Below, in pieces: positions 1-64,000 of a stretch of 64,000 nucleotides of DNA. The notes beneath the pieces were generated by a model, which saw nothing but the letters and a program-made list of their open reading frames with translations, had not been told where the DNA came from and did not search any database. How positions within the stretch are numbered: the first letter of the stretch is position 1; every line of letters begins with the position of its first letter. The DNA lies in assembly GCA_004173235.1 (NCBI GenBank), contig SEAC01000002.1, positions 186,001-250,000 of the forward strand. The letters are read 5' to 3'. The stretch is from Chitinophagaceae bacterium. GTDB lineage: Bacteria > Bacteroidota > Bacteroidia > Chitinophagales > Chitinophagaceae. The position numbers were made by a program, and so were the translations under genes.

Positions 1-595
1 CGCCGATGGCCACCACCGTTGCGCTTCCGCCGCCAAGGTGAGCCAGCGCTTCCCCGACAGCGATGCGGCACAGTGGTTCCTCACCACCATCTTTCCCGCC
101 AATCAACTTGCCATCCTCGATTACAACCGCATCGTGAAAGACCTGAACGGACTTACACCGGAAGCGTTTCTTGAAAAAGTAAAAGAGCAGTTCGATGTGA
201 CGCCCGCAACCGAAGCCGTCCGCCCCGCAGCGCTCCACGAATTCGGAATGTATCTCGGCACACAATGGTATCGCCTCAGCGCCAAAGAAGGCAGCTTCCG
301 CAACGATCCCATCGGCGTGCTCGACGTAACGATCCTGCAGGAAGGCGTGCTGAGCCGCATCCTCAACATCAACGACCCGCGCACCGACAACCGCGTGGAC
401 TTCGTGGGAGGCATCCGCGGCCTCGGCGAGCTGGAGAAGCGCGTGCAGAGCGGCGATGCGGTTGCAGCTTTCAGCCTCTACCCCGTGAGCATCCAGCAGC
501 TGTTCGACATCGCCGACTCCGGCGAAGTGATGCCTCCCAAAAGCACCTGGTTTGAACCGAAGTTGCGCGATGGATTGCTGACGCACCTCATCTGA
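1..595 (+). CDS. DUF1015-family protein, C-terminal part (5' end outside window)
   Basis: The frame is open from position 2 to the TGA at 593-595, so this is the 3' part of a longer gene; the GTG at 38 is internal, not the start. The first codons encode DGHHR, the signature seen near the middle of DUF1015 (PF06245) proteins, and the rest matches the usual C-terminal half (VDFVGGIRGLGEL, FSLYPVS, MPPKSTWFEPKLRDGL). Family members are about 400 residues, so about half is missing. In Bacteroidota these genes often sit beside serine-biosynthesis genes, which would lie upstream of the window. The biochemical function is not established. It is soluble, with no signal peptide in the visible part. 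Confidence 0.85.
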   Translation, partial: ADGHHRCASAAKVSQRFPDSDAAQWFLTTIFPANQLAILDYNRIVKDLNGLTPEAFLEKVKEQFDVTPATEAVRPAALHEFGMYLGTQWYRLSAKEGSFRNDPIGVLDVTILQEGVLSRILNINDPRTDNRVDFVGGIRGLGELEKRVQSGDAVAAFSLYPVSIQQLFDIADSGEVMPPKSTWFEPKLRDGLLTHLI

Positions 596-634
596 CCTCA
601 GACACTTTAACGGGACCGTAATGTTCGTTCATCG

Positions 635-642
635 TATTTTTC
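635..642 (+). promoter_or_regulatory. -7 promoter box before TPR gene
   Basis: TATTTTTC starts 12 nt before the ATG at 647; a transcript would begin at or next to the start codon. Confidence 0.45.
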
Positions 643-646
643 CGCC

Positions 647-1642
647 ATGAAACGACTTCTCTCCGCCCTGCTGGCCCTTTCGCTTTCGCTGGCCGGCGCG
701 GCACAGGATACGCCGCTCGAAACCGCTCGCAGCTTTCAGCGCTCGGGCGATTTTGACAATGCGGCCCTCGTGCTTTCACGCGCCCTGCAGGCCGACAAGA
801 GCAACCTCGAATTGCAGAAGGAGCTCGCAATGACGCTTTACCTCAAGCGCGATTACAATAAGGCGCTCGACATCGTCAACATGATGATGGATCATCCCGA
901 AGTAGACGTGCAATCCTACCAGATCGCGGGCAACGTATACAAGGCGCTGGAGCGCGCCAAAGACGCCGACAAGATGTACCGCAGCGCCCTCCGCAAGTTC
1001 CCGAAAAGTGGTCCCCTGTACAGCGAGTACGGTGAATTGCTTTGGGCGAGAAAGGACTTCGACGCCATCGGCCAGTGGGAGAAAGGCATTCAGAACGACC
1101 CGGCATTTGGCGGCAACTACTACAACGCCGCATTGTATTATTACTATACGAAGGATAAGACCTGGGCCATCATTTACGGTGAGATCTTCGTGAACATGGA
1201 AAGCCTGAGCGAGCGCGGAACCGCGATGCGCGGCCTTTTGCTTTCGGCCTACAAGGAAAAGCTGTTTGCCGATGCCGATATGATGGCAGAGCAAAAGAAG
1301 CCTTCCGATTTCGCACGCGCAGTGCTTGAAACGATGGGCAAGCAATCGTCGCTGGCCGACCGTGGACTGAACGCCGAAACGCTGACGATGATCCGCACGC
1401 GCTTCATCCTCGACTGGGCAAAGACCTACCAGGCAAAATTCCCCTACCGTCTTTTCGACTACCAGCAGCAGCTGCTGCGCGAAGGCTTGTTTGACGCCTA
1501 CAATCAATGGCTCTTCGGTGCTGCCGAAAACCTGCCCGCATTCGAAACCTGGGCACGCAATCATCCCGTAGAGTACGAAAAGTTCACGACGTTCCAGAAA
1601 GGCCGCGTGTTTCGCATGCCGCCCGGGCAATACTATCAGTAA
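647..1642 (+). CDS. Secreted tetratricopeptide-repeat protein
   Basis: 331 residues. Residues 1-19 form a signal peptide (MKRLLSALLALSLSLAGAA, cut before Q), so the protein is periplasmic or surface-exposed. Residues about 22-190 are alpha-helical with TPR-like pairs (SGDFDNAALVLSRAL, VQSYQIAGNVYKALERAKDA, SGPLYSEYGELLWARKDF), which usually act as protein-binding scaffolds. The C-terminal third (190-331) has no domain I recognise. It stands alone between the DUF1015 gene (51 bp upstream) and a strong terminator, with its own promoter-like box. The partner is unknown. The start is supported by the signal peptide and the -7 box. Confidence 0.8.
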   Translation: MKRLLSALLALSLSLAGAAQDTPLETARSFQRSGDFDNAALVLSRALQADKSNLELQKELAMTLYLKRDYNKALDIVNMMMDHPEVDVQSYQIAGNVYKALERAKDADKMYRSALRKFPKSGPLYSEYGELLWARKDFDAIGQWEKGIQNDPAFGGNYYNAALYYYYTKDKTWAIIYGEIFVNMESLSERGTAMRGLLLSAYKEKLFADADMMAEQKKPSDFARAVLETMGKQSSLADRGLNAETLTMIRTRFILDWAKTYQAKFPYRLFDYQQQLLREGLFDAYNQWLFGAAENLPAFETWARNHPVEYEKFTTFQKGRVFRMPPGQYYQ

Positions 1643-1671
1643 CAAAGCGATTATCGATCGCGAAAAATTTG

Positions 1672-1691
1672 GCCCCCGATGGGGGCTTTTT
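1672..1691 (+). terminator. Intrinsic terminator after TPR gene
   Basis: GCCCCC-GAT-GGGGGC hairpin followed by a run of T, 30 nt after the stop codon at 1642. Confidence 0.85.
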
Positions 1692-1729
1692 CGTTGGCAG
1701 CAAATGAAGGGCGCGGCTGCGCAAGCGAT

Positions 1730-1762
1730 TTTGTCCTAACTTAATCGCCCTACTTACTTTTG
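1730..1762 (+). promoter_or_regulatory. Promoter of acyl-CoA ligase gene
   Basis: TTTG (1730-1733), 21 nt spacer and TACTTTTG (1755-1762), a near-ideal Bacteroidota -33/-7 pair; the box starts 12 nt before ATG 1767. Confidence 0.7.
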
Positions 1763-1766
1763 TCTT

Positions 1767-3548
1767 ATGAACCATCCGCGCCGCTTGTATGATTGCTTGT
1801 CTCCCCTCATCGCTTCGGCCCCCGACAATCCTTTGCTGGCAGCTAAGGAGAACGGCAGCTGGCGCACCTGGAGCGTGCGCGAAGTTGCCGCAAAGGTGGA
1901 TCAATTGGCATCCGGCCTGCTCGCTGCAGGCATTGGTCCCAACGACTATAGCATCGAGGGCCGCGACAAGATCGCCATCCTTGCAAAGAACCGCCCCGAG
2001 TGGGTGATCGTTGATCTCGCCGTGCAAAAAGCGGGTGCTGTGCTGGTGCCGGTATATCCCACCGTTCACGTCAACGACCTTGCTTTCGTGCTGAACGATG
2101 CACAGGTGAAGATGGTGATCGTAAACGATGCCGACCTGCTGCAAAAGGTGGAGTCGGTGCGGGAGCAGTGCCCGTCGCTCCAGTATATCTACAGTTTCGA
2201 TCGCATCGCGGGAACGCCGCATTGGACGGAACTTCTGGATGGGGGCAGCCAGGCGCACAACCAGCAGCTGGCCGCCATCGACGAGCGCATCGGCACCGAC
2301 GATCTTTTTACCATCATCTACACTTCGGGCACAACCGGTGTGCCGAAAGGCGTGATGCTTTCGCACCAGAACGTGCTGAGCAACGTGCTGGCTACGCAGG
2401 ACCTTCTGCCCGTAAGCCGGGGCAGCAAGGTGTTGTCGTTCCTTCCGCTCAACCACATCTTCGAGCGCACGGTGACGTTCATCTATCTTTTTGCGGGAGT
2501 GACGATCTATTACGCCGAAAGCCTCGACACGCTCGGTGATAACCTGAAGGAAGTGAAGCCCGAAATGTTCACCACCGTTCCGCGCCTGCTGGAAAAGGTG
2601 TACGAAAAAATAATGGCGAAGGCATCTGAACTCACCGGAGTGAAGAAGAAGCTGTTCTTCTGGGCCTTGCGCCTGGGCGAACAATTCGACGTGGCAAAGC
2701 CCGGCTCCGCCTGGTATCGCTTTCAGCTCAAGCTCGCCAACCGCATCATCTTCAGCAAATGGCGCGAAGGGCTCGGCAACAACATCCGCGGCATCGTTAC
2801 CGGTGCGGCCGCCTGTCCCGAGCGCCTGATACGCGTATTCACAGCGGGCAACATTCCCATCATGGAAGGCTATGGGCAAACCGAATCGTCGCCCGTGATC
2901 TCCGTTAATCACATCGAGCCGGAGAACCGTCGCTTTGGAACCGTTGGACCTGCCATCGACGGCGTGGAAGTGAAAATCGCCGAGGATGGCGAAGTGCTTT
3001 GCAAAGGACCGAACGTGATGATGGGCTATTACAAGCGCCCCGATCTCACCGAAGACGTGATCAAGGATGGCTGGCTTTATACCGGCGACATCGGCACGAT
3101 ACAGGAAGGAAAGTTCCTCAAGATCACCGACCGCAAGAAGGAGATCTTCAAGACCTCGGGTGGCAAATTCGTAGCCCCGCTTCCGATTGAAACGCGCATG
3201 GTGGAATCGCCGTTCATCGAGCAGATCATGGTGGTAGGCGACGGACAAAAGTTTGCCGGCGCATTCGTGGTGCCCAACTTCGCGCGGCTGCAGCAATGGT
3301 GCGGCACGCAGGGCATCGATGCCAACGACCGCGAAGCGCTTTGCAAGGACGAGCGCGTGCAGGCTTTCCTGCAGCAGCAGGTGGACACATACAATGTTTT
3401 CTTCAATAAGGTGGAGCAGATCAAAAAGATCGCGCTGCTGCCGCGCGAGTGGAGCGTAGATGGTGGCGAGCTCACGCCCAAGCTAAGCCTCAAGCGCAAG
3501 GCCATCCTCGACAAATACCGGGACGCGTTCCGCAGTATCTACGATTGA
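1767..3548 (+). CDS. Long-chain fatty acid-CoA ligase (AMP-forming)
   Basis: 593 residues, the normal length for bacterial long-chain acyl-CoA synthetases. It activates a fatty acid to acyl-AMP and then acyl-CoA in the cytoplasm or at the inner membrane, feeding beta-oxidation or lipid synthesis. The ATP/AMP-binding motif YTSGTTGVPKGVMLSH lies near residue 185, GYGQTESSPVISVN near 367, YTGDIG near 437 and TDRKKEIFKTSGGKFVAP near 453-470, including the C-terminal hinge and lysine region. All motifs look intact. It is a single-gene unit with its own promoter, and a convergent reductase gene ends 3 bp downstream. Acyl chain length cannot be read from sequence. Confidence 0.93.
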   Translation: MNHPRRLYDCLSPLIASAPDNPLLAAKENGSWRTWSVREVAAKVDQLASGLLAAGIGPNDYSIEGRDKIAILAKNRPEWVIVDLAVQKAGAVLVPVYPTVHVNDLAFVLNDAQVKMVIVNDADLLQKVESVREQCPSLQYIYSFDRIAGTPHWTELLDGGSQAHNQQLAAIDERIGTDDLFTIIYTSGTTGVPKGVMLSHQNVLSNVLATQDLLPVSRGSKVLSFLPLNHIFERTVTFIYLFAGVTIYYAESLDTLGDNLKEVKPEMFTTVPRLLEKVYEKIMAKASELTGVKKKLFFWALRLGEQFDVAKPGSAWYRFQLKLANRIIFSKWREGLGNNIRGIVTGAAACPERLIRVFTAGNIPIMEGYGQTESSPVISVNHIEPENRRFGTVGPAIDGVEVKIAEDGEVLCKGPNVMMGYYKRPDLTEDVIKDGWLYTGDIGTIQEGKFLKITDRKKEIFKTSGGKFVAPLPIETRMVESPFIEQIMVVGDGQKFAGAFVVPNFARLQQWCGTQGIDANDREALCKDERVQAFLQQQVDTYNVFFNKVEQIKKIALLPREWSVDGGELTPKLSLKRKAILDKYRDAFRSIYD

Positions 3549-3551
3549 CCG

Positions 3552-4463
3552 TCATTTTTTTCCGAATGCTTCCGCCAGCACTTCCTGCACGCTTTTCCAA
3601 CGCAGGTCGCTGTAGCGATCATTTTGTAATTCGTGCAGCTTGGCTTCACCGCTCAGCATGTCGCGGAGATATTGCATGCCCTGCCAGGGTGGAAACACTT
3701 CCTTACGCGCCGGCATCAAAAACTTCGTGGTAGCGATCATTCCTTTCAGCACGCCCAGGCCGCCTGCGCGTAAGCGGCGGAAAGGCTCGCCCGTTGCGGC
3801 TTCTGCTGCCCTGCGTAATCCTTCAATCGTCAGCACGTCGCCGGCAATCTGCAGGTAGCGCGGGGCGCTTTCGTCGAGCGCGGCGGCTGCGGTATACGCG
3901 GCCGTGTCGTCCATCGTGGTGAAGTCGAGTGGCTGCGTCGCGTCGCCCCAATACAGGATGCGGTGCTGCTTGCGCAACACTAGCGGCGCCTGGCCGGTAA
4001 GCAGGTCGCTGAACATGCCGTTGAGAATTCCGGTTGCTCGAATGGGCGCTGCGTCGATGCGCTGTGCAAAGCGTCGGCGGAGGTCGAGGTTGCGGTTGGT
4101 GCCGGATTGCAGGCCGCGATAGTCGATGCAGTAATCCGAAGGAATAAAGCGCGGAACGCCTGTGCGCACCGCCGCTTCGAGCAATCGCGTTTGTGCGGCT
4201 ACGATTACATCCTCCAGGCCCGACAGCGCAGACACGATGCAGTTGCCGCCCGTGCATGCGTGGATCAGGCTATCCGCACGGGTATAATCAACTTCAAAGA
4301 TGGTGGCGCCTGCTAACTCCGGGTGTGCGGCATGTGTGCCCTTGCGTACAAGCGCCCGCACCTGTGCGCCGCGCTGCAAAAGATGTTGTACGATGCGGCG
4401 GCCAAGATGGCCCGTTGCACCGGCTACGATCACCGGAAGGCCCGGCGGCTGCGGAACGATCAT
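3552..4463 (-). CDS. NmrA-like NAD(P)-binding reductase (atypical SDR)
   Basis: 303 residues with an N-terminal Rossmann motif (VIVAGATGHLGRRIVQHLL) and the NmrA/isoflavone-reductase-like pattern (RALVRKG, then DYTRADSLIHAC, VSALSGLEDVI, RFIPSDYCID). Such proteins are NAD(P)H-dependent reductases or redox-sensing regulators; the substrate is not predictable. Its ATG overlaps the stop of the small upstream gene by 4 bp (ATGA), implying translational coupling. It ends 3 bp from the stop of the convergent acyl-CoA ligase. Cytoplasmic, no membrane segment. Confidence 0.85.
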   Translation of the reverse strand: MIVPQPPGLPVIVAGATGHLGRRIVQHLLQRGAQVRALVRKGTHAAHPELAGATIFEVDYTRADSLIHACTGGNCIVSALSGLEDVIVAAQTRLLEAAVRTGVPRFIPSDYCIDYRGLQSGTNRNLDLRRRFAQRIDAAPIRATGILNGMFSDLLTGQAPLVLRKQHRILYWGDATQPLDFTTMDDTAAYTAAAALDESAPRYLQIAGDVLTIEGLRRAAEAATGEPFRRLRAGGLGVLKGMIATTKFLMPARKEVFPPWQGMQYLRDMLSGEAKLHELQNDRYSDLRWKSVQEVLAEAFGKK

Positions 4464-4657
4464 GGGATGCCCTCCGTTGTGTTCTGCTTGTTGGCATCGC
4501 GCATCTGCTCTACATCCTGGGTTGTGTCGCTGCCTTCGCTCTGCTCGGTAAGGCGGCTGCTCTGGCGCTGCAGGTACTCTCCCTGCTCTTTGTGCTGGCT
4601 ATCCGTTTGCGTGGGCTTCGGGTAAGCATTGCTTCTTTTTTCCTGTTCCTTTTCCAT
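4460..4657 (-). CDS. Small hydrophilic disordered protein
   Basis: 65 residues, about half of them E, Q, K, S, T or D, with no hydrophobic core and no cysteine (MEKEQEKRSNAYPKPTQTD and onward). It is predicted to be intrinsically disordered. Its stop overlaps the start of the NmrA-like gene (ATGA), so the two are co-transcribed. A terminator directly upstream separates it from three more disordered proteins of similar flavour. I do not recognise a family; a stress or desiccation role is only a guess from composition. Confidence 0.6.
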   Translation of the reverse strand: MEKEQEKRSNAYPKPTQTDSQHKEQGEYLQRQSSRLTEQSEGSDTTQDVEQMRDANKQNTTEGIP

Positions 4658-4673
4658 GGTAGTAATTTCGTTT

Positions 4674-4710
4674 GGACAAAAGAGCGCCCCGTAGTAATAC
4701 AGGGCGCTCT
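4674..4710 (-). terminator. Terminator of the disordered-protein cluster
   Basis: On the minus strand AGAGCGCCC pairs with GGGCGCTCT across a 12-nt loop and is followed by TTTTG. It lies 37 nt past the stop of the gene ending at 4747. Confidence 0.8.
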
Positions 4711-4746
4711 TTCATTAGTTAACTAACAAGCAAATCGTAGTGGATC

Positions 4747-5163
4747 TTACATTCCACCTTCGCGGCCCGTGTTGCCACTTTCGCGGCCCGAGCTGCCACC
4801 CGACTGGCTGGAACCACCACGGCCGCTGTCGCCGCTGTTGAGGTCCGAACCACCGGAAGAGGAACCATAATCGGAGCCGGAGCTGCGATCGCTGCTACCC
4901 TGGCTTCCCGAGCTGGTGCCCTGGCTTTGGCCGCCGAGGCCTTCGGAACTGCGCTCAGAACCGCGCTCGGAGCCGCTTTGGCCACCACGGCTCATGTCGC
5001 CGCCCTGGTTGCCCTGCTGGCCACCCTGGCTGCCGCTGTTACCGGCGCTACCGCCTTGCTGGCCGCCACTGGTGTTTTGCTGTCCACCAAGGCTTTGGTT
5101 CTGCTCGCCCAGATTGCCCGAGCGGTTCTGATCCTGATTCTGGTTTCTTTGATTGTTCTCCAT
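4747..5163 (-). CDS. Gly/Ser/Gln/Asn-rich disordered protein
   Basis: 138 residues beginning MENNQRNQNQDQNRSGN. The composition is almost entirely G, S, Q, N, R, E and D, with GGQ/GGS/SGS/GSERGSE runs, no hydrophobic segment, no cysteine and no signal peptide. The frame stays open upstream to 5322, but that stretch has ordinary composition, so I place the start at the ATG at 5163. It is the last gene of a minus-strand cluster of three such genes ending in a terminator. A stress-protective or condensate-forming role is inference only; translation is likely but unproven. Confidence 0.6.
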   Translation of the reverse strand: MENNQRNQNQDQNRSGNLGEQNQSLGGQQNTSGGQQGGSAGNSGSQGGQQGNQGGDMSRGGQSGSERGSERSSEGLGGQSQGTSSGSQGSSDRSSGSDYGSSSGGSDLNSGDSGRGGSSQSGGSSGRESGNTGREGGM

Positions 5164-5327
5164 GACTGTTTGTTTTTGAATGAAGAAATGATACGCGGTA
5201 ACGACTGTTAAAAACTCGTGCCGTACCGTCTTTGTGTTTATCCCACTTTTTACTGATGAGCGCCGCAAAACCGCTACTGGCAAGCTTTGTAGAAGCTTTG
5301 ACCCAGGCGGCGGCTGGCACAAGCTCG

Positions 5328-5663
5328 TCAGCTTCCTGATACCTGTCCGTCGTAATCCGAGCCCGTTACGTTGCGCTTGGTGCTGATGCCCGAGTCGCCG
5401 CGGCGGTTTGCAGTCCCCGTGGTGCCTTTGTCTACCAGGCCTCCCGTATTTGTACGGTCGTCGCTGGTTTGTCTGCCCGAGGTGCGCTCGATCGATTGAT
5501 CGCGCGTGTCGCGCTCCTGCTTACCATCGCGGTCGCTGTTGCGCTGCGTACGCTCTTCGCTGCTGTTGTTTGATACGTCTTGTTGCTCCGTTCTCTGCTG
5601 CTGTCCCGACAGGCGGTCGCGCTGTGGGTCGAGATTACTGTTTTGATTTCTTTCTTGTTTCAT
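5328..5663 (-). CDS. Hydrophilic disordered protein
   Basis: 111 residues starting MKQERNQNSNLDPQRDRL, rich in Q, R, D, N, S, T and G, with no predicted core or membrane segment. The tail (NVTGSDYDGQVSGS) is less repetitive and may be a short conserved motif. It begins 11 bp after the stop of the gene at 5675-5869, so the two are probably one transcript. A 164-bp gap separates it from the next member (4747-5163). No recognised family. Confidence 0.6.
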   Translation of the reverse strand: MKQERNQNSNLDPQRDRLSGQQQRTEQQDVSNNSSEERTQRNSDRDGKQERDTRDQSIERTSGRQTSDDRTNTGGLVDKGTTGTANRRGDSGISTKRNVTGSDYDGQVSGS

Positions 5664-5674
5664 GGTTGTTGTTT

Positions 5675-5869
5675 TTACCGTCCCGGTTGGCGTTCGTTGC
5701 CGCGGTTTCCGCGGCTGCGTTCCGACGTATTACCCGACTGATCAGATACCTGCTGATGCTCCTGCCCGCGGGCCAATCCTGGTGTTTGCTGGCTGTTGCC
5801 GCTGCCACCTCGTTGGTTGTTATTGCCCTGGCTCTGTGCGCGTTCGCGCTTGTCTCTGCGATGACTCAT
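5675..5869 (-). CDS. Small basic disordered protein
   Basis: 64 residues starting MSHRRDKRERAQSQGNNNQ, rich in R, Q, G, N and S and strongly basic at both ends. It is the first gene of the disordered cluster; the ATG at 5869 is preferred over longer in-frame starts because composition changes sharply there. A net positive charge would suit nucleic-acid binding, but no motif proves it. Confidence 0.5.
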   Translation of the reverse strand: MSHRRDKRERAQSQGNNNQRGGSGNSQQTPGLARGQEHQQVSDQSGNTSERSRGNRGNERQPGR

Positions 5870-6064
5870 GATCTTTGTTTTTAAATGAACAAAACATGCT
5901 TGCACACCTTGTGGATCGTGCATGCAAATCGTTGACGCGGAGGTAGGTTGACTTTTGTGGGGAACGGTCGGGGAGTGGCCATAACAGATTAAAAAACTAT
6001 GCCATATTTAGCCCTGCAATTGAAAAATTCGCCTACCTTCCGGCCGTTCAAAAACTAAAGCCTG

Positions 6065-7228
6065 ATGAGAAAAGCGCTGCTGGCACTGCTGGCCGTAACG
6101 GTCTTCGCCTCCGCGTCCGCACAAACCGATTATGCAATCTTTCGCGACACGGCAACGCTTCGCGCCGCCGACAGCGGTCGGCTAAGCCTGCAGGTGGACA
6201 ACATCAACTATCTGCGCAACTACGAATGGTTCGGAAATATCCCCAACAGCTACACGCTGCTCGGAACGCTGCTCATCCCGCAGCTGCAATACCAGCTCAA
6301 CGAGCACATTGCTTTTAAAGGAGGCCTCTTGCTGCGCCGGGAGTTTGGCCGGCCCGGGCTTGTTACCGTGGAGCCGATCTTCCAGGCGAAGTACCAGAAG
6401 AAAGGTCTGACGTTCATCATGGGAACGCTCGAGGGCGGGCTCAACCACCGCTTCGTGGAGCCGCTCTACAACATCGAACGCTTTATTGTTGGCCGCATGG
6501 AAAACACGGGCATGAACGACGTGCAGCGTGCCGCCACTACGCGCAACGAGCAGGGCTTACAGCTGAAGCTCGATAAGAGAAGATTCTGGGCCGACTGGTT
6601 CATCGACTGGCGCGAGTCGATCGTCATTGGCGATCCGTTTCGCGAGCAGTTGAACTCCGGCGTGTCCACGCGCACAATGCTGATCGACCGGCCGCGCTTC
6701 CAGCTTACGGTGCCGCTGCAGGCACTGGTGTCGCATTACGGCGGACAGGTGTCTACAGCCAACGATGCCATCGAGTCGCTCCTGAATGGCGCGGCGGGCG
6801 TATCGCTGCGCTTCCCGATGCAGGGCACGCTGCGGAGCGTGCAAACGGATCATTATTATGTAGGCTACAAGAACATCTCGGGCATCAAACTACAGCGCTA
6901 CAATGAAGGCTACGGCTGGCTTTCCACGCTGATGTTCAAAACCAAATGGAACCTCGACCTGGAGCTTCGCTATTGGAAGGGAGAGACCTTTTACGGCCCC
7001 GTCGGGCTGCCCCTCTACAACTCCATTTCGGAGAAGTACGCCAACTTTGGTGAAGCCGAGCGGCAGCTTTTCTTCGCTACGTTCATCTACGACAAAACGC
7101 TATTCCCCAACGTCAACCTCGACCTGCGCCTCGAGCCTTATTACGACATCAACAATCGCAAGCTGGAATACGGCTATTCCGTATTTCTACGGTTTAATAG
7201 GAATTTCTTTTTGAGAAAACTGCTGTGA
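6065..7228 (+). CDS. Predicted outer-membrane beta-barrel protein
   Basis: 387 residues with a signal peptide (residues 1-19, cut before QTDYAIF). The rest alternates polar and hydrophobic residues in short stretches with many aromatic residues (YLRNYEWF, YWKGETFYGPVGLPLYN) and ends in FNRNFFLRKLL, consistent with an outer-membrane barrel. I recognise no named family. A box TACCTTCC at 6034-6041 lies 31 nt before the ATG. It is convergent with osmC, with a perfect hairpin and inverted 7-bp arrays between them. The palindrome CCGTATTTCTACGG lies inside the gene at 7179-7192. Confidence 0.6.
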   Translation: MRKALLALLAVTVFASASAQTDYAIFRDTATLRAADSGRLSLQVDNINYLRNYEWFGNIPNSYTLLGTLLIPQLQYQLNEHIAFKGGLLLRREFGRPGLVTVEPIFQAKYQKKGLTFIMGTLEGGLNHRFVEPLYNIERFIVGRMENTGMNDVQRAATTRNEQGLQLKLDKRRFWADWFIDWRESIVIGDPFREQLNSGVSTRTMLIDRPRFQLTVPLQALVSHYGGQVSTANDAIESLLNGAAGVSLRFPMQGTLRSVQTDHYYVGYKNISGIKLQRYNEGYGWLSTLMFKTKWNLDLELRYWKGETFYGPVGLPLYNSISEKYANFGEAERQLFFATFIYDKTLFPNVNLDLRLEPYYDINNRKLEYGYSVFLRFNRNFFLRKLL

Positions 7229-7232
7229 GGAA

Positions 7233-7370
7233 GTTTTCGGTTTAAGGTTTACAGTTTGCAGTTTCCGCAATGCCATGATGGTGCAGATAGAGAAGGCGCT
7301 GCATTGCAGCGCCTTCCTGTTTCGTTGCCAGCGCAACTTAAACACTGTAAACTAAAAACTGAAAACTGCT
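7233..7370. repeat. Inverted heptad arrays flanking a hairpin
   Basis: Left arm GTTTAAG/GTTTACA/GTTTGCA/GTTT (about 7238-7264); right arm ACTGTAA/ACTAAAA/ACTGAAA/ACTGC (about 7342-7370). Both have 7-bp period and are roughly reverse complements, with the terminator hairpin 7292-7316 between them. The element fills the gap between two convergent genes. Confidence 0.75.
7292..7316. terminator. Bidirectional hairpin between convergent genes
   Basis: GAAGGCGCTGCA and TGCAGCGCCTTC form a perfect 12-bp stem with a 1-nt loop. T-tracts are weak on both sides. Confidence 0.7.
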
Positions 7371-7371
7371 A

Positions 7372-7782
7372 TTACGCCAGCTTCGCTTCCGAACTGATCT
7401 CCGTATTCAACAGCTTCGAGATAGGGCAGTTTTGCTCGGCATTCTTTACCGCTTCCTGCCACTTTTCTTCGCTGATGCCGGGAACCTTTCCAGTTACGGT
7501 GAGGTGCGACCTGGTGATGGAGCCGTTCTCGAAAGTGATCTCGCATTTTGTTTCGAGCGAGTCGGCGGTAAAGCCACCTTCGCCGAGCACAAAGCTGAGC
7601 TTCATGGTGAAGCAGCCCGCATGCGCTGCGGCAATCAGCTCCTCGGGGTTGGTGCCGACGCCATCGGCAAAACGGGTGTTGAACGAATATTGCGTTTGCT
7701 GCAGCACGCCGCTTTGGGTGCTGAGCTGACCATTGCCTTCCTTGCCGGAGCCGTTCCAGACGGCCGATGCATGACGGATCAT
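7372..7782 (-). CDS. OsmC/Ohr-family peroxiredoxin-like protein
   Basis: 136 residues. OsmC-family proteins reduce organic hydroperoxides with paired cysteines. The pattern is clear: RHASAVWNGSGKEGNG near the N-terminus, the first active-site cysteine in PEELIAAAHAGCFTMKL and the second in EQNCPISKLL near the C-terminus. The start is set at the ATG at 7782 because the family begins here and because TAAATTTC lies 13 nt upstream; the frame stays open further up without family similarity. Cytoplasmic, single gene, convergent with the barrel protein. Confidence 0.88.
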   Translation of the reverse strand: MIRHASAVWNGSGKEGNGQLSTQSGVLQQTQYSFNTRFADGVGTNPEELIAAAHAGCFTMKLSFVLGEGGFTADSLETKCEITFENGSITRSHLTVTGKVPGISEEKWQEAVKNAEQNCPISKLLNTEISSEAKLA

Positions 7783-7787
7783 AAGCT

Positions 7788-7795
7788 GAAATTTA
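7788..7795 (-). promoter_or_regulatory. -7 box before osmC-like gene
   Basis: TAAATTTC on the minus strand, starting 13 nt before the ATG at 7782. Confidence 0.5.
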
Positions 7796-7927
7796 TTTAT
7801 GCTAAGATAAGTGCAGGCCATTCCCGCAAAAGCAGCGCTGCCCCAACCGAAATGCGTATCTTTAATAGGACCTCCGGCTTCCCCGCCGCCGCGCATCCGC
7901 TCCTTACGCCTCCTTCAATAATTGCTT

Positions 7928-8395
7928 ATGCGCCCCCCGATCGAAAAGATACTGCTTGTGGATGATGACCCCGACGATGCCTTCCTGCTGGAACGCGCCC
8001 TCGCCGAACTGCCCGTGCCCATCAAATTTCACAGCATCGAAGACTCCGACGAGGTGATCGCCGCGGTAACGCTGCACCGGCCCGACCTGATCTTCATGGA
8101 CATGAACATGCCCAAGAAGAACGGCCTCGAATGCCTCCAGGCCTTGCAGGAACAGCCCGTGCTGGCCAACATCCCGATCATTTTGTATAGTTCTTCCGAG
8201 CTGGCCTCTCTTATGGAGACTGCCTATGCCCATGGCGCTTCACTTTTCTTCCGCAAGCCTTCTACCTTTCTCGGGATGGTATCGGCGCTGCGCACGATCG
8301 TCGAAATGGACTGGAGCGACCCCTCCGCCATCCGCGCGCGCTTTTATGCACGTGACCGCGTCCCAGACGTCCGTCCCGAAGCCTCGGGCAGCTAA
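7928..8395 (+). CDS. Stand-alone response-regulator receiver protein
   Basis: 155 residues with one CheY-like receiver domain: acidic pocket VDDDPDDA (about residues 11-18), phospho-acceptor Asp in LIFMDMNMPKKNGLE (about residue 60), the Ser of ILYSSSE and the Lys of FFRKPS. There is no output domain; the last 30 residues are extra. It therefore acts by protein-protein contact, probably with a kinase encoded elsewhere. The ATG at 7928 is chosen over the in-frame TTG two codons earlier. No kinase gene is adjacent. Confidence 0.85.
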   Translation: MRPPIEKILLVDDDPDDAFLLERALAELPVPIKFHSIEDSDEVIAAVTLHRPDLIFMDMNMPKKNGLECLQALQEQPVLANIPIILYSSSELASLMETAYAHGASLFFRKPSTFLGMVSALRTIVEMDWSDPSAIRARFYARDRVPDVRPEASGS

Positions 8396-8721
8396 GCAAA
8401 AGCCTTTACGCGGCGCTAAATTCGGTACGGCTACTTAGGTACATCCTTTAGCGGCGCTTCACAAATCCCCCCAATTTGCCGAAATAGCGCGGCGTTTACT
8501 TGCATTACGGCGGAGCTGGGTCTAGCTTTACACCAGAATCCGAACGAACAAGTATCCAACATCCTTTGAAATCCGGCCATCCTATGAAAAACCCGGAAGT
8601 CCAATCCTTGTGAAAAACCGAACACGTCCACATCCTATGAAGAGCGCCAGGCCTGTTTCCGATTCCGACCGATAAAAAACGCTTTTCTCACCGTCCCACC
8701 GACGGGCCTGACCGAACCGAA
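8396..8721 (+). other. Intergenic region with ATCCTnTGAAA direct repeats
   Basis: No gene is visible. ATCCTTTGAAA (8561), ATCCTATGAAA (8579), ATCCTTGTGAAA (8604) and ATCCTATGAAG (8632) form four imperfect direct repeats, with a weaker ATCCTTTAG at 8443. GCGGCGCTAAA (8410) and TTTAGCGGCGC (8447) form a near-inverted pair. TAGCTTTA at 8523-8530 resembles a -7 box, so the stretch up to the terminator at 8750 could be a non-coding RNA or a long 3' UTR. Confidence 0.45.
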
Positions 8722-8750
8722 ATCCCTCGCCAACAGGCGGGGGATTTTTG
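8722..8750 (+). terminator. Terminator directly upstream of the korA promoter
   Basis: ATCCCTCGCC-AACA-GGCGGGGGAT stem followed by TTTTTG. It ends 4 nt before the korA -7 box, isolating korA from upstream transcription. Confidence 0.8.
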
Positions 8751-8754
8751 TTTG

Positions 8755-8762
8755 TACTTTTG
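8755..8762 (+). promoter_or_regulatory. -7 box of korA
   Basis: TACTTTTG, a perfect TAnnTTTG, 16 nt before the ATG at 8771. Confidence 0.6.
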
Positions 8763-8770
8763 CAGCCACT

Positions 8771-10615
8771 ATGGAACGCAAACAAGAGCTGTTACAGGAT
8801 GTGGTCATCAAGTTTGCCGGCGACTCCGGCGACGGGATGCAGCTCACCGGTACCCAGTTTACCAATAATACCGCGCTGCTGGGCGTGGACCTTTCTACCT
8901 TTCCCGACTTCCCCGCCGAGATCCGTGCCCCCATCGGCACACTCCCGGGCGTTTCGGGCTACCAGCTCCACTTCTCCTCCAATTCCATCCACACGCCGGG
9001 CGATGCCTTCGACGTGCTCGTGGCCATGAACGCCGCGGCACTGAAGGTGAACATCAAGCACCTGAAGAAAGGGGGCAAGATCATCGTGAACGTGGATGGA
9101 TTCGACGCTAAGAACCTTCGCCTTGCCAACTACCCCGAGGGCGTAAACCCCATCGAAGACAATTCGCTCGAAGGCTTCGAAGTGATCCGCATGGATGTGA
9201 CGAAGATGACCCGCGAGGCGTTGAAGGAAGACAAGCTCGGTACGAAAGAAAAAGACCGCGCGAAGAACATGTTCGTGCTCGGTTTCCTTTATTGGATGTA
9301 TGGCCGCGACCTTAAAAGCACCGAGCAGTTTCTCGAAGAGAAGTTTGCGCGCAAGCCCGACATCCTCGAATCGAACCTGAAGGTGCTCCGCGCCGGTTAC
9401 AACTACGGCGATACAACGGAAACCTTTACCACGCAATACCACGTTGAAAAGGCGCGGATCAAGGCAGGCGCCTACCGCTCCATCATGGGCAACCAGGCGC
9501 TGGCCTACGGGCTGGTGGCAGCATCGGTGAAGAGCGGTCTCCCCATCTTCCTCGGCACTTATCCCATCACGCCGGCGTCCGACATCCTCCACGAGTTGTC
9601 GAAGCACAAGAACTTCGGCGTACGCACCTTCCAGGCCGAAGACGAGATCGCGGGCATCAGTGCCGCTATCGGCGCTTCGTATGGCGGGCAGCTGGGCATC
9701 ACCACCACCTCGGGTCCGGGGATGGCGCTGAAGACCGAAGCAATGGGCCTTGCGCTGATGCTGGAGTTGCCGCTTGTGATCGTGGATGTGCAGCGGGGTG
9801 GCCCATCCACCGGCCTGCCCACCAAGACCGAGCAAAGTGACCTGCTGCAGGCCGTATACGGACGCAACGGCGAAAGCCCGATGCCGGTGATCTCTGCAAG
9901 CACGCCTTCCGATTGTTTTGAAACCGCCTACGAAGCCTGCCGCATCGCGGTGGAGCATATGACGCCGGTGATCTTTTTGAGCGACGGCTACATTGCCAAT
10001 GGTGCCGAGCCCTGGCAGTTCCCCAATACCGAATCGCTGCCGAAGATCCACGTGGAGTTCAAAACGGAGCTTGGCCACAACGAGCCGAAGTTTCAACCTT
10101 ACCTGCGCAACGAAAAAGGCGTTCGACCCTGGGCGGTGCCCGGAACGGCCGGCCTCGAGCACCGCATTGGCGGGCTGGAAAAGGAAAACGTTACGGGCAA
10201 CGTGAGCTACGACCCGGAGAACCACCAGCTGATGGTGAAGCTGCGGCAGGAGAAGGTAGACAAGATCGCACAGTACATTCCTGAGCAGGCACTCGACAAC
10301 GGGCCCGAAACCGGCAAGGTGCTGGTGCTGGGCTGGGGATCTACCTACGGCGTTATCAAAACCGTGGTGAAAGAACTCGTGGAAGAAGGCCACACGGTGG
10401 CGCACGCGCACCTGCGCTACATCCGCCCATTCCCGCGCAACCTCGGTGCGCTCCTTTCCAGATACGACACCGTATTAATACCGGAGATCAACAACGGCCA
10501 GCTGATCAAGCTGATCCGCGACCAGTTCCTCATCGATGCCAAAGGCTACAACAAGATCATGGGCGTGCCCATTACGAAGGCGGAGCTGATGGAAGAGGTG
10601 AAGAAGTACCTGTAG
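8771..10615 (+). CDS. korA: 2-oxoacid:acceptor oxidoreductase, alpha subunit with fused gamma domain
   Basis: 614 residues. The N-terminal 190 are the gamma domain (VIKFAGDSGDGMQLTGTQF near residue 12, FPDFPAEIRAP, SSNSIHTPGDAFDVLVAMN), then the alpha domain from about 225 (GNQALAYGL, YPITPASDILHEL, TTTSGPGMALKTEAMGLA, VDVQRGGPSTGLPTKTEQSDL). This is the KorA architecture: with KorB (TPP and 4Fe-4S) it oxidatively decarboxylates 2-oxoglutarate or a similar acid, using ferredoxin. No korB-like gene follows; the next gene is a small lipoprotein 60 bp away, so the beta subunit must be elsewhere. It has its own terminator-insulated promoter. Confidence 0.93.
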   Translation: MERKQELLQDVVIKFAGDSGDGMQLTGTQFTNNTALLGVDLSTFPDFPAEIRAPIGTLPGVSGYQLHFSSNSIHTPGDAFDVLVAMNAAALKVNIKHLKKGGKIIVNVDGFDAKNLRLANYPEGVNPIEDNSLEGFEVIRMDVTKMTREALKEDKLGTKEKDRAKNMFVLGFLYWMYGRDLKSTEQFLEEKFARKPDILESNLKVLRAGYNYGDTTETFTTQYHVEKARIKAGAYRSIMGNQALAYGLVAASVKSGLPIFLGTYPITPASDILHELSKHKNFGVRTFQAEDEIAGISAAIGASYGGQLGITTTSGPGMALKTEAMGLALMLELPLVIVDVQRGGPSTGLPTKTEQSDLLQAVYGRNGESPMPVISASTPSDCFETAYEACRIAVEHMTPVIFLSDGYIANGAEPWQFPNTESLPKIHVEFKTELGHNEPKFQPYLRNEKGVRPWAVPGTAGLEHRIGGLEKENVTGNVSYDPENHQLMVKLRQEKVDKIAQYIPEQALDNGPETGKVLVLGWGSTYGVIKTVVKELVEEGHTVAHAHLRYIRPFPRNLGALLSRYDTVLIPEINNGQLIKLIRDQFLIDAKGYNKIMGVPITKAELMEEVKKYL

Positions 10616-10646
10616 AATATCGACGGAAGCAACAGGGCCACGCATG

Positions 10647-10654
10647 TAACTTCG
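10647..10654 (+). promoter_or_regulatory. -7 box before lipoprotein gene
   Basis: TAACTTCG, 29 nt before the ATG at 10676. Confidence 0.4.
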
Positions 10655-10675
10655 TCGCATCCTTAAATCCTTACT

Positions 10676-11035
10676 ATGCGTTACCTTTTTGCTTCCGCTC
10701 TCCTGCTTGCTCTTGCCGCCTGTGGTGGTGATGGTAAGAAAGACAACATCACCGGCAAGTGGACGTCGGTGTTTGATGCCGCGCACCCGCCTCCGCCCGG
10801 CTATACCGACACGTTCTGCTTCTTCGGGAAAGACTCGTTCTATATCCGCATTTTTCTCGACAAGCAATTGCAGCAGGATACGCGCGGTACATACCGCTTC
10901 GACGAAAAGACGAACAAGCTTTCCACCGTATCTCCACGTGGTGCCGTAACCTTCGACGTGCAGGATGTGAAGGCGGATACGCTTCGTCTCAACGATGGCC
11001 AGGGCGGTCTGGCTACATTTCACCGCGTCAAATAG
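10676..11035 (+). CDS. Small lipoprotein, lipocalin-like
   Basis: 119 residues. The signal peptide ends in a lipobox (LALAAC, Cys16), so it is a lipid-anchored envelope protein. The body holds short beta-strand stretches (GKWTSVFD, DTFCFFGKDSFYIRIF, GTYRFDEKTNKLSTV, VTFDVQDVKADTLRL), similar in style to Bacteroidota lipocalin-like lipoproteins, but I cannot assign a family firmly. It follows korA by 60 bp but has its own promoter-like box, so a link to KorA is not implied. Confidence 0.7.
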   Translation: MRYLFASALLLALAACGGDGKKDNITGKWTSVFDAAHPPPPGYTDTFCFFGKDSFYIRIFLDKQLQQDTRGTYRFDEKTNKLSTVSPRGAVTFDVQDVKADTLRLNDGQGGLATFHRVK

Positions 11036-11148
11036 CACGTTTGCATAGGAGGGCCAGCGGCTTCCTTCGTGCAAGCGTTGGAGGCGCGCACTCCTGTGAG
11101 ATGGTGGAATAAAAAACGCACTCAATGCGGGCACATTGATCCTTTTAG

Positions 11149-11156
11149 TAACTTGA
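11149..11156 (+). promoter_or_regulatory. Possible -7 box before VOC gene
   Basis: TAACTTGA, 12 nt before the ATG at 11161; a weaker match but at the recurrent spacing. Confidence 0.35.
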
Positions 11157-11160
11157 ACCC

Positions 11161-11538
11161 ATGAAAAAAGTAACCGGCATCGGCGGTGTATTCTTCAAGT
11201 GTCAGGATCCGAAGGCGATGTATGCCTGGTATAAAACGCACCTGGGCTTCGACACCAACGATTATGGCGCCAACTTCGAATGGAGGCAGGCCGATGATCC
11301 CGAGAAGAAAGGATCCACGCAATGGAGTCTGTTCAGCGACACTACCAAATACTTCCAGCCTTCCGATAAGGACTTCATGATCAACTACCGCGTGGAGAAC
11401 CTCGAAGCGCTCGTGGAAGAACTGAAGGCCGGAGGCGTGACCATCGTGGATGCCATCGAGTCGTACGACTACGGCAAGTTCGTGCACATCCTGGACGCCG
11501 AAGGCAACAAGATCCAATTGTGGGAGCCGGTTGATTGA
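11161..11538 (+). CDS. VOC-family protein (glyoxalase/dioxygenase fold)
   Basis: 125 residues with the single-module VOC pattern: IGGVFFKCQDPKAMYAWYKTHLGF at the N-terminus, then WSLFSD, MINYRVENLEALVEELKAGG and the closing FVHILDAEGNKIQLWEP with the C-terminal metal-ligand Glu. VOC proteins bind a divalent metal and act in lyase, dioxygenase or resistance reactions; the substrate cannot be inferred. Cytoplasmic, single gene. The convergent HD-Pycsar gene ends 36 bp downstream. Confidence 0.85.
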   Translation: MKKVTGIGGVFFKCQDPKAMYAWYKTHLGFDTNDYGANFEWRQADDPEKKGSTQWSLFSDTTKYFQPSDKDFMINYRVENLEALVEELKAGGVTIVDAIESYDYGKFVHILDAEGNKIQLWEPVD

Positions 11539-11574
11539 TATGCTACTTACCAATTGAATGCACAACCGTATGCG

Positions 11575-12825
11575 TCAGCTGAATTTTTCCGCCCACACGT
11601 AGCTTGCAATGAACGCGAGCACGGCTGCAATGAGACCGAACATGAAGATCGTGTAGGAGATGCGCAGGAACTTGTATTTGCGCGCCAGCACCAACCCCAG
11701 GTAATACGTATCCTTGATCAGCGAGCTGTAGATATACTCCCGGTCCTTCAGCAGCTCGTTCATCGCCCATTGGTATTTTTCCAGCTCCATGCGGTGGAAG
11801 TTGCCGAAGAAGAGCAGGTTCGTGCGCCGGTTGCGGATATCGTCTTCGGTAAAAGATCCTTTGTTGATCGAAGGCCTCGTGGCAAGCACCGCGAAGATGA
11901 TGGTGACCACGCAAACCAGCGACAGCAGCAGCGTGGGGAATGCCAGGTTGGGATAGTATTCGAGGCGCCCGAGCAGCACGGAGAACATGATCGAAATGAT
12001 GATCGAGTTCACCGAGATCATGATGTTGGCCTTGCTGTCGGCCTGCGAGGAAAGGTTGATGTGGTTTTCGGAAGTGAGGCGGAACATCGTTTGCACCGAG
12101 CGCTCGCGCTCCTTGTCGGCCCGTTGTGCGGCCGTTAGTTTTTTCGGATCATCTTCTGCGCCTCCGGCCGATTCAAAGCTATAGGGAGATGTCTCGATCT
12201 CGGGCGTCATTTTCACATCCTTGTCGCCCTGCTTCTTGCGCAGCTGCCGGATCTGCTCCTGCTTCTGCGGCTCGCGGTTTTGCTGCGCATAGTCGGTGAA
12301 ATACTGGTGCGTTTCGAGGAACTCGATGTTGCGCTGACGCCATTCTTTTTTGGATAGACGCTTGCCGAGATAGGTTTCCTGCTCGGTGTGCAACTGGTCG
12401 GTGATCTTCTTGAAGTCGGGGCCACCGAGGTGATAGAGGTCGGCATCGCAAAGGATCTTTTCGACGGTCGACAGGGGGGACTGTGGCATACGCGTTGCTT
12501 GTATGCACGACGATACCCGCTGGATGGTTTCATCGTCCACGCCCTGCTCCTGCAGGAATGCCGTGGCCAGCCGAATGCTCTCCTTCTCGTGTTCCTCGGC
12601 CTTTCCGCTGCGGAAGCCGGTATCATGAAACCATGCAGCCACCAGCAACACAAAGAGGTCATCGTCGCTCAGCGAATACTGCGCTGCCAGCTCCTGCGCC
12701 GCCGCCACCACCTGCTGCGTGTGGGAAAGATTGTGGAATACGAACTTCGGGTCCACGTCTTCGCGGAAGATCCGGGTTACCCGCTCCTGTGTGGCTGCCA
12801 ATATGTTTAACTGTTGATCCGTCAT
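11575..12825 (-). CDS. HD-domain phosphohydrolase fused to Pycsar-type transmembrane effector domain
   Basis: 416 residues in two parts. Residues 25-180 are an HD metal-dependent phosphohydrolase: His31/His35, the His67-Asp68 pair in AAWFHDTGF, and the acidic metal-ligand region Asp127/Asp129. Residues 180-240 are a charged linker. Residues 240-416 match the Pycsar effector transmembrane domain (PycTM, DUF5706-like): SSQADSKANIMISVNSIIIS, membrane helices near 268-285, 297-315 and 390-412, and TNLLFFGNFHRM between them. In Pycsar defence PycTM acts downstream of cCMP/cUMP made by a pyrimidine cyclase; no cyclase lies nearby. The HD part could degrade the same or a related nucleotide. It is divergent from the next gene, with 27 bp between starts. 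Confidence 0.85.
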   Translation of the reverse strand: MTDQQLNILAATQERVTRIFREDVDPKFVFHNLSHTQQVVAAAQELAAQYSLSDDDLFVLLVAAWFHDTGFRSGKAEEHEKESIRLATAFLQEQGVDDETIQRVSSCIQATRMPQSPLSTVEKILCDADLYHLGGPDFKKITDQLHTEQETYLGKRLSKKEWRQRNIEFLETHQYFTDYAQQNREPQKQEQIRQLRKKQGDKDVKMTPEIETSPYSFESAGGAEDDPKKLTAAQRADKERERSVQTMFRLTSENHINLSSQADSKANIMISVNSIIISIMFSVLLGRLEYYPNLAFPTLLLSLVCVVTIIFAVLATRPSINKGSFTEDDIRNRRTNLLFFGNFHRMELEKYQWAMNELLKDREYIYSSLIKDTYYLGLVLARKYKFLRISYTIFMFGLIAAVLAFIASYVWAEKFS

Positions 12826-12852
12826 AGCCGAACTGTTTCCTTAGAATAATTC

Positions 12853-13767
12853 ATGAAAATGCCACAAACACTATATAAAATATCATTCCTCAGTTTGTTC
12901 GCCTGTTTCCTGATGGCCTCGTGCCAGCTGTTTCAGCATCCTCATTCGCCGCAGGGTTACGTGCTTCCACGCCCCGAAAAACACTTTCTCGGAAAGAAAC
13001 TCAACGAGATCTCGGGCGTCTGTTACGTTCGCGGCACGGCATCGCTGCTTGCCATTGCCGACGATAAGAAGCACGTGTTCCGGCTTTTTACCGATGGCAC
13101 CATCGACGACTATTATACGGAAGAGTTCGCGCCCAGCGCCGATTATGAAGACGTGGTGCTGGTAGACTCCACCGTATACGTGCTCGCATCCGACGGAACC
13201 GTTTTTGTCACCCGCCGGAGCGACAGCGGCCTGCAAACCCGCGAGGTGCGCTTCGACCCGCCGCTGCCGGAAACCGTTGACCGCGACGAGCAGGGCAAGC
13301 CCAAGGAAGGGGAAGTAGACTTCGAAACTATGTATTACGACTCTTCGGCACACAGCCTGATCCTACTTTCCAAGAACATCCAGGGCGAGAACAAAGCCGG
13401 GATCCGGAGCGCCTACCGCCTCGATCTGGCAACGCAACGCTTTGATCCTAAGCCGTTTTATGTGATAAAGCAAAAGAGCATTGCCGATGTGCTGAAGGAT
13501 GGGAAGGCCGAGTTCAAGCCTTCGGCCGCCGCTTTCCACCCGTTTACCCACAAGCTCTACATTCTTTCTTCGGCCGGGCACCTCCTGGTGGTAACCAACG
13601 GCCGGGATTCTGTGGAAGAGGTGTTCCGCCTCAACCCCAGCTTTTACCCGCAGGCCGAGGGAATAGCTTTTGCAGAGAATGGCGACATGTACATCTCCAA
13701 CGAGGCCAAGCTGGGCAAAGCCACCCTGCTGCGCATACCCTACGTGGGTAAAGGCGCGGCCCGCTAG
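12853..13767 (+). CDS. SdiA-regulated-like lipoprotein (beta-propeller type)
   Basis: 304 residues. The N-terminus carries a lipobox (FLMASC, Cys24), so it is a lipoprotein. The body resembles SdiA-regulated/phytase-like propellers: LNEISGVCYVRGTASLLAIAD, then a series of strand-turn-strand units (DYEDVVLVDSTVYVLASDG, EVDFETMYYDS, AAAFHPFTHKLYILSS) and the end motif QAEGIAFAENGDMYISNEA. Substrate or ligand unknown. It is followed 28 bp later by the phosphoesterase-barrel gene and probably shares its transcript; a joint envelope phosphate-ester role is speculative. Confidence 0.75.
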   Translation: MKMPQTLYKISFLSLFACFLMASCQLFQHPHSPQGYVLPRPEKHFLGKKLNEISGVCYVRGTASLLAIADDKKHVFRLFTDGTIDDYYTEEFAPSADYEDVVLVDSTVYVLASDGTVFVTRRSDSGLQTREVRFDPPLPETVDRDEQGKPKEGEVDFETMYYDSSAHSLILLSKNIQGENKAGIRSAYRLDLATQRFDPKPFYVIKQKSIADVLKDGKAEFKPSAAAFHPFTHKLYILSSAGHLLVVTNGRDSVEEVFRLNPSFYPQAEGIAFAENGDMYISNEAKLGKATLLRIPYVGKGAAR

Positions 13768-13795
13768 CCCGCTGGAGTGGAAAAATCAAGCACCG

Positions 13796-16700
13796 ATGAA
13801 AAGGATCTTACTAGGCTGGGCATTACTGCTGCTGAGCGGCGCATCGTTTGCGCAAACCGATTCCGTACGCCACCGCATCTTCCTCCTGGGCGATGCCGGC
13901 GACCTCGCACCCGACGGGGGACAGCCCACCGGCGACTGGCTGCGGAAAAACGTGGACTGGAACGATGAGCGCAACATCGCCATCTGGCTCGGCGACAACA
14001 TCTATCCTCTGGGTCTCCCCACCGAGGGCGAGCGCGATTACAAGGAAGCCAAAAAGATCCTCGACTACGAGATCGCGCTCACCAAGGGCAAGAAGGCACG
14101 CACGTATTTCATTCCGGGCAACCACGACTGGATGAACGGAAAGATCGGCGGCTGGCTGCGCGTGCAGAACCAGGTGGACTACATCAACTCGCAACAAATA
14201 AACAACATCGAAGCCTGGCCGCGCGGCGGTTGCCCGGGCCCGGAAACGGTGGAAGTGGATAGCCAGCTGGTGATCGTGCTGATGGACAGCCAATGGTTTC
14301 TCTACATCCACGACAAGCCCGGCCCCGGGTCGAACTGCGCTTCCAAGAGCATGGACGACTTTACTACCGAACTTGAGGAGATCATTCAAACGCACCCCAA
14401 CCAACTGGTGATGCTGGCGATGCACCACCCCATTTACTCCCAGGGTGTGCATGGCGGCGCGTACACATTACGGCAGCATATCTTCCCGCTGGCCGAGGCC
14501 ATTCCGGGACTGTACATTCCCCTGCCGGTGCTTGGATCGGTGTACCCCATCGCGCGCGGCGTGTTCGGCAATGTGCAGGACTTCAACCACCCGGTATACC
14601 GGAGCATGGCAAAGGCCATCGAAGACATCCTGAAAAAATACCCCAACACCATCACCGTTGCCGGCCACGACCATAGCCAGCAGCTGCTGCGCAAGCCAAA
14701 GGATAGCCTTTATTACATCGTGAGCGGCGCGGTGGCCGAACTGACCCGCCTGAAGAAAGCGAACAACAACCTGCTGTATGGTTCCGTGCAACACGGTTTC
14801 GGTATGGTGGAAGTGCTGAAAAGCGGCAAGGTGAATGTGAAGTTTTACAACATTGACGATAAAGACCTCGCCGATCCGAGCTACGCACGCGAGCTGTTTA
14901 CGATTAAAAAACCGCCGGTGACGGCACAGGATACGGTGTTCACCGACCTGGCTGCAACCATGACCGTTGCCGCCAACCCGCGCCTCGAGCGAAAAGGATT
15001 CCGCACGCTCCTCACCGGGCACAATTACCGCGATGAGTGGACGACGCCGGTGACCGTACCCGTGCTCAACCTGAGCACCGAGCAGGGCGGCCTCAAGCCC
15101 GTTCGCCTCGGAGGCGGCAAGCAAACACGCTCGCTTCGCCTCGAAGACCGCAACAAGCACGAATGGGCGCTCCGCAGCATCGAGAAATTTCCCGAAGCGG
15201 CCATCCCTGCCGACCTGCGCCAGACCTTCGCGAAGGACATCGTGGAGCAAGGCATCTCGGCCTCCTATCCGTATGCATCGCTTTCCTACGACCCGCTGGC
15301 GCGTGCTGCCGGCATCCCCATCATCCGCCGCAAGCTTGTATATGTGCCCGACGATAAGCGGCTGGGCCGCTTCAATACAACGTTCCGCAACGTGCTGGCG
15401 GTGCTCGAAGAGCGCGAGCCGGAAGGCATTGAAAAATCGTACAATACCGATGACCTCGTTTTCCGGCTCTTTAAGGATCACGACGACCACGTGCTGCAGG
15501 AGCGCGTGCTGCAGGCCCGCCTGCTCGATATGTTCATCATGGATTTCGACCGCCACGAAGACCAGTGGCGCTGGGCCACGCAGGACACGGGCAAGGGCAA
15601 GCTCTATTATCCCATCCCGCGCGACCACGACCAGGCCTTCTTCGTGAACCAGGGTCTGGTGCCGAAGCTGGCGCGCAAGCCATGGTTCCTTCCGGAGGTG
15701 CAAGGCTTCCGCGCGCGTGCCGAGAACATCAATACGTTCAACCGCGTGGCACGCAACTTCGACCGCTTCTTCCTCAACGAGCTTTCCGAAGAACAGTGGA
15801 GCCGCCGTGCAGATTCTTTCCTTGCGGCGATGACCGACACCGTGATCGAACAGGCGCTGCGGCAGCAACCCGTAGAAATACAGGGCAGCAACATGGAGCG
15901 CATCATCAGCACCCTCAAGGAGCGCCGCCAGTATTTTAAAAAGGAAATGCTCGAATACTACCGCTTCATTTCGAAGGAAGTGAACGTGGTGGGATCGAAT
16001 GACCGCGAACTGTTTCGCGTGCACCGCAACGACGATGGCACTGTGCACGTGCTGGTGCAAAGCCTCAACAAGGATGGACAGCTGAAAGGCCGGATGTACG
16101 AGCGCACCTTCGATCCGTCGGTGACCAAAGAGATCCGCCTGTATGGGTTGAGCAACGACGACCAGTTCATCTTCGACGGAACCGGGAAGAGCGGCATCAA
16201 GATCCGCGCGATCGGTGGCGCAGGCTCCGATTCTTTCGTGAACAGCATGACAGATGCGGGTTTGCGCGTGTACGATGCCACGTTTGAAGAGAACAAGCTC
16301 ACCGGTATCACCGGCGTGCAGAACAAGCTGAGTAAGGATCCGCAGGTGAATCTCTATAACCGCCTCGGGTACAAATACAATATGTTCCGTCCGGGCATCA
16401 CGGCGGCCTATAATGTCGACGATGGATTGTACCTCGGCGCATCCGTAGAAATGCTGCGCCAGGGTTTCCGCAAGGAACCGTTCCACAGCCGTCACTACCT
16501 CAACGTAAGCCATGCGCTCAACACGAGCTCCACGCGCATCCGCTACGAGGGCGACTTCACGCAGGTGTTCGGGCACGAAGACATCACCGTGCGTGCCGAT
16601 GTGCGCGCCCCGGTGAACGTCACAAACTTCTTTGGTTTTGGCAACAACACCGCCAACGATCGCAGCCAGCCCGATGGAGAGCGTTTTTACCGCATCCGCT

Positions 16701-17443
16701 ACGACATCTCTGATGTGTACGTGTTGCTGCGCCGCCAGCTGCAGTCATGGATGCGCATCAACTATGGACTGAGCTTCCAGTATTTCCGCGTGCATGAGGC
16801 GCAGAACAAAGGACGCTTCGTAGACATGCCCGGCATCCCCGGCATCGACTATGGATCGCGCTACCAGGAAAAGTACTTTGCCGGTCCGCACTTCAAGCTG
16901 GACATCAACACGCAGAACAATAAGATCATCCCTACGCGCGGCCTGTTGATGGACCTCAACGTGCGCCCGCTCTTCGGACTGAACAAGCAAAGCCACAACA
17001 TCACACGCGCTGATGTGGACATGCGCATTTACTCGAGCCTGTTCCGCTACCCGCGTTTTGTATTTGCAACGCGCTTCGGCTATGGTCGTGTGTTTGGAAA
17101 GGTAGTGGAAGTGCCCCAGGCTTACTACCTCTCGGGCACCAACAACCTGCGTGGCTACCGCCGCGATCGCTTTGCGGGCAAGTCGGCCATCTATAGCCAG
17201 AACGAGTTGCGCTTCCGCATTGCCGACTTCAGCACCTACCTGTTCCCCGGCTCCATCGGCATACTCAGCTTCTTTGATGTGGGCCAGGTAAAATATCCCA
17301 ACGATCCGCCGAAGGGCTGGTTCGCGGGCTATGGAGGCGGCATTTGGGTAGCGCCCGTCAAGCGTTTCGTTATCACCGGAATGCTGGCCTGGAGCGCCGA
17401 AGAGAAGGCTTTGCCGCTGGTGACGTTCGGCTTCCCGTTCTAA
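13796..17443 (+). CDS. Calcineurin-like phosphoesterase fused to Omp85-type outer-membrane barrel
   Basis: 1215 residues. Signal peptide 1-19. Residues 25-350 are a metallophosphoesterase with all metal motifs: LGDAGD, WLGDNIYPLG, FIPGNHDWMNG, LAMHHPIYSQG and VAGHDHSQQ. A middle region (about 400-800) has kinase-like or unknown character (DDLVFRLFKDHDDHVLQER, DFDRHEDQWRW). The C-terminal 370 residues are an Omp85/BamA-like barrel with the conserved loop motif LRGYRRDRFAGKSAIYSQNE and a closing aromatic (FGFPF). The likely outcome is a phosphatase held at the outer membrane. The frame is open further upstream, but the signal peptide fixes the ATG at 13796. Confidence 0.85.
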   Translation: MKRILLGWALLLLSGASFAQTDSVRHRIFLLGDAGDLAPDGGQPTGDWLRKNVDWNDERNIAIWLGDNIYPLGLPTEGERDYKEAKKILDYEIALTKGKKARTYFIPGNHDWMNGKIGGWLRVQNQVDYINSQQINNIEAWPRGGCPGPETVEVDSQLVIVLMDSQWFLYIHDKPGPGSNCASKSMDDFTTELEEIIQTHPNQLVMLAMHHPIYSQGVHGGAYTLRQHIFPLAEAIPGLYIPLPVLGSVYPIARGVFGNVQDFNHPVYRSMAKAIEDILKKYPNTITVAGHDHSQQLLRKPKDSLYYIVSGAVAELTRLKKANNNLLYGSVQHGFGMVEVLKSGKVNVKFYNIDDKDLADPSYARELFTIKKPPVTAQDTVFTDLAATMTVAANPRLERKGFRTLLTGHNYRDEWTTPVTVPVLNLSTEQGGLKPVRLGGGKQTRSLRLEDRNKHEWALRSIEKFPEAAIPADLRQTFAKDIVEQGISASYPYASLSYDPLARAAGIPIIRRKLVYVPDDKRLGRFNTTFRNVLAVLEEREPEGIEKSYNTDDLVFRLFKDHDDHVLQERVLQARLLDMFIMDFDRHEDQWRWATQDTGKGKLYYPIPRDHDQAFFVNQGLVPKLARKPWFLPEVQGFRARAENINTFNRVARNFDRFFLNELSEEQWSRRADSFLAAMTDTVIEQALRQQPVEIQGSNMERIISTLKERRQYFKKEMLEYYRFISKEVNVVGSNDRELFRVHRNDDGTVHVLVQSLNKDGQLKGRMYERTFDPSVTKEIRLYGLSNDDQFIFDGTGKSGIKIRAIGGAGSDSFVNSMTDAGLRVYDATFEENKLTGITGVQNKLSKDPQVNLYNRLGYKYNMFRPGITAAYNVDDGLYLGASVEMLRQGFRKEPFHSRHYLNVSHALNTSSTRIRYEGDFTQVFGHEDITVRADVRAPVNVTNFFGFGNNTANDRSQPDGERFYRIRYDISDVYVLLRRQLQSWMRINYGLSFQYFRVHEAQNKGRFVDMPGIPGIDYGSRYQEKYFAGPHFKLDINTQNNKIIPTRGLLMDLNVRPLFGLNKQSHNITRADVDMRIYSSLFRYPRFVFATRFGYGRVFGKVVEVPQAYYLSGTNNLRGYRRDRFAGKSAIYSQNELRFRIADFSTYLFPGSIGILSFFDVGQVKYPNDPPKGWFAGYGGGIWVAPVKRFVITGMLAWSAEEKALPLVTFGFPF

Positions 17444-17486
17444 AGAAGCTATTCACCCGGGTTCGTCACCGCAAAGAGAAGAAGGA

Positions 17487-17788
17487 AAGAAGGTAAGCGC
17501 AAAGACAGTACTGCTATACTTCTGGCGCAATCCTGTTTTACTTTTTTTTTAATAAAAGAAGGTAAGCGCAAAGACAGTACTGCTATACTTCTGGCGCAAT
17601 CCTGTTTTACTTTTTTTAATAAAAGAAGGTAAGCACAAAGGCAGTGCTGCTATACTTCCTGGCGCAATCCTTTTTTCTTTTTTTAAGGAAAGAAGGTGAG
17701 CACAAAGGCAGTACTGCTATACTTCCTGGCGCAATCCTTTTTTCTTTTTTTAAGGAAAGAAGGTAAGCGCAAAGGCAGTACTGCTTTC
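17487..17788. repeat. 67-69 bp tandem repeat, about 4.5 copies
   Basis: AGGTAAGCGC-type unit starts lie at 17491, 17560, 17627, 17694 and 17761 (periods 69, 67, 67, 67). Each unit carries GCGCAAAGRCAGTACTGCTA, TACTTC-TGGCGCAATCC and a T-tract. The block fills the gap between two convergent genes, and its last partial copy runs into the 3' end of nth. The leading ACCGCAAAGAG suggests derivation from the common CGCAAAG-type intergenic repeats. Confidence 0.9.
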
Positions 17789-18505
17789 TTAGCGTATTCC
17801 TTTTTCACTTTTTTTCTTAGCGGTTTTTGCCTTTGTCGAAGATTCGTTCTGTACCCCGACTTCCTTACTCATTACTTTTTGAAAATAGGGGCAAAGGGGT
17901 TTAAGCCCGCATTCCTCGCACTTCGGCCGACGGGCGACACATACATAGCGTCCGTGCAGGATCAGCCAGTGATGAAATTTGTAAACCAGTTCGGTGGGAA
18001 CGTACTTCAGCAATTGCTTTTCGGTCTCGAGCGGCGTTTTGGAACCTACCGTAAGACCCAGCCTGGCCGACACGCGGAACACATGGGTGTCTACCGCCAT
18101 GTTGGGTTGATTGTCCACCACAGAAGTAATGACGTTGGCGGTTTTGCGGCCTACGCCGGGCAGCTGCACAAGTTCGTCCACGGTCATCGGGATGGCGCCG
18201 CCGAAGCTTTCCTGCACCTTTTTCGCCATGCCCATCAGGTGGCGCGTTTTATTGCCGGGAAAGGAGATCGATTTGATGAAGGAAAAAAGCTCGTCGTATT
18301 CCGCCAGCGCCAGCGCGGGGATGTCGGGGTAGCGTTCGAACAGCGCGGGCGTGTGCATGTTCACGCGCTTGTCGGTGCATTGGGCCGAGAGGATCACGGC
18401 CACCAGTAACTGATAGGGATTGTCGTAGAGCAACTCGGTTTCGGGGTCGGGCATGGCCTCCCCGAAGTAGGCGATGACGTGCTCATACCGTTGCTTTCTT
18501 GTCAT
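17789..18505 (-). CDS. nth: Endonuclease III
   Basis: 238 residues. A DNA glycosylase/AP lyase that removes oxidised pyrimidines in base-excision repair. The helix-hairpin-helix LPGVGRKTANVI supplies catalytic Lys121, VDTHVFRVSARLGL supplies Asp139, and the 4Fe-4S cluster cysteines are C189-x6-C196-x2-C199-x5-C205. All key residues are present. The ATG at 18505 is chosen over a TTG three codons earlier because TATCTTGC begins 13 nt before this ATG. The lysine-rich tail (KAKTAKKKSEKGIR) lies at the edge of the tandem repeat and may have been altered by it. Confidence 0.95.
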   Translation of the reverse strand: MTRKQRYEHVIAYFGEAMPDPETELLYDNPYQLLVAVILSAQCTDKRVNMHTPALFERYPDIPALALAEYDELFSFIKSISFPGNKTRHLMGMAKKVQESFGGAIPMTVDELVQLPGVGRKTANVITSVVDNQPNMAVDTHVFRVSARLGLTVGSKTPLETEKQLLKYVPTELVYKFHHWLILHGRYVCVARRPKCEECGLKPLCPYFQKVMSKEVGVQNESSTKAKTAKKKSEKGIR

Positions 18506-18510
18506 TCGCT

Positions 18511-18518
18511 GCAAGATA
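18511..18518 (-). promoter_or_regulatory. -7 box of nth
   Basis: TATCTTGC on the minus strand, starting 13 nt before the ATG at 18505; it decides the start of nth. Confidence 0.45.
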
Positions 18519-18542
18519 AGCCGGCGGGGGCTGTGATGGGTG

Positions 18543-18782
18543 TTACTTCAGCAGGGAAGGGGCGGGAGCGGCGGCTGCCGCATATCTGAGTACGTTGAGC
18601 ACGATCTCCGTGCGGGGCGCTTCCAGGGCGTTGTTCAGGCGCTCCTGGGCTTTTTTGAGCACCGCGAGTTTCTCGCGCAGGGCCCAGCTGCGGGCCAGTT
18701 CGTTATCCAGGGCGGCAGACTCTTCCGTTGTCATTTCACGATAGAGGTAACGCAGGAGGTCCTCCGGGGTGTACTGATGCAT
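18543..18782 (-). CDS. Small anti-sigma-factor-like protein
   Basis: 79 residues: LLRYLYREMTTEESAALDNE followed by a charged helix (LREKLAVLKKAQERLNNAL). This resembles the helical N-terminal module of Bacteroidota anti-sigma-type proteins without the zinc-binding His/Cys residues and without a membrane segment; the gene at 27016-28116 carries two similar modules. No sigma gene is adjacent. It lies between ftsB-like and nth on the same strand. Function unproven. Confidence 0.6.
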   Translation of the reverse strand: MHQYTPEDLLRYLYREMTTEESAALDNELARSWALREKLAVLKKAQERLNNALEAPRTEIVLNVLRYAAAAAPAPSLLK

Positions 18783-18846
18783 ATTCCTTATTTAGTGGAC
18801 GGTGCTTGTTCAGGTGGTATGCAACTTAAACGGCTATCTAAAGCCT

Positions 18847-19167
18847 TTATTGTGCGGAAGGTTCACTGTTTTTGGGGTCGGCAACGAGGAAAAGGTCTTC
18901 GTTGTCGCGCTTCATGCCATAGCGCTCGCGGGCAAAACGCTCGATGGTGGCGGGGTCGTTGCGCAGGTCTTCGGCAAAGCGGCGCTCCTTCGTGATCTGC
19001 TCTTGGTATTGCTTCTTGCTGGTTTGCAGCGCACGGAGGTCGCTGCGGCGCTCCTGCTGCACAAAGAAGTCGTTGCGGTCGAAGAACAGGAGCCAGAGCA
19101 CGAATGCCACGCCCGCAATAAAGAACTTGTTGCGGAGGAAGGAAGGTATGCGGCTCAGGAGGGGCAT
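18847..19167 (-). CDS. FtsB/DivIC-like septum formation initiator
   Basis: 106 residues. A short cytoplasmic N-terminus, one membrane helix (FFIAGVAFVLWLLFF, about residues 15-30), then a coiled coil (QQERRSDLRALQTSKKQYQE and onward) and the family motif ERFARERYGMKRDNEDLFLV. FtsB links FtsL and FtsQ in the divisome. The gene is commonly near enolase in bacteria; here enolase is upstream with a GNAT gene between. TATCTTCG at 19185-19192 is a likely -7 box, 25 nt from the ATG. Confidence 0.88.
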   Translation of the reverse strand: MPLLSRIPSFLRNKFFIAGVAFVLWLLFFDRNDFFVQQERRSDLRALQTSKKQYQEQITKERRFAEDLRNDPATIERFARERYGMKRDNEDLFLVADPKNSEPSAQ

Positions 19168-19184
19168 AAGATGATCGATTGATA

Positions 19185-19192
19185 CGAAGATA
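19185..19192 (-). promoter_or_regulatory. -7 box of ftsB-like gene
   Basis: TATCTTCG on the minus strand, 25 nt before the ATG at 19167. Confidence 0.4.
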
Positions 19193-19240
19193 GAAAGAAT
19201 GCCGGATTCCGCGCTCCATGGGCACCCGCCTTTGCACCGC

Positions 19241-19846
19241 TCATTCGGTCAGGCATTCGCATATTCCCATAAGCCTCTCTTTCACTTCCGGCCACTCATC
19301 GTCAATGATGCTGAATACAACCGTATGCCGCACGGTTCCATCGGCATGGAGCCCGTGCTTGCGGAGAATGGCTTCCTGCGTGCCGCCGATCTTGAGCACA
19401 GCTTTCTGCGATCGTTCGTTTTGATGCGCTACTTCAAATTCCACGCGCTGGTAACCGAGCGTTTCAAATGCATAACGCAACAGCAACAGCTTGCATTCTT
19501 TGTTGTGCACCTTACCCCAATATTCGGGCACGTACCACGTGTAGCCGATGGCCAATCGCTTCATGGCCGGTTCGATGCGGTAGTAGCGCGTCATTCCCAT
19601 GACGGCGCCCGTTTGCGCATCGCGCATCACGAACGAAACCTGCATCCCCGTATTGCGCGGATCAAAAGCGGCAGCGATATACTTGTCGAACTGCACGTCG
19701 TAGCTGTCATCTACGATCAGCGTTTTGGTGAACTCCCAGATGCGCGGGTCGCGCGCAAGGCGGCGTAGTTCCGGCACATGGCTTTCGTTGAGCAACTCCA
19801 GTCGCACATACGTTCCTCGAAGGAGTGAGAGGTTAATAGGGATCAT
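19241..19846 (-). CDS. GNAT-family N-acetyltransferase (RimJ/RimL-like)
   Basis: 201 residues. The pattern fits the acyl-CoA N-acyltransferase fold of the RimJ/RimL type: VRLELLNESHVPELRRL at the start, GAVMGMTRYYRI, LAIGYTWYVPEYWGKVHNKE (the acetyl-CoA-binding region) and YQRVEFEVAHQNERSQKAVLKIGGTQEAIL. The substrate may be a protein N-terminus or a small amine; this cannot be decided. Single gene with its own promoter. Confidence 0.85.
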   Translation of the reverse strand: MIPINLSLLRGTYVRLELLNESHVPELRRLARDPRIWEFTKTLIVDDSYDVQFDKYIAAAFDPRNTGMQVSFVMRDAQTGAVMGMTRYYRIEPAMKRLAIGYTWYVPEYWGKVHNKECKLLLLRYAFETLGYQRVEFEVAHQNERSQKAVLKIGGTQEAILRKHGLHADGTVRHTVVFSIIDDEWPEVKERLMGICECLTE

Positions 19847-19850
19847 GTGG

Positions 19851-19883
19851 CGAAATTAGTGTAGCGCCTCAGGGGTAAACAAA
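19851..19883 (-). promoter_or_regulatory. Promoter of GNAT gene
   Basis: On the minus strand TTTG, a 21-nt spacer and TAATTTCG; the box (19851-19858) starts 12 nt before the ATG at 19846. Confidence 0.6.
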
Positions 19884-19931
19884 TACAGAAAACGGAGCAA
19901 ATTAAGGTGAACTGTCCTTTCATGCGACCCC

Positions 19932-19976
19932 AACAATTGTTCAATATTCAACGCGCAATGTTCAATTTTCAAGTGG
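19932..19976. repeat. TTCAATn heptad array at the enolase 3' end
   Basis: TTCAATA/TTCAACG/CGCAATG/TTCAATT/TTCAA, 7-bp period, 22 nt from the enolase terminator hairpin. Confidence 0.7.
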
Positions 19977-19997
19977 GACTATTGAGAATTTGATGCA

Positions 19998-20024
19998 GAA
20001 AGCCCCGCCATCGGCGGGGCTTTC
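19998..20024 (-). terminator. Terminator of enolase gene
   Basis: GAAAGCCCCGCC-ATC-GGCGGGGCTTTC, a perfect 12-bp stem 20 nt past the enolase stop. Confidence 0.85.
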
Positions 20025-20044
20025 GTTTATCGTACGAGAAGGCT

Positions 20045-21340
<1,296 letters not shown>

Positions 21341-21351
21341 TTAGTTGCCCG

Positions 21352-21359
21352 CGAATTTA
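21352..21359 (-). promoter_or_regulatory. -7 box of eno
   Basis: TAAATTCG on the minus strand, 31 nt before the ATG at 21328. Confidence 0.4.
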
Positions 21360-21368
21360 GGTCTTTTC

Positions 21369-21554
21369 CGGCCCCCTGTACCCCGAAGGGGGCACTTAGG
21401 TGGATGTGCCTTATAAAACGCACCTTAAGCCACTTTGAAATGCTGTAATGAAAGGCACGCCCATGGCGGGATCTTTATTTATCTGCTGTAGGAAATCGGC
21501 AATCTTGTTCCGTATCGGCGACCTAAGTGCCCCCTTGGGGCGACAGGGGGCCTG
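21369..21554. repeat. Foldback element with about 31-bp inverted ends
   Basis: GGCCCCCTGT..CCCC.AAGGGGGCACTTAGG at about 21370-21401 is repeated as reverse complement at about 21523-21553. About 120 bp lie between, with no gene. The right arm forms the end of gldA. Confidence 0.8.
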
Positions 21555-22449
21555 TCAGCTGCCGGAAGATCGTCTCCAGGCTCTCGCTGCCCGTCGTAAG
21601 GCTCTCGATATTCAGCCCCTGCTCCACGCTCAGTTGCAGCAGTGCCTTGCGCACGGCCTCGGGCTCTTCGGTGCGCAGCGACCAGTTGCGGCTGTCGATC
21701 TTTTCCACTTCGGTCACGCCGGGGATGCGGCGCATCCATTCCGACTCGAGCGGCTCCTGGAACGATACGCGCACGCGGTTGGCCGTATTTCTACGGCGCA
21801 GGTCATCGAGGCGGTCGTCGGCAACGATCTGCCCTTTGTTGATGATGATCACGCGGTTGCAGATGGCTTCCACTTCCTGCAGGATGTGCGAGGAAAAAAG
21901 CACGAGTTTGTTGCGGCCCTGCTCTTTGATAACGTTGCGGATCTCGATGATCTGGTTGGGGTCGAGGCCGGAGGTAGGTTCGTCGAGAATGAGTACTTCG
22001 GGGTTGTGGAGCAATGCACCCGCAAGGCCCACGCGCTGCTTGTAGCCTTTCGACAGCTGGCCCACGCGCTTGTGCGCCTCGGGAGTGAGGCCCGTAAGGC
22101 CGATCACCTCCTCCACGCGCGTCTTCTTTCCACTGATGCCATGCACGTCGGCAAGGAAGGAGAGATACTCACGAACGTACAGGTCGTAATAAAGCGCGTT
22201 CGATTCGGGCAGGTAGCCGATCTTCTTTTTCACCTGCAATGGATCGCGCTGCACGTCGATGCCGCCTACTACCGCGGTTCCGCCATCAGGCTCCAGGAAG
22301 CCCGTGATCATCTTCATCGTGGTGCTCTTGCCTGCGCCGTTTGGCCCCAGAAAGCCAACGATCTCGCCCGGCTGCACGGAGAACGAGATCCCGTCCACCG
22401 CTTTTTGCGCGCCATAAGTTTTGCGAAGCTGTGTTACCTCGATCGACAT
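21523..22449 (-). CDS. gldA: ABC transporter ATP-binding protein, GldA-like
   Basis: 308 residues. ATPase of the GldA type, which with GldF/GldG supports gliding motility in flavobacteria, or a related ABC-2 exporter. Walker A GPNGAGKSTT, Q-loop region YLPESNALY, signature QLSKGYKQRVGLAGAL, Walker B VLILDEPTSGLDP and the switch SSHILQEVEAI are present, followed by a C-terminal domain. The last residues (GPLSPQGGT) and the stop are encoded by the inverted-repeat element, so the C-terminus has been rewritten. No gldF/gldG is adjacent, so the name is by sequence style. Box TACCTTTA at 22457-22464. Confidence 0.85.
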   Translation of the reverse strand: MSIEVTQLRKTYGAQKAVDGISFSVQPGEIVGFLGPNGAGKSTTMKMITGFLEPDGGTAVVGGIDVQRDPLQVKKKIGYLPESNALYYDLYVREYLSFLADVHGISGKKTRVEEVIGLTGLTPEAHKRVGQLSKGYKQRVGLAGALLHNPEVLILDEPTSGLDPNQIIEIRNVIKEQGRNKLVLFSSHILQEVEAICNRVIIINKGQIVADDRLDDLRRRNTANRVRVSFQEPLESEWMRRIPGVTEVEKIDSRNWSLRTEEPEAVRKALLQLSVEQGLNIESLTTGSESLETIFRQLTGPLSPQGGT

Positions 22450-22456
22450 AAGTGCT

Positions 22457-22464
22457 TAAAGGTA
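22457..22464 (-). promoter_or_regulatory. -7 box of gldA-like gene
   Basis: TACCTTTA on the minus strand, 15 nt before the ATG at 22449. Confidence 0.5.
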
Positions 22465-22475
22465 AAGAAGGTTTG

Positions 22476-22598
22476 GAACCGCTAAGAAAAGAAGAAGCAA
22501 AGTGGTTCGCTAAGAATATTATAAAAAGAGACGCACGTTGCGTGCGTCTCTGCATCTTCGCGAAATCACTTCTTTTCTTACTCACTTCGCGGTTTTAC
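22476..22598. repeat. CCGCTAAG-type inverted repeat around a terminator
   Basis: AACCGCTAAGAAAAGAAG on the left and CTTCTTTTCTTACTC with CTTCGCGGTT on the right are inverted and enclose the hairpin at 22527-22551. They resemble the CGCAAAG/CTTTGCG intergenic repeat family also seen at 17465. Confidence 0.6.
22522..22551 (-). terminator. Terminator of carbonic anhydrase gene
   Basis: AGAGACGCACG-CAA-CGTGCGTCTCT on the minus strand, then TTTTTAT; 66 nt past the stop at 22617. Confidence 0.85.
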
Positions 22599-22616
22599 TA
22601 ATTATACTTTCAAACC

Positions 22617-23252
22617 TTACAGGTCATCATACTCGTACAGCGGATCGATATGCGTTCCGGCGGGCATCTCAAACACCGGCTTGATGATGCCGTCGCTGAG
22701 GCCATACACCCAGCCGTGCAGGTGCGGGCGCTGCTCGTTCTTCCAGGCACGCTGGATGATGGTGGTCTTGGCCAGGTTCATCACCTGCTCGCGCACGTTC
22801 AGTTCCACCAGGCGGTCTACGCGGCGCTCCTCGTCTTTGATCTCATTGAGCTCGTCGCGGTGCACGCGCATCACGTCTTTGATATTGCGCAGCCACATGT
22901 TGAGCACGGGCTTGAAGTCGGCCTGCGTGCTTGCAGCCTTCACGCCGCCGCAGCCGTAATGACCGCACACGATCACGTGACGGACTTTCAAATGCGTTAC
23001 GGCATAGTCGAGCACGGCCAGCAGGTTCACATCGGTGTTCACTACAAGGTTGGCTACGTTGCGGTGCACGAAGATCTCACCGGGTTGCGTACCCGTGATC
23101 TCGTTGGCCGGCACGCGGCTGTCGCTGCAGCCGATCCACAGGAATTCGGGGCGCTGGATGGTGGCGAGGCGCTGAAAATATTCCGGGTTGTCGGCAACGC
23201 GTTCGGAGGCCCAGGCTTTGTTTTCCAATAGCAGTTTCTGATACGATTCCAT
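22617..23252 (-). CDS. Beta-class carbonic anhydrase
   Basis: 211 residues. Interconverts CO2 and bicarbonate in the cytoplasm. Zinc ligands are Cys42 (GCSDSRVPANE), His98 and Cys101 (GHYGCGGVKAA), with the Asp44-Arg46 dyad present, so it is the active-site-complete type. The start is set at the ATG at 23252; an upstream TTG gives only two more residues. It begins 35 bp after the SulP transporter on the same strand and ends in a strong terminator, so the two form an operon, fitting bicarbonate uptake or supply. Confidence 0.95.
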   Translation of the reverse strand: MESYQKLLLENKAWASERVADNPEYFQRLATIQRPEFLWIGCSDSRVPANEITGTQPGEIFVHRNVANLVVNTDVNLLAVLDYAVTHLKVRHVIVCGHYGCGGVKAASTQADFKPVLNMWLRNIKDVMRVHRDELNEIKDEERRVDRLVELNVREQVMNLAKTTIIQRAWKNEQRPHLHGWVYGLSDGIIKPVFEMPAGTHIDPLYEYDDL

Positions 23253-23287
23253 ATGCAAATGTTAATAGAAGTTTGATTAAATAGATA

Positions 23288-24868
23288 TTAAACAGTTTGA
23301 GGCACGGGTTGTTCAGCAAAGCGCGCGAGGCCGTTGGTACGCGCCAGCGATCCTTTTACTTCTACCCGGATGTTCTTAAGGTGTGCGTGCTTGGTGAAGT
23401 CTTCGATCACTTCGATGACGTCGCGGTCGATAAAGTCGGCACGTGTGGCATCTACGAGCACGTAGCCATCTTCAGGCACCTGCTCGAGCTTGTTCTTGAT
23501 GATCGCCTTGTTGAGGAACGACACGTCTTTACGTAAGCGGAACAGGTAGCTCTTCGCATCCGAAACCACCATCACCGAAGTGCGGAAGTTGCTGCGCAGC
23601 ACGTAGAAGAGGCCGAGCACGATGCCGATGATCACACCCTTCAGCAGGTCGGTGGCCAGGATGGCCGCGATGGTGATCACGAACGGCATGAACTGGTCCC
23701 AGCCCTTCTTGTAATACTCCACAAAAAGCACCGGCTTGGCCAGTTTGTAACCCGTGAAGATGAGCACCGCTGCCAGCGCGGCTTTCGGAATGAGATTGAG
23801 CAGTTGCGGGATGAGCGCCACGCAAAGCAGCAGCAGCGTGCCGTGCAGGATGGTGGACGCCTTCGATTGTGCACCCGAGTTGACGTTGGCCGATGAGCGC
23901 ACGATTACCGACGTGACCGGTAGTCCGCCAATGAGCCCCGACACGAGGTTGCCCACGCCCTGCGCACGCAACTCGCGGTTCTTGTTGGTGACGCGTTTAT
24001 ACGGATCGAGGTCGTCGATGGCTTCGATGGAAAGCAGTGTTTCCAACGATGCAACGATGGCCAGCGTGAGGCCCGTGATCCAAACGTGGCTGCTGCCGAT
24101 CACCGACCAGTCGGGCGCGCTGAAGAACGAAAAGAATTCGCCCGCGCTTGAAGCCTGCGGAAGCTTCACCATATGCTGAGGGTCGAGGGCGCCGTTGCCG
24201 CCCATGGCCTGCGCAATGCCGATGCCGATGAGCACCACCAGCAACGGTGCGGGCACGAGGCGGATGAAGCCTTTCTGCTTCGATACGAATTTCTCCCAAA
24301 CGAAATGGAACGCCAGGCAAACGGCTCCGATGATCAGCGCCGTGCGGTTGATGTGGCCGAAGGCGTTGAAGAAGTTCACAAAGATGTTCCCCTTTTTCGC
24401 AGGTGCAGGCACCGACTCATCGGTTTCAAATTGCGAGTCGTCGCCAAGCAAGTGCGGAAACTGGTTGAGGATGAGGATGAGGCCGATGGCGGCAAGCATC
24501 CCTTTAATAACGGAACCGGGGACATAGTCGCCGATGGATCCCGCCCGGAGCATGCCCATGGCAAACTGGAAGGCGCCGCAGATCACCACCGACACGAGGA
24601 AGGCCTGGAAGGAGCCGCCGGGCATTGCGATGATGGCGGCCGATACGATGGCTGTGAGACCGGCCGCAGGGCCTGAAACGCTCAGCTGCGAACCGCTGAG
24701 AAAACCTATGATCATACCGCCGACCATACCGGCGATAAGGCCGCTGAACAAGGGCGCGCCCGAGGCGAGCGCAACGCCCAGGCAAAGCGGCAGGGCAACG
24801 AGGAAGACGACTATGGACGAGGGGATATCGGCCTTGAGCGTAGCAAGGCCTTTTTTCTTTGGAGACAT
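23288..24868 (-). CDS. SulP (SLC26) anion transporter, probably bicarbonate
   Basis: 526 residues, inner membrane. The start is MSPKKKGLATLKADIP at 24868; the family core follows (VVFLVALPLCLGVALASGAP, FLSGSQLSVSGPAAGLTA, GLIGGLPVTSVIVRSSANVN). About 10-12 membrane helices are visible, then a cytoplasmic STAS domain from about 440 (YVLVDATRADFIDRDVIEVI). SulP proteins move sulfate, bicarbonate or other anions. Direct linkage to carbonic anhydrase makes bicarbonate the likeliest substrate (inference). The small His-rich membrane protein gene 113 bp upstream may belong to the same unit. Confidence 0.9.
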   Translation of the reverse strand: MSPKKKGLATLKADIPSSIVVFLVALPLCLGVALASGAPLFSGLIAGMVGGMIIGFLSGSQLSVSGPAAGLTAIVSAAIIAMPGGSFQAFLVSVVICGAFQFAMGMLRAGSIGDYVPGSVIKGMLAAIGLILILNQFPHLLGDDSQFETDESVPAPAKKGNIFVNFFNAFGHINRTALIIGAVCLAFHFVWEKFVSKQKGFIRLVPAPLLVVLIGIGIAQAMGGNGALDPQHMVKLPQASSAGEFFSFFSAPDWSVIGSSHVWITGLTLAIVASLETLLSIEAIDDLDPYKRVTNKNRELRAQGVGNLVSGLIGGLPVTSVIVRSSANVNSGAQSKASTILHGTLLLLCVALIPQLLNLIPKAALAAVLIFTGYKLAKPVLFVEYYKKGWDQFMPFVITIAAILATDLLKGVIIGIVLGLFYVLRSNFRTSVMVVSDAKSYLFRLRKDVSFLNKAIIKNKLEQVPEDGYVLVDATRADFIDRDVIEVIEDFTKHAHLKNIRVEVKGSLARTNGLARFAEQPVPQTV

Positions 24869-24981
24869 AACTGACCAGTTTTTGTTGGAAGTGAAGCGTG
24901 CGGCCGCGGCAACGGGAAGCTGCACGCGAAGCCGGTGGCCCGCAGCGAAGCATCCGTAGAACTACGGAAAGGGAAAAACAA

Positions 24982-25356
24982 TTAAAACTGGCCGGCGTCG
25001 GGAGGCGGCGTTATGAACTCGGGGTGGAAGGCCACGAAGTCGTCCTGCGCATACGAATGATACTGCAGGTCGAGGAGGGCCAAGGGATGGTGGAGATGGA
25101 TAGGCTCGTGGAGGTATTCCTGGGGCATAGACACACCGGACTCGGTCTTTTCCTCGTTGGTGTTGCTCAGCGGGTTGCCGCTGTCTTCGTCGGCGTCACT
25201 GCCCTTTTCATGCGTCAACGCGGCCTTCGCGGCTTTCTGCTGCTGCTGGAAGCGATAAACGAAAGGCGTGCTCACGCTCAGCCACAGCAAAGCAAGCATC
25301 AGCAGAAGGCTGCCGATCTTATGTGCCGTGGAAAAAGGGGAACGTTGTCCTTTCAT
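24982..25356 (-). CDS. Small single-pass membrane protein, His-rich
   Basis: 124 residues. A basic N-terminus, one membrane helix (IGSLLLMLALLWLSVSTPFVY, about residues 14-34), then a charged linker rich in E/D/N and a C-terminal part with clustered histidines (HEPIHLHHPLALL). I recognise no family. The -7 box TACTTTTG 13 nt upstream supports the start. It precedes the SulP-carbonic anhydrase pair on the same strand; the histidines could bind metal, which is only a suggestion. Confidence 0.65.
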   Translation of the reverse strand: MKGQRSPFSTAHKIGSLLLMLALLWLSVSTPFVYRFQQQQKAAKAALTHEKGSDADEDSGNPLSNTNEEKTESGVSMPQEYLHEPIHLHHPLALLDLQYHSYAQDDFVAFHPEFITPPPDAGQF

Positions 25357-25361
25357 CGCGG

Positions 25362-25369
25362 CAAAAGTA
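25362..25369 (-). promoter_or_regulatory. -7 box before His-rich membrane protein
   Basis: TACTTTTG on the minus strand, 13 nt before the ATG at 25356. Confidence 0.6.
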
Positions 25370-25410
25370 ATGCTTTGTAAAAAAAAATTGCGAGGCTTCC
25401 TGTTAAAGCG

Positions 25411-25989
25411 TCAACGTTTGATCTGCACGGGAGTGCCCACCGGTACGAAGCGATAGATCTCCTGCACGTCTTCGTTTTTCATGGCGATGCAGCCATTGGT
25501 CCAGTTGCTGAAGCGATCGATCATGTATTCGTCATGCGGCCAGGTGCCGTGGATGCCCACACCCGCGCCGGGCGTAGCATTGCGGGGAATCTTTCCTTGG
25601 CGCTTGAGCTCGTTGAAGCGGGCGATGGAAGCTGGTGTGGGATAGTCGAGGCCCATGTAGCGGCTCCATTTGTCGTGCACGCGTTTGTTGGCAATGCGGA
25701 AGGTGCCTTCGGGGGTGCAGCGATCGCCTTCCACGCATTTGTCGGCGAGACTGTTGTTGCCGAAAACAACGGGGTAGGTGGCATACCAGCCCTGGGCGTC
25801 GTACACGGAAAGCTCGTATTCCGATTTATCGATAACGATGCGGATGGGTTGAACAGGAAGGGAGGAACCGTTTGCGGTCAATAGCTCGTGGCGGCCTGCT
25901 CTCCGCGAACCGGCCACTGCCTGCCGTTGTGCCGACACGGGGAAAAGCGCCGCGGCAAGCAGGCAAGCGTAGATGAGGGTGTTCTTCAT
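25411..25989 (-). CDS. L,D-transpeptidase (YkuD family)
   Basis: 192 residues. Signal peptide 1-20 (MKNTLIYACLLAAALFPVSA), so it acts in the periplasm on peptidoglycan or in attaching proteins to it. The catalytic YkuD core runs from IRIVIDKSEYELSVYD to the end, with VGIHGTWPH (His) and NWTNGCIAMKNED (catalytic Cys in the TNGC motif). A double-cysteine stretch (DKCVEGDRC) in the middle is an extra feature. The signal peptide fixes the ATG at 25989. TACATTTG at 26011-26018 is the likely -7 box. Confidence 0.9.
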   Translation of the reverse strand: MKNTLIYACLLAAALFPVSAQRQAVAGSRRAGRHELLTANGSSLPVQPIRIVIDKSEYELSVYDAQGWYATYPVVFGNNSLADKCVEGDRCTPEGTFRIANKRVHDKWSRYMGLDYPTPASIARFNELKRQGKIPRNATPGAGVGIHGTWPHDEYMIDRFSNWTNGCIAMKNEDVQEIYRFVPVGTPVQIKR

Positions 25990-26010
25990 GGCGTCACAAC
26001 GGTTTGAGAT

Positions 26011-26018
26011 CAAATGTA
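26011..26018 (-). promoter_or_regulatory. -7 box of L,D-transpeptidase gene
   Basis: TACATTTG on the minus strand, 29 nt before the ATG at 25989. Confidence 0.5.
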
Positions 26019-26103
26019 TAACGACAGACGCAAATGGTTAGTATGCGGTGCGTTAGCGTTTCGCCAAAAGCAAATTGCGTGCTAGATTTTGTGGGCCTAA
26101 AGA

Positions 26104-26162
26104 AACGAAGCGAAGCAACCTCTTCATGGGTGGAGATTGCTTCGCTTCGCTCGCAATGACGG
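26104..26162. repeat. GAAGCGAAGCAATCTC-type palindromic repeat
   Basis: AACGAAGCGAAGCAACCTC and GAGATTGCTTCGCTTCG form an inverted pair followed by CTCGCAATGACGG, a repeat type widespread between bacterial genes. It sits just after the stop of the OMP gene at 26172 and can act as its terminator. Confidence 0.85.
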
Positions 26163-26171
26163 TCAGAAATC

Positions 26172-26999
26172 TTACCAGCGGCTGAACCGGATGCCCACCG
26201 TGTAGGGCGTAGCGTCGATGCCCTTGCGCCACATGCTCTTGGTAGCATACGAGCCGTAGAAGTGCAGGCGTCCGAGCTGCAGCTCGCCGATCCAGGAGAT
26301 CTTCCAGGGCTCGAGCTCGAAGTCGTCTCTCACTTTTGTTTTCTTACCGCCTATGCGGGTCTTTTGGCGCGATGAATAGAGGTAGCCTGCGCTTGCACCC
26401 ACGCTGAATCCGTAGGGATGCTCGCGGCCTGGCGTGAAGTTGAAGTTGAGCATCAGCGGCACCGTGAGGTAGTCGGCTGCGAGCTTGTTCTTGTTCACGT
26501 CGTTGTAGGCCGGGTCGAGCTTGATGAACGTGGGGTTCTTCGTCAGCCGAACGGTTTCGTCATCAAAGCGGTAGTTGTTCAACTCCAGCCCGAGTCCGTA
26601 TTTCAGGTTCACCGAATGCTTGATCAGGTTCACGCGGTGCATGAACAGCCAGATGTTGACGTTGATGGACTTGCCTGTGCGGAGGCGCAGCAAGTCGTCT
26701 TTACCACCCGGCGCAATCGCCTGCGCTTCGGCCGATGCATAGTTGGTGTTGTCGTTGAAGTTGGAGAAGCCGAGGTCGAGAATGGGCCCGCTGCTATGGA
26801 AGTTGGCATTGCGGTCGCGGCGGCGGCTGCCGATGTGGAAGTTGCGGCCCTTTTTGTAGTCGCCTTTGCCGTCGCGCACGATGATCATCCCACCTACGCG
26901 GATGGTGTCGGGCTTCGGGCTTGTGTTGGTCGAGTCGGTCTGGGCAATCGTGCACAAGCTGGCGCCCAGGGCCAGTGTGGCCAGTAGCATTTTCTTCAT
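26172..26999 (-). CDS. PorT-like outer-membrane beta-barrel protein
   Basis: 275 residues. Signal peptide 1-19, then about 60 polar residues (PKPDTIRVGGMIIVRDG, KGRNFHIGSRRRDRNA) and an 8-strand-like barrel (ILDLGFSNFNDNTNY, LIKHSVNLKYGLGLELNNYRF, FSVGASAGYLYSSRQKT, WIGELQLGRLHFYGSYATKS) closing with GIRFSRW. The outer-membrane location is well supported; function is unknown. It is the third gene of an operon with a sigma factor and an anti-sigma-like protein (16-bp gap), so it is probably a target of, or sensor for, that sigma system. Confidence 0.75.
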   Translation of the reverse strand: MKKMLLATLALGASLCTIAQTDSTNTSPKPDTIRVGGMIIVRDGKGDYKKGRNFHIGSRRRDRNANFHSSGPILDLGFSNFNDNTNYASAEAQAIAPGGKDDLLRLRTGKSINVNIWLFMHRVNLIKHSVNLKYGLGLELNNYRFDDETVRLTKNPTFIKLDPAYNDVNKNKLAADYLTVPLMLNFNFTPGREHPYGFSVGASAGYLYSSRQKTRIGGKKTKVRDDFELEPWKISWIGELQLGRLHFYGSYATKSMWRKGIDATPYTVGIRFSRW

Positions 27000-27015
27000 G
27001 ATCGTTCTTTTGGAG

Positions 27016-28116
27016 TTACTTTAAATTGATTGCCACGCCGCCCACAACGAGCTGGTTGTCTTCGTTGGTGGTTTTGATACCCGTGCGCTTTTCGAGGAAG
27101 CGGCTTGCTTTGCGGAGGAACCCGCGGACCGAACCCTGGCGGGGCTCTTCGCGGTACACCGCCTCGGTGGCTGCGGGTTGGGCGTCGTTGCTTCCAGGAT
27201 TTAACGCAGCGACGGCAGGAGAAGTTACAGGCGTTTGTGCTAAAGTTTCGTTAGCGCCCGGAGTGTATGCCGATCCGTTCACTACCTGCGTGCGATCGCG
27301 TGGGTCGGGCTCGTAAGCAAGCTGTTGCTGCGCAGGCGCCGGGAGCTGCACCTGGGGTGCAACCGCGCCGCGGTTCTTTGCAGGAGCCTTCGGTTGCTGG
27401 CTGGCCAGCTGGGGCGCAGCTGCGGGCTTATCCGTAGAAATACGGTCAGGAGTTTCCGTTGTGGTTTTCGTTGTGGCTACAAGGGTTGTTGCAGCAGGCG
27501 GTTGTGCAACGGGCGTTGTGGTGCCGGCGGCATGGGAGGGCGCGGCCGGTTGCTTCGTGGCAGCCGTGGTTACGCCCTCGCCTCCGGTGGTTGTTGACTT
27601 GTCGTCGCGGTTCACCTGCCAAAGCAGCGTGCCGGCTCCGAGCAGCACAACAGCTGCGGCAATGCGTGGAAGCCAGAACAACGGGCGGCGTTTTTCTTCG
27701 CGGCGGTATAGTTCCTTTTTGAAAGGACAGGCAATTGCAGCAACGGGCAGTTTCGCGGCCTGCAGGTCGGCCAGCTCGCTCTTCAAGGCAGGGTCGGCTG
27801 CCAGCGCCAACTCGAGGGCGGCGCAGCGTGCGGGCGGCAGCTCGTTGTCGATATAAGAAAGGAGGTCGTCTGAATGAAGATTCCGCTGCATCGCACCCGA
27901 ACGGAGGAAGCCCAGGTCGCCGAGCGTTTCTTGACCGGCGTCGAGGCGCGTCTCCAGAAGCAGGTCCAGCTCCTCGCGCAGGTCGGGGTGAAGCGCTGTG
28001 AAGGAGTCCACGGCGTCCATCGCTTCGGGGCTCAGCTCGCCATCCACATACAGGAGGAAGGCCTCTTCGTAGTGGGTGCGGGTGAGGGGGAGATATGCGG
28101 GCTGCTTAGATGACAT
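27016..28116 (-). CDS. Anti-sigma-factor-like membrane protein
   Basis: 366 residues. The N-terminus holds two similar helical modules (EEAFLLYVDGELSPEAMDAV near residue 14; LLSYIDNELPPARCAALELAL near 83), like anti-sigma N-domains but without zinc ligands. One membrane helix follows (LPRIAAAVVLLGAGTLLWQV, about 150-170), then a long Pro/Ala/Thr/Gln-rich periplasmic stretch. Its ATG overlaps the end of the sigma-factor gene by 11 bp, the standard sigma/anti-sigma arrangement. It probably holds the sigma factor inactive until an envelope signal arrives. The palindrome CCGTAGAAATACGG lies in the disordered stretch at 27432-27445. Confidence 0.75.
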   Translation of the reverse strand: MSSKQPAYLPLTRTHYEEAFLLYVDGELSPEAMDAVDSFTALHPDLREELDLLLETRLDAGQETLGDLGFLRSGAMQRNLHSDDLLSYIDNELPPARCAALELALAADPALKSELADLQAAKLPVAAIACPFKKELYRREEKRRPLFWLPRIAAAVVLLGAGTLLWQVNRDDKSTTTGGEGVTTAATKQPAAPSHAAGTTTPVAQPPAATTLVATTKTTTETPDRISTDKPAAAPQLASQQPKAPAKNRGAVAPQVQLPAPAQQQLAYEPDPRDRTQVVNGSAYTPGANETLAQTPVTSPAVAALNPGSNDAQPAATEAVYREEPRQGSVRGFLRKASRFLEKRTGIKTTNEDNQLVVGGVAINLK

Positions 28117-28591
28117 TTTCCACTTTTACCAGGTATTGTTTGAGCTGAAGCCGCGCGCGGTGCAGGTACACCTTCACCTGGCTGCTGTTCAGATTCAGAA
28201 TCTGTCCGATCTCTTCGTAGCTATAACCTTCGTAGTCCTTCAGCATCACCAGCGACCGTTGTGTTTCGCTGAGCCGGCTGAGGGCTTCTTCCAGCACCGC
28301 CTTTGCGTTGTGCACCGGGCGGTTGATCACCTTCAGGTCGGGGTTGAATTCTTCCTTCAGGTAGATCCGCTTCACCTTGCGCAGGTGATCGATCATAGCA
28401 TTGTAGGCGATGGTAAAGAGAAAAGACTTGCTTTTCTCCGGGTCCACCTCCGTGCGTGCGCGCCACAACTTTTCAAAGGCGGTCTGCACCACATCGCGGG
28501 CGTCCTCCTCATGTCGTAAATTCTTGACAATGAAGCGGTAAACCGCGTCGGCGTGCAGGGTCACACATTCGTTGTATTCGCGTTCGGTCAT
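28106..28591 (-). CDS. ECF-type RNA polymerase sigma factor
   Basis: 161 residues, sigma-70 group 4. Region 2 is seen in VYRFIVKNLRHEEDARDVVQ and FLFTIAYNAMIDHLRKVKR, region 4 in LSETQRSLVMLKDYEGYSYE and IGQILNLNSSQVKVYLHRAR. It is the first gene of a three-gene operon with an overlapping anti-sigma-like gene and an outer-membrane protein. TACCTTTG at 28609-28616 gives a standard promoter, so it may not depend only on itself. Confidence 0.93.
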   Translation of the reverse strand: MTEREYNECVTLHADAVYRFIVKNLRHEEDARDVVQTAFEKLWRARTEVDPEKSKSFLFTIAYNAMIDHLRKVKRIYLKEEFNPDLKVINRPVHNAKAVLEEALSRLSETQRSLVMLKDYEGYSYEEIGQILNLNSSQVKVYLHRARLQLKQYLVKVENVI

Positions 28592-28608
28592 AAACAGTCG
28601 GGCAGTTC

Positions 28609-28616
28609 CAAAGGTA
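28609..28616 (-). promoter_or_regulatory. -7 box of the sigma-factor operon
   Basis: TACCTTTG on the minus strand, 25 nt before the ATG at 28591. Confidence 0.55.
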
Positions 28617-28675
28617 ATACGGGCAAGTGGGTATTAAGTTACAGTCGTTCGAAAAGAAAAACGATCCCTTCTTCG

Positions 28676-28852
28676 TTAGAACCGGATCAGCCCTGCGCCC
28701 TGGCGCGACAGCGACTCCCAGATCAGCTCGGTGCCGGTCGCTTTGGCGCCCGTTACAGACAGGCGGCAGCGCAACAGCGAAGAGCCGGCACCGGCCATCA
28801 GCAGGAGGGCCAGGCTTGCAGCAAGCAACCGTAAAGAGTTGATGCGGGTCAT
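28676..28852 (-). CDS. Small secreted or membrane peptide
   Basis: 58 residues: MTRINSLRLLAASLALLLMA looks like a signal peptide or single membrane helix, followed by about 35 polar residues (RCRLSVTGAKATGTELIWES and onward). No family recognised. TAGCTTCG at 28874-28881, 29 nt upstream, is a candidate -7 box. The frame is open further upstream but only through the GAACCTTCC array, so I use the ATG at 28852. Confidence 0.45.
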   Translation of the reverse strand: MTRINSLRLLAASLALLLMAGAGSSLLRCRLSVTGAKATGTELIWESLSRQGAGLIRF

Positions 28853-28944
28853 GGTTTTGGTTTTCGAATAGGACGAAGCTAGCGCCACCGATGTTACAGG
28901 CATCCCGAAGAAGGATGGGATGCGGAATTCACCGCATGAACCGT

Positions 28945-29040
28945 CCCGGCCGAAACCCTCACGAACCTTCCGCACCTTCCAGAACCTTCCAGAACCTTCC
29001 GGAACCTTCCCCAACTCTTCGGAACCTTCACGAACCTATC
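28945..29040. repeat. GAACCTTCCn array, 10-bp period
   Basis: About seven degenerate copies of GAACCTTCCA/GAACCTTCCG, directly before the gene at 29054. The last copy runs into TATCTTTA (29037-29044), a possible -7 box. Confidence 0.75.
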
Positions 29041-29053
29041 TTTATATCGGTTT

Positions 29054-29539
29054 ATGGCGGCAGACTACTCCAAAAATCTCCGGCCCGACGGTGTTTTTAC
29101 CGTGGGCGAATCGCGCGGGCTGATGCTTGCGCTGGCGGTTGCATTCGGCGCCATGTTCCTCTACGAACTGATCCAGGTGATCTCCGACCCATCATCGCCC
29201 ATAACGGACCACCTGCTACTGCTTGCCGCACTGCCGGCTTTCCTATTCCTCCGCAAGGCCCGCGACAAGAGCGTCATCATGCGCATCGACCGCGCCGGTT
29301 TTGTTTATTATGGCAAGCGCCTTTTTACCTGGGACAAATTCGTCAGCGCACGCGTGCACGAAGTAGCGGCCACCAACGTGCGCTTTGGCGACAACTTCCA
29401 GCTGCAGCTGCAGTTTTATAAAGACGATGGAAACATCTACGGCCGCACCGTGCGGCTCACCAACACGCAAAACAAAGCCGAGGAAGAGATCATTGCAGCC
29501 ATCCGCTACTACGAAAAGCTGTGGCAGGAAGGCGGTTGA
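29054..29539 (+). CDS. Two-helix membrane protein with PH-like C-terminal domain
   Basis: 161 residues. Two membrane helices near the N-terminus (GLMLALAVAFGAMFLYELIQ and LLLLAALPAFLFL), then a soluble part with alternating strands (VIMRIDRAGFVYYGKRLFTW, QLQLQFYKDDGNIYGRTVRL) and a final helix (NKAEEEIIAAIRYYEKL), the layout of small membrane-anchored PH-like (bPH/DUF) proteins. No specific function. It is convergent with the DUF3999 gene, with 3 bp between stops. Confidence 0.65.
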   Translation: MAADYSKNLRPDGVFTVGESRGLMLALAVAFGAMFLYELIQVISDPSSPITDHLLLLAALPAFLFLRKARDKSVIMRIDRAGFVYYGKRLFTWDKFVSARVHEVAATNVRFGDNFQLQLQFYKDDGNIYGRTVRLTNTQNKAEEEIIAAIRYYEKLWQEGG

Positions 29540-29542
29540 CGA

Positions 29543-30724
29543 TTAGCTTTCACCCATGCCCGGCTTACCGCGCTGCACATCGCGCAGCAGCGAAAACGCC
29601 ACCCAGCCGAGAACGATCGCGCCCGCCACAAGTGCGATCCATACCCAGTGGCGCCCATCGCCGCGCTGGGGAGCATCCTTTATTACAACAGGTTCTCCGA
29701 GGCCTAACGGCTGCGCGCGGGCAGTAGCCGAGTCCGAGAAACCAGAGAGGTCGTACGATGGGGCTGCAGCGTTGCTGTCGCCTGCGGCCAGCATGTAGCG
29801 CCGCCCTCTTTCGAGGTAGGTAATGAGCTCGTACTTGCGCTGCGACCCGCGCACCGAAACAGCTTCGAGCCGTGGGCTTTCCCCGTTTTCGATCAGCAGC
29901 TTCAGTTGTTTCGCGTGCGTTGCAGGGATTTCGAGCTCCTGCTGTCCATTTGTAAGCACGCCCGAAGCCCAATAGTTTCCTTGCGCATCCAGCACCGACA
30001 CGTTGCGTGTGAAGAATTTTGGCCGCGCCACCTTCATCAATATCTTCTCCAGCAAAAGACCGCGCGGGTTGTGGATGACCATGAAACTTTTTCCAGCGAT
30101 CGTGCTGTCAGAGAATGTAAGGTTCGCAGGCTCCATCCAGATCTGCGGGTGCGGCTCTCCCATGAAGATGCCCGCGCGCAGTGGCTGCAGCGGCGCCGAA
30201 GTGCCGTTGTATAGTTCCAACTTGATATAACGATACGTGCTCCTCGGGTACTCCAGTTGCGCCGCAGCAATTCCTTCGCGTGTGCTTGCTGGCGCGAGTG
30301 AGAAACTGTCGTTGATGCTGTACCAGTGCGCCCGGTCGTTGCTGCCGCTGAGCGATGCGCGGCGCTGTGCGCTCGTGTTGGAAAAGAACACCTGGAAGCC
30401 TGTCGAGGGTTGTGCGAGCTCAAACAGGATCGCGCTGCGTGGGCCCTCCTGCGCCACCAACACGATGGGCACCTGCAGACACGAAAACGTGGAAAGGGCC
30501 ACGCTGCGCGAAAGTCGGTACGGCACCGCTTGGCCCCGCTCGTCGCGGATGCGCAGGTCGGCAAGGTCGGTGCGGCTATGTATGGAGAGCGCCGGTGTTA
30601 CGGTAATGCGGTAGAAGCCATCGGCCTGAACGGAATCGAGCGTGGCCTCCACGCGTTGCGCAGATGCGGTATTGAAACATGCAATGGCGCACACGAGCAG
30701 TCCGTATTTATACAATGCGATCAT
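29543..30724 (-). CDS. DUF3999-family envelope protein
   Basis: 393 residues. Signal peptide 1-21 (MIALYKYGLLVCAIACFNTASA), a large periplasmic beta-rich region (RYIKLELYNGTSAPLQPL, GKSFMVIHNPRGLLLEKILM, LEIPATHAKQLKLLIENGES), one C-terminal membrane helix (WVWIALVAGAIVLGWVAF) and a short cytoplasmic tail. This layout and the pairing with DUF2339 identify DUF3999. Its ATG overlaps the DUF2339 stop by 4 bp (ATGA), so the two are translated together and probably form a complex. Biochemical role unknown. The longer open frame upstream lies inside DUF2339 and is not coding. Confidence 0.8.
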   Translation of the reverse strand: MIALYKYGLLVCAIACFNTASAQRVEATLDSVQADGFYRITVTPALSIHSRTDLADLRIRDERGQAVPYRLSRSVALSTFSCLQVPIVLVAQEGPRSAILFELAQPSTGFQVFFSNTSAQRRASLSGSNDRAHWYSINDSFSLAPASTREGIAAAQLEYPRSTYRYIKLELYNGTSAPLQPLRAGIFMGEPHPQIWMEPANLTFSDSTIAGKSFMVIHNPRGLLLEKILMKVARPKFFTRNVSVLDAQGNYWASGVLTNGQQELEIPATHAKQLKLLIENGESPRLEAVSVRGSQRKYELITYLERGRRYMLAAGDSNAAAPSYDLSGFSDSATARAQPLGLGEPVVIKDAPQRGDGRHWVWIALVAGAIVLGWVAFSLLRDVQRGKPGMGES

Positions 30725-33066
30725 TCGATGAGCAGTTTTTTGAGTTTCTGATACATAAACGATATCGTGAGTAGCAGCACGCCCAGGAGGATGAAGGCTG
30801 CGATCTTGCCGCCTTCCGACATGCCGCGCAGGTCGAAGAAAAACAGCTTCATAAGGGTTACGCCAAACAGGTTCAACGCAATGATGCGGAGCACCCGGGC
30901 ACGGTGCTTCATGCCCAGCCACATCAGCACGAAGGAGCAGGTGCCCCACAGGATGCTGAGCGCCGCCCTTAGGTACTGCGCTTCGCTGCCTGCCTGCGCG
31001 CCCGGGCCGGCAAGCACGTAGTAGTGGCTGGCGTCGAGGCTGAGGAAGAGCAGGATGGCCGCGCTGATGCCCCAGGCAAATGCCTTTCGGTAGCGCTGCA
31101 ATGCAGGCGTCTGCGCCGCATACACCGCCATTCGGAAGAAGAGCGCCAGGTAGAGCATCGTGGCAACCCCATGGGCCGCGAAGTGCGCACCGCTGTATCG
31201 TCCGGCATCCACACCACGCCGCAGCGCGGCAATGGCTTCCTGGCTGCACACGTAATACAGAAGAGCAAAAGCTGCCAGCGCAAAGCCTGTTGCGGTGGCC
31301 GCCGGGTGCTTTTTGCGCCGCAGCGCTTCAAAGAGAAAGAGCGCCATTGCCGCTGTGATGATGCGGTGATAAACGTTGGGCACATCCACCGTTGTCGACT
31401 TGTAGAAATACAGGTTAACGCTGCTGAGCAGCGACACGTACAGGATACCGATGGCCAGCACGCCGGTGATCCAACCCATGGTGCGCTGGTGGCTGCCGGT
31501 TTCCACCGCCGCAACGCCGTTCTTCCGCGATAGCAAAAAGTAATACGCAGTGAAGGCTGCGAGAGCAACGAGGTTGGTCACGGCGCCACTCAGGTCGTGG
31601 AAGAGGAGGGTGAGTCCGCCGGCATTGGTTGAACAAAAGAGCCAATCCATTCCCAGCGAGATCGTTGCCAGCAGCGTTAGCAGCCAGGAGCCGATGCGAA
31701 AGAGCACGATGCCGGATCGCTGGAACAACCAGAAGAGCAGTACGAACTCAGCACACCAGAAGAGCGTGATGGCGTGCCCCTCAAGCTGCACGGGCACGGC
31801 CAGCGTGGCAAAGGTGAGCGTGAGGCCGATGAGCACGTAGAGCAGCTTCCGGTCGGTGCCGCGGCGGCGGAAGCACCAGGTGGCGAGCGCGAGATCCACA
31901 ACGCCCGATAGCAGTGTAAACAGTCCCTGGTAACGCCCGCCCTGCACCGATCCGAGCAGGATCATCCCCGCGGCATAATAAGCTGCGGTGAGCAGCAGCA
32001 CGAGCCCGAGGTCGGACGCGCGGAACGGGCGGCGGAACCGAAGCGGGAAGGCTAGCGTGCTGCCCAGAAAGAGCGCGTAGTTGAGCGTGATGAGCAGCAA
32101 TGCACGCAGGTGATTTACCTGACCGCTGGCGCCGGAAACGAAGCCTTCGAGTTGCAGCAGCCAGGTGGCGGTGATGAGCGCGGTGCAGGCAAAGGCGATC
32201 GTTTGCAGCAACGGCCAGCGGCGAAAGAAAGCGGCCGCCAGGATGCCGCTGTTGAGAATGGCGAGGTACAGGAACAGCGCGGTGTAATTGCCCGAGCCGT
32301 TGCTCACCAGGAAAGGCGTTGCAAATCCACCGAGGGTTGCGATGACGGCGAGCGCCTTCGCATTGTATAGCAACGCAAGCAGCACTGCAAAGGCGGTGAT
32401 GACCACCATCAGCGCAAAAGCAACCGTTTGTGAGAACAGCGCATACTGGTGAAAGGCAAAAGCAATGGTGGTGTATAGAACCGCGATGCCGCCACCGGCG
32501 AGCACGGCGCTGAAGGCCGTATAACTACGGCGCAGGAAGTGGGCGAGGCCGATGAGCAGCGCGCCGCAGCCGATGCCGATGGCCACGCGGCCCGCTTCGG
32601 CGATCCACTCGCGGTCGATCGCATATTTGACGAAGAACGCGATGCCCAGCACGAGAATGGCGATGCCGATCTTGTTTACCAGGTTTTCGCCGATGAACTT
32701 CTCGAGGTCCGGGTGCTCGCGAAGGAAGCGCTGGAGCGGTGCTTCCTTCTTTGAATGCAGCGGTGCGGTCCATACGGGCGCCGGGGTTTCCGCGCGGAGC
32801 TGCTCGGCGGCTTCCCGTTTGGGTGGTGGTGGCGGCTGCACCGGGGCGGGCTTCCATTGCGGACGCTGCACCGGCGCGGGTTGCGGTGGAACGCTGCGTG
32901 GCTGCGGTGGTGCTTGTTCCGCCGCAGGCAGGTGCAAGTCGGAGATGCGTTCGGATAGCTGGCGCAGCCGCTCGGAGAGGAACCGCATGTCGTCGTCGTG
33001 GCGCAGGCGCATCCGGTACAGGATGATGATGATCACCACCAAAAGCAAAAAGGTCAATACTTCCAT
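30721..33066 (-). CDS. DUF2339-family multi-pass membrane protein
   Basis: 781 residues. One N-terminal helix (LTFLLLVVIIIILY), a coiled-coil segment and a Pro-rich linker (about 45-90), then the conserved entry motif LEKFIGENLVNKIGIAILVLGIA and more than 20 further membrane helices to the end. The family is widespread, very hydrophobic and of unknown function; transport or envelope-assembly roles have been suggested only from architecture. It forms a coupled pair with the DUF3999 gene. CCGTATAACTACGG, a palindrome variant, lies at 32517-32530. Confidence 0.88.
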   Translation of the reverse strand: MEVLTFLLLVVIIIILYRMRLRHDDDMRFLSERLRQLSERISDLHLPAAEQAPPQPRSVPPQPAPVQRPQWKPAPVQPPPPPKREAAEQLRAETPAPVWTAPLHSKKEAPLQRFLREHPDLEKFIGENLVNKIGIAILVLGIAFFVKYAIDREWIAEAGRVAIGIGCGALLIGLAHFLRRSYTAFSAVLAGGGIAVLYTTIAFAFHQYALFSQTVAFALMVVITAFAVLLALLYNAKALAVIATLGGFATPFLVSNGSGNYTALFLYLAILNSGILAAAFFRRWPLLQTIAFACTALITATWLLQLEGFVSGASGQVNHLRALLLITLNYALFLGSTLAFPLRFRRPFRASDLGLVLLLTAAYYAAGMILLGSVQGGRYQGLFTLLSGVVDLALATWCFRRRGTDRKLLYVLIGLTLTFATLAVPVQLEGHAITLFWCAEFVLLFWLFQRSGIVLFRIGSWLLTLLATISLGMDWLFCSTNAGGLTLLFHDLSGAVTNLVALAAFTAYYFLLSRKNGVAAVETGSHQRTMGWITGVLAIGILYVSLLSSVNLYFYKSTTVDVPNVYHRIITAAMALFLFEALRRKKHPAATATGFALAAFALLYYVCSQEAIAALRRGVDAGRYSGAHFAAHGVATMLYLALFFRMAVYAAQTPALQRYRKAFAWGISAAILLFLSLDASHYYVLAGPGAQAGSEAQYLRAALSILWGTCSFVLMWLGMKHRARVLRIIALNLFGVTLMKLFFFDLRGMSEGGKIAAFILLGVLLLTISFMYQKLKKLLIE

Positions 33067-33167
33067 GAGCTGGTTCGTTGTTGCAAAGTTGTCATTACGA
33101 ATCCAAGGTGCAGCAACCGGAGTTGGTTATTCTTGATAAAGATCAAAAAGAGGCTGCAAAATTTCCG

Positions 33168-33175
33168 CACCTTCG
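33168..33175 (+). promoter_or_regulatory. -7 box before Imm22-like gene
   Basis: CACCTTCG, 12 nt before the ATG at 33180; first base deviates from T. Confidence 0.4.
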
Positions 33176-33179
33176 CCGC

Positions 33180-33572
33180 ATGACCATCCGTTGTGCCTTC
33201 TGGCTTGCGCGTTTTGAAACCGAAGAGGAGTTGATCAACTACATCGAGTATCACCACGACGCTGCCGGCGCCGCGTCGTCGCCGCTCGACGATGTGCTGG
33301 GCAAGCCCGGGTTTGATGAAGAATTCCTCGAGTGCGTATACACCGATGCCGACGACCTCCTGGAGGAGCTGGAAGGCTTTACCTACTCCGAGCATTACGA
33401 AGACCAGTTGCGCGAGCGGCTTGTTTCGATCGGAGGCAACTGGAACACGCTCCTGATGATCAGCGGTGTGGAAGGAGATACAAACGAGTGGTTGTTCGAA
33501 AATCCGTTTACCGGGCGGCCGGCGGAACACCTGATGTTCGTTGGCTCCTTTGATCTCGAGGAAGAGGCATAG
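33180..33572 (+). CDS. Imm22-like immunity protein
   Basis: 130 residues, acidic. The sequence follows the Imm22 pattern: a short strand then FETEEELINYIEYHHD, a middle PGFDEEFLECVYTDADD, LLEELEGFTYSEHYEDQL and NTLLMISGVEGDT. Imm22 proteins neutralise toxins of polymorphic secretion systems. Here no toxin gene is adjacent, so it may be an orphan immunity gene or have another role. The frame is open 34 codons further upstream, but composition and the -7 box 12 nt away favour the ATG at 33180. Assignment is from memory of the family pattern. Confidence 0.6.
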   Translation: MTIRCAFWLARFETEEELINYIEYHHDAAGAASSPLDDVLGKPGFDEEFLECVYTDADDLLEELEGFTYSEHYEDQLRERLVSIGGNWNTLLMISGVEGDTNEWLFENPFTGRPAEHLMFVGSFDLEEEA

Positions 33573-33602
33573 GTTGATGCTGAGTTACGGTTTCTAACCG
33601 CT

Positions 33603-33650
33603 CTCCACATCTCACATCTAACATTTGACGTCTAACATTCAACATCTTCC
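33603..33650. repeat. ACATCTn heptad/octad array
   Basis: CACATCT/CACATCTA/ACATTTGA/CGTCTAA/CATTCAA/CATC, 7-8 bp period, between two plus-strand genes. Confidence 0.65.
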
Positions 33651-33659
33651 CCCCGCCCG

Positions 33660-33667
33660 TACCTTCG
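33660..33667 (+). promoter_or_regulatory. -7 box of DUF2750 gene
   Basis: TACCTTCG, 12 nt before the ATG at 33672. Confidence 0.5.
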
Positions 33668-33671
33668 CCTT

Positions 33672-34175
33672 ATGAACCCCGAACAACACGCAGAAGAGCA
33701 ACATAACCTGTTTATTACCCAGGCAACCGAGAACGGTGTGGTGTGGGCCCTCCGCTCCAGCGAAGGCTACGCGGTATCGCCATCCAACGACTACGACGAA
33801 TCGGAAGTGATCCCTTTCTGGTCGCATGCCGAGGGAGCACGCGCACTGGCCACCGACGAGTGGGGCGCTTACGAGGTGACGGAGCTGCCACTGGCGGAAT
33901 TCCTCGAAACGTGGATGCTCGGAATGCAGAGTGAAGACCTGCTGGTGGGCACCAACTGGGATGCCGAGCTGGCGGGCACTGAACTGGAGCCGATCGAGCT
34001 GGCTTACGAGATCACCGGCAAGCTGCTGGAAACGGGCAAAGACCTGCAACTCGAGCACTTCGACAGCCTTCAGCACTTCCACGACCAGCTAAAGCAAGCC
34101 ATCGAGGCGGGTGGTGACGAAGACGAAGACGAGGAAGATGACGAGGAGGAAGAAGAAGAGAAAGAGAAAAAGTAA
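33672..34175 (+). CDS. DUF2750-family protein with acidic tail
   Basis: 167 residues. The core matches DUF2750: ENGVVWALRSSEGYAV, VIPFWSHAEGARALATDEWG, LPLAEFLETWMLGMQSEDL, GTNWDAELAGTELEP. The last 20 or so residues are a run of E, D and K encoded by GAG/GAA/GAC repeats, an unusual low-complexity acidic tail that may vary in length by slippage. Soluble; function unknown. Strong terminator 8 nt past the stop. Confidence 0.8.
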   Translation: MNPEQHAEEQHNLFITQATENGVVWALRSSEGYAVSPSNDYDESEVIPFWSHAEGARALATDEWGAYEVTELPLAEFLETWMLGMQSEDLLVGTNWDAELAGTELEPIELAYEITGKLLETGKDLQLEHFDSLQHFHDQLKQAIEAGGDEDEDEEDDEEEEEEKEKK

Positions 34176-34182
34176 TAGTAAG

Positions 34183-34204
34183 AGAGGCCTGGGCCTCTTT
34201 TTTT
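34183..34204 (+). terminator. Terminator of DUF2750 gene
   Basis: AGAGGCC-TG-GGCCTCT followed by seven T. Confidence 0.85.
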
Positions 34205-34207
34205 CGC

Positions 34208-34306
34208 TACGACACGACGGCACGACGAACAAAGGACGAGTAAACATTTCATTGCTTGTACTATAAAATTATTCCTGACGTCGTGTCGTCCCGTCGTCGT
34301 GCTCCC
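34208..34306. repeat. Inverted ACGACGnn arrays, 8-bp period
   Basis: ACACGACG/GCACGACG near 34212-34227 and TCGTGTCG/TCCCGTCG/TCGTGC near 34281-34301 are mutually inverted with about 50 bp between. Confidence 0.65.
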
Positions 34307-34323
34307 GGCCGCTTGCGGCCCTG

Positions 34324-34331
34324 TACCTTCG
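34324..34331 (+). promoter_or_regulatory. -7 box of pseudouridine synthase gene
   Basis: TACCTTCG, 13 nt before the ATG at 34337; it decides the start over an in-frame ATG 81 bp upstream. Confidence 0.5.
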
Positions 34332-34336
34332 CAGTC

Positions 34337-35071
34337 ATGGACACGAGTCTTAACAAGTACATTTCGGATACCGGATTCTGCAGCCGCCGCGAGGCCGACC
34401 AATACATCGAGCAGGCCCGTGTAACCATCAACGGCGAACTGGCCTGGAAGGGCACGCGTGTGAAGGCCGGCGACAAGGTGCTGGTGGACGGCGAGCCGCT
34501 GCCCAAAAAAAAGACGCCCATCTACCTCATGCTGAACAAGCCGAAAGGCATCACCTGCACCACCGACCGGAAAGACAAGACCAATATCATCGACTTCATC
34601 AACCATAAGCAACGCATCTTCCCCATCGGCCGCCTCGACAAACTCTCGGAAGGCCTCATCTTCCTCACCTCCGACGGCGATATCGTGAACAAGATCCTCC
34701 GGTCGGGCAACGGTCACGAAAAGGAATACATCGTGAGCACCGACCGCCCCATCGACCTCGAGTTCGTAAAACAAATGCGCACCGGGGTTCGCATCCCCGA
34801 CGGCACCACCAAGCCCTGCTTCGTAAAGCAGGAAGGCCCCAGCCGCTTCCGCATTATCCTCACGCAAGGCATGAACCGCCAGATCCGCAGGATGTGCGAG
34901 GCGCTCGGCTACCGCGTTACCTCGCTCAAGCGCGTCCGCATCATGAACATCACCCTCGGCGGACTGCCCCCGGGCAAGTGGCGGTTGTTTACACCCGCCG
35001 AACTGGAATCGTTGCAGGGGATGCTCAAAGAAAGCAGCAAGACGGCAGACGGAGATGGGATGGGAGAGTAA
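34337..35071 (+). CDS. rluF: 23S rRNA pseudouridine synthase, RluF/RsuA type
   Basis: 244 residues. N-terminal S4 RNA-binding domain (LNKYISDTGFCSRREADQYI, then GDKVLVDGEPL), then the RsuA/RluB/E/F catalytic domain: LMLNKPKGITCT, the catalytic aspartate in PIGRLDKLSEGLIFLT, GHEKEYIVST and LTQGMNRQIRRMCEALGY. The last motif (QIRRM, not QVRRM) and overall pattern favour RluF (pseudouridine near 2604 of 23S rRNA), but substrate choice within the family is uncertain. The start at 34337 is chosen because the upstream 27 codons lie in an inverted repeat and the box TACCTTCG precedes this ATG. Confidence 0.85.
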   Translation: MDTSLNKYISDTGFCSRREADQYIEQARVTINGELAWKGTRVKAGDKVLVDGEPLPKKKTPIYLMLNKPKGITCTTDRKDKTNIIDFINHKQRIFPIGRLDKLSEGLIFLTSDGDIVNKILRSGNGHEKEYIVSTDRPIDLEFVKQMRTGVRIPDGTTKPCFVKQEGPSRFRIILTQGMNRQIRRMCEALGYRVTSLKRVRIMNITLGGLPPGKWRLFTPAELESLQGMLKESSKTADGDGMGE

Positions 35072-35074
35072 AAA

Positions 35075-35150
35075 GCAAATCATAACTAATCTTATTAATC
35101 TGCGAGCCGCCTGCGGCATCTGCGTTCTTTGTCTTCGTCCGCCAAAACAG
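35075..35150. repeat. GAAAGAACGCAGAT element (half copy)
   Basis: GCAAATCATAACTAATCTTA, TTAATCTGCG, an internal GCCGCCTGCGGC hairpin and ATCTGCGTTCTTTG: one arm of the foldback family also found at 37738, 44129 and 61422. Confidence 0.75.
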
Positions 35151-35242
35151 CCCTTTCGTGTAACGTTTTTCCCTTAGCCTCCCGCTCATTCTAGGTTTGT
35201 GCCCGTTCCCAACCGAACGATTTACAACCACAAACCTTTTTT

Positions 35243-37699
35243 ATGAGAAGCGTATTTCTTTCCAGCCTCTTCGCCCTCCTGGCCTTTGCCGGCAACGCAC
35301 AGGTATCGGGTGCCGTACAGGACGCAAACGGCAAAGCCATCCCCGGCGTAACCGTAACGCTCCTGCGCGACTCCGCCACCGTTGTGAAGCTTGCCGTAAG
35401 CCGCGAAGACGGTTCCTTTGCCTTCCCCGCACCGGCCGCCGGCCGCTACCGCGTGCAGGCCTCACACGTTGGCTTTGCGCCGACCGCTTCCGCACCCTTT
35501 GAAATCACCTCCGCCCCTGTTTCGGTGCCCGCATTCCGCCTCGCAGCAGCTTCATCCGAAATGGCTGCCGTTACCGTTGCAGCACGCAAGCCCATCGTGG
35601 AAGTGCGCGCCGACAAAATGATCGTAAACGTGGAAGGCACCATCAACGCCACCGGCAACGATGCCCTCGAGCTGCTCCGCAAGAGCCCGGGCGTGCAGGT
35701 AGACAAAGACGACAACCTCGCCGTAGCCGGCAAGAATGGCGTGCAGGTGTATGTGGACGGACGCCCGACGCCGCTCACCGGCACCGACCTCGCCAACTAC
35801 CTCAAAACGTTGCAGTCGAGCCAGATCGAAAACATCGAGATCATCACCAACCCTTCGGCGAAGTATGAGGCGGCAGGGAATGCCGGCATCATCAACATCC
35901 GCCTGAAAAAGAACAAGAACTACGGTGCCAACGGCTCGGTGAACGCCGGCTACAACGTGGCGCACTATTCGAAATACAACGCAGGCCTTTCGCTCAACTA
36001 CCGCAACAAGGCCGTGAACCTGTACGGCAACTACAACTACAACTACAGCCGCAACTTTACCGAGCTCTCGCTGTTCCGCTCCATCCCCGACACGCTGTTC
36101 GACCAGATCGGCCGCAACCGGATGCTCCTCCGCAGCCACGGCTTCAAGGCCGGTGCCGACTTCGCGCTCAACAAGCGCCACTCGCTGGGTGTGATGGTGA
36201 ACGGCAACCTCTCGGACCCTACGATGGACATGAACGGCCACACGCCCATCATCGTGCGCAGCAGCGGCGTGGTAAACCGTCACCTGGTGTCGGAAAGCCA
36301 CAACGAGATGAAGCGCAACAACGTGAACGTGAACGGCAACTATGCCTACACAGGCACCAAGGGCCGCAACCTCACGGTAAATGCCGATTATGGTTACTAC
36401 GACATCAACACCGACCAGCGCCAGCCGAACTATACCTATGAGCCCGATGCGAAGACGCTGCGCAGCTACTCCGCCATCCACTCCATTTCGCCTACGCGCA
36501 TCGACATTACGTCGCTGAAGGCAGACTGGGAGCAAGACCTCGGCAAGGGTAAGCTCGGTGCAGGCGGCAAGACGGCCTTCACAACGTCGGACAACGACTT
36601 CCGCCGCTACGATGCCAGCACGGCCACGGAGCTTTTCGATTACAACCGCAGCAACCGCTTCCGCTACGAAGAGCAGATCCACGCGGGCTACGTCAACTAC
36701 AACCGCCAGATGAAAGGCTTCATGCTGCAGGGTGGACTCCGCGTGGAGCACACTTCCGGCACGGGTACGTCTGAAGGCCAGGTGCTGCAGGGCGGAAGCT
36801 ACGTTCCCAACAAATCCGGCTTCACCCGTAATTATACGGACTTCTTCCCCAGTGCTGCTCTTACCTTCAACAAGAACCCGATGAAGGTGTGGAACCTCAC
36901 CTACAGCCGCCGCATCGACCGCCCGGCCTACCAGGATCTGAACCCCTTCGAATTCCAGCTCGATTCGTTCAGCTACTCGAAAGGCAACATCAACCTGCGC
37001 CCGCAATACACCAACAGCGTAGGTATCAGCCATACGTATAAATACAAGCTCAACGCATCGCTCAACTACAGCCACGTAGCCGACATGCTTGCACAGCAAA
37101 TCGACCGCAAGGGCTCCGCCTCCTACATCACGAAGCAAAACCTCGCCACGCAGGATGTGATCGCGTTCAACGTAAGCTATCCGTTCATGTACAAGAACTT
37201 CATGTCGTTCGTGAACGTAAGCTCCAACTACTCGATGTACAAGAGCCCCGCAACGGCAACCGGCCCTGCGGTTTCGCTCGAAGCGTTCGGCCTCACTGCC
37301 TTCGCGCAGAACAGCCTGAAGTTTGGTAAAACGAAGTCCTGGACTGCCGAAGCCACTGCCTTCTACAATGCGCCCACCGTTTACCAGGGTCTCTTCCGCG
37401 CCCGCTCCATGGGCTCCGTTGACCTGGGCGTGCAGAAAGCGATCTTCAAAGGGCAAGGCACCATAAAGGCTTCGGTGAGCGACGTGTTCCGCACGCTCCG
37501 CTTCGATGCCTACAGCGACTATAATGGTCAGCGCACCGATATCCTTGCCCGTTGGGAAAGCCGCCAGTTCAAAGTGAACGTCTCCTGGCGCTTTGGCAAC
37601 AAGCAGGTGAAAGCTGCGAAACAACGCACCGGCGGCGCCGAAGAAGAAGTGAAGCGCACGCAGGGCGGCAACAGCGGCGGCATCGGCATCGGCGGATAG
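35243..37699 (+). CDS. Outer-membrane TonB-receptor-like barrel (CarboxypepD-regulatory/OMP_b-brl_3 type)
   Basis: 818 residues. Signal peptide 1-19, carboxypeptidase-regulatory-like domain about 20-100 (VSGAVQDANGKAIPGVTVTL), plug-like region about 110-230 (NALELLRKSPGVQVDKDDN-like stretch, VYVDGRPTPL, IEIITNPSAKYEAAGNAGII), then a long barrel rich in Y/N/R strands and a Gly-rich tail (QGGNSGGIGIGG). This architecture is common in Bacteroidota and related to TonB-dependent receptors, though many members lack proven TonB dependence; substrate unknown. No SusD partner gene follows. Monocistronic, flanked by foldback repeats on both sides. Confidence 0.88.
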   Translation: MRSVFLSSLFALLAFAGNAQVSGAVQDANGKAIPGVTVTLLRDSATVVKLAVSREDGSFAFPAPAAGRYRVQASHVGFAPTASAPFEITSAPVSVPAFRLAAASSEMAAVTVAARKPIVEVRADKMIVNVEGTINATGNDALELLRKSPGVQVDKDDNLAVAGKNGVQVYVDGRPTPLTGTDLANYLKTLQSSQIENIEIITNPSAKYEAAGNAGIINIRLKKNKNYGANGSVNAGYNVAHYSKYNAGLSLNYRNKAVNLYGNYNYNYSRNFTELSLFRSIPDTLFDQIGRNRMLLRSHGFKAGADFALNKRHSLGVMVNGNLSDPTMDMNGHTPIIVRSSGVVNRHLVSESHNEMKRNNVNVNGNYAYTGTKGRNLTVNADYGYYDINTDQRQPNYTYEPDAKTLRSYSAIHSISPTRIDITSLKADWEQDLGKGKLGAGGKTAFTTSDNDFRRYDASTATELFDYNRSNRFRYEEQIHAGYVNYNRQMKGFMLQGGLRVEHTSGTGTSEGQVLQGGSYVPNKSGFTRNYTDFFPSAALTFNKNPMKVWNLTYSRRIDRPAYQDLNPFEFQLDSFSYSKGNINLRPQYTNSVGISHTYKYKLNASLNYSHVADMLAQQIDRKGSASYITKQNLATQDVIAFNVSYPFMYKNFMSFVNVSSNYSMYKSPATATGPAVSLEAFGLTAFAQNSLKFGKTKSWTAEATAFYNAPTVYQGLFRARSMGSVDLGVQKAIFKGQGTIKASVSDVFRTLRFDAYSDYNGQRTDILARWESRQFKVNVSWRFGNKQVKAAKQRTGGAEEEVKRTQGGNSGGIGIGG

Positions 37700-37850
37700 T
37701 CGCGAGTCGTGAATCGTCAATCGCGATGCGCGGCCAGGAGAAAGAGCGCAGATCTTTTATGATTATTAGGATTTTCGCGGATTGCTTTTAGGGCAAATCA
37801 TAATGAATCATAACGATCTTAATAGATCTGCGTTCTATCTCTAAGTGGCC
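37700..37850. repeat. CGTGAATn array plus GAAAGAACGCAGAT foldback element
   Basis: GTCGTGAATCGTCAATCGCG is followed by GGAGAAAGAGCGCAGAT and, inverted, ATCTGCGTTCTATCTC. Inside lie TATGATTATTAGGATT and AATCATAACGATCTTAATAG. No gene. Confidence 0.75.
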
Positions 37851-37877
37851 AACGGCCACTTTTCATTATCTACAACG

Positions 37878-37885
37878 TAACTTTC
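37878..37885 (+). promoter_or_regulatory. -7 box of LytS-like kinase gene
   Basis: TAACTTTC, 14 nt before the ATG at 37892. Confidence 0.45.
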
Positions 37886-37891
37886 CCCCTC

Positions 37892-38971
37892 ATGAAAACA
37901 GCCAAGCGGTTCCAATTCTGGAAAGTGTTCTGGGTGCTGCTGGCCCTTTACCTGTTGCTGATTTTTGTTGGCTTCCTTGCCGCGTCTATGACGCCCACGG
38001 CAGCCACCAAGGAGATCGACTGGCAAAAGCACCTTACCCTACCCGCCATCAGTTACCAGATCGCGTCGTTCTTCTTTATCGTCACCTTTTACTACGTTGC
38101 CCTCAACGCCTACTACCAGCGCTTTGTAGACCGAAGCTCCTTCTATAATTTCCTCCGCTACTCGATGGTGCTGGTGCTGGTGCTGATCGTGTACTATGTG
38201 CTCACGTATTACTGCTCGCCCGAAAAGGAGTTCAAGGAAAAATCGAAGGCAGGCCTCATCATCTTTGCACACAGTATTGCAACGTTTTTTTACATCGGCC
38301 TTCCGCTGCTCTTCTCCTACCTGGTTTATTTGCGCGACGAGCGCAAGCAACGCAAGATTCTCGAAGAACAAAAGATGCAGCTGGAGTACGAGAAATCGCA
38401 GGCCAACTTCAACTTCCTGAAGGCGCAGATCAACCCGCACTTCTTACATAATACGCTCAACTTTCTCTACGCAAAGGCTTTGCCTCTGTCGGATGAACTG
38501 TCGGAAGGCATTCTTACCCTCAGCGACATCATGCGCTACGCGCTCAGCCAGGGCAACGTGCGCGACGGCAAGGCTCTGCTGAAAGACGAAGTGGAACATG
38601 TGCGGAACGTGATCAAGATCAACCAGCTGCGCTACAGCAACAAGCTGAATGTTCAATTTGAAGTGGAAGGCATCATGAACGGTGCGGAGATCATCCCGTT
38701 CGTACTGATCACGATCGTGGAGAACGCATTCAAGCACGGCGACTTCAAAAGCGAGGAGCATCCGATCAACATCCTGCTCCGTGTGGGCAAGTCGGGGATC
38801 TTCTTTACGTGCAGCAACAAGAAGAAGACCGGGCCCAAGGAACTGAGCACCGGCATCGGTCTCGAAAACATCCGCAAGCGCCTCGAGCTGGCTTACGGCG
38901 AGAAGTTTCGCTTCGAGGTGAAAGAAAATGCCGATACTTACATTACCGAACTAACCATCTACCAACTATGA
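37892..38971 (+). CDS. LytS/YehU-type sensor histidine kinase
   Basis: 359 residues, inner membrane. Four membrane helices in the first 150 residues (VLLALYLLLIFVGFLA, SFFFIVTFYYVALNAY, MVLVLVLIVYYVLTYY, STIATFFYIGLPLLFSYLVY-like), a coiled coil (about 150-175), the His_kinase motif with phospho-acceptor QINPHFLHNTLNFLY, and an ATPase domain (VENAFKHG, STGIGLENIRKRLELAYG). The stop overlaps the start of the LytTR regulator by 4 bp (ATGA), so they form one unit. The signal is unknown; there is no periplasmic sensor domain of size. Confidence 0.92.
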   Translation: MKTAKRFQFWKVFWVLLALYLLLIFVGFLAASMTPTAATKEIDWQKHLTLPAISYQIASFFFIVTFYYVALNAYYQRFVDRSSFYNFLRYSMVLVLVLIVYYVLTYYCSPEKEFKEKSKAGLIIFAHSIATFFYIGLPLLFSYLVYLRDERKQRKILEEQKMQLEYEKSQANFNFLKAQINPHFLHNTLNFLYAKALPLSDELSEGILTLSDIMRYALSQGNVRDGKALLKDEVEHVRNVIKINQLRYSNKLNVQFEVEGIMNGAEIIPFVLITIVENAFKHGDFKSEEHPINILLRVGKSGIFFTCSNKKKTGPKELSTGIGLENIRKRLELAYGEKFRFEVKENADTYITELTIYQL

Positions 38972-39696
38972 TTCGTTGCATGATCATCGACGATGAGCAG
39001 CACGCCATCGACATCCTGGAGCACTACGTGAAGCAAGCGCCCTACCTCGAGCTGGTGGGCACGAGCACGCATCCCATCGAGGCGTTGCAGGAAGTGGCCG
39101 GCGGCAAGGTCGACCTGGTATTTCTGGATGTGCAGATGCCGGAACTCTCCGGTCTCGACTTCATCAAAGCCATCAACGGAAAGGCAAGGGTGATCCTCAC
39201 TACGGCCTATCCTGAGTTCGCGCTGGAAGGCTACGACCTCGACATCGTGGATTACCTGCTGAAGCCCGTGCGTCTCCCCCGCTTTTTGCAGGCCGTGCAA
39301 AAGGCTATGACCGTACTGCAGCCGGCTGCCCCTGCACAGGCGGCGCCGGCTTTGGAAGAGGAAGACGATTACCTTTTTGTGAAGACGGAGTCGAAGGGAA
39401 AGTTGCTGAAGATCAACCTCGGCGACATTGATTATATTGAAGGAATGAAGAACTACGTGGCCATTCACCGCGGCAACCAGAAGACCCTGGTGTATACGAG
39501 CATGAAAGAGCTGGAAGAGCGGCTGCCGCAACGCCGTTTTCTGCGCGTCCACAAATCCTTCATCATACCCATGGGGCGCATCACCGGCATCGAAGGCAAT
39601 ATGGTCCGGCTCAAGGACGTGCAGGCCGAGATCCTTATCGGCGACAACTACAAGTCAGAGCTGATGGACCTGATCCGCAACAAGATGATCAAGTGA
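38968..39696 (+). CDS. LytTR-family response regulator
   Basis: 242 residues. Receiver domain: MIRCMIIDDEQHAIDIL, phospho-acceptor Asp in LVFLDVQMPELSGLDF, VILTTAYPEFALEGYDLDIV, DYLLKPVRL. LytTR DNA-binding domain from about 140 (YLFVKTESKGKLLKINLGDI, IEGMKNYVAIH, RFLRVHKSFIIPMGRI). It is the partner of the preceding kinase, translationally coupled. LytTR regulators bind direct repeats upstream of target genes; targets are not identifiable here. The ATG at 38968 is chosen over upstream in-frame starts inside the kinase gene. Confidence 0.93.
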   Translation: MIRCMIIDDEQHAIDILEHYVKQAPYLELVGTSTHPIEALQEVAGGKVDLVFLDVQMPELSGLDFIKAINGKARVILTTAYPEFALEGYDLDIVDYLLKPVRLPRFLQAVQKAMTVLQPAAPAQAAPALEEEDDYLFVKTESKGKLLKINLGDIDYIEGMKNYVAIHRGNQKTLVYTSMKELEERLPQRRFLRVHKSFIIPMGRITGIEGNMVRLKDVQAEILIGDNYKSELMDLIRNKMIK

Positions 39697-39730
39697 TGAG
39701 TAATGAGCAATGAGCAATGAGTGATGAGTG
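39697..39730. repeat. GAGCAAT heptad array
   Basis: GAGTAAT/GAGCAAT/GAGCAAT/GAGTGAT/GAGTGAT, exact 7-bp period, starting right after the regulator stop codon. Confidence 0.85.
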
Positions 39731-39814
39731 ATCTGCAGGTATGGATACTATCTACTCAACGTTGGCAGGTCCCTTACCAATAGGGAATTAAAGCAATAAA
39801 CTAAATTAACCGAT

Positions 39815-39840
39815 AACCCCGTGCACACGCGCGGGGTTTG
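39815..39840. terminator. Hairpin between convergent genes
   Basis: AACCCCG..CGGGGTT with a 10-nt loop then TTG; serves the LytTR regulator and perhaps the convergent T9SS gene. Confidence 0.65.
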
Positions 39841-39847
39841 CTGTTGG

Positions 39848-40483
39848 TTACTGATGGAAAAAGCGTTGCTGGAGGCGGAGGCCCGGTGCGGACACCACCG
39901 CGATGTAGGAGCCGGAGCGTAGCGATGACACGTCGATGGATTGCGTGCTCATGCCCTTTACCAGCTGCAGCTCACGCGTTTGAAGCACGCGGCCCTGCAG
40001 GTCGATGATGTGGAGTTGCGCACCTGTTTCTTCTTTGCTCTCGATGCTGAGCGGCAGCATGCTGCGCACGATGTTCGGAACGATGCTGAGTTGCGCTTCA
40101 CCGCTTTCGTCGAAGCGTACGAGCAGTGTTTTGCTGTACAGCATGCGGCCGTTGTTGACGGCGATCTCCAGGCGGTAGTACATCAACTTCCCGCGCGTGC
40201 CTGCATTGACGTCCGTGAATTGGTATTGGTGGCGATCTTCGGTGGTGTCGTATACAGCGCTGCGCGTGCCTACGGTTTCGAAGTCCATCCCGTTGCTGCT
40301 TTGCTGGATGTTGAATTGTGTGATGGTCAGCTCCTGGATGGTTTGCCAGCTGATGACCGCATTCTGGCGGGTGGATCGGCCATTAAGCTGCAGGAATCCA
40401 TAGGCGCTTTGCGATTGTGCGGATGCTGCAAAAGAGCAGGCACAGAAAAAGAGTACGAGTAAGGCCGGTACGGTGCGACGCAT
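39848..40483 (-). CDS. Secreted protein with type IX secretion sorting domain
   Basis: 211 residues. Signal peptide 1-22 (MRRTVPALLVLFFCACSFAASA). Residues 30-120 look like a fibronectin-type beta-sandwich found in T9SS cargos (NAVISWQTIQELTITQFNIQ, SSNGMDFETVGTRSAVYD, YQFTDVNAGTRGKLMYYRLEI). Residues about 125-211 are a type A-like C-terminal sorting domain (LSIVPNIVRSMLPLSIES, LHIIDLQGRVLQTRELQL, SIDVSSLRSGSYIAVVSAPG). It is exported and then carried across the outer membrane by the T9SS. There is no enzymatic domain, so it is a surface or secreted binding protein, or a short cargo of unknown use. Confidence 0.85.
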   Translation of the reverse strand: MRRTVPALLVLFFCACSFAASAQSQSAYGFLQLNGRSTRQNAVISWQTIQELTITQFNIQQSSNGMDFETVGTRSAVYDTTEDRHQYQFTDVNAGTRGKLMYYRLEIAVNNGRMLYSKTLLVRFDESGEAQLSIVPNIVRSMLPLSIESKEETGAQLHIIDLQGRVLQTRELQLVKGMSTQSIDVSSLRSGSYIAVVSAPGLRLQQRFFHQ

Positions 40484-40887
40484 GAGGATACGTTTAAAGC
40501 GTTGACAAATGCTTCACGGGAACATTGGAGGCCTTAAAAGGATAAGCGGATGGGTACGGAATTTCGAAGGATAGGGAAGGGGAGTTCCAGGGAGGATGTT
40601 GGAAAGCGGAGACCGCTAAAGTACACTAATTTCTGAAAAACCAAAACTCCGGCGTTTTTTCCAGCTGGCGATTGTCATTCTTCGAAGATGGTGCACACGC
40701 ATGTGAACGACTGCTCTTTCGAACCGGAGAACGAGCGGGCTATGTTGCGACTCCGATGGGAGGATGGTCTCTTCCGGCCGATACCGCAACCGATCTGGAC
40801 GCTCAAAAAATTGTTTTCGGCTATTTGTTATTGTGGTCTTTTTTTTCTTTCTTTATGTTCATCCTGCCAAACATTAACTGTTATAGG
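40484..40887. other. Gene-poor stretch
   Basis: No convincing gene. The frame of the small membrane protein is open from 40672 but the added part has no family character. A 67-codon ORF (40688-40891) ends in a hydrophobic segment and overlaps the next ATG, but its composition is irregular. TAACTGTT at 40875-40882 may be the -7 box of the gene at 40888. Confidence 0.4.
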
Positions 40888-41103
40888 ATGAATCCAACCT
40901 CCAATAAATACAGTCCTATGAACCTGCAAAATGGTCAGCTCAATCCAGAGTTAGAGTTTCAATACTATGAGCATAAGCCCGAGCCCGATGTGCGCAGGGA
41001 TCCCAACTACGTCCTCTTTCTCTTTCTGATCATAATTGGTCTGTTTGTGGTTGCCATGGTGATGGTTTTCGTTACGAATGGTCAGCTGCCTTTTGTAGAT
41101 TAA
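40888..41103 (+). CDS. Small single-pass membrane protein
   Basis: 71 residues. A polar N-terminus (MNPTSNKYSPMNLQNGQLNP, then EFQYYEHKPEPDVRRDPNY) precedes one membrane helix (VLFLFLIIIGLFVVAMVMVFV) and a short tail (TNGQLPFVD). This looks like a tail-anchored inner-membrane protein. I recognise no family. The start at 40888 is favoured over earlier in-frame starts because TAACTGTT lies 13 nt upstream and the earlier stretch is unlike a conserved protein; the ATG at 40918 is another option. Confidence 0.55.
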   Translation: MNPTSNKYSPMNLQNGQLNPELEFQYYEHKPEPDVRRDPNYVLFLFLIIIGLFVVAMVMVFVTNGQLPFVD

Positions 41104-41158
41104 GACCGATAATTGCTGCGGAACGCCGACCAGGTGCGCAAGCGGCCGGTCGGCACCC

Positions 41159-41166
41159 TATTTTTG
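41159..41166 (+). promoter_or_regulatory. -7 box of barrel-protein gene
   Basis: TATTTTTG, 25 nt before the ATG at 41184. Confidence 0.5.
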
Positions 41167-41183
41167 CAGCAATTCAACAACGC

Positions 41184-41699
41184 ATGAAACATATCATCCG
41201 CACGGCCTGCATCGCTGCAGCCGCTTTCGCGTGCGCTCCCCGGGCGGAGGCACAAATCAAGCCGTTCTCCTTTGGCGTGTATGGCGAAGCTGCCTTCCCA
41301 ACGGGATCCATGTCCAACACGAGCACCGCGGGTTTTGGTGGCGGTGTGGGCGTTGAGGCCAGGCTGCCTGCGTCGCTGTCGGCCACGGCTTCCTTCGGCA
41401 TCATCCACTTTGGCGGAAAGGACATCGTCCCCGCACAGTCGGCCTACCCCACCATCAACGCATTCCCCCTGCGTATCGGTGCCAAGTACCGCTTCAACAT
41501 GTTTTATGTAGGACTCGAAACGGGCGCCATCTTCTCCAGCATTCCCGACGCGAACGACCCCAAGAAGGACAAAACATCTGCCCTCATCGCACCCGCAATC
41601 GGCGTGCGTTTCGCCAACATCGACCTGCGCGGCAAATACGAATCCTGGTTCAATGCCTACCGCCAGTTTTGGGGACTGCAGGCTTCGGTGAGATTCTAA
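41184..41699 (+). CDS. Small outer-membrane beta-barrel protein
   Basis: 171 residues. Signal peptide 1-23 (cut after APRAEA). The remainder has eight short amphipathic strands (FSFGVYGEAAFPTG, GGGVGVEARLPASLSATASF, FPLRIGAKYRFNMFYVGLET, IGVRFANIDLRGKYESWFN) and ends in ASVRF, a typical barrel closure with C-terminal Phe. Similar in size to OmpW/OmpX-like or outer_membrane_beta-barrel domain proteins. Function unknown. Followed by an inverted heptad array. Confidence 0.7.
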   Translation: MKHIIRTACIAAAAFACAPRAEAQIKPFSFGVYGEAAFPTGSMSNTSTAGFGGGVGVEARLPASLSATASFGIIHFGGKDIVPAQSAYPTINAFPLRIGAKYRFNMFYVGLETGAIFSSIPDANDPKKDKTSALIAPAIGVRFANIDLRGKYESWFNAYRQFWGLQASVRF

Positions 41700-41702
41700 C
41701 AC

Positions 41703-41805
41703 AGTTTAAAGTTTCCAGTTTTTGGTTCGCGATCCGTACACCGTAGGGCAATTACTAATTGCCGCGAGTGCAACTATAAACTTCAAACTGTAAACGGTAC
41801 ACTAA
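41703..41805. repeat. Inverted AGTTTnn heptad arrays around a hairpin
   Basis: Left AGTTTAA/AGTTTCC/AGTTTTT/GGTT; right AACTATA/AACTTCA/AACTGTA/AACGGTA. Between them GGCAATTA-C-TAATTGCC (41747-41763), a perfect 8-bp stem. The right arm ends 11 nt before the kbl ATG. Confidence 0.8.
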
Positions 41806-41816
41806 ACTTTCCCAAC

Positions 41817-43004
41817 ATGAACGATCGTTTCGTGCAACGCCTCCGCACCGAGATCGAAGAGATCAAAGGCTCGGGGCTTTATAAAAATGAGCGCATCATC
41901 AGCTCGCCGCAAGGTGCCGAGATCACGGTCAACGGCCGCACGGTGCTGAACTTCTGCGCCAACAATTACCTAGGTCTTTCGTCGCATCCCCGCACGCTCG
42001 AAGCGGCACACCGCTACCTCGACGAACGCGGCTACGGCATGAGCTCCGTACGCTTCATCTGCGGCACGCAGGACATTCACAAGGAGCTTGAGCAAAAACT
42101 CGCCACCTTCCTCGGCACCGAAGACACGATCCTCTACGTGGCTGCTTTCGATGCCAACGGCGGGGTGTTTGAGCCCCTCTTCAACGAACAGGACGCGATC
42201 ATCTCCGACTCGCTCAACCACGCCTCCATCATCGACGGCGTGCGCCTTTGCAAAGCCCAGCGCTTCCGCTACGAGAACAACAATATGGAAGAACTGGAGG
42301 CGAAGCTGAAAGAAGCATCCGGTGCACGCAGCCGCATCATCGTTACCGATGGTGTGTTCTCTATGGACGGTACCGTTGCGCAGCTCGACAAAATCTGCGA
42401 CCTCGCCGATCAGTACGACGCGATCGTAATGGTGGATGAAAGCCATGCGTCCGGATTCATGGGCAAGACGGGCCGCGGCACCCACGAGCTCAAAGGCGTG
42501 ATGGGTCGCATCGACATCATCACCGGCACGCTCGGCAAAGCCCTCGGCGGTGCTTCGGGTGGCTTCACCTCAGGCCGCAAAGAGATCATCGAGCTTCTGC
42601 GCCAGCGCAGCCGTCCTTATCTTTTTTCCAACACGCTTGCTCCTTCCATCGTAGGTGCGTCCATCGCAGTGCTCGATATGCTCAGCGAAACCACCGAGTT
42701 GCGCGACAAGCTCGAAAGCAACACCACGTACTTCCGCGGCAAGATGACGGAGGCCGGCTTCGACATCAAGCCCGGCGAGCATCCTATCGTGCCGATCATG
42801 CTGTATGATTCCGTGCTGGCGGCAAAGTTTGCCGACGTACTGCTGGAGGAAGGCGTGTACGTTATCGGTTTCTTCTTCCCGGTTGTGCCGAAAGGCCTGG
42901 CGCGCATCCGCGTGCAGATATCCGCGGGCCACGACCGCACGCACCTCGACCGCGCAATAGCCGCGTTCACGAAGGTGGGTAGGGAGCTCGGTGTGATCAA
43001 ATAA
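41817..43004 (+). CDS. kbl: Glycine C-acetyltransferase (2-amino-3-ketobutyrate CoA ligase)
   Basis: 395 residues, normal length. A PLP enzyme of the alpha-oxoamine synthase family that makes or cleaves 2-amino-3-oxobutyrate in threonine breakdown; cytoplasmic. Motifs: [59 protein letters not shown] (PLP-binding Asp/His) and the PLP lysine near residue 241 in [17 protein letters not shown]. Closely related KBL and serine palmitoyltransferase/BioF enzymes share the fold; the N-terminal pattern ([15 protein letters not shown]) is typical of Kbl. No threonine dehydrogenase gene is adjacent. Confidence 0.93.
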
Positions 43005-43032
43005 CCAGTGTTTCACTTTCTTGTTTTATGTA

Positions 43033-43059
43033 CGAGGCCCCCGCATAGCGGGGGCCTCG
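43033..43059. terminator. Terminator hairpin 1 between kbl and transketolase
   Basis: CGAGGCCCCCGC-ATA-GCGGGGGCCTCG, a perfect 12-bp stem; no T-run on either side. Confidence 0.75.
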
Positions 43060-43062
43060 TGG

Positions 43063-43098
43063 AAACCAAAGGCGTCGCACATGCGACGCCTTTGGTTT
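43063..43098. terminator. Terminator hairpin 2 between kbl and transketolase
   Basis: A 17-bp perfect stem (AAACCAAAGGCGTCGCA and its complement) with a 2-nt loop, 3 bp after hairpin 1; TTT at the plus-strand end and TTT at the minus-strand end make it bidirectional. Confidence 0.8.
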
Positions 43099-43118
43099 AG
43101 CTGATAGTTGGATGTCAC

Positions 43119-44075
43119 TTATTTCTTTCTCGCCATTGCTTTTTCAGCAGCAGCGACGATATGCTCGGGCGTGAGGCCGTATTTTTTCAGCAGCTGGTCG
43201 GGTGTGCCGCTTTCTCCGAACGTATCGTTGGTGCCTACGTATTCGATGGGTACGGGCACGTGCTTTGCCGCTACCTGTGCAACTGCATCACCCAGTCCGC
43301 CGATCACATTATGCTCTTCGGCGGTTACTGCGCAACCGGTTTTCTTCAACGATTTGATGATGGCTTCTTCGTCGAGCGGCTTGATGGTGTGGATGTTGAT
43401 CACTTCCACCGACAGCCCGCGCTCCTGGAGCTGCACGCCTGCCTGTATGGCCTGCCACACCATGTGGCCGCAGGCGAAGATGCTTACATCGGTGCCTTCG
43501 GAGAATTGCTGCGCCTTGCCCAGAACGAAGTCTTCCTCTTTGGTGAAGATGGGCCAAACCGGGCGGCCGAACCGTAGATATACGGGTCCTTCGTAATCGG
43601 CAATCGCCATCGTGGCAGCCTTCGTTTGCGCGTAATCGCAGGGCACCACTACGGTCATCCCCGGCAGCATCTTCATCATGCCGATGTCTTCGAGGATCTG
43701 GTGCGTGGCACCGTCCTCGCCAAGCGTTACCCCGGCGTGCGACGCGCAGATCTTTACGTTCTTGCCGCTGTAGACAACGCTCTGGCGGATCTGGTCGTAC
43801 ACACGGCCCGTAGAGAAGTTGGCAAAAGTAGTAGTGTAGGGGATCTTGCCGCCGATGGTGAGACCTGCAGCGATGCCGATCATATTCGCTTCGGCGATGC
43901 CTACCTGTACAAAGCGCTCGGGAAATTCTTTGATGAATTGCTGGAGCTTCAGCGATCCCGCGAGGTCGGCGGTGAGGGCCACAACATCTTTGTTGCTGCG
44001 CGCCACTTCCACGATGCCGTCGCCAAAGCCGCTGCGGGTGTCTTTCTTACCGGTAGGTTGTATGTCTTTGAGCAT
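43119..44075 (-). CDS. Transketolase, C-terminal subunit (split form)
   Basis: 318 residues. It holds the pyrimidine-binding and C-terminal domains only: GFGDGIVEVARSNKDVVALT, the catalytic Glu in FVQVGIAEANMIGIAAGL, TTTFANFSTGRVYDQIRQSV, HAGVTLGEDGATHQILEDIG, and LKKTGCAVTAEEHNVIGGLG in the C-domain. Split transketolases need a separate N-terminal (TPP-pyrophosphate-binding) subunit; none lies next to it, as galE is the next minus-strand gene. The start MLKDIQPTGKK at 44075 is preferred; TACCTTCG at 44101-44108 lies 33 nt upstream. Confidence 0.9.
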   Translation of the reverse strand: MLKDIQPTGKKDTRSGFGDGIVEVARSNKDVVALTADLAGSLKLQQFIKEFPERFVQVGIAEANMIGIAAGLTIGGKIPYTTTFANFSTGRVYDQIRQSVVYSGKNVKICASHAGVTLGEDGATHQILEDIGMMKMLPGMTVVVPCDYAQTKAATMAIADYEGPVYLRFGRPVWPIFTKEEDFVLGKAQQFSEGTDVSIFACGHMVWQAIQAGVQLQERGLSVEVINIHTIKPLDEEAIIKSLKKTGCAVTAEEHNVIGGLGDAVAQVAAKHVPVPIEYVGTNDTFGESGTPDQLLKKYGLTPEHIVAAAEKAMARKK

Positions 44076-44100
44076 GTTGCTGGGGTTGTGATTTCGGGGG

Positions 44101-44108
44101 CGAAGGTA
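44101..44108 (-). promoter_or_regulatory. -7 box of transketolase C-half gene
   Basis: TACCTTCG on the minus strand, 33 nt before the ATG at 44075. Confidence 0.4.
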
Positions 44109-44109
44109 A

Positions 44110-44275
44110 GGAACGTGAATCGTCAATGAGAGAAAGAACGCAGATCCGCCTGTGGCGGATACGCAGATTATTAAGATCAGTTATGATTTGCTTACGCCAA
44201 CAATAAATCTGCGCTTATCATAAAAATCATAAAAGAACTGGAGCCTGCCCCGCCCCTGCGGGGTTCTTTCTCTAG
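44110..44275. repeat. GAAAGAACGCAGAT foldback element
   Basis: GAGAGAAAGAACGCAGATCC, a short GATCCGCC-TGT-GGCGGAT hairpin, GCAGATTATTAAGATCAG, AAATCTGCGC..ATCATAAAAATCAT and a terminal GTTCTTTCTCTAG. The ends are inverted. It fills the gap between transketolase and the 3' end of galE and overlaps the galE stop. Confidence 0.85.
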
Positions 44276-45327
44276 TTGAGCGCCGCAGGCGCCGTACTGA
44301 ACAGCTCTTTGTCGTCGCGGAGACGCACTTCCCAGGCCCAGGCGGTGCGCATCATATCCTCAATGCCAAACTGCGGGTTCCAGCCGAGCTCGGTTACTGC
44401 TTTGTCGTTGTTGGCATAAATGGCCACTACGTCGCCGGGGCGGCGCGGACCCACTTCGTAATTCAGTTTTTGTTCCGAAACTTTTTCAAAGGCGTTGATG
44501 GCTTCGAGTACCGTCACCCCGTTGCCGGTGCCGAGGTTGAAGATCTCAGTGCCGGCGCTGTCGCGGCCTTCCTGCAGGAATTTGATGGCCAGCGTGTGCG
44601 CGTGGGCGATGTCGCTCACATGGATGTAGTCGCGGATGCACGAGCCGTCGCGCGTGGGATAGTCACCGCCATAAACCGTTAGCTTGGGCAGTTTCCCGAT
44701 TGCCGTTTGCGTGATCGCAGGCACCAGGTTTTGCGGTCTGCCGATGGGCAGCTCGCCGATCTGGTTGGACGGATGCGCACCCACCGGGTTGAAGTAACGC
44801 AGCAGGATGCACTTCGTAGACGAGCTGTTCTGGAAGTCGGTGAGTATGCGTTCGCCCATTTGCTTGGTGGCGCCATAGGGGCTCTCCGCGGGCTTCTGCG
44901 GGGTTTGCTCGGTCACTAGCTGCTCGTCGGGGTTGCCATACACGGTGCAGCTCGAAGAGAATACAAACCAGGGCACACTGAATTCCTGCACGCATTTGAG
45001 CAGGTTGATCAGCGAAGTCATATTGTTCTCGTAATACATCAGCGGCTTTTCCACCGACTCGCCAACGGCCTTGAAGGCGGCGAAGTGGATGATGCCCTGT
45101 ATGTCGCGGTTTTCCTGGAAGATGGCAAAGGTGTCGTCGAACGAACAGAGGTCTACTTTATAGTTCTTTACCTGCTTTCCCGTGATGCGCTCCACGCCAT
45201 CGAGGATCGCCGCGTTCGATCGCACGTTATTATCCACGCACAGCACTTCGTATCCATTCTCGATAAGGTCAACCACCGTGTGGGAGCCGATGTATCCGCA
45301 GCCTCCGGTAACCAATATTTTTGCCAT
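44272..45327 (-). CDS. galE: UDP-glucose 4-epimerase
   Basis: 351 residues. Interconverts UDP-glucose and UDP-galactose with tightly bound NAD, supplying galactose units for surface glycans. NAD motif ILVTGGCGYIGSHTVVDLI at the start, HFAAFKAVGESVEKPLMYYE, active-site Ser/Tyr-x3-Lys in SSSCTVYG and SPYGATKQMGE, LLRYFNPVGAHPS and SCIRDYIHVSDIAHAH. The start is fixed at the ATG at 45327 by family length and by TATTTTTG beginning 12 nt upstream; the upstream open frame lies in a repeat. The C-terminus ends inside the foldback element. Confidence 0.96.
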   Translation of the reverse strand: MAKILVTGGCGYIGSHTVVDLIENGYEVLCVDNNVRSNAAILDGVERITGKQVKNYKVDLCSFDDTFAIFQENRDIQGIIHFAAFKAVGESVEKPLMYYENNMTSLINLLKCVQEFSVPWFVFSSSCTVYGNPDEQLVTEQTPQKPAESPYGATKQMGERILTDFQNSSSTKCILLRYFNPVGAHPSNQIGELPIGRPQNLVPAITQTAIGKLPKLTVYGGDYPTRDGSCIRDYIHVSDIAHAHTLAIKFLQEGRDSAGTEIFNLGTGNGVTVLEAINAFEKVSEQKLNYEVGPRRPGDVVAIYANNDKAVTELGWNPQFGIEDMMRTAWAWEVRLRDDKELFSTAPAALN

Positions 45328-45331
45328 GCCA

Positions 45332-45359
45332 CAAAAATACAGCAATCGTGAATCGTCAA
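45332..45359 (-). promoter_or_regulatory. Promoter of galE
   Basis: TTG, a 17-nt spacer and TATTTTTG on the minus strand. The TTG and spacer lie in the CGTGAAT array, so the repeat supplies the -33 element. Confidence 0.55.
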
Positions 45360-45460
45360 TCGTGAAACGTGAGCCGTGAGCCGTCAGCCCCAAAGCGCGT
45401 ATAAGCAGAAGGGATGCCATCGGCATCCCCACTGAAATCAGGCTTAAGCCTCACGATTCA
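45344..45460. repeat. Inverted GTGAATC heptad arrays around a hairpin
   Basis: GTGAATC/GTCAATC/GTGAAAC/GTGAGCC/GTGAGCC/GTCAGCC (exact 7-bp period, 45349-45389), hairpin GGGATGCC-ATC-GGCATCCC (45411-45429), then GCCTCACGATTCACG as the inverted arm. Lies between galE and the 3' end of the PiT gene. Confidence 0.85.
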
Positions 45461-45465
45461 CGTCC

Positions 45466-46698
45466 TTACACAAACAAGTGCACGATAAAATACACCAGTG
45501 CTGCCAGGAGTCCGCTCACGGGGATGGTCAGGATCCAGGCCCAGAGCAGGTTGATGGTGACGCCCCAACGCACGGCCGACAGGCGCTTGGTGGCTCCAAC
45601 GCCGATGATGGAACCGGTGATGGTGTGCGTCGTGCTCACGGGGATCTTCAAAGCTTCGGTGACAAAGAGCGTGATGGCGCCGGCAGTTTCCGCGGCCACG
45701 CCTTCAAATGGCGTCACCTTGGTAATCCGCGTACCCATCGTCTTGATGATCTTCCAGCCACCCGAAATGGTGCCCAGCGCGATGGCGCTATAGCAGGCCA
45801 GCGGTACCCAGAATTCCATATGCCCGAGCGAAAAACGGTTGTGGTCATATGCTACCAGCGCAGCCATGATGATGCCCATCACCTTCTGTGCGTCGTTGCC
45901 GCCGTGGCCGATGGAAAAGGCCGCAGACGAAACGAGCTGCAGGCGCTTGAACCAGATGTTGCCTTTGTTCGCATTCAGCGACTGCAGGAAGAAAGTGAAC
46001 ACCGCCATCACCGTAAGGATGAAGGCAAGCAGGATCCACTTGAAGTTCTTGGAATAAAAGATCGTTTGCGCGAGGTAGCTCTTGTAGTTCGAACCTTTGG
46101 CCAGCACCACCGGGTCGGTTTCGAGGTTGCAGTACAGGAAGTACGCGATGCCCACGAGCACCAGCACAGAAATAAGCCGTGGAAAGAAGCCTTTGCGGAA
46201 GGAATAAAGGAACCACAACGAGATGGTAAATGCCATGATCAAACCCACCAGCGGCGCCACGAAGATGAAGCCCGCGGTAGTGAGGATGTTGGGGCTGTGA
46301 CTGAGGTTGATGGCGCCGAAACCCGCAGCCGCAATGCCCGCACCGGCGAAGCCGCCAATGAGCGTGTGCGACGACGATGAAGGAATGCCGAACCACCAGG
46401 TAAGCAGGTTCCAGATGATGGCGGCGATCAGCCCGGAGAAGATTACGCGCATCATGTTGGCCGAATCGGCCGCGTTCACGATGTCTTTGTTGACGGTCTT
46501 GGCCACCGTGTCTGCCACGCCGTGATCCTTGAAGATGAAGTAGGCGGCGAAGTTGAACACCGCTGCCCAAACCACCGCCTGGAACGGCGTCAGCACTTTC
46601 GTGGACACCACCGTTGCGATGGAGTTGGCGGCGTCGTGAAAACCGTTGATGTAATCGAAGATGATCGCGAGGGCTATGATGATGATGAGAAAGGTCAT
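45466..46698 (-). CDS. PiT-family inorganic phosphate transporter
   Basis: 410 residues, inner membrane, about 10 helices. The two inverted PiT signatures are present: IFDYINGFHDAANSIATVVS near the N-terminus and IPVSTTHTITGSIIGVGATK near the C-terminus, with FSIGHGGNDAQKVMGI in the middle. PiT carriers import phosphate-metal complexes with protons or sodium. The DUF47 accessory gene is 87 bp upstream on the same strand (with a palindromic repeat in the gap) and a phosphate-type porin is divergent from that, so this is a phosphate-uptake locus. Confidence 0.95.
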   Translation of the reverse strand: MTFLIIIIALAIIFDYINGFHDAANSIATVVSTKVLTPFQAVVWAAVFNFAAYFIFKDHGVADTVAKTVNKDIVNAADSANMMRVIFSGLIAAIIWNLLTWWFGIPSSSSHTLIGGFAGAGIAAAGFGAINLSHSPNILTTAGFIFVAPLVGLIMAFTISLWFLYSFRKGFFPRLISVLVLVGIAYFLYCNLETDPVVLAKGSNYKSYLAQTIFYSKNFKWILLAFILTVMAVFTFFLQSLNANKGNIWFKRLQLVSSAAFSIGHGGNDAQKVMGIIMAALVAYDHNRFSLGHMEFWVPLACYSAIALGTISGGWKIIKTMGTRITKVTPFEGVAAETAGAITLFVTEALKIPVSTTHTITGSIIGVGATKRLSAVRWGVTINLLWAWILTIPVSGLLAALVYFIVHLFV

Positions 46699-46704
46699 AG
46701 ACGG

Positions 46705-46785
46705 ATGGGGTGGCTTCGACTACGCTCGGCCTGACAAAAAGGGATGCCCTTCGGGAAAGTGGTCATCCTGAGCGTAGCCGAAGGG
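46705..46785. repeat. CTTCGACTACGCTCnGCCTGACA palindromic repeat
   Basis: CTTCGACTACGCTCGGCCTG (46713) and CATCCTGAGCGTAGCCGAAG (46764) are inverted arms of a long hairpin in the DUF47-PiT gap; a repeat type widespread in bacteria, also at 56964-57100. Confidence 0.85.
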
Positions 46786-47433
46786 TTATGCGTATTTAAC
46801 GATAATGGACTCAATCACGTTTGCCGCGTCTTCGCACTTGTCGGTAACGTCTTCCATCACCTGGTATACTTCGCGCTTCTTGATGATCTCTTTTGCATCG
46901 GGCTCCATGCTGAAGAGGCGCTCGATGAACATATCGGAGATGTCGTCGGCCTGGTTCTCGATCGAGTTGATGCGCACCAGCGAGTCGGTGATCTTGCGGA
47001 TGTTCTTCATATCGCGGAGTTCCATCACAGCGGTCTTTACTTCGCTGGTGGCCTGCACGATGAGTTCCGACAGGCGCTGGATTCCTTCGTCGGTGGGGTT
47101 GACGTGGTACAGCTTGATCTTCTTCGCAGAAGCATAGATGTAGTCGGCGATGTCGTCGAGCGCGGATGCAAGGAAGTGAATGTCTTCGCGGTCGAAGGGT
47201 GTGATGAAGTTGCGTCCCAGCTCGGTAAAGATCTTGTGGGTGAGCTCATCGGAAGCATGCTCGAGGTCTTCGATGGGCTTCACCATGTTCTGGCGCTTCG
47301 AAATGTCGGTTTCAGCTACGATGGCAGCCAGTTTCTGCGCCATGATATGGCCGTTGTTCGCCACTTCTTCGAATAACCCGTAAAACACCTTATCCTTGGG
47401 ACTGAACAGCTTCATGAAAGAGGTAAGTGCCAT
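46786..47433 (-). CDS. DUF47 (PhoU-like) phosphate-transport accessory protein
   Basis: 215 residues, all-helical like PhoU: FSPKDKVFYGLFEEVANNGH, EHASDELTHKIFTELGRNFI, TPFDREDIHFLASALDDIAD and ENQADDISDMFIERLFSMEP, with Glu/Asp metal-binding clusters. DUF47 proteins pair with PiT carriers and modulate them. It is the first gene of the unit; the frame is open 55 codons further but only from 47433 does family similarity start. TATTTTTG at 47455-47462 is a likely -7 box. Confidence 0.92.
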   Translation of the reverse strand: MALTSFMKLFSPKDKVFYGLFEEVANNGHIMAQKLAAIVAETDISKRQNMVKPIEDLEHASDELTHKIFTELGRNFITPFDREDIHFLASALDDIADYIYASAKKIKLYHVNPTDEGIQRLSELIVQATSEVKTAVMELRDMKNIRKITDSLVRINSIENQADDISDMFIERLFSMEPDAKEIIKKREVYQVMEDVTDKCEDAANVIESIIVKYA

Positions 47434-47454
47434 AATCTGTTTTGCTATTGGCAG

Positions 47455-47462
47455 CAAAAATA
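47455..47462 (-). promoter_or_regulatory. -7 box of DUF47-PiT operon
   Basis: TATTTTTG on the minus strand, 29 nt before the ATG at 47433. Confidence 0.55.
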
Positions 47463-47488
47463 CTACCATCGGCGGGGCCCTCACTTGG

Positions 47489-47515
47489 TAACGGAGAATT
47501 AATAGTAACTTAATA
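47489..47515 (+). promoter_or_regulatory. Candidate Pho box, three half-sites at 11 bp
   Basis: TAACG (47489), TAATA (47500) and TAATA (47511), each exactly 11 bp apart, in the divergent promoter region between DUF47-PiT and the porin gene. The last site lies 41 nt before the porin ATG; CACCTTTG (47526-47533) is the likely -7 box. Confidence 0.55.
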
Positions 47516-47551
47516 TAGGCTGCGGCACCTTTGCCGCCAAACCCGGTTTCC

Positions 47552-48883
47552 ATGTCTGCACTCCCTTTTGCCTGGCGTTGCATCAGGTCTTTCCGCATCG
47601 TAATTATAACGCTTGGTGTAGCAATGGCAACCGCGCATCCTGCTGCGGGTCAACGCTTTCTTTCGGATTACGACTCGACACTCTTCATGAAGGATACGCT
47701 GGTGAAGGTGGTATCGCGGTTCGAAAACCTGCACCTCAGCGGCTATATCCAGCCCCAATACCAGGTTTCCTCTGTCGAAGGAGCACCGGGCTACGAAGGG
47801 GGCAACTTTTCAGAGCATAGCAACAGCCGCTTCCTGCTGCGCCGCGCACGCATCAAGGTCGATTACCAGCTGCCGGCCCGGGGCAAGCCGCTGCCGCTGG
47901 CCCTCTTCACGTTCCAGTTCGACGTCACCGAGCGCGGCTCCATCGCCCGCGATATGTTCGCGAAATTCTACCTCCCCGCCAATCAATCCTGGTCGCTCAC
48001 CGCGGGGTTGTTCGCCCGCCCGTTTGGCTACGAGGTAAACCTTTCTTCGGCTTTTCGCGAGTCGCCCGAGCGCGCACGCGCATCGCAGGTGCTGATGCCC
48101 GGCGAGCGCGACCTCGGAGCCATGATCTCTTTCGACCCTGTGGTGCGCATGGCAGGCGCTCCCGCACTGAAGCTGGATGCCGGGCTGTTCAATGGCCCGG
48201 GCGTTACCGGCACCACCGACTTCGATTCCTATAAGGATCTGGCGGGCCGCATCACACTGAAAACTTATGAGCTTGGCTCTGCCTGGACCGTTGGCGGCGG
48301 CTTGTCTGCGCTGTATGGCGGATGGCGCCAGGACACGCGGTATGTGCATCGCTGGGTGCGGGGTTCCGGAAACTTCGACGTCGATTCCAGCGAGCGCAAC
48401 ATCGGCGCACGCGCACCGCGCCACTATTATGGCGCCGATGTGCAGCTGGCGCTGCGCCACGGCTGGGGAAAAACGGAGCTGCGCGCGGAGTACTGGACAG
48501 GCAAACAGCCCGGATCGGCAGGCAACATCTCCAACCCGGGCACGCAGCCGGATGGGCCCACGTACGTGCGCGATTTTAATGCCGGCATCTTCTACCTGCT
48601 GCAGAATATCGTGAACGAGAAGTGGGAGCTCGGCCTGAAGTACGACTGGTTCGACCCGAACCGCTACAGCGGCGGCACCGCCATCGGCGCGCCCGGCCGC
48701 AACCTGACGGTGGCCGATATCCGCTTTGATCAATGGAGCGGCGGGCTCACGTGGTATTGCAACAGGAACATAAAGGTGCTGGCCTGGTACGTGCGCGTGG
48801 TGAACGAGCGCACACAGCTTCCCGGCTTCGCTACCGACCGTTCCGATGATGTGTTCACACTGCGCACACAGTTTCGTTTTTGA
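47552..48883 (+). CDS. Porin O/P-like outer-membrane protein (phosphate-type)
   Basis: 443 residues. Signal peptide 1-33 (long, with a basic start), then LHLSGYIQPQYQVSS, RFLLRRARIKVDYQLP, FTFQFDVTERGSIARDMFAK, SLTAGLFARPFGYEVNLSS, SPERARASQVLMPGERDLGA: the pattern of OprO/OprP-like porins (PF07396), ending with TLRTQFRF. In Pseudomonas such porins pass phosphate or polyphosphate; in Bacteroidota selectivity is unproven. Divergent from DUF47-PiT with a shared 118-bp promoter region. The ATG at 47552 is used; the TTG at 47531 adds only seven residues and overlaps the -7 box. Confidence 0.88.
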   Translation: MSALPFAWRCIRSFRIVIITLGVAMATAHPAAGQRFLSDYDSTLFMKDTLVKVVSRFENLHLSGYIQPQYQVSSVEGAPGYEGGNFSEHSNSRFLLRRARIKVDYQLPARGKPLPLALFTFQFDVTERGSIARDMFAKFYLPANQSWSLTAGLFARPFGYEVNLSSAFRESPERARASQVLMPGERDLGAMISFDPVVRMAGAPALKLDAGLFNGPGVTGTTDFDSYKDLAGRITLKTYELGSAWTVGGGLSALYGGWRQDTRYVHRWVRGSGNFDVDSSERNIGARAPRHYYGADVQLALRHGWGKTELRAEYWTGKQPGSAGNISNPGTQPDGPTYVRDFNAGIFYLLQNIVNEKWELGLKYDWFDPNRYSGGTAIGAPGRNLTVADIRFDQWSGGLTWYCNRNIKVLAWYVRVVNERTQLPGFATDRSDDVFTLRTQFRF

Positions 48884-48937
48884 GCCCCAGTAGGCATTTT
48901 GCTCCGGGGAGGCTTATGCGTATTTTAGTTCGACGCA

Positions 48938-48945
48938 TACTTCCG
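48938..48945 (+). promoter_or_regulatory. -7 box of M14 peptidase gene
   Basis: TACTTCCG, 12 nt before the ATG at 48950. Confidence 0.4.
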
Positions 48946-48949
48946 CACC

Positions 48950-51640
48950 ATGAGAAAAATCTTCCTGCTTTCGTTGCTGTGCCTGTCCGTATTTCTACGG
49001 ATCGCCGCACAGGGCGTTCCGTCTCCTAAAGACCATTTCGGTTTCAACATCGGCGACAACTACCAGCTTGCCAACTTTACGCAAACAGAAGCGTGGTTCC
49101 AGAAGCTGAACGCATCCGACCGTGTAAGGCTGGAGGAAATCGGTAACACAGAAGAAGGCCGGAAGCAGTACATGTTGATCGTTTCTTCGCCCGCCAACCT
49201 CGCGCGCCTCGAGCACTACAAAGACATTGCGCAACGTCTTGCCCGCGCCGAGCTCACTGAAGAAGAAGCACGCGCGCTTGCATCGGAGGGGAAGGCCGTG
49301 GTGTGGATTGATGGCGGATTGCACGCTACGGAAACGGTCGGCATCCACCAGCTTATCGAGACCATCTGGAATTTTGTGAGCCGCACCGATGCCGAAACGA
49401 TGCGCATTCTCAATGACGCCATCATCCTCTTTGTGCACGCCAACCCCGACGGGCAGGAGCTGGTGGCCAACTGGTACATGCGCAACCCTGTGCCGGAGCA
49501 ACGCTCTTATCGCAACCTTCCGCGCCCATACCAGAAGTATGTTGGCCACGACAACAACCGCGATTTCTACATGATGAACATGAAGGAGTCGCAGAACATC
49601 AGCCGCCAGCAATACGTGGAGTGGATGCCGCAGATCATCTACAACCATCACCAGACGGGCCCTGCAGGGTCGGTGCTCGCCGGGCCTCCCTATCGCGATC
49701 CGTTCAACTATGTATACGATCCGCTGCTGGTGACCAGCCTCGACGCCATCGGGGCGGCAATGAACAACCGGCTCAATGCCGAAGGAAAGCCCGGTTACAC
49801 GCAGCGCGCGGGATCGGTGTTTTCCACCTGGTGGAATGGCGGCCTGCGCACCACACCGTATTTCCACAATAGCATCGGCATTCTCACTGAGATCATTGGC
49901 GAGCCCAATCCAACACGGGTGCCGCTGGTGCCATCTCGGCTGGTGCCCAATGGTGCAACGCCCAACCCGGTGATGCCGCAGGCCTGGACCTTCCGCCGTT
50001 CGATCGAGTACTCGGTTTCGCTGAACTATTCCATACTCGATTATGCGGTTCGTGAGAAGGAGCATTTGTTGTACAACATCTACCGAATGGGCCGCAACAG
50101 CATCGAGCGCGGCAGCCGCGATCACTGGACGCTTTCACCAAGGCTGGTTGATTCGATGACGACTGCCTACCGCCGCGAGCAGAAGCTTGCGGCCAACGCG
50201 CCGCTCCCTGGAGATACGTTGTCTTTGCGCTACTACGAGCGCGTGCTTGGCGATAAGAATCTGCGCGACGCACGTGCCTACATCCTTCCTGCCGATGCTC
50301 CCGACCGCGGCGCACTCATGCGCTTCATCAACGCACTTCAGCTGAGTGGCGTGCAGGTGCACCGCGCTGCCGCAGCGTTCGCATACAACGGGAAGATCTA
50401 CCCCGCCGGTTCGTTCGTGGTGAAGACGGCGCAAGCGTATCGTCCGCATGTGCTCGACATGTTTGAACCGCAGGACCACCCGAACGACTTTCAATACCCG
50501 GGCGGCCCACCCGTAGCTCCCTATGATGCAGCAGGATGGACACCTGCTTTTACGATGGGGCTGAAGTTCGACCGCGCGCTGGATTCTTTTGAAGCGCAAC
50601 TGGTGCCCTTGCCCTACGGCAAAATGCATAGCGCTGAGGGCGTCATCACGGGTGCTCCCGGTGCGGGCTTTCTGCTCTCCGCAAACAGCAATGCGCATTA
50701 TGCAGCAGTAAACGATTTACTGAATGCAGGCATCCCGGTGTACCGGCTTACGACTGCCATAGATGGCGCAAATGCGGGCGACTTCTTTGTTGCTGAAAAA
50801 GGCCGCGCCATTTTGAAGAAGCATCTATTCGACGGAATCGCAGCGCGCACCGTTGCGCGGAAGCCCGGCGAAATGGTGCGGGTCGAACGCCTGCGCATCG
50901 GCTACTACGAACCCTATGGCAGCAACGAACCAACGGGCTGGACGCGCTGGATCCTCGAGCAGTACGGCTTCGCAGCCGAACCGGTGTATACGAAAGACCT
51001 CGACCGCTCCGGGCTTCGCGACCGCTTCGATGTGCTCATTTTTGCGAGCGGTACCGTGCCTCTTTCAAATGCGCGCGCCGCGGGGCCGCGCCCGGAAAGC
51101 ATCCCCGAAGAATTCCGTTCGATGCTGGGCCGCGTTACTCCCGACACCACCGTGCCGCAGCTCAAACGATTCCTCGAAGCAGGTGGCCGCATCGTAACCA
51201 TCGGCAGCGCTACAAGCCTCGCATATAGTCTCAAGCTTCCCGTGCGCAACGCGCTGACCGAAATGGTCAACGGCGAAGCGAAGCCGCTGCCGAATGAAAA
51301 GTTCTATATCCCGGGCTCCGTGCTTCAGGTGCGCACAACGGCCAACGACCCTTCCACGTGGGGACTCGCCGACAGCGTTGATGTGGTGTTTGCGCGGAGT
51401 CCTGCTTTTTATGCCGATCCAACTGCAAAAGAGTTGAAGGTGCTTGCATGGTATCCACAAGGAAGACTGCTGCGCAGCGGCTGGATCTGGGGTGGCGCTT
51501 ACCTGGAGAATGCGCTTGCTGCTTTTGAAACCCCTGTTGGCGGCGGCCGCTTTGTGGGGCTCGGTCCGGAAGTATTGTTCCGTGGGCAGGCGCAAGGGTC
51601 GTTCCGCTTCCTCTTCAACCAGCTGTACCGCTTGCGCTAG
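48950..51640 (+). CDS. M14-family zinc carboxypeptidase, secreted
   Basis: 896 residues. Signal peptide 1-21. Residues about 40-400 are an M14 carboxypeptidase: zinc ligands in IDGGLHATETVG (His near 125, Glu near 128) and the later His in IIYNHHQTGPAGS (near 232), plus HANPDGQELVANWYMRN and GHDNNRDFYMMN. Residues about 450-896 hold no catalytic motif I know, with sandwich-like and Rossmann-like stretches (LRIGYYEPYGSNEPTGWTRW, VLIFASGTVPLS, LKRFLEAGGRIVTIGSATSL). Probably a periplasmic or surface peptidase. The palindrome CCGTATTTCTACGG lies inside the signal-peptide region (48987-49000). Confidence 0.85.
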   Translation: MRKIFLLSLLCLSVFLRIAAQGVPSPKDHFGFNIGDNYQLANFTQTEAWFQKLNASDRVRLEEIGNTEEGRKQYMLIVSSPANLARLEHYKDIAQRLARAELTEEEARALASEGKAVVWIDGGLHATETVGIHQLIETIWNFVSRTDAETMRILNDAIILFVHANPDGQELVANWYMRNPVPEQRSYRNLPRPYQKYVGHDNNRDFYMMNMKESQNISRQQYVEWMPQIIYNHHQTGPAGSVLAGPPYRDPFNYVYDPLLVTSLDAIGAAMNNRLNAEGKPGYTQRAGSVFSTWWNGGLRTTPYFHNSIGILTEIIGEPNPTRVPLVPSRLVPNGATPNPVMPQAWTFRRSIEYSVSLNYSILDYAVREKEHLLYNIYRMGRNSIERGSRDHWTLSPRLVDSMTTAYRREQKLAANAPLPGDTLSLRYYERVLGDKNLRDARAYILPADAPDRGALMRFINALQLSGVQVHRAAAAFAYNGKIYPAGSFVVKTAQAYRPHVLDMFEPQDHPNDFQYPGGPPVAPYDAAGWTPAFTMGLKFDRALDSFEAQLVPLPYGKMHSAEGVITGAPGAGFLLSANSNAHYAAVNDLLNAGIPVYRLTTAIDGANAGDFFVAEKGRAILKKHLFDGIAARTVARKPGEMVRVERLRIGYYEPYGSNEPTGWTRWILEQYGFAAEPVYTKDLDRSGLRDRFDVLIFASGTVPLSNARAAGPRPESIPEEFRSMLGRVTPDTTVPQLKRFLEAGGRIVTIGSATSLAYSLKLPVRNALTEMVNGEAKPLPNEKFYIPGSVLQVRTTANDPSTWGLADSVDVVFARSPAFYADPTAKELKVLAWYPQGRLLRSGWIWGGAYLENALAAFETPVGGGRFVGLGPEVLFRGQAQGSFRFLFNQLYRLR

Positions 51641-51646
51641 AGGCTT

Positions 51647-51654
51647 TACCTTTA
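51647..51654 (+). promoter_or_regulatory. -7 box of frameshifted lipoprotein gene
   Basis: TACCTTTA, 12 nt before the ATG at 51659. Confidence 0.45.
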
Positions 51655-51658
51655 CGGC

Positions 51659-51951
51659 ATGAACCGGAAAAGCGCCCTGCCCGTACTGTTGCTTGTGGCA
51701 CTCGCCGCCTGCACCAAGCACGAGTACTTCCGCACGTCTTCGTACCTGATCAACCATTCGGCGCACCGCATCGTGCTCACGGCGTGGCTGCGCGATTCGG
51801 CCTACCGGTTTCGCACGGTGGCCTTGCGGCCGGGCGCTCGCTGTACAACGTAGCGAGCTGGATGCAGGTGAACGTGGAAGAAACGAAGTATATGTTGCGC
51901 ACCAGCTTCGAGTATCGCTTCACGGAAGCCGATTATCAGGCAGCGCGCTGA
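51659..51951 (+). pseudogene. Small lipoprotein gene with frameshift
   Basis: The first frame encodes MNRKSALPVLLLVALAACTK with lipobox (LAAC, Cys18) and continues to about residue 58, then stops at a TAG at 51851-51853. From about 51828 a second frame continues without stop to the TGA at 51949-51951 (GRSLYNVASWMQVNVEETKY, then FEYRFTEADYQAAR). One base appears to be missing near 51826-51840 (GCGGCCGGGCGC region), so the intact product would be about 97 residues. This can be a real pseudogene, a programmed -1 shift or a sequencing error. No family recognised. Confidence 0.7.
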
Positions 51952-51970
51952 CGGGCGAAAAAACCAACGC

Positions 51971-52096
51971 ATGATGGAAACATCCCTATCGCCTCTTCCT
52001 CCCAAAACGATCCGCATCATCGGCATCGTGCTTGCGTGCCTTGGCGGGCTGCACCTGCTCAACCGCAAAAGCACGCGCATCCATTTTCAACTTTAG
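51971..52096 (+). CDS. Possible 41-residue membrane peptide
   Basis: MMETSLSPLPPKTIRIIGIV then LACLGGLHLLNRKSTRIHFQL: a single hydrophobic segment between basic ends. It sits between the frameshifted lipoprotein and another small membrane protein, 19 bp after the former. Small, unrecognised, and possibly the decayed start of a longer gene. Confidence 0.35.
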   Translation: MMETSLSPLPPKTIRIIGIVLACLGGLHLLNRKSTRIHFQL

Positions 52097-52106
52097 CTCC
52101 GGGCTT

Positions 52107-52114
52107 CAACTTTG
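52107..52114 (+). promoter_or_regulatory. -7 box of small coiled-coil membrane protein gene
   Basis: CAACTTTG, 13 nt before the ATG at 52120. Confidence 0.4.
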
Positions 52115-52119
52115 TTACC

Positions 52120-52320
52120 ATGATGGTGATCATTATCGGGATCATAATTGCGCTGAGTTTTGCATACTACTTCCGGCAGAAGCAACGCATTGCACTGGAA
52201 GACCGCCAGGAAGAACTGCGCCGCAAGCAGGAGAAGCTGCTTGAATTGCTGCGCATCCGCAAGGAACGCGAAGCACGCGAGGAGCGCGAGCGCGGCAGCG
52301 GCGACGGTCAGCCGGTGTAG
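52120..52320 (+). CDS. Small membrane protein with coiled-coil tail
   Basis: 66 residues. One membrane helix (MMVIIIGIIIALSFAYYF) followed by a strongly charged helix (LEDRQEELRRKQEKLLELLR and onward) that should form a coiled coil in the cytoplasm. The frame is open 28 codons further upstream, but the hydrophobic start and the box CAACTTTG favour 52120. No family recognised. Its 3' end overlaps the end of the convergent pseudogene by 13 bp. Confidence 0.55.
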   Translation: MMVIIIGIIIALSFAYYFRQKQRIALEDRQEELRRKQEKLLELLRIRKEREAREERERGSGDGQPV

Positions 52321-52830
52321 GCGATGTTGAGCGATCCGAAAAATTCCGGCTCACTCATTTCGCGCACCTCGCCGGGCCGCAGGTTGCCGAGCAGCAGGTT
52401 TTCGATAGAAGTGCGCACCAGCCGCACACAGGGATGGCCCGCCGCCCGCACCATTTTGCGCACCTGGTGAAACTTTCCCTCCGTAAGCGTCATCCGAAGC
52501 CAGCCGTATTGCAGGTAGCTATTGTAGATATACGGTGACGGGAAATCGAACGGCACCTTTTACCTGCACATAGTAGGTTCGCGGGTGCGGCAGCGCTCCC
52601 TGGAACAGGAGCCGCGTCACTTTCGAATTGGTGGTGAGGAGAAGCAGTCCTTCCGTATGCAGGTCGAGGCGGCCGATGGCGTGCGTGCCTTCGGGGAAGG
52701 AAAATTCCAGGTCGCCGAGCACCCGCTGCGGGTAGGGGCTCACGAACTGCGACAGCATGTTGAAGGGCTTATTCAGCGCGAAGTAGCGATGCGGCACGGC
52801 GCGAAGGTACACATAGGGAACAGGGTACAA
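52308..52830 (-). pseudogene. RluE-type rRNA pseudouridine synthase, frameshifted with internal deletion
   Basis: The first frame (52830 down to 52519) gives YFALNKPFNMLSQFV, the catalytic aspartate in AIGRLDLHTEGLLLLTTNSK and PHPRTYYVQVKG, then ends. The second frame (52556 down to 52308) gives WLRMTLTEGKFHQVRKMVRA, AGHPCVRLVRTSIENLLLG. Both halves match the small RluE class (no S4 domain), but between YYVQVKG and the TEGKFHQVRKM motif the family normally has about 40 residues that are missing here. A deletion of roughly 100 bp with loss of frame explains this. The gene is probably inactive; the RluF-like gene at 34337 is intact. Confidence 0.8.
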
Positions 52831-52881
52831 TTTGATGTGTCAGTTGTTTTGGCTATGCTTACAACACTAAAACCTACTGTT

Positions 52882-52983
52882 ATGCGCGTAAAAGCAATCC
52901 TGGTTGTACTATTTAGTTTAGCCTTTGTACCCGGCGTCAATGCTCAGACCTTTCTACCTGGAAAGTATTCATCGCATGAATAA
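52882..52983 (+). pseudogene. 33-residue signal-peptide ORF, likely gene remnant
   Basis: MRVKAILVVLFSLAFVPGVN then AQTFLPGKYSSHE and stop: a complete signal peptide with 11 residues of mature sequence. This looks like the 5' end of a lost secreted-protein gene, or a small secreted peptide. It stops just before the terminator of the convergent gene. Confidence 0.4.
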
Positions 52984-53013
52984 AGAAAGGCTGCCGGTAC
53001 AGGGCAGCCTTTC
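52981..53013 (-). terminator. Terminator of DUF6261 gene
   Basis: GAAAGGCTGCC..GGCAGCCTTTC (11-bp stem, 7-nt loop) followed on the minus strand by TTTATTC; 17 nt past the stop at 53030. Confidence 0.8.
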
Positions 53014-53029
53014 CTTCTATCGCAGCTCT

Positions 53030-53755
53030 CTATTGATCGTCTTTCACCGCCGGCTTCGACGCTGCCTCGCTCAACTCTTTTACAACTTCGTTCATACGTG
53101 CCGCAAGTGTGTCGTACGGCGCAGCGCCGCGGGCCATCTTCGCCGCACCTTCGAGCATGTCGAGCAGGTCGTCGTAGCATCCCTTGCCCTCCTTGCGCTT
53201 GCCCAGCATTTTAAACGGTAGCTGCGCGTCGGCATTCTCCCGGCTACGCTGCTGGTGCATCGTTTCAAATTCTTTATTCACGTCTTCGATGGCCGCTACC
53301 CAGCTTGTCAGCTGCAGGGCGTCAAGCGCCGCACGTATAGCTGCATCGCGGCTGCAATCGGCAACGAAGTTTTCAATCTTGGTGGTTTCTGCATCATAGT
53401 TGTCGCGCGTGATGCCGCTCAAACCGCCGTACACTTCAAAGAGGCGCAACACCGCGCGGGCAGGTGCATGTTTCGATTCGTCGGGGCAACGGCTGTAGCC
53501 CGAGCACATGTCGAACAAACTTCCGAGCCACCCATCGCGCCGCGCGTCGGAAAGCGCGAGCACCTCTGTGAGTTCGGATGCCGGATCTTTCAGGAAGAGG
53601 GTTTCGAGCGCCTCCGTGATCGACAAAAGGCGTCCGGTTTCGTCAACGATGGCTGCCGGCAGGCCGGAAGTTTCGTTGAGCAGCACGACCGTACGTTTGA
53701 AGAACCGGATGGCGAGGGCGTTCGGGAGGCGGGAAAGAACGATGCGCTTGTACAT
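53030..53755 (-). CDS. DUF6261-family protein
   Basis: 241 residues, helical. The pattern fits DUF6261, a Bacteroidota-specific family of about 230-250 residues: LSRLPNALAIRFFKRTVVLL at the start, LSDARRDGWLGSLFDMCSGY in the middle, LRLFEVYGGLSGITRDNYD, then a helical C-half (ALQLTSWVAAIEDVNKEFET, MLEGAAKMARGAAPYDTLAA). Soluble, no signal peptide. Function unknown. The frame is open 17 codons further upstream; MYKRIVLS at 53755 matches the usual start. Confidence 0.75.
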   Translation of the reverse strand: MYKRIVLSRLPNALAIRFFKRTVVLLNETSGLPAAIVDETGRLLSITEALETLFLKDPASELTEVLALSDARRDGWLGSLFDMCSGYSRCPDESKHAPARAVLRLFEVYGGLSGITRDNYDAETTKIENFVADCSRDAAIRAALDALQLTSWVAAIEDVNKEFETMHQQRSRENADAQLPFKMLGKRKEGKGCYDDLLDMLEGAAKMARGAAPYDTLAARMNEVVKELSEAASKPAVKDDQ

Positions 53756-54075
53756 ATGCGTTGATTTGATAGTAAGTTCCGAATTCCGTTCGTCAAATCC
53801 ATGCACATAAATCCCGATGTGGATATCCTGTGCGGGGTGAAAAACGGCATAAAAAATCGCCTTTGTAACGCATTGAAAATCGCGTTGTTATCGTAGCCGC
53901 AGGCTGCGGCGAGGGAAAAAACGCGTTTGAAGGGTCACTGCACTATGCGGCGCGTGCACCAAGGCTTCGTTTACGCCCCCACAGACCGGGCCGGGTATTC
54001 CAACGCTGATTCATCCGCGATACAGTCCGCATTTCGATCACCGGTCGGTTTCCGGCTTCCAACCGCCGCGCTGCA
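53756..54075. other. Intergenic stretch before TonB receptor gene
   Basis: No supported gene. ORFs here are short and lack family character. AGCCGCAGGCTGCGGC at about 53896-53911 forms a small hairpin. The right end runs into the Pho-box-like array. Confidence 0.5.
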
Positions 54076-54135
54076 TAACAATGCGGTAACACAGCGTTCA
54101 CCTACCGGTAACGCCGGCGTAACAACGGCATAACA
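54076..54135 (+). promoter_or_regulatory. Candidate Pho box, six half-sites at exact 11-bp period
   Basis: TAACA (54076), TAACA (54087), TCACC (54098), TAACG (54109), TAACA (54120) and TAACA (54131). Five of six match TAACR, all on the plus strand. The last site lies 40 nt before the ATG at 54171, with GAGCTTTG (54145-54152) as a possible -7 box. One helical-turn spacing fits PhoB-type tandem binding. Confidence 0.65.
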
Positions 54136-54170
54136 TCGCACCGGGAGCTTTGCCGAAAATTCAGCAAACA

Positions 54171-56963
54171 ATGAATTTCCGGTCTGCGCTACTGCTCCTT
54201 CTTTCCATCGGCTTCACCCTCATCCTCCACGCACAAACGGCGCGCGTTGCCGGCAAGGTCGTCAACGACAAGAACGAACCGCTTGCGGGCATCACCATAC
54301 AAGTAGAAGGCGGTGCAGGTACGAGCAGCGCGGGTGACGGCACCTTCCTGCTGTCGCTGGCTGCCGGTAAAACGTACACGCTGACGATCACGGGTGTAGG
54401 CTATGCCACGAAGACCATCACCGACTTCAACCCTGCAAAGGAGCCCGAGCTAACCGTGTCGCTCGAAACAGCGGCGCGCAACCTCGAAGGCGTTGTAGTA
54501 TCAGGTACTTCCAACCGCCGCCGCGAATCCATCTCTTCGATGATCGCGGTGCAGAAGAACAGCAGCACGGTTGCGCAGGTGGTTTCAGCAGAAGCCATCC
54601 GCCGCTCGCCCGACAAAAACACCGGCGAGGTGTTGCGCCGTGTGCCCGGAACATCCATCCTCGAAGGAAAATACCTGGTGGTGCGTGGTCTTGCCGACCG
54701 CTACAACCAAACGATGCTGAACGGTGTGCTGCTGTCGTCGACGGAGCCCGACCGCAAGACATTTGCATACGACATCTTCCCCGCCAACCTGCTCGACAAC
54801 ATGATCATCAACAAGGCATTCGTGCCCGAGCTCCCGGGCGAATGGGCGGGTGGCCTGGTGCAGATCAACACGAAGGAAATTCCGGCCAACAACTTTTTCA
54901 ACGCACAGGTAGGCACCGGCTTCAACAGCCAGACGGTAGGCAAACCATTTTACTCGTACAAAGGCGGCGCGCTCGACTGGCTCGGCATCGACAACGGCTA
55001 CCGCGCCATTCCCGATGCGCTCGGAAGCAAGCATGCGTTTGCCGCCAACAGCCAGCAGGAGCAGGCCCTCGTTGGCCGGCAGTTTCGCAACAACTGGACG
55101 CCCACATCGATGGCGGTGCTTCCCAACCAAAGCCTTCAGCTGAATGGCGGTTTCAATTCGCGCCTCTTCGGCAAGCGCTTCGGCGCGCTGCTATCGCTCA
55201 CCTACAACCGCGCCTACCGCCGCAACGACTACCAGAACACGTTTGTGAGCAACGTGCAGGGCGATAAAGACTTTTTCTATGAAAACAGTAAATACAACCA
55301 GGACGTGCTGGCGGGCGGCATGGCCAACTTCACGCTGCAGTTGAACAACAACCACAAGATAGCGGTGCGCAACGTGCTCAACGTAAACTCCAACAAGTAT
55401 GTGATCGAACGCAGCGGGCAGGATTACATCCTCGGCGGCGGCACCGCGCAGGCCATCCAGGCTACCGAACTGGGGCTGAAGCAAAACGTGTTCTTCAACA
55501 CGCAGGTGCAGGGCGACCACAACTTCTTTGGACGCAACGGCGTGAAGGTGCAATGGCGCGGCGGCTTCAACATTCTCGACCAGTACATCCCCGACCAGCG
55601 ACGCCTGCAATACATTGAAGAAACTGCGGGCAGCCGGAATTTCGTTGCGCTCATCGGCGGTGGCAACTCGCAAAAGAGCGGCTCGCGCTTCTTTTCGATG
55701 CTGAGCGATTACATCTACAATGCCGGCGGCGACGTGAGCAAGTCGTTTCGCTGGAAGGAGCAGAACCAGACGATCAAGGCCGGTTACCTGCTGCAGGTGA
55801 AAGATCGCCTGTTCGACAGCCGTCCCTTCTTCTACCAGATCCAGCGCGATCCGTCGGGACGCCTCGTGCGGCTCGGCCCCGATGCCATCTTCGCTCCGGG
55901 CAACATCACCGGTGCCGATGGCGGCGTGGTGTTTGGCGAGCTCGAAGGAATTCAATATCGCTACCTGGCCAACAGCATTCTCAATGCCGCGTACGTGCAA
56001 TTCGACAACGCCTTTGGCGACAAGCTGCGCGCCGTATGGGGCGTGCGTTTTGAAAACTTCGACCAACTGGTGGGCAGCACCCGCGCTTCCGACCCGCGCT
56101 TCGTGCACACCGAAGTGCGCGACTGGCTACCGGGTGTGAATTTTACCTACAAGTTGAACAACCGCACCAACCTGCGCCTGTCGGGTTCGCAAACCGTGGT
56201 GCGTCCCGAGTTTCGCGAGCTGAGCCCGTTCGCATTCTACGATTTCGAACTCGGTGCGACCGTGGTGGGCAACAAAACGTTGCAGCGCACGAAGATCACG
56301 AATGCCGACCTGCGGTATGAGTTGTACCCGCGCTCCGGCGAGCTCATTACGTTCGGCGTGTTTTACAAATACTTCAGCAATCCCATCGAGCTGTACTTTA
56401 ATACATCGGGAGCCGGCTCTTCCAACACCTTCAACTTCGCCAATGTAGATCATGCGGAAGGTTATGGGCTCGAGTTCGAGGCGCGCAAGAAGCTCGACTT
56501 CGCCAATGCGCTGCGCAACTTCACCGTCACCACCAACCTATCGTATATCTACAACCGCGTGCGCGGCGCCCACCTCGACCGGCCGATGCAGGGGCAGAGC
56601 CCTTACCTGCTCAACTTCGGGCTCCAGTACGACCTGGAGAAATACGGTATTACCAGCACGGTTCTTTTCAACCAGATCGGCCGCCGAATCCTCTTTGTAG
56701 GCAACCTGCAGCAAAGCACCGGTGTGGGCGTGCCCGAGATCTGGGAGAACCCGCGTTCGCTGCTCGACTTCCAGGTGGGGAAGAAAGTGCTGAAGGGCAA
56801 GGGCGAAGTGCGGATCAATATTTCCGACATCCTCAACCAGCCCGCGGTCTTCTACCACGACCTCGACGACAACGGACACTTCAACAGCAACCGCGACGTG
56901 CAGGCCATTCGCCGCACGTACGGGACCGGCTTTGGTGTGTCGTTCAATTATGCGATCAGGTGA
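54171..56963 (+). CDS. TonB-dependent outer-membrane receptor
   Basis: 930 residues. Signal peptide 1-20, carboxypeptidase-regulatory-like domain about 20-105 (ARVAGKVVNDKNEPLAGITI), plug about 110-250 (SISSMIAVQKNSSTVAQVVS, NTGEVLRRVPGTSILEGKYL, VVRGLADRYNQTMLNGVLLS), then the barrel to RTYGTGFGVSFNYAIR. It imports an unknown ligand across the outer membrane using TonB energy. The Pho-like array upstream and the downstream lipoprotein gene suggest a phosphate-linked ligand (inference). The ATG at 54171 is used; a TTG at 54150 adds seven residues only. Confidence 0.9.
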   Translation: MNFRSALLLLLSIGFTLILHAQTARVAGKVVNDKNEPLAGITIQVEGGAGTSSAGDGTFLLSLAAGKTYTLTITGVGYATKTITDFNPAKEPELTVSLETAARNLEGVVVSGTSNRRRESISSMIAVQKNSSTVAQVVSAEAIRRSPDKNTGEVLRRVPGTSILEGKYLVVRGLADRYNQTMLNGVLLSSTEPDRKTFAYDIFPANLLDNMIINKAFVPELPGEWAGGLVQINTKEIPANNFFNAQVGTGFNSQTVGKPFYSYKGGALDWLGIDNGYRAIPDALGSKHAFAANSQQEQALVGRQFRNNWTPTSMAVLPNQSLQLNGGFNSRLFGKRFGALLSLTYNRAYRRNDYQNTFVSNVQGDKDFFYENSKYNQDVLAGGMANFTLQLNNNHKIAVRNVLNVNSNKYVIERSGQDYILGGGTAQAIQATELGLKQNVFFNTQVQGDHNFFGRNGVKVQWRGGFNILDQYIPDQRRLQYIEETAGSRNFVALIGGGNSQKSGSRFFSMLSDYIYNAGGDVSKSFRWKEQNQTIKAGYLLQVKDRLFDSRPFFYQIQRDPSGRLVRLGPDAIFAPGNITGADGGVVFGELEGIQYRYLANSILNAAYVQFDNAFGDKLRAVWGVRFENFDQLVGSTRASDPRFVHTEVRDWLPGVNFTYKLNNRTNLRLSGSQTVVRPEFRELSPFAFYDFELGATVVGNKTLQRTKITNADLRYELYPRSGELITFGVFYKYFSNPIELYFNTSGAGSSNTFNFANVDHAEGYGLEFEARKKLDFANALRNFTVTTNLSYIYNRVRGAHLDRPMQGQSPYLLNFGLQYDLEKYGITSTVLFNQIGRRILFVGNLQQSTGVGVPEIWENPRSLLDFQVGKKVLKGKGEVRINISDILNQPAVFYHDLDDNGHFNSNRDVQAIRRTYGTGFGVSFNYAIR

Positions 56964-57100
56964 GGCTTCGGCTGCGCTCAGCCCGACAAACGGCTGCGCT
57001 CAGCCCGACAAACGGCTGCGCTCAGCCTGACAAACGGCTGCGCTCAGCCTGACAAGCGCTGCGCTCAGCGTACCAGTTGTCATCCTGGGCCTGTCGAAGG
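56964..57100. repeat. 22-bp tandem repeat plus inverted arm
   Basis: CGGCTGCGCTCAGCCCGACAAA-type units at about 56970, 56992, 57014 and 57036 and a partial fifth (22-bp period), then TTGTCATCCTGGGCCTGTCG as inverted arm. It is an expanded copy of the CTTCGACTACGCTCAGCCTG family (see 46705), lying between receptor and lipoprotein genes. Confidence 0.85.
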
Positions 57101-57142
57101 ACCAATGAACTAGTAAACTAATAAACCTCTTAACTCCAACAG

Positions 57143-58543
57143 ATGAAACGCATTCTTCTTTTTGCAACAACAATCGTACTGGCAGCTGCTTCCTGCCGCA
57201 AGATCCAGGTGGATGGTGACGGCAGCGGGGGCAGTACTTCTACGGTAACGCCCGAGTCGACCATCCTGTCGGGTACCATCGGGTCGGACCTGACGCTGCG
57301 CTCCGGAAAGACCTACACGCTTCGCGGCATCGTATACATCGCCAATGGCGCGCAGCTCACCATCGAGCCCGGCGTGACCGTGGTGGGCGACAAGGCATCG
57401 CGCGGCACTTTGGTGGTTACGCGCGGCTGCCGCATCAACGCAGCAGGCACGGCAACCAACCCCATCGTGTTCACATCGAGCGAAGGCAGCAACGCGCGCT
57501 CCGGCGACTGGGGCGGGCTCGTGATCCTGGGGCGTGCGAAGACCAACGCAACCTACAACGGTCAGGCAGGCCTCGGTGAAGCCGAAGGCGGCATCAACAA
57601 CGGCGATGGCTACGGCCTCTTTGGCGGCACCGACGACAACGACAACAGCGGCACACTGAAGTATGTGCGCATCGAATACGCAGGCTACGCCTTCCTCCCC
57701 GATAAGGAGTTGAACGGACTTGGACTGTATGCTGTTGGCAGAGGCACCACCATCTCGTATGTGCAGGTTGCCTGGGCTGCCGATGACTCCTTCGAGTGGT
57801 TCGGCGGCTCGGTGAATGCCGATCACATCATCGCTTACAAAGGATTGGATGACGATTTCGATACAGACAACGGCTTCTCCGGCAAAGTGCAGTTTGCCAT
57901 CGGCATTCGCGACAGCGCCGTTGCCGACGTGAGCGGCTCCAACGGATTTGAAAGCGACAACGATGCAGCGGGCTCCACGCTTGCGCCGCAAACGAGCGCT
58001 GTATTCGCCAACGTAACATCGGTTGGTCCGCGCGAAACGTTGAGCAGCATCGGCAACAGCCTGTACCGCAACGGGGCGCAGATTCGCCGCAATTCTTCTC
58101 TTTCTATCATCAACTCTGTTTTCCTCGGTTGGGAAACGGGCCTGCTGATCGATGCATCAACGGGTCGTCCCACGGATGCGAACATCACGGGCGCTTCGGC
58201 TACGCTGTGGTATCGCGGCAACATCATCGCGGGCTCGGCACGGCCGGTGCGTTATTCGGCCAGCACGGGCGCGCCCACCGGCTGGACCGGAGCGGATGCA
58301 ACAACGTGGTTCAACACAACTGGCTTCAACAACCAGCTGCTCGCCAACAACAGCGATGCGGGTTATGCGGCGGCTTTCAACTACAGCAACCCCGATTTCA
58401 CTCCTGCAACTACATCGCCGCTGCTCAACGGCGTGTATACATCTGCAGACGCACGCCTCGCCGGCCTCCAGGCGGTAACCTATCGCGGAGCCGTTGGCCC
58501 CGCCGATACGTGGTATAAAGGATGGACGCGGTACGGAAACTAG
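57143..58543 (+). CDS. Surface lipoprotein, right-handed beta-helix-like
   Basis: 466 residues. Lipobox LAAASC (Cys18). After a short Gly/Ser linker comes a repeat-rich body: DLTLRSGKTYTLRGIVYIAN, GAQLTIEPGVTVVGD, NPIVFTSSEGS, WGGLVILGRA, LKYVRIEYAGYAF, ISYVQVAWAADDSFEWFGGS, as in right-handed parallel beta-helix proteins. It probably binds a ligand at the cell surface for the TonB receptor 180 bp upstream, like other receptor-lipoprotein pairs, but it is not SusD-like. Function unproven. Confidence 0.75.
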   Translation: MKRILLFATTIVLAAASCRKIQVDGDGSGGSTSTVTPESTILSGTIGSDLTLRSGKTYTLRGIVYIANGAQLTIEPGVTVVGDKASRGTLVVTRGCRINAAGTATNPIVFTSSEGSNARSGDWGGLVILGRAKTNATYNGQAGLGEAEGGINNGDGYGLFGGTDDNDNSGTLKYVRIEYAGYAFLPDKELNGLGLYAVGRGTTISYVQVAWAADDSFEWFGGSVNADHIIAYKGLDDDFDTDNGFSGKVQFAIGIRDSAVADVSGSNGFESDNDAAGSTLAPQTSAVFANVTSVGPRETLSSIGNSLYRNGAQIRRNSSLSIINSVFLGWETGLLIDASTGRPTDANITGASATLWYRGNIIAGSARPVRYSASTGAPTGWTGADATTWFNTTGFNNQLLANNSDAGYAAAFNYSNPDFTPATTSPLLNGVYTSADARLAGLQAVTYRGAVGPADTWYKGWTRYGN

Positions 58544-58680
58544 TGGGTGAATGGGCAATGGGCAAAGGTGAATGGTCAATGGCAACATGATAGGACAATG
58601 CCCCGCTGGTGCGGGGCATTTTTCGGATGTTCAATATACAATGTGCAATGCCGAAGCTTCGCGATCAATGTTCAAATTGG
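58543..58680. repeat. ATGGGCA/TTCAATn heptad arrays around a terminator
   Basis: ATGGGCA/ATGGGCA/AAGGTGA/ATGGTCA/ATGGCAA on the left, GTTCAAT/ATACAAT/GTGCAAT and GATCAAT/GTTCAAA on the right, 7-bp period, hairpin 58597-58620 between. The right array supplies the stop codon of the convergent gene at 58672. Confidence 0.8.
58597..58623 (+). terminator. Terminator after lipoprotein gene
   Basis: AATGCCCCGC-TGGT-GCGGGGCATT then TTTC; 54 nt past the stop at 58543. Confidence 0.85.
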
Positions 58681-59097
58681 GGAGGATAAAGGCGGCTGAC
58701 GTACGAGGGTGAGCAGGATGCCGGCGAGTGCTTCGCGGTTGATGTCGGGAGGGAGATCCCAGGGAAAGCTATGGTCGGCATCGGGCGTGCTTACCAGCAG
58801 GCGGCCGTTTTCTGTACGGAAGCGGTATTTCTGTCCTTCTATCTTCAGCGTTCCGCGCGGCTGGCGCGTGTCTTCGAAGGTGCACGAACCAACGGCAAGG
58901 CCGTATTCGGAATAGAGGGAAACTTTGGATGCGGGGAAGTGCGCGCTCTCTGCGAGGTACACGCGTCGTTCGGGTCCGGACTGCACGCGCAGCGAATGCA
59001 GCAGCTCGTTGTAGCGGATGGATACGGGTGCGAACCCGGGTTGTTGCCATTCATATTGGCCGGCTTCGGCAGGGTTCATGGAGATACGGTTTGCCAT
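58672..59097 (-). CDS. Hypothetical protein
   Basis: 141 residues, soluble, no signal peptide: MANRISMNPAEAGQYEWQQP, then alternating strands (APVSIRYNELLHSLRVQSGP, ASKVSLYSEYGLAVGSCTFE, GTLKIEGQKYRFRTENGRLL) and a C-terminal helix (DINREALAGILLTLVRQPPL). I recognise no family. Ordinary codon use supports coding. The start at 59097 is chosen over one 54 bp upstream. It is followed (minus strand) by the heptad array. Confidence 0.6.
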   Translation of the reverse strand: MANRISMNPAEAGQYEWQQPGFAPVSIRYNELLHSLRVQSGPERRVYLAESAHFPASKVSLYSEYGLAVGSCTFEDTRQPRGTLKIEGQKYRFRTENGRLLVSTPDADHSFPWDLPPDINREALAGILLTLVRQPPLSSPI

Positions 59098-59184
59098 GAC
59101 TTTAAGTTCGCACAAATCCGGCCCCGAGTGCCGGCGTGTGGCACTTTCCAATATTAAATTAATGTTACCCAGCCCGGCCGTACA

Positions 59185-59445
59185 CTAGGGTGCAACGCTC
59201 ATACGGTTCGGCAAGGCGGCAGAACGATGACCCAGGAGGCGGCCCACCTGGGTGCGCACGGAAGGGTCTTCGGTTCCCTCCACCAGCCAGCCGTTGCCGG
59301 CAATGCGGGCGGTGAGCTCTGGAAATGTGGGGCGGCTGTATCCGGCAGGATGGGGCGCCGGTTGAAAGCGGACGTGGTCACCGTTCTCGGAAACCCGGTA
59401 GCCGCAAGGGCTTTCATCAAAAAAAAGGACGACGGCGTAGTTCAT
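59185..59445 (-). CDS. Small hypothetical protein
   Basis: 86 residues: MNYAVVLFFDESPCGYRVSE, then GDHVRFQPAPHPAG and GNGWLVEGTEDPSVRTQVGR. Mixed alpha/beta, soluble, no signal peptide. It resembles short uncharacterised Chitinophagaceae proteins with a similar GWLVEGT motif, from general impression only. Same strand as the gene at 58672-59097, 87 bp between them. Confidence 0.5.
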   Translation of the reverse strand: MNYAVVLFFDESPCGYRVSENGDHVRFQPAPHPAGYSRPTFPELTARIAGNGWLVEGTEDPSVRTQVGRLLGHRSAALPNRMSVAP

Positions 59446-59495
59446 AGTACAGCTAGTAATCCAAGCGCCGTGCCGGAATTGGAACGGGGCTGTAT

Positions 59496-59609
59496 TTTGT
59501 CACAATTCGGTAGCAATGCGGTAACCTTCAGGTCATTTTCCAGTGGCACTTTTGTGTTCTCCTCAAGCAGACTATTTACCCGCCCTTGTTTCTACAGGGG
59601 CGTTTTTGT
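59496..59609 (+). ncRNA. Candidate small RNA (promoter plus orphan terminator)
   Basis: TTTG (59496-59499), a 22-nt spacer and TAACCTTC (59522-59529) resemble a promoter. A hairpin CGCCCTTG-TTTCTA-CAGGGGCG (59581-59602) followed by TTTTTGTTT ends the unit. No plus-strand gene lies upstream to need this terminator. A transcript of about 70-75 nt would start near 59536. No known RNA family recognised. Confidence 0.35.
59581..59609 (+). terminator. Orphan plus-strand terminator
   Basis: 8-bp stem with one G-T pair, 6-nt loop, then TTTTTGTTT; nearest upstream plus-strand gene already has its own terminator. Confidence 0.65.
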
Positions 59610-59630
59610 TTGGCGGTGGTGCGCGTCAGT

Positions 59631-59720
59631 TCTCCTGTGCTGCGCACGTAGTTCCCGGTGCTGCGCCGTTGTCTTCGGGTCCGGGGCTGCTCTCCTGTGC
59701 TGCGCACTTAGTTCCCGGTG
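59631..59720. repeat. 30-bp direct repeat at 60-bp spacing
   Basis: TCTCCTGTGCTGCGCAC.TAGTTCCCGGTGC at 59631-59660 and again at 59691-59720, differing at one base. TGCTGCGC also recurs between. No gene. Confidence 0.75.
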
Positions 59721-59827
59721 CGCAGTGCCGGGATCTGGGGCAATGCTTTGCGCAAGCCATAACACATCCTTCATATTGCCTTCACCGCACGGTAAAACCA
59801 GTGCATCACCTTTAGCAAAACAAAATC

Positions 59828-60271
59828 ATGGACGCCCAGCAATTGGAGGCATGCCTCGCCGAAGTAACCGAGATCCATTTCGAAACTTCGTTCGACCGGC
59901 AACAGGCGCCGCACACCGTGGGCCTGGTGTTTGGACGGATGACGCGTTCGCTGAAGCAGTCCATCGCAAGCCTGCGCGACGCCTGCTTTCGCGAGCGGAT
60001 GCAACTGTATTTCCGCCCGCTGGGAGAAGATGGGTTGGGCATCAGCCTGATCGTTCGCGAGTCGTTGTTCATTGCCAACAGCGAAGCGCTGGCCTACGAC
60101 TGCGGTTCCTTCCTACGATTTACCGAAAACCTTTACCGGGGCGAGCGCCTTATCCTCACGGCCTACCAGCGCGACCGCGAAGGCAACCTGAGGCTGGTTA
60201 CCGACAGCAGCTACGATCCTTACTTTGTTCCGGTGCACTATTTCCGCACGGCGCAAATGCAGGAAGCCTGA
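59828..60271 (+). CDS. Hypothetical protein
   Basis: 147 residues, soluble: MDAQQLEACLAEVTEIHFET, FGRMTRSLKQSIASLRDACF, RERMQLYFRPLGEDGLGISL, IVRESLFIANSEALAYDCGS, FLRFTENLYRGERLILTAYQ. Mixed alpha/beta with no recognised family, signal or membrane segment. Codon use is like its neighbours. It stands alone in plus orientation and is convergent with the histidine kinase gene (42 bp between stops). Confidence 0.6.
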   Translation: MDAQQLEACLAEVTEIHFETSFDRQQAPHTVGLVFGRMTRSLKQSIASLRDACFRERMQLYFRPLGEDGLGISLIVRESLFIANSEALAYDCGSFLRFTENLYRGERLILTAYQRDREGNLRLVTDSSYDPYFVPVHYFRTAQMQEA

Positions 60272-60313
60272 GTTGTAGAAATACGGGAATGGTCAAAACG
60301 TTGTAATCCCATC

Positions 60314-61384
60314 TCAGGGCTTGCGTGTTCTTTCGGCCTCGCGGCTGGCAAGAGTGAAGCCAATAGTAGTACCCACGTCTTCGGTGCTGCGCACGTGGAT
60401 GTTGTGGCCGTGCGCTTCGATAATGTGCTTGCAGATGGCGAGCCCCAGCCCCGAGCCTGTGATGTCGCGGCCACGGCCCGCCGGCGTGCGGTAAAAGCGC
60501 TCGAAGATGCGGCCCAGCGCCGACTCGGGAATGCCCATTCCATCGTCGGAGATCTCCACGAGGATGTTTTGCCCGTCGGTATTGTACAGCGATGCCGTAA
60601 CGTTTCCATTCTGCCTTCCATACTTCACCGCATTGTCTACGAGGTTGATCAGCACCTGCCGGATCTTCTCCTGATCGGCCCACACGTTGAGCGGTGCCTC
60701 ACAGCCTTTCTTGATCTGTAAAGTGATGCGCATCGGCTCGGCGAGCAGTGAAAGGCTTTCATACACTTCGCGCACGAGGTCTTGTATGACGAAGTTGCTG
60801 CGGTGCAATTTGAGCTCGCCGCGCTCGAGCCGCGAGATCTCGTCGAGGTCCTGGATGAGGTGGGAGAGGCGCTCCACGTTGCGTTGCGCCTTTTTCAGAA
60901 AACGCTCGGCCATTTCGTGCTCGTCCATCGCGCCCTGCAGCAGCGTTTCGATGTAACCCTGGATGGCAAACACCGGCGTCTTGAATTCGTGCGAAAGGTT
61001 TTGCAGGAATTCTTTGCGGAACGTTTCGTTTCGTTTCAGCAGTTCGATCTCGCGGCGCTTCTGCTTGCCCCAGGCCTCCACGTCTTCGCGCACTTCGTCG
61101 ATGCTTTTTTGCGGGAGGATGTATTTGTAATAAGTCTCCTGTTTTTTGGAAGCCTTTGTTTGGTAGATGAATTTGTAAATGAGCTTCAGCTTGCGGTAAA
61201 TGAAGCGCTGGATGATGTACAAGATGAGTGCGTACGAGCCGGCGCAGATCACCACGCAGGATACGATGGCCTCGCGCCAGCTGTGCCCGCCAAATGCGAA
61301 GAAGCCTATCCCGATGGGAACGGAAAGCACCAGGGCGGTGAAGAGGGCCAGTTGGCGGGGGGAGAGGTTTTTTTCTTTGAACAT
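60314..61384 (-). CDS. PhoR-like sensor histidine kinase
   Basis: 356 residues, inner membrane. Two membrane helices at the N-terminus (LALFTALVLSVPIGIGFFAF and IVSCVVICAGSYALILYIIQ) with a very short loop between, a cytoplasmic linker (about 60-130), then HisKA (phospho-acceptor in FLQNLSHEFKTPVFAIQGYI) and the ATPase domain (NLVDNAVKYG, ISDDGMGIPESALGRIFERF, GSGLGLAICKHIIEAHG). The lack of a periplasmic sensor is like PhoR. Downstream partner of the OmpR/PhoB-type regulator, separated by a 190-bp foldback repeat that may affect co-transcription. Confidence 0.92.
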   Translation of the reverse strand: MFKEKNLSPRQLALFTALVLSVPIGIGFFAFGGHSWREAIVSCVVICAGSYALILYIIQRFIYRKLKLIYKFIYQTKASKKQETYYKYILPQKSIDEVREDVEAWGKQKRREIELLKRNETFRKEFLQNLSHEFKTPVFAIQGYIETLLQGAMDEHEMAERFLKKAQRNVERLSHLIQDLDEISRLERGELKLHRSNFVIQDLVREVYESLSLLAEPMRITLQIKKGCEAPLNVWADQEKIRQVLINLVDNAVKYGRQNGNVTASLYNTDGQNILVEISDDGMGIPESALGRIFERFYRTPAGRGRDITGSGLGLAICKHIIEAHGHNIHVRSTEDVGTTIGFTLASREAERTRKP

Positions 61385-61574
61385 CGTGAAGCGTGATTCG
61401 TGAATCGGGGAACGCAAGCGGCGGAGAGAAAGAACGCAGATGCCGCAGGCGGCTCGCAGATTATTAAGATCAGTTATGATTTTGCTGACGCGCGACGGAA
61501 GAAAAAATCTGCGCGAATCATAAAGATCATAGAGGATCTGCGTTCTTTCTCGCCTGCGCCGAAGGCGCTCGCCC
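61385..61574. repeat. GAAAGAACGCAGAT foldback element inside a two-component operon
   Basis: CGTGATTCGTGAATCG array copies, then GAGAGAAAGAACGCAGAT (about 61423), GCCGCAGGCGGC, GCAGATTATTAAGATCAG and, inverted, ATCTGCGTTCTTTCTC (about 61536-61551). Most complete copy of the family; lies between regulator and kinase genes. Confidence 0.85.
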
Positions 61575-62255
61575 TTAAAGATCGAACTTATACCCCACAC
61601 CCTTCACCGTCGTTATGCAATCGACGCCCAGCTTCTGCCGGATCTTGCGGATGTGCACATCAATGGTGCGATCGCCCACGATGACGTCGTTGCCCCACAC
61701 CTGGCTGAGGATCTCGTTGCGCAGAAACACCTTGCCCGGCCTGGAAGCGAGCAGGTAGAGCAGCTCGAACTCCTTTTTTGCCAGCACGATGGTGCGCCCT
61801 TCATACTGCACCTCGAAGCGTTCGGGGTCGATGCGAAGGCCACCGGCCTGCAGGCTCTTTCCGTCGCTCTTGGGCGTGGCGCGCCGCAGCAGCGCCTGCA
61901 CCTTGCTTACAAATACCTTGGGCGAAATGGGTTTGCTGATGTAATCGTCGGCGCCGGTGGCCAGGCCCTGGATCTGCGTAGCCTCGTCGCTGAGCGCCGT
62001 GAGGAAGATGATGAGCATATCTTTCAACGCCGGTTGCGCGCGAAGGATCTCGCACACTTCCACGCCCGTTTTGCCGGGCATCATGATGTCGAGCACTACG
62101 AGATCGGGCTGCAACTGCTGCGCGCGGATGAGGGCTTCATCGCCATCCTGCGCCGTAAACACCTGGTAGCCGGCGCGGGCGAGGTGAAATTCAAGCAGCT
62201 CGCGAATGTCGGGCTCGTCGTCGGCGATCAGCACTTTCCAGGAACGGTTCTCCAT
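61575..62255 (-). CDS. OmpR/PhoB-family response regulator
   Basis: 226 residues. Receiver: KVLIADDEPDIRELLEFHLA, phospho-acceptor Asp in LVVLDIMMPGKTGVEVCEIL, IIFLTALSDEATQIQGLATG, DYISKPISPKVF. Winged-helix output: LRIDPERFEVQYEGRTIVLA, KKEFELLYLLASRPGKVFLR, VIVGDRTIDVHIRKIRQKLG, ITTVKGVGYKF. The PhoB-like C-terminal domain and the short-loop kinase downstream make phosphate sensing likely, not proven. The ATG at 62255 matches the family; box TAGGTTTG at 62274-62281 precedes it. Confidence 0.93.
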   Translation of the reverse strand: MENRSWKVLIADDEPDIRELLEFHLARAGYQVFTAQDGDEALIRAQQLQPDLVVLDIMMPGKTGVEVCEILRAQPALKDMLIIFLTALSDEATQIQGLATGADDYISKPISPKVFVSKVQALLRRATPKSDGKSLQAGGLRIDPERFEVQYEGRTIVLAKKEFELLYLLASRPGKVFLRNEILSQVWGNDVIVGDRTIDVHIRKIRQKLGVDCITTVKGVGYKFDL

Positions 62256-62273
62256 CAGCGTTTCGTGTTGGCG

Positions 62274-62281
62274 CAAACCTA
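62274..62281 (-). promoter_or_regulatory. -7 box of PhoB-like regulator gene
   Basis: TAGGTTTG on the minus strand, a perfect TAnnTTTG, 26 nt before the ATG at 62255. Confidence 0.55.
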
Positions 62282-62297
62282 AGCCAAAGGAAGAGTG

Positions 62298-62323
62298 GTT
62301 ACAAACAGTTCATAATTACTTAA
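62298..62323 (-). promoter_or_regulatory. Weak Pho-box-like sites before regulator gene
   Basis: On the minus strand TAAG, GAAC and TAAC at 11- and 10-bp spacing, the last 46 nt before the ATG. Much weaker than the array at 54076. Confidence 0.25.
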
Positions 62324-62338
62324 TAGGAGAAGATTGGG

Positions 62339-62515
62339 TTGAGGAGTTAAGGAGTTAAGGGGTTAAGGGGTTAAGGGGTTAAGGTGTTAAGGAGTTATGG
62401 GATTAGGAGTTAGGAGTTCGCCGTTGAAAGGTGCCACTTTCAGTGCCCAACGGCGGCTGCCGAAACGGCGCGTGTGCGTCCTGCTGAGTTGCTAACAACC
62501 TCCTAAACCTTTCCG
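62339..62515. repeat. GGAGTTAA octad array, hairpin and inverted GAACCTCC arm
   Basis: AGGAGTTA/AGGAGTTA/AGGGGTTA (three times)/AGGTGTTA/AGGAGTTA/TGGGATTA, 8-bp period; then GCCGTTG..CAACGGC (62420-62454); then CTCCTAAACCTTTCCGAACC and CCTGAACCCCTGAG as inverted arm. Confidence 0.8.
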
Positions 62516-62554
62516 AACCTCCTGAACCCCTGAGTCTTTCTTATGGTTGGGTAC

Positions 62555-62562
62555 TAAATTTG
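62555..62562 (+). promoter_or_regulatory. -7 box of final gene
   Basis: TAAATTTG, 12 nt before the ATG at 62567. Confidence 0.55.
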
Positions 62563-62566
62563 TACC

Positions 62567-64000
62567 ATGCAGCGCATGAATGTGATCTTCCGTGGAGGGC
62601 TGGCTGGCGTGTTGGTGTGGGCGCTGTGTGGGCAGGCCCAGGCTCAGCAGAGCGTGTCGGCGCCCGGCCCGGTGAACGGCCCCGGCTGCAAGGTTCCGCA
62701 GAATCACCTCCTTTTTCACGACTACGTGGACCGTGAGCAGCGGAATGCGCTGAAGGCCGATGGCAGGGCCGACAACGAATTTAACGGCACCGGCAACGAG
62801 GAAGTAAACTACCAGGTAACGCAAACGCTCACCCGCCGCGTGGACAACCTCCAGTGCTCCATCGAGGCCGACACCATTGCGCGCGACCAGAAAAAGATAT
62901 CGTACATCCGTGGAGTGGAGCGCATTCTCCGCAACTTCAGCACCGCCTTCCGCGGGCGCCGCATCCTGGCGGGCCATCTGCCCGGCATCCTCGACGGCTA
63001 CGAAGCAGCGATGGCCCTCGACCGCAGCGGCGAATCGATCGTGCCGCTCGTGGAAAAGCAATCGTACGAAACCGGCGCTTACCTCATAGCATCCGAGGCC
63101 TTCGACGCCAACCCCGGCCGTGCCGAGGCGAAGAACATCGTACTGAGCAAATACCTGATGCTGCACCCCGAGCGGATCTTCGCTACGCTCAAGGACAACC
63201 CGAACCTTCCCAACCGCGACTCGCTCATATTGATCGCCGCTTATCGCTACCCGAAGCAACTGTACGAATATGCATCGGCCAACAATACCCTGGGCTATGC
63301 CATCCGTAAGATGGAAGACCCTCTGGTGGCAACGGTTTCGAAGATGGCGACCAGCGGCGGCGCCGGGCAGATGCTGTTCCCGTTCCTCGACAACCTGCTC
63401 AAGGGGCGCATCAGCATCGATGAGATCAACGCCGTAAAAGACGACCCGGTAAAATATTACAAGCTGCTGGTGAAGACGCGCATCGACTACGTGAACCGGA
63501 GCATCGACGGGCGCGACACCATCCGGGGCATGGACGCGTTGTGGGCACAGCTCCAGCGCAAGGCGCGCGACCCCTTCATCAACACCATCAACGCCCTGCA
63601 CGACGAGCCCGACCCGAAGAAACGCTTTCGCCTGCTGCACGACCTCAGCGCACAGGAACTTTATTACCTCGCGGTGGCCGACGAGCAGGAGCTCTATACG
63701 TCGAGCTATGTAAAAGGCATCTTCCCGCTAATGATGCAAAAAGCCGGTGGCCGCGGCGATTCGCTGCTGCTGATGGTTTCGTTCGACCGCTTCAAGAAAT
63801 TCATCAAGCTGGCGGCAAGCTATAATACGCTGTCTGATTTTCTTGCGTCCTTCCCCAACAAAGGTGATGCTGAGAAGCTGATGACCGCCTTCGTGAACGG
63901 CCTGGAAAAAACGACCACGCTGGAAGACGGCGTGGATGTGGCCGACTCGTATGCGTCTATTGTTGAAAGCAACAAGCCGCTGGCTGCCAAGATGCTCGAG
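62567..64000 (+). CDS. Large secreted hypothetical protein (3' end outside window)
   Basis: At least 478 codons, still open at 64000. A basic/hydrophobic start (MQRMNVIFRGGLAGVLVWAL, then CGQAQAQQ) is a signal peptide cut near residue 27. The body is mostly helical without a domain I recognise (LTRRVDNLQCSIEADTIARD, YIRGVERILRNFSTAFRGRR, ILAGHLPGILDGYEAAMALD, LLHDLSAQELYYLAVADEQE). Such long periplasmic or outer-membrane-associated hypotheticals are common in Bacteroidota. The -7 box and signal peptide fix the start. No stop codon is present in the window, so C-terminal domains cannot be judged. Confidence 0.75.
   Translation, partial: MQRMNVIFRGGLAGVLVWALCGQAQAQQSVSAPGPVNGPGCKVPQNHLLFHDYVDREQRNALKADGRADNEFNGTGNEEVNYQVTQTLTRRVDNLQCSIEADTIARDQKKISYIRGVERILRNFSTAFRGRRILAGHLPGILDGYEAAMALDRSGESIVPLVEKQSYETGAYLIASEAFDANPGRAEAKNIVLSKYLMLHPERIFATLKDNPNLPNRDSLILIAAYRYPKQLYEYASANNTLGYAIRKMEDPLVATVSKMATSGGAGQMLFPFLDNLLKGRISIDEINAVKDDPVKYYKLLVKTRIDYVNRSIDGRDTIRGMDALWAQLQRKARDPFINTINALHDEPDPKKRFRLLHDLSAQELYYLAVADEQELYTSSYVKGIFPLMMQKAGGRGDSLLLMVSFDRFKKFIKLAASYNTLSDFLASFPNKGDAEKLMTAFVNGLEKTTTLEDGVDVADSYASIVESNKPLAAKMLE

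Follow-up and report, generated by a model that had tools for sequence, protein, structure and literature searches.

The question raised by this locus is how arrays of short tandem units, similar in period and different in sequence, come to stand at gene after gene. The window, i.e., the whole stretch of 64,000 nucleotides of Chitinophagaceae DNA that was analyzed, had been described in an earlier note as holding arrays of period 7 or 8 at ten gene ends.

Arrays in the window and in the genome

First, the ten loci were evaluated by comparing the best lag-7/8 run of each with 1000 shuffles of its own intergenic region (IG). All ten arrays exceeded chance, as had been claimed (P ≤ 0.015 each). 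P was printed as 0.000 for loci 7238, 33603, 39697, 45349, 58543 and 62339, and amounted to 0.003 for 34208, 41703 and 57105 and to 0.015 for 19932.

At five loci, two flanking arrays, mostly inverted, had been reported. Inversion was confirmed for four of these and refuted for one. An AGTTTNC left arm lies immediately 3' of a stop codon (7229..7266, + strand; lag-7 score 12.5 at 7233-7264; inverted SW 18; both P printed as 0.000), and in the shuffle test it was paired with a right arm at 7333..7371 (− strand) before the stop of an OsmC-like gene (7372-7782, − strand; PF02566). A second AGTTTNC inverted pair occupies 41700..41812 (arms 41700-41728 and 41770-41812; inverted SW 15). A GTGAATC/GTGAGCC inverted pair surrounds a GC hairpin at 45344..45466 (arms 45344-45390 and 45440-45466), flanked by genes for an epimerase and a PHO4 transporter; the same family was present in genomes G010 and G012. 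For the inverted arms at 7233, 41703 and 45344, P was printed as 0.000 (200 shuffles). At 62338..62535, a GTTAAGG(G) 8-mer array (62338-62418; lag-8 score 42.5) is accompanied by a loosely matching inverted arm (62490-62535; shuffle test, P = 0.005). The exception was 58544..58671 (+ strand), where an AATGGGC-type array after a stop codon and a CAAT-type array near the opposite stop are in direct orientation (direct P printed as 0.000, inverted P = 0.765). An additional inverted pair of ACGACACG 8-mers was found at 34206..34302 (array test; arms 34206-34232 and 34277-34302; inverted SW 13, P printed as 0.000 with 300 shuffles). The inverted pairs at 34206, 41700, 45344 and 62338 are recorded without a strand.

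The remaining arrays are as follows. A TTCAAT-type array lies past the enolase-side terminator hairpin (19934..19975, + strand; lag-7 P = 0.015), and its inverted partner was not significant (P = 0.105). An ACATCT-type array (33606..33647, − strand; lag-7 score 10.5, P printed as 0.000) stands just ahead of the start of a DUF2750 gene (33672-34175; PF11042), and a ACTAATAA 8-mer array (57104..57126, − strand; P = 0.003) lies upstream of a gene starting at 57143. An AATGAGT array (39692..39732, + strand; lag-7 score 24.0) overlaps the stop of a LytTR response-regulator gene (PF04397/PF00072). Two arrays were absent from the earlier list: a GTGAATC-type array at a stop codon (37698..37723, + strand; score 11.5) and a 10-mer array of the AACCTTCCGG type, recorded without a strand, in a divergent IG (28974..29010; score 24.5).

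Autocorrelation in intergenic DNA, proposed earlier as a check, was strongly raised at lag 7, with z = 5.3 in the window and, over 400 kb of contig C22, z = 17.0. Elevation was also seen at lags 14 and 21, as well as at lags 3 and 6. The 48.5 kb of intergenic DNA of C22 contained 38 period-7, 11 period-8 and 9 period-10 arrays with a score of at least 11, plus multiples, as compared to 0 to 0.05 expected after shuffling for periods 7, 8 and 10. Coding DNA of the contig (351 kb) was nearly devoid of arrays (1, 0 and 0 of periods 7, 8 and 10). Across 1.004 Mb of sampled genome, 139 of 581 IGs, about a quarter of the gaps, held an array with a period of 7 to 10 bases. Genes were called with our own simple codon-usage caller, IGs of at least 30 bp were considered, and the list of inverted repeats covers IGs up to 700 bp.

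Words, borders and strand

The units had been regarded as locus-specific. This did not hold, since about 17 word families recur between loci, with 189 exact unit matches between different IGs as compared to 11.2 expected, which favors copying between loci. Each arm consists of a few degenerate copies of a word of 7, 8, 9 or 10 bases, and the word has a conserved core and free positions, e.g., ACAAACN, CACGGAANN or AAACTGN. Most words lack a run of three G. The notion of an element class with a common period and differing sequence was borne out.

Could the arrays have arisen by local replication slippage, with a polymerase that prefers slips of about 7 nt and expands heptamers where two copies adjoin? 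This proposal goes back to Mrazek, as cited in the accessible parts of PMC4679880 and PMC4692102. The predominance of period 7 in other lineages (54 arrays vs. 24 of period 8 among the listed stretches, TTCAA arrays aside) and the perfect repeats seen by eye among several foreign arrays in these stretches are in line with slippage. Unit identities speak against it. Adjacent units were identical in 64 of 367 cases, and same-family units from different IGs in 1356 of 5481. Identical neighbors were also scarce after stratification (50 of 298 vs. 71.2 expected) and when unit order was permuted within arrays (75 vs. 88.0 ± 5.6). Because a unit resembles its neighbors less than it resembles units at other loci, simple slippage is disfavored, and these unit statistics uphold the earlier view that it does not predict such arrays. 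Recurrent words, arms inverted toward each other and flush borders are not expected from slippage either. We consider slippage rather improbable.

Placement at gene ends was confirmed in part: it was strongest at stop codons, which 46 arrays abut (14.1 expected, in support of the copying reading), and arrays also stand at gene starts, so that gene borders in general are marked. Density was highest in convergent IGs (2.02 arrays per kb) and reached 1.12 per kb in divergent ones. At the borders, the G-rich strand points inward regardless of gene direction (84:21 in this genome), also at start codons. In a family-free test, G exceeded C in 42 arrays and fell short in 14 at left IG borders, while the figures at right borders were 7 and 42. 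The rule extended to genus-mates (left 17:5, right 8:17) and, among the listed stretches, to other lineages (left 45:12, right 11:48; 44:11 overall without TTCAA arrays). A skew of the same sign, though weaker, was present in those IGs of this genome that lack arrays (211:116 and 127:209), which counts against the preferred reading. An inward G-rich polarity at both borders would also suit a strand-specific barrier to DNA processing, in which the words act as Chi-type sites and restrict resection that starts at breaks between the genes; such sites are presumably compatible with the polarity. To our knowledge, Chi is one word per species, but many words coexist in this one genome. Such a barrier is extremely improbable.

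An inverted partner within the same IG was detected for 47 of 108 arrays, as compared to 11 of 108 with control IGs and 9 of 108 for direct partners. The other 61 of the 108 arrays, roughly half, had no detected partner, again to the disadvantage of the copying reading. Same-family pairs within one IG faced inward in 23 cases (><), twice ran in tandem (>>) and never showed the arrangements <> or <<, the word strand being defined from the left arms of such pairs. Same-family arms in different IGs up to 4 kb apart had no preferred orientation (<< 5, >< 5, >> 7, <> 7), and arms set around a gene were rejected. Spacers were locus-unique, and any given 9-mer recurred in at most 3 of the 47 pairs; a spacer shared among pairs was thus rejected for this genome. 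RNA folding predicted arm-arm pairing over at least half of the arm in 42 of 45 pairs, which had been pre-selected as inverted repeats.

Arm pairing brings up a role at transcript ends, with arms kept by selection as parts of terminators or of hairpins protecting 3' ends. Adjacency to stop codons and the high density in convergent IGs agree with this, as do the 13 of 13 convergent pairs with both arms within 21 nt of both stops and the T-runs seen by eye after the arms behind enolase in genomes G006 and G003. Yet divergent IGs and gene starts also carry arrays under the same inward rule, and an exclusive transcript-end role as suggested earlier found no support. Moreover, the arms lie mostly outside the terminator: a terminator-like hairpin was found in 13 of 45 spacers (convergent 8/13, '--' 4/13, '++' 1/11, divergent 0/8). 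By eye, the arms themselves make the GC hairpin and T-run in some genus-mates; here, these are mostly inside the spacer. Arms within one IG showed little extra matching (25 of 89 identical units vs. the 1356 of 5481 found elsewhere; order not superior to shuffled order, P = 0.16), which also led us to reject template copying between arms of a hairpin. Considering in addition the poor conservation of orthologous sites, selection for transcript-end structures is an unlikely explanation.

Replacement between species and occurrence in other lineages

When orthologous loci were compared, as had been suggested, units were found to be replaced between species. Within 300 nt 3' of the enolase stop, period-7 arrays were detected in 4 of 17 same-genus genomes, with at least 3 different words, and IG 46699 and IG 61385 carried differing words in the two nearest species. 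Clear word sharing was limited to the two nearest species tested, and conservation of arrays at orthologous sites was low. No clean empty site was seen, the orthologous IGs in G010 and G012 being too diverged for alignment. A 141-bp arm-loop-arm unit is present, at 95% identity, at two unrelated loci of one Prevotella genome, in favor of copying. A Prevotella orthologue (L327) without this element resembles replacement rather than clean insertion. Whole elements with a repeated interior were found in that genome and not in the one studied here.

The cross-lineage set comprised at least 119 genome stretches, of which 62 were read by eye and all 119 by script; since TTCAA arrays served to find them, they do not represent a random sample. 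TTCAA pairs had no single word polarity across the listed stretches (16 vs. 17); a common one is therefore not supported, and this weighs against the copying reading. Apart from the searched-for TTCAA word, a vocabulary common to bacteria found no support either (2 of 83 vs. 3.3 expected among these stretches). In a phylum sample (20 stretches requested, 5 dropped as shorter than 8 kb), arrays of one period or another occurred in 7 of 15 stretches, and 4 of these had one called as period 7 or 8.

Proposed copying of elements with changing words

We give an even chance to the reading that the arrays are dispersed non-coding intergenic elements of REP/BIME-like layout, with many coexisting, quickly replaced words. 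It is based on what was observed: words recur, arms have a polarity and stand at borders, arrays are replaced between species, the vocabulary is bound to the lineage, and the signature of slippage is absent. In the common arrangement, two arms of the same family, each adjoining a gene border, point toward each other across a spacer unique to the locus. New loci would be founded by copies of existing arrays or whole arm-loop-arm units in other intergenic sites, and unit order would then be reshuffled, with loss of identical neighbors. Arms may end exactly at stop codons or promoters because sequence reaching beyond these points is eliminated. As a side effect, many transcript ends would acquire a strong hairpin formed by the two arms.

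Several results run counter to this reading. Searches for a mobilizing enzyme and for target-site duplications were negative (47 pairs, 14-nt flanks with fuzzy boundaries: mean 3.06 vs. 3.01), and in this genome the loops were not copied together with the arms. Unit order was hardly common between loci (16.0 vs. 15.7; the Wilcoxon P of 2e-8 counts pairs as independent that are not), so that copying of long intact blocks was rejected here.

REP/BIME elements are dispersed and intergenic and form inverted pairs with variable linkers and fixed polarity. The arrays share these features, but their arms are tandem words rather than palindromic units, and RAYT genes come with palindromes of their own. 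The REP class is named in the accessible part of PMC3733652. Mobilization as REP elements by RAYT (Y1_Tnp) transposases would fit the broad BIME layout, and Y1_Tnp matches occurred in 13 of 17 same-genus genomes (3 in this one), with a heptamer array within 350 nt of 3 of 16 Y1_Tnp genes examined. Arrays are, however, common near any gene, and most of the 16 genes were flanked, by eye, by ordinary GC-rich palindromes that differ from the arrays. G004 (79% complete) and G008 (84% complete) had no Y1_Tnp match; by eye, enolase is followed by word-like inverted arms in G004. RAYT mobilization was dismissed as very improbable.

That published repeats already describe these arrays is partly true. 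The closest known system, the GGGAATC heptamers of Xanthomonas, and the GGGGA(C/T)T repeats of Nostoc (Rehm et al. 2015, PMC4692102) are of the same kind and placement, with one word type each as far as the accessible text goes. There, (GGGANTN)n repeats, mostly of four units, are described as mainly intergenic, with 70 and 75 convergent pairs, as rarer between divergent ORFs, and as differing in length and sequence between related species. Convergent inverted pairs and an inward G-rich strand at ORF borders were likewise found here, and the period-7 words share the heptamer with conserved core and variable positions. Unlike the single word with G-quadruplex-capable G-runs in those genomes, some 17 words with periods from 7 to 10 coexist here, most without G-runs, and the word lists held neither GGGAATC nor a G-quadruplex-capable word. 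Heptanucleotide units over-represented in many genomes were attributed to slippage (Mrazek et al. 2007, according to the accessible parts of PMC4679880 and PMC4692102); the arrays here are degenerate, and similarity is lower between neighbors than between distant members of a family. TAACTGA heptamers of Beggiatoaceae, intergenic and patchy across phyla including Bacteroidota, are described in the available text of PMC4679880 as one word, mostly direct and just upstream of start codons; TAACTGA was absent from the unit words listed here. The BrickBuilt MITE of Porphyromonas gingivalis is also an intergenic Bacteroidota element with tandem units and inverted ends, but has 23-nt units, one family and 19 copies in one strain (PMC4596501, part available). 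A search of published papers for six literal repeat strings returned no mention.

Tentatively, the arrays may belong to a broader class across many phyla, defined by geometry rather than sequence (period about 7, core and free positions, border-flush arms, G-rich strand inward) and made by some copying process. This process would keep word and register, scramble unit order and avoid identical neighbors; each lineage would then have its own words, and the same border would be worded differently in each species.

In the accessible literature, each heptamer word was treated separately, and slippage or G-quadruplexes were proposed. Here, some 17 words in one genome obey one geometric rule, which also applies in other phyla among the listed stretches. 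With so many words, a single sequence-specific binder would be inadequate. Since arrays occupy about a quarter of the sampled IGs and are replaced between species, they likely shape 3' UTRs, terminators and the surroundings of promoters. Scattered reports are unified into one testable question, namely by what agent short words are copied to gene borders in a fixed strand orientation, and whether the arm pair has any effect in DNA or RNA.

Abundance of the arrays in intergenic DNA

All ten loci listed in the earlier note as period-7/8 arrays carried lag-7/8 runs above chance (10/10 at P ≤ 0.015; 1000 shuffles of each own intergenic region, IG). The window spans positions 186001–250000 of contig C10 in a 3.76 Mb genome of 41 contigs (G000); its gene content, for example a Por secretion tail (PF18962), suggests Bacteroidota. 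Lag-7 autocorrelation of intergenic DNA was raised in the window (z = 5.3) and in 400 kb of contig C22 (z = 17.0). Autocorrelation was also raised at lags 3, 6, 14 and 21, which we read in part as a coding echo.

Within 1.004 Mb of G000, arrays with a period of 7 to 10, or a multiple, were present in 139 of 581 IGs (convergent 35/94; '++' 43/202; '--' 36/160; divergent 25/125). At a score of at least 11, the 48.5 kb of C22 intergenic DNA contained 38 period-7, 11 period-8 and 9 period-10 arrays, compared with 1, 0 and 0 in 351 kb of coding DNA and 0 to 0.05 in shuffles. Arrays were also found in the genus-mates G010, G012, G013, G003 and G016. Two other families of the order (G019, G024; 100 kb each) showed no arrays, a third (G025; 100 kb) showed three with assigned periods of 10 and 14, and sporadic arrays occurred in a thin phylum sample (15 of 20 stretches long enough to use). 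A degenerate TTCAA pattern matched at least 119 stretches from Bacteroidota, Geobacter, Chloroflexi, cyanobacteria, Verrucomicrobia, Campylobacterales and others. Within the phylum to which the window belongs, it matched just 3 of 61 genomes sampled. Among the matches listed, 119 stretches of many named lineages, the non-TTCAA arrays had periods of 7 (54), 8 (24), 9 (8) and 10 (7). In the search of those 61 genomes, the backwards control pattern matched 27 and 17 times in G072 and G077 (both genus g28), a further lineage that has a distinct heptamer word, RYAACTT.

The window also contains a 67-base tandem repeat at 17482–17785 (4.5 copies, 93% matches) and a 22-base tandem repeat, CGGCTGCGCTCAGCC..., at 56969–57069, the word of which is present elsewhere in the genome.

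Recurrent words and absence of a slippage signature

The view that units are locus-specific had to be abandoned: 189 exact unit matches between different IGs were observed versus 11.2 expected with letters shuffled (one unit per IG and period, periods 7 and 8 only; 129 units). Seventeen words, picked after the data had been seen, covered 152 of 184 arrays at ≤1 mismatch. Exact units were shared with G000 by 9/23 in G010 (expected 0.9) and 4/10 in G012 (0.5), by 1/17 in G013 (0.5; with ≤1 mismatch 14/17 vs. 7.4), 1/14 in G016 (0.4) and 0/6 in G003 (0.4), and, among the matches listed, by 2/83 in other lineages (3.3). Since exact sharing was strong only in near relatives and period 7 was commonest elsewhere too, the vocabulary is lineage-bound, whereas the period is not.

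Array columns comprised conserved cores and free positions, as in ACAAACN, AAACTGN and CACGGAANN, the last with 18/18 in every one of seven core columns; the split was less clear-cut for the remaining words. Units were identical in 64/367 adjacent pairs, 134/630 non-adjacent pairs of the same array and 1356/5481 pairs from different IGs of the same family. Stratified by family, adjacent identity was 50/298 versus 71.2 expected. When the order of units was permuted inside each of 141 arrays, 88.0 ± 5.6 identical neighbours resulted, versus 75 observed. This pattern is the opposite of the trace left by local duplication; perfect neighbours may have been lost by recombination.

According to Rehm et al. 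2015 (PMC4692102), the GGGAATC heptamers of Xanthomonas have a core with free positions and form convergent pairs, their placement rule is that of the present arrays, and their function is left open. The heptanucleotide excess reported by Mrazek, as cited by others, and TAACTGA repeats (PMC4679880) are neighbouring cases. As the literature compared consisted of open-licence papers, the many-word form is not claimed as unpublished.

Inverted, inward-facing arms at gene borders

Of five double arrays described in the earlier note, four were inverted and the one at 58543 was in direct orientation; an extra inverted pair was found at 34206–34302. Of the arrays, 47/108 had a partner in inverted orientation within their own IG (SW ≥ 12), compared with 11/108 in control IGs and 9/108 in direct orientation. 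Arm pairs faced inward (>< 23, >> 2, <> 0, << 0). Because the word strand had been defined from left arms (33 same, 3 opposite, the latter being one different word lumped in by loose distance), a family-free G-versus-C test was added. Arrays ≤25 nt from the left IG border had G>C in 42 and G<C in 14 cases, those at the right border in 7 and 42; array-free IGs of G000 were skewed in the same direction, though less strongly (211:116 left, 127:209 right). Genus-mates gave 17:5 and 8:17. The G-rich strand ran inward in G000 at stops (55:14) and starts (29:7) and, among the matches listed, in other lineages once TTCAA arrays had been set aside (32:5 and 12:6); control IGs of other lineages among these matches had no strand bias (86:77 and 80:89). 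Spacers were locus-unique, with no 9-mer common to more than 3 of 47 pairs, and arms compared within one IG showed no clear mutual matching.

Placement followed gene borders. Arrays lay ≤5 nt from a stop in 46 cases versus 14.1 under random placement in the same IGs, with similar excesses in genus-mates (15 vs. 6.7) and, among the matches listed, in other lineages (46 vs. 15.4). None overlapped a start by 5 to 15 nt (11.4 expected), and 20 were 5 to 15 nt away from one (11.9 expected). In 13/13 convergent pairs, both arms were ≤21 nt from both stops. Terminator-like hairpins occurred in 8/13 convergent, 4/13 '--', 1/11 '++' and 0/8 divergent pairs; thus, it is chiefly in convergent IGs that the arms enclose a terminator.

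A second dispersed intergenic family, with AGAGAAAGAACGCAGAT... and ATCATAA words, also forms inverted arms (window 35074–35141, 37738–37814, 44129–44246 and 61421–61560); many copies occur in G010 and G012 and in G000.

Replacement at orthologous sites and possible mode of spread

Unit replacement at orthologous loci, a check proposed in the earlier note, was borne out within 300 nt past the enolase stop, where 4/17 same-genus genomes (G009, G006, G003, G002) carried period-7 arrays, with three or more words among them. Several of the remaining genomes had, by eye, plain GC hairpins there; the TTCAA-type array of the window itself is located past the enolase-side terminator and fell under the threshold of this comparison. 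When IGs of G000 were paired with their orthologues in G010 or G012 (25 pairs), arrays were present in both (2), in G000 only (2), in the other only (5) or in neither (16). IG 45328 kept one family across the three species; at IG 46699, G010 had an 8-mer pair of the GTGGTAAT type and G012 a GAAGTGG pair, and IG 61385 had ATTACATG in G010 and GTGAGCC in G012.

In one Prevotella genome, a 141-bp unit (arm, loop, arm) was found at two unrelated loci (L346 on G033:C16 and L172) with 95% identity and in part at a third locus, and a related genome did not have it at the orthologous place. This is our best evidence for copying of whole elements. The ends of the unit are promoter-like and point outward.

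A RAYT search of same-genus genomes found no mobilising gene for the arrays, and no target duplications were found at the 47 pairs. RAYT as mobiliser was disfavoured after the Y1_Tnp search and flank inspection. The RAYT-like genes of the genus (L307, L311, L303 and other Y1_Tnp loci) had REP-typical GC-rich palindromes alongside, by eye.

We infer that the arrays may spread through copying of arrays or whole units, that units would be shuffled afterwards, and that array sequence reaching beyond functional borders would be purged. The hairpins at transcript ends would be a side effect.
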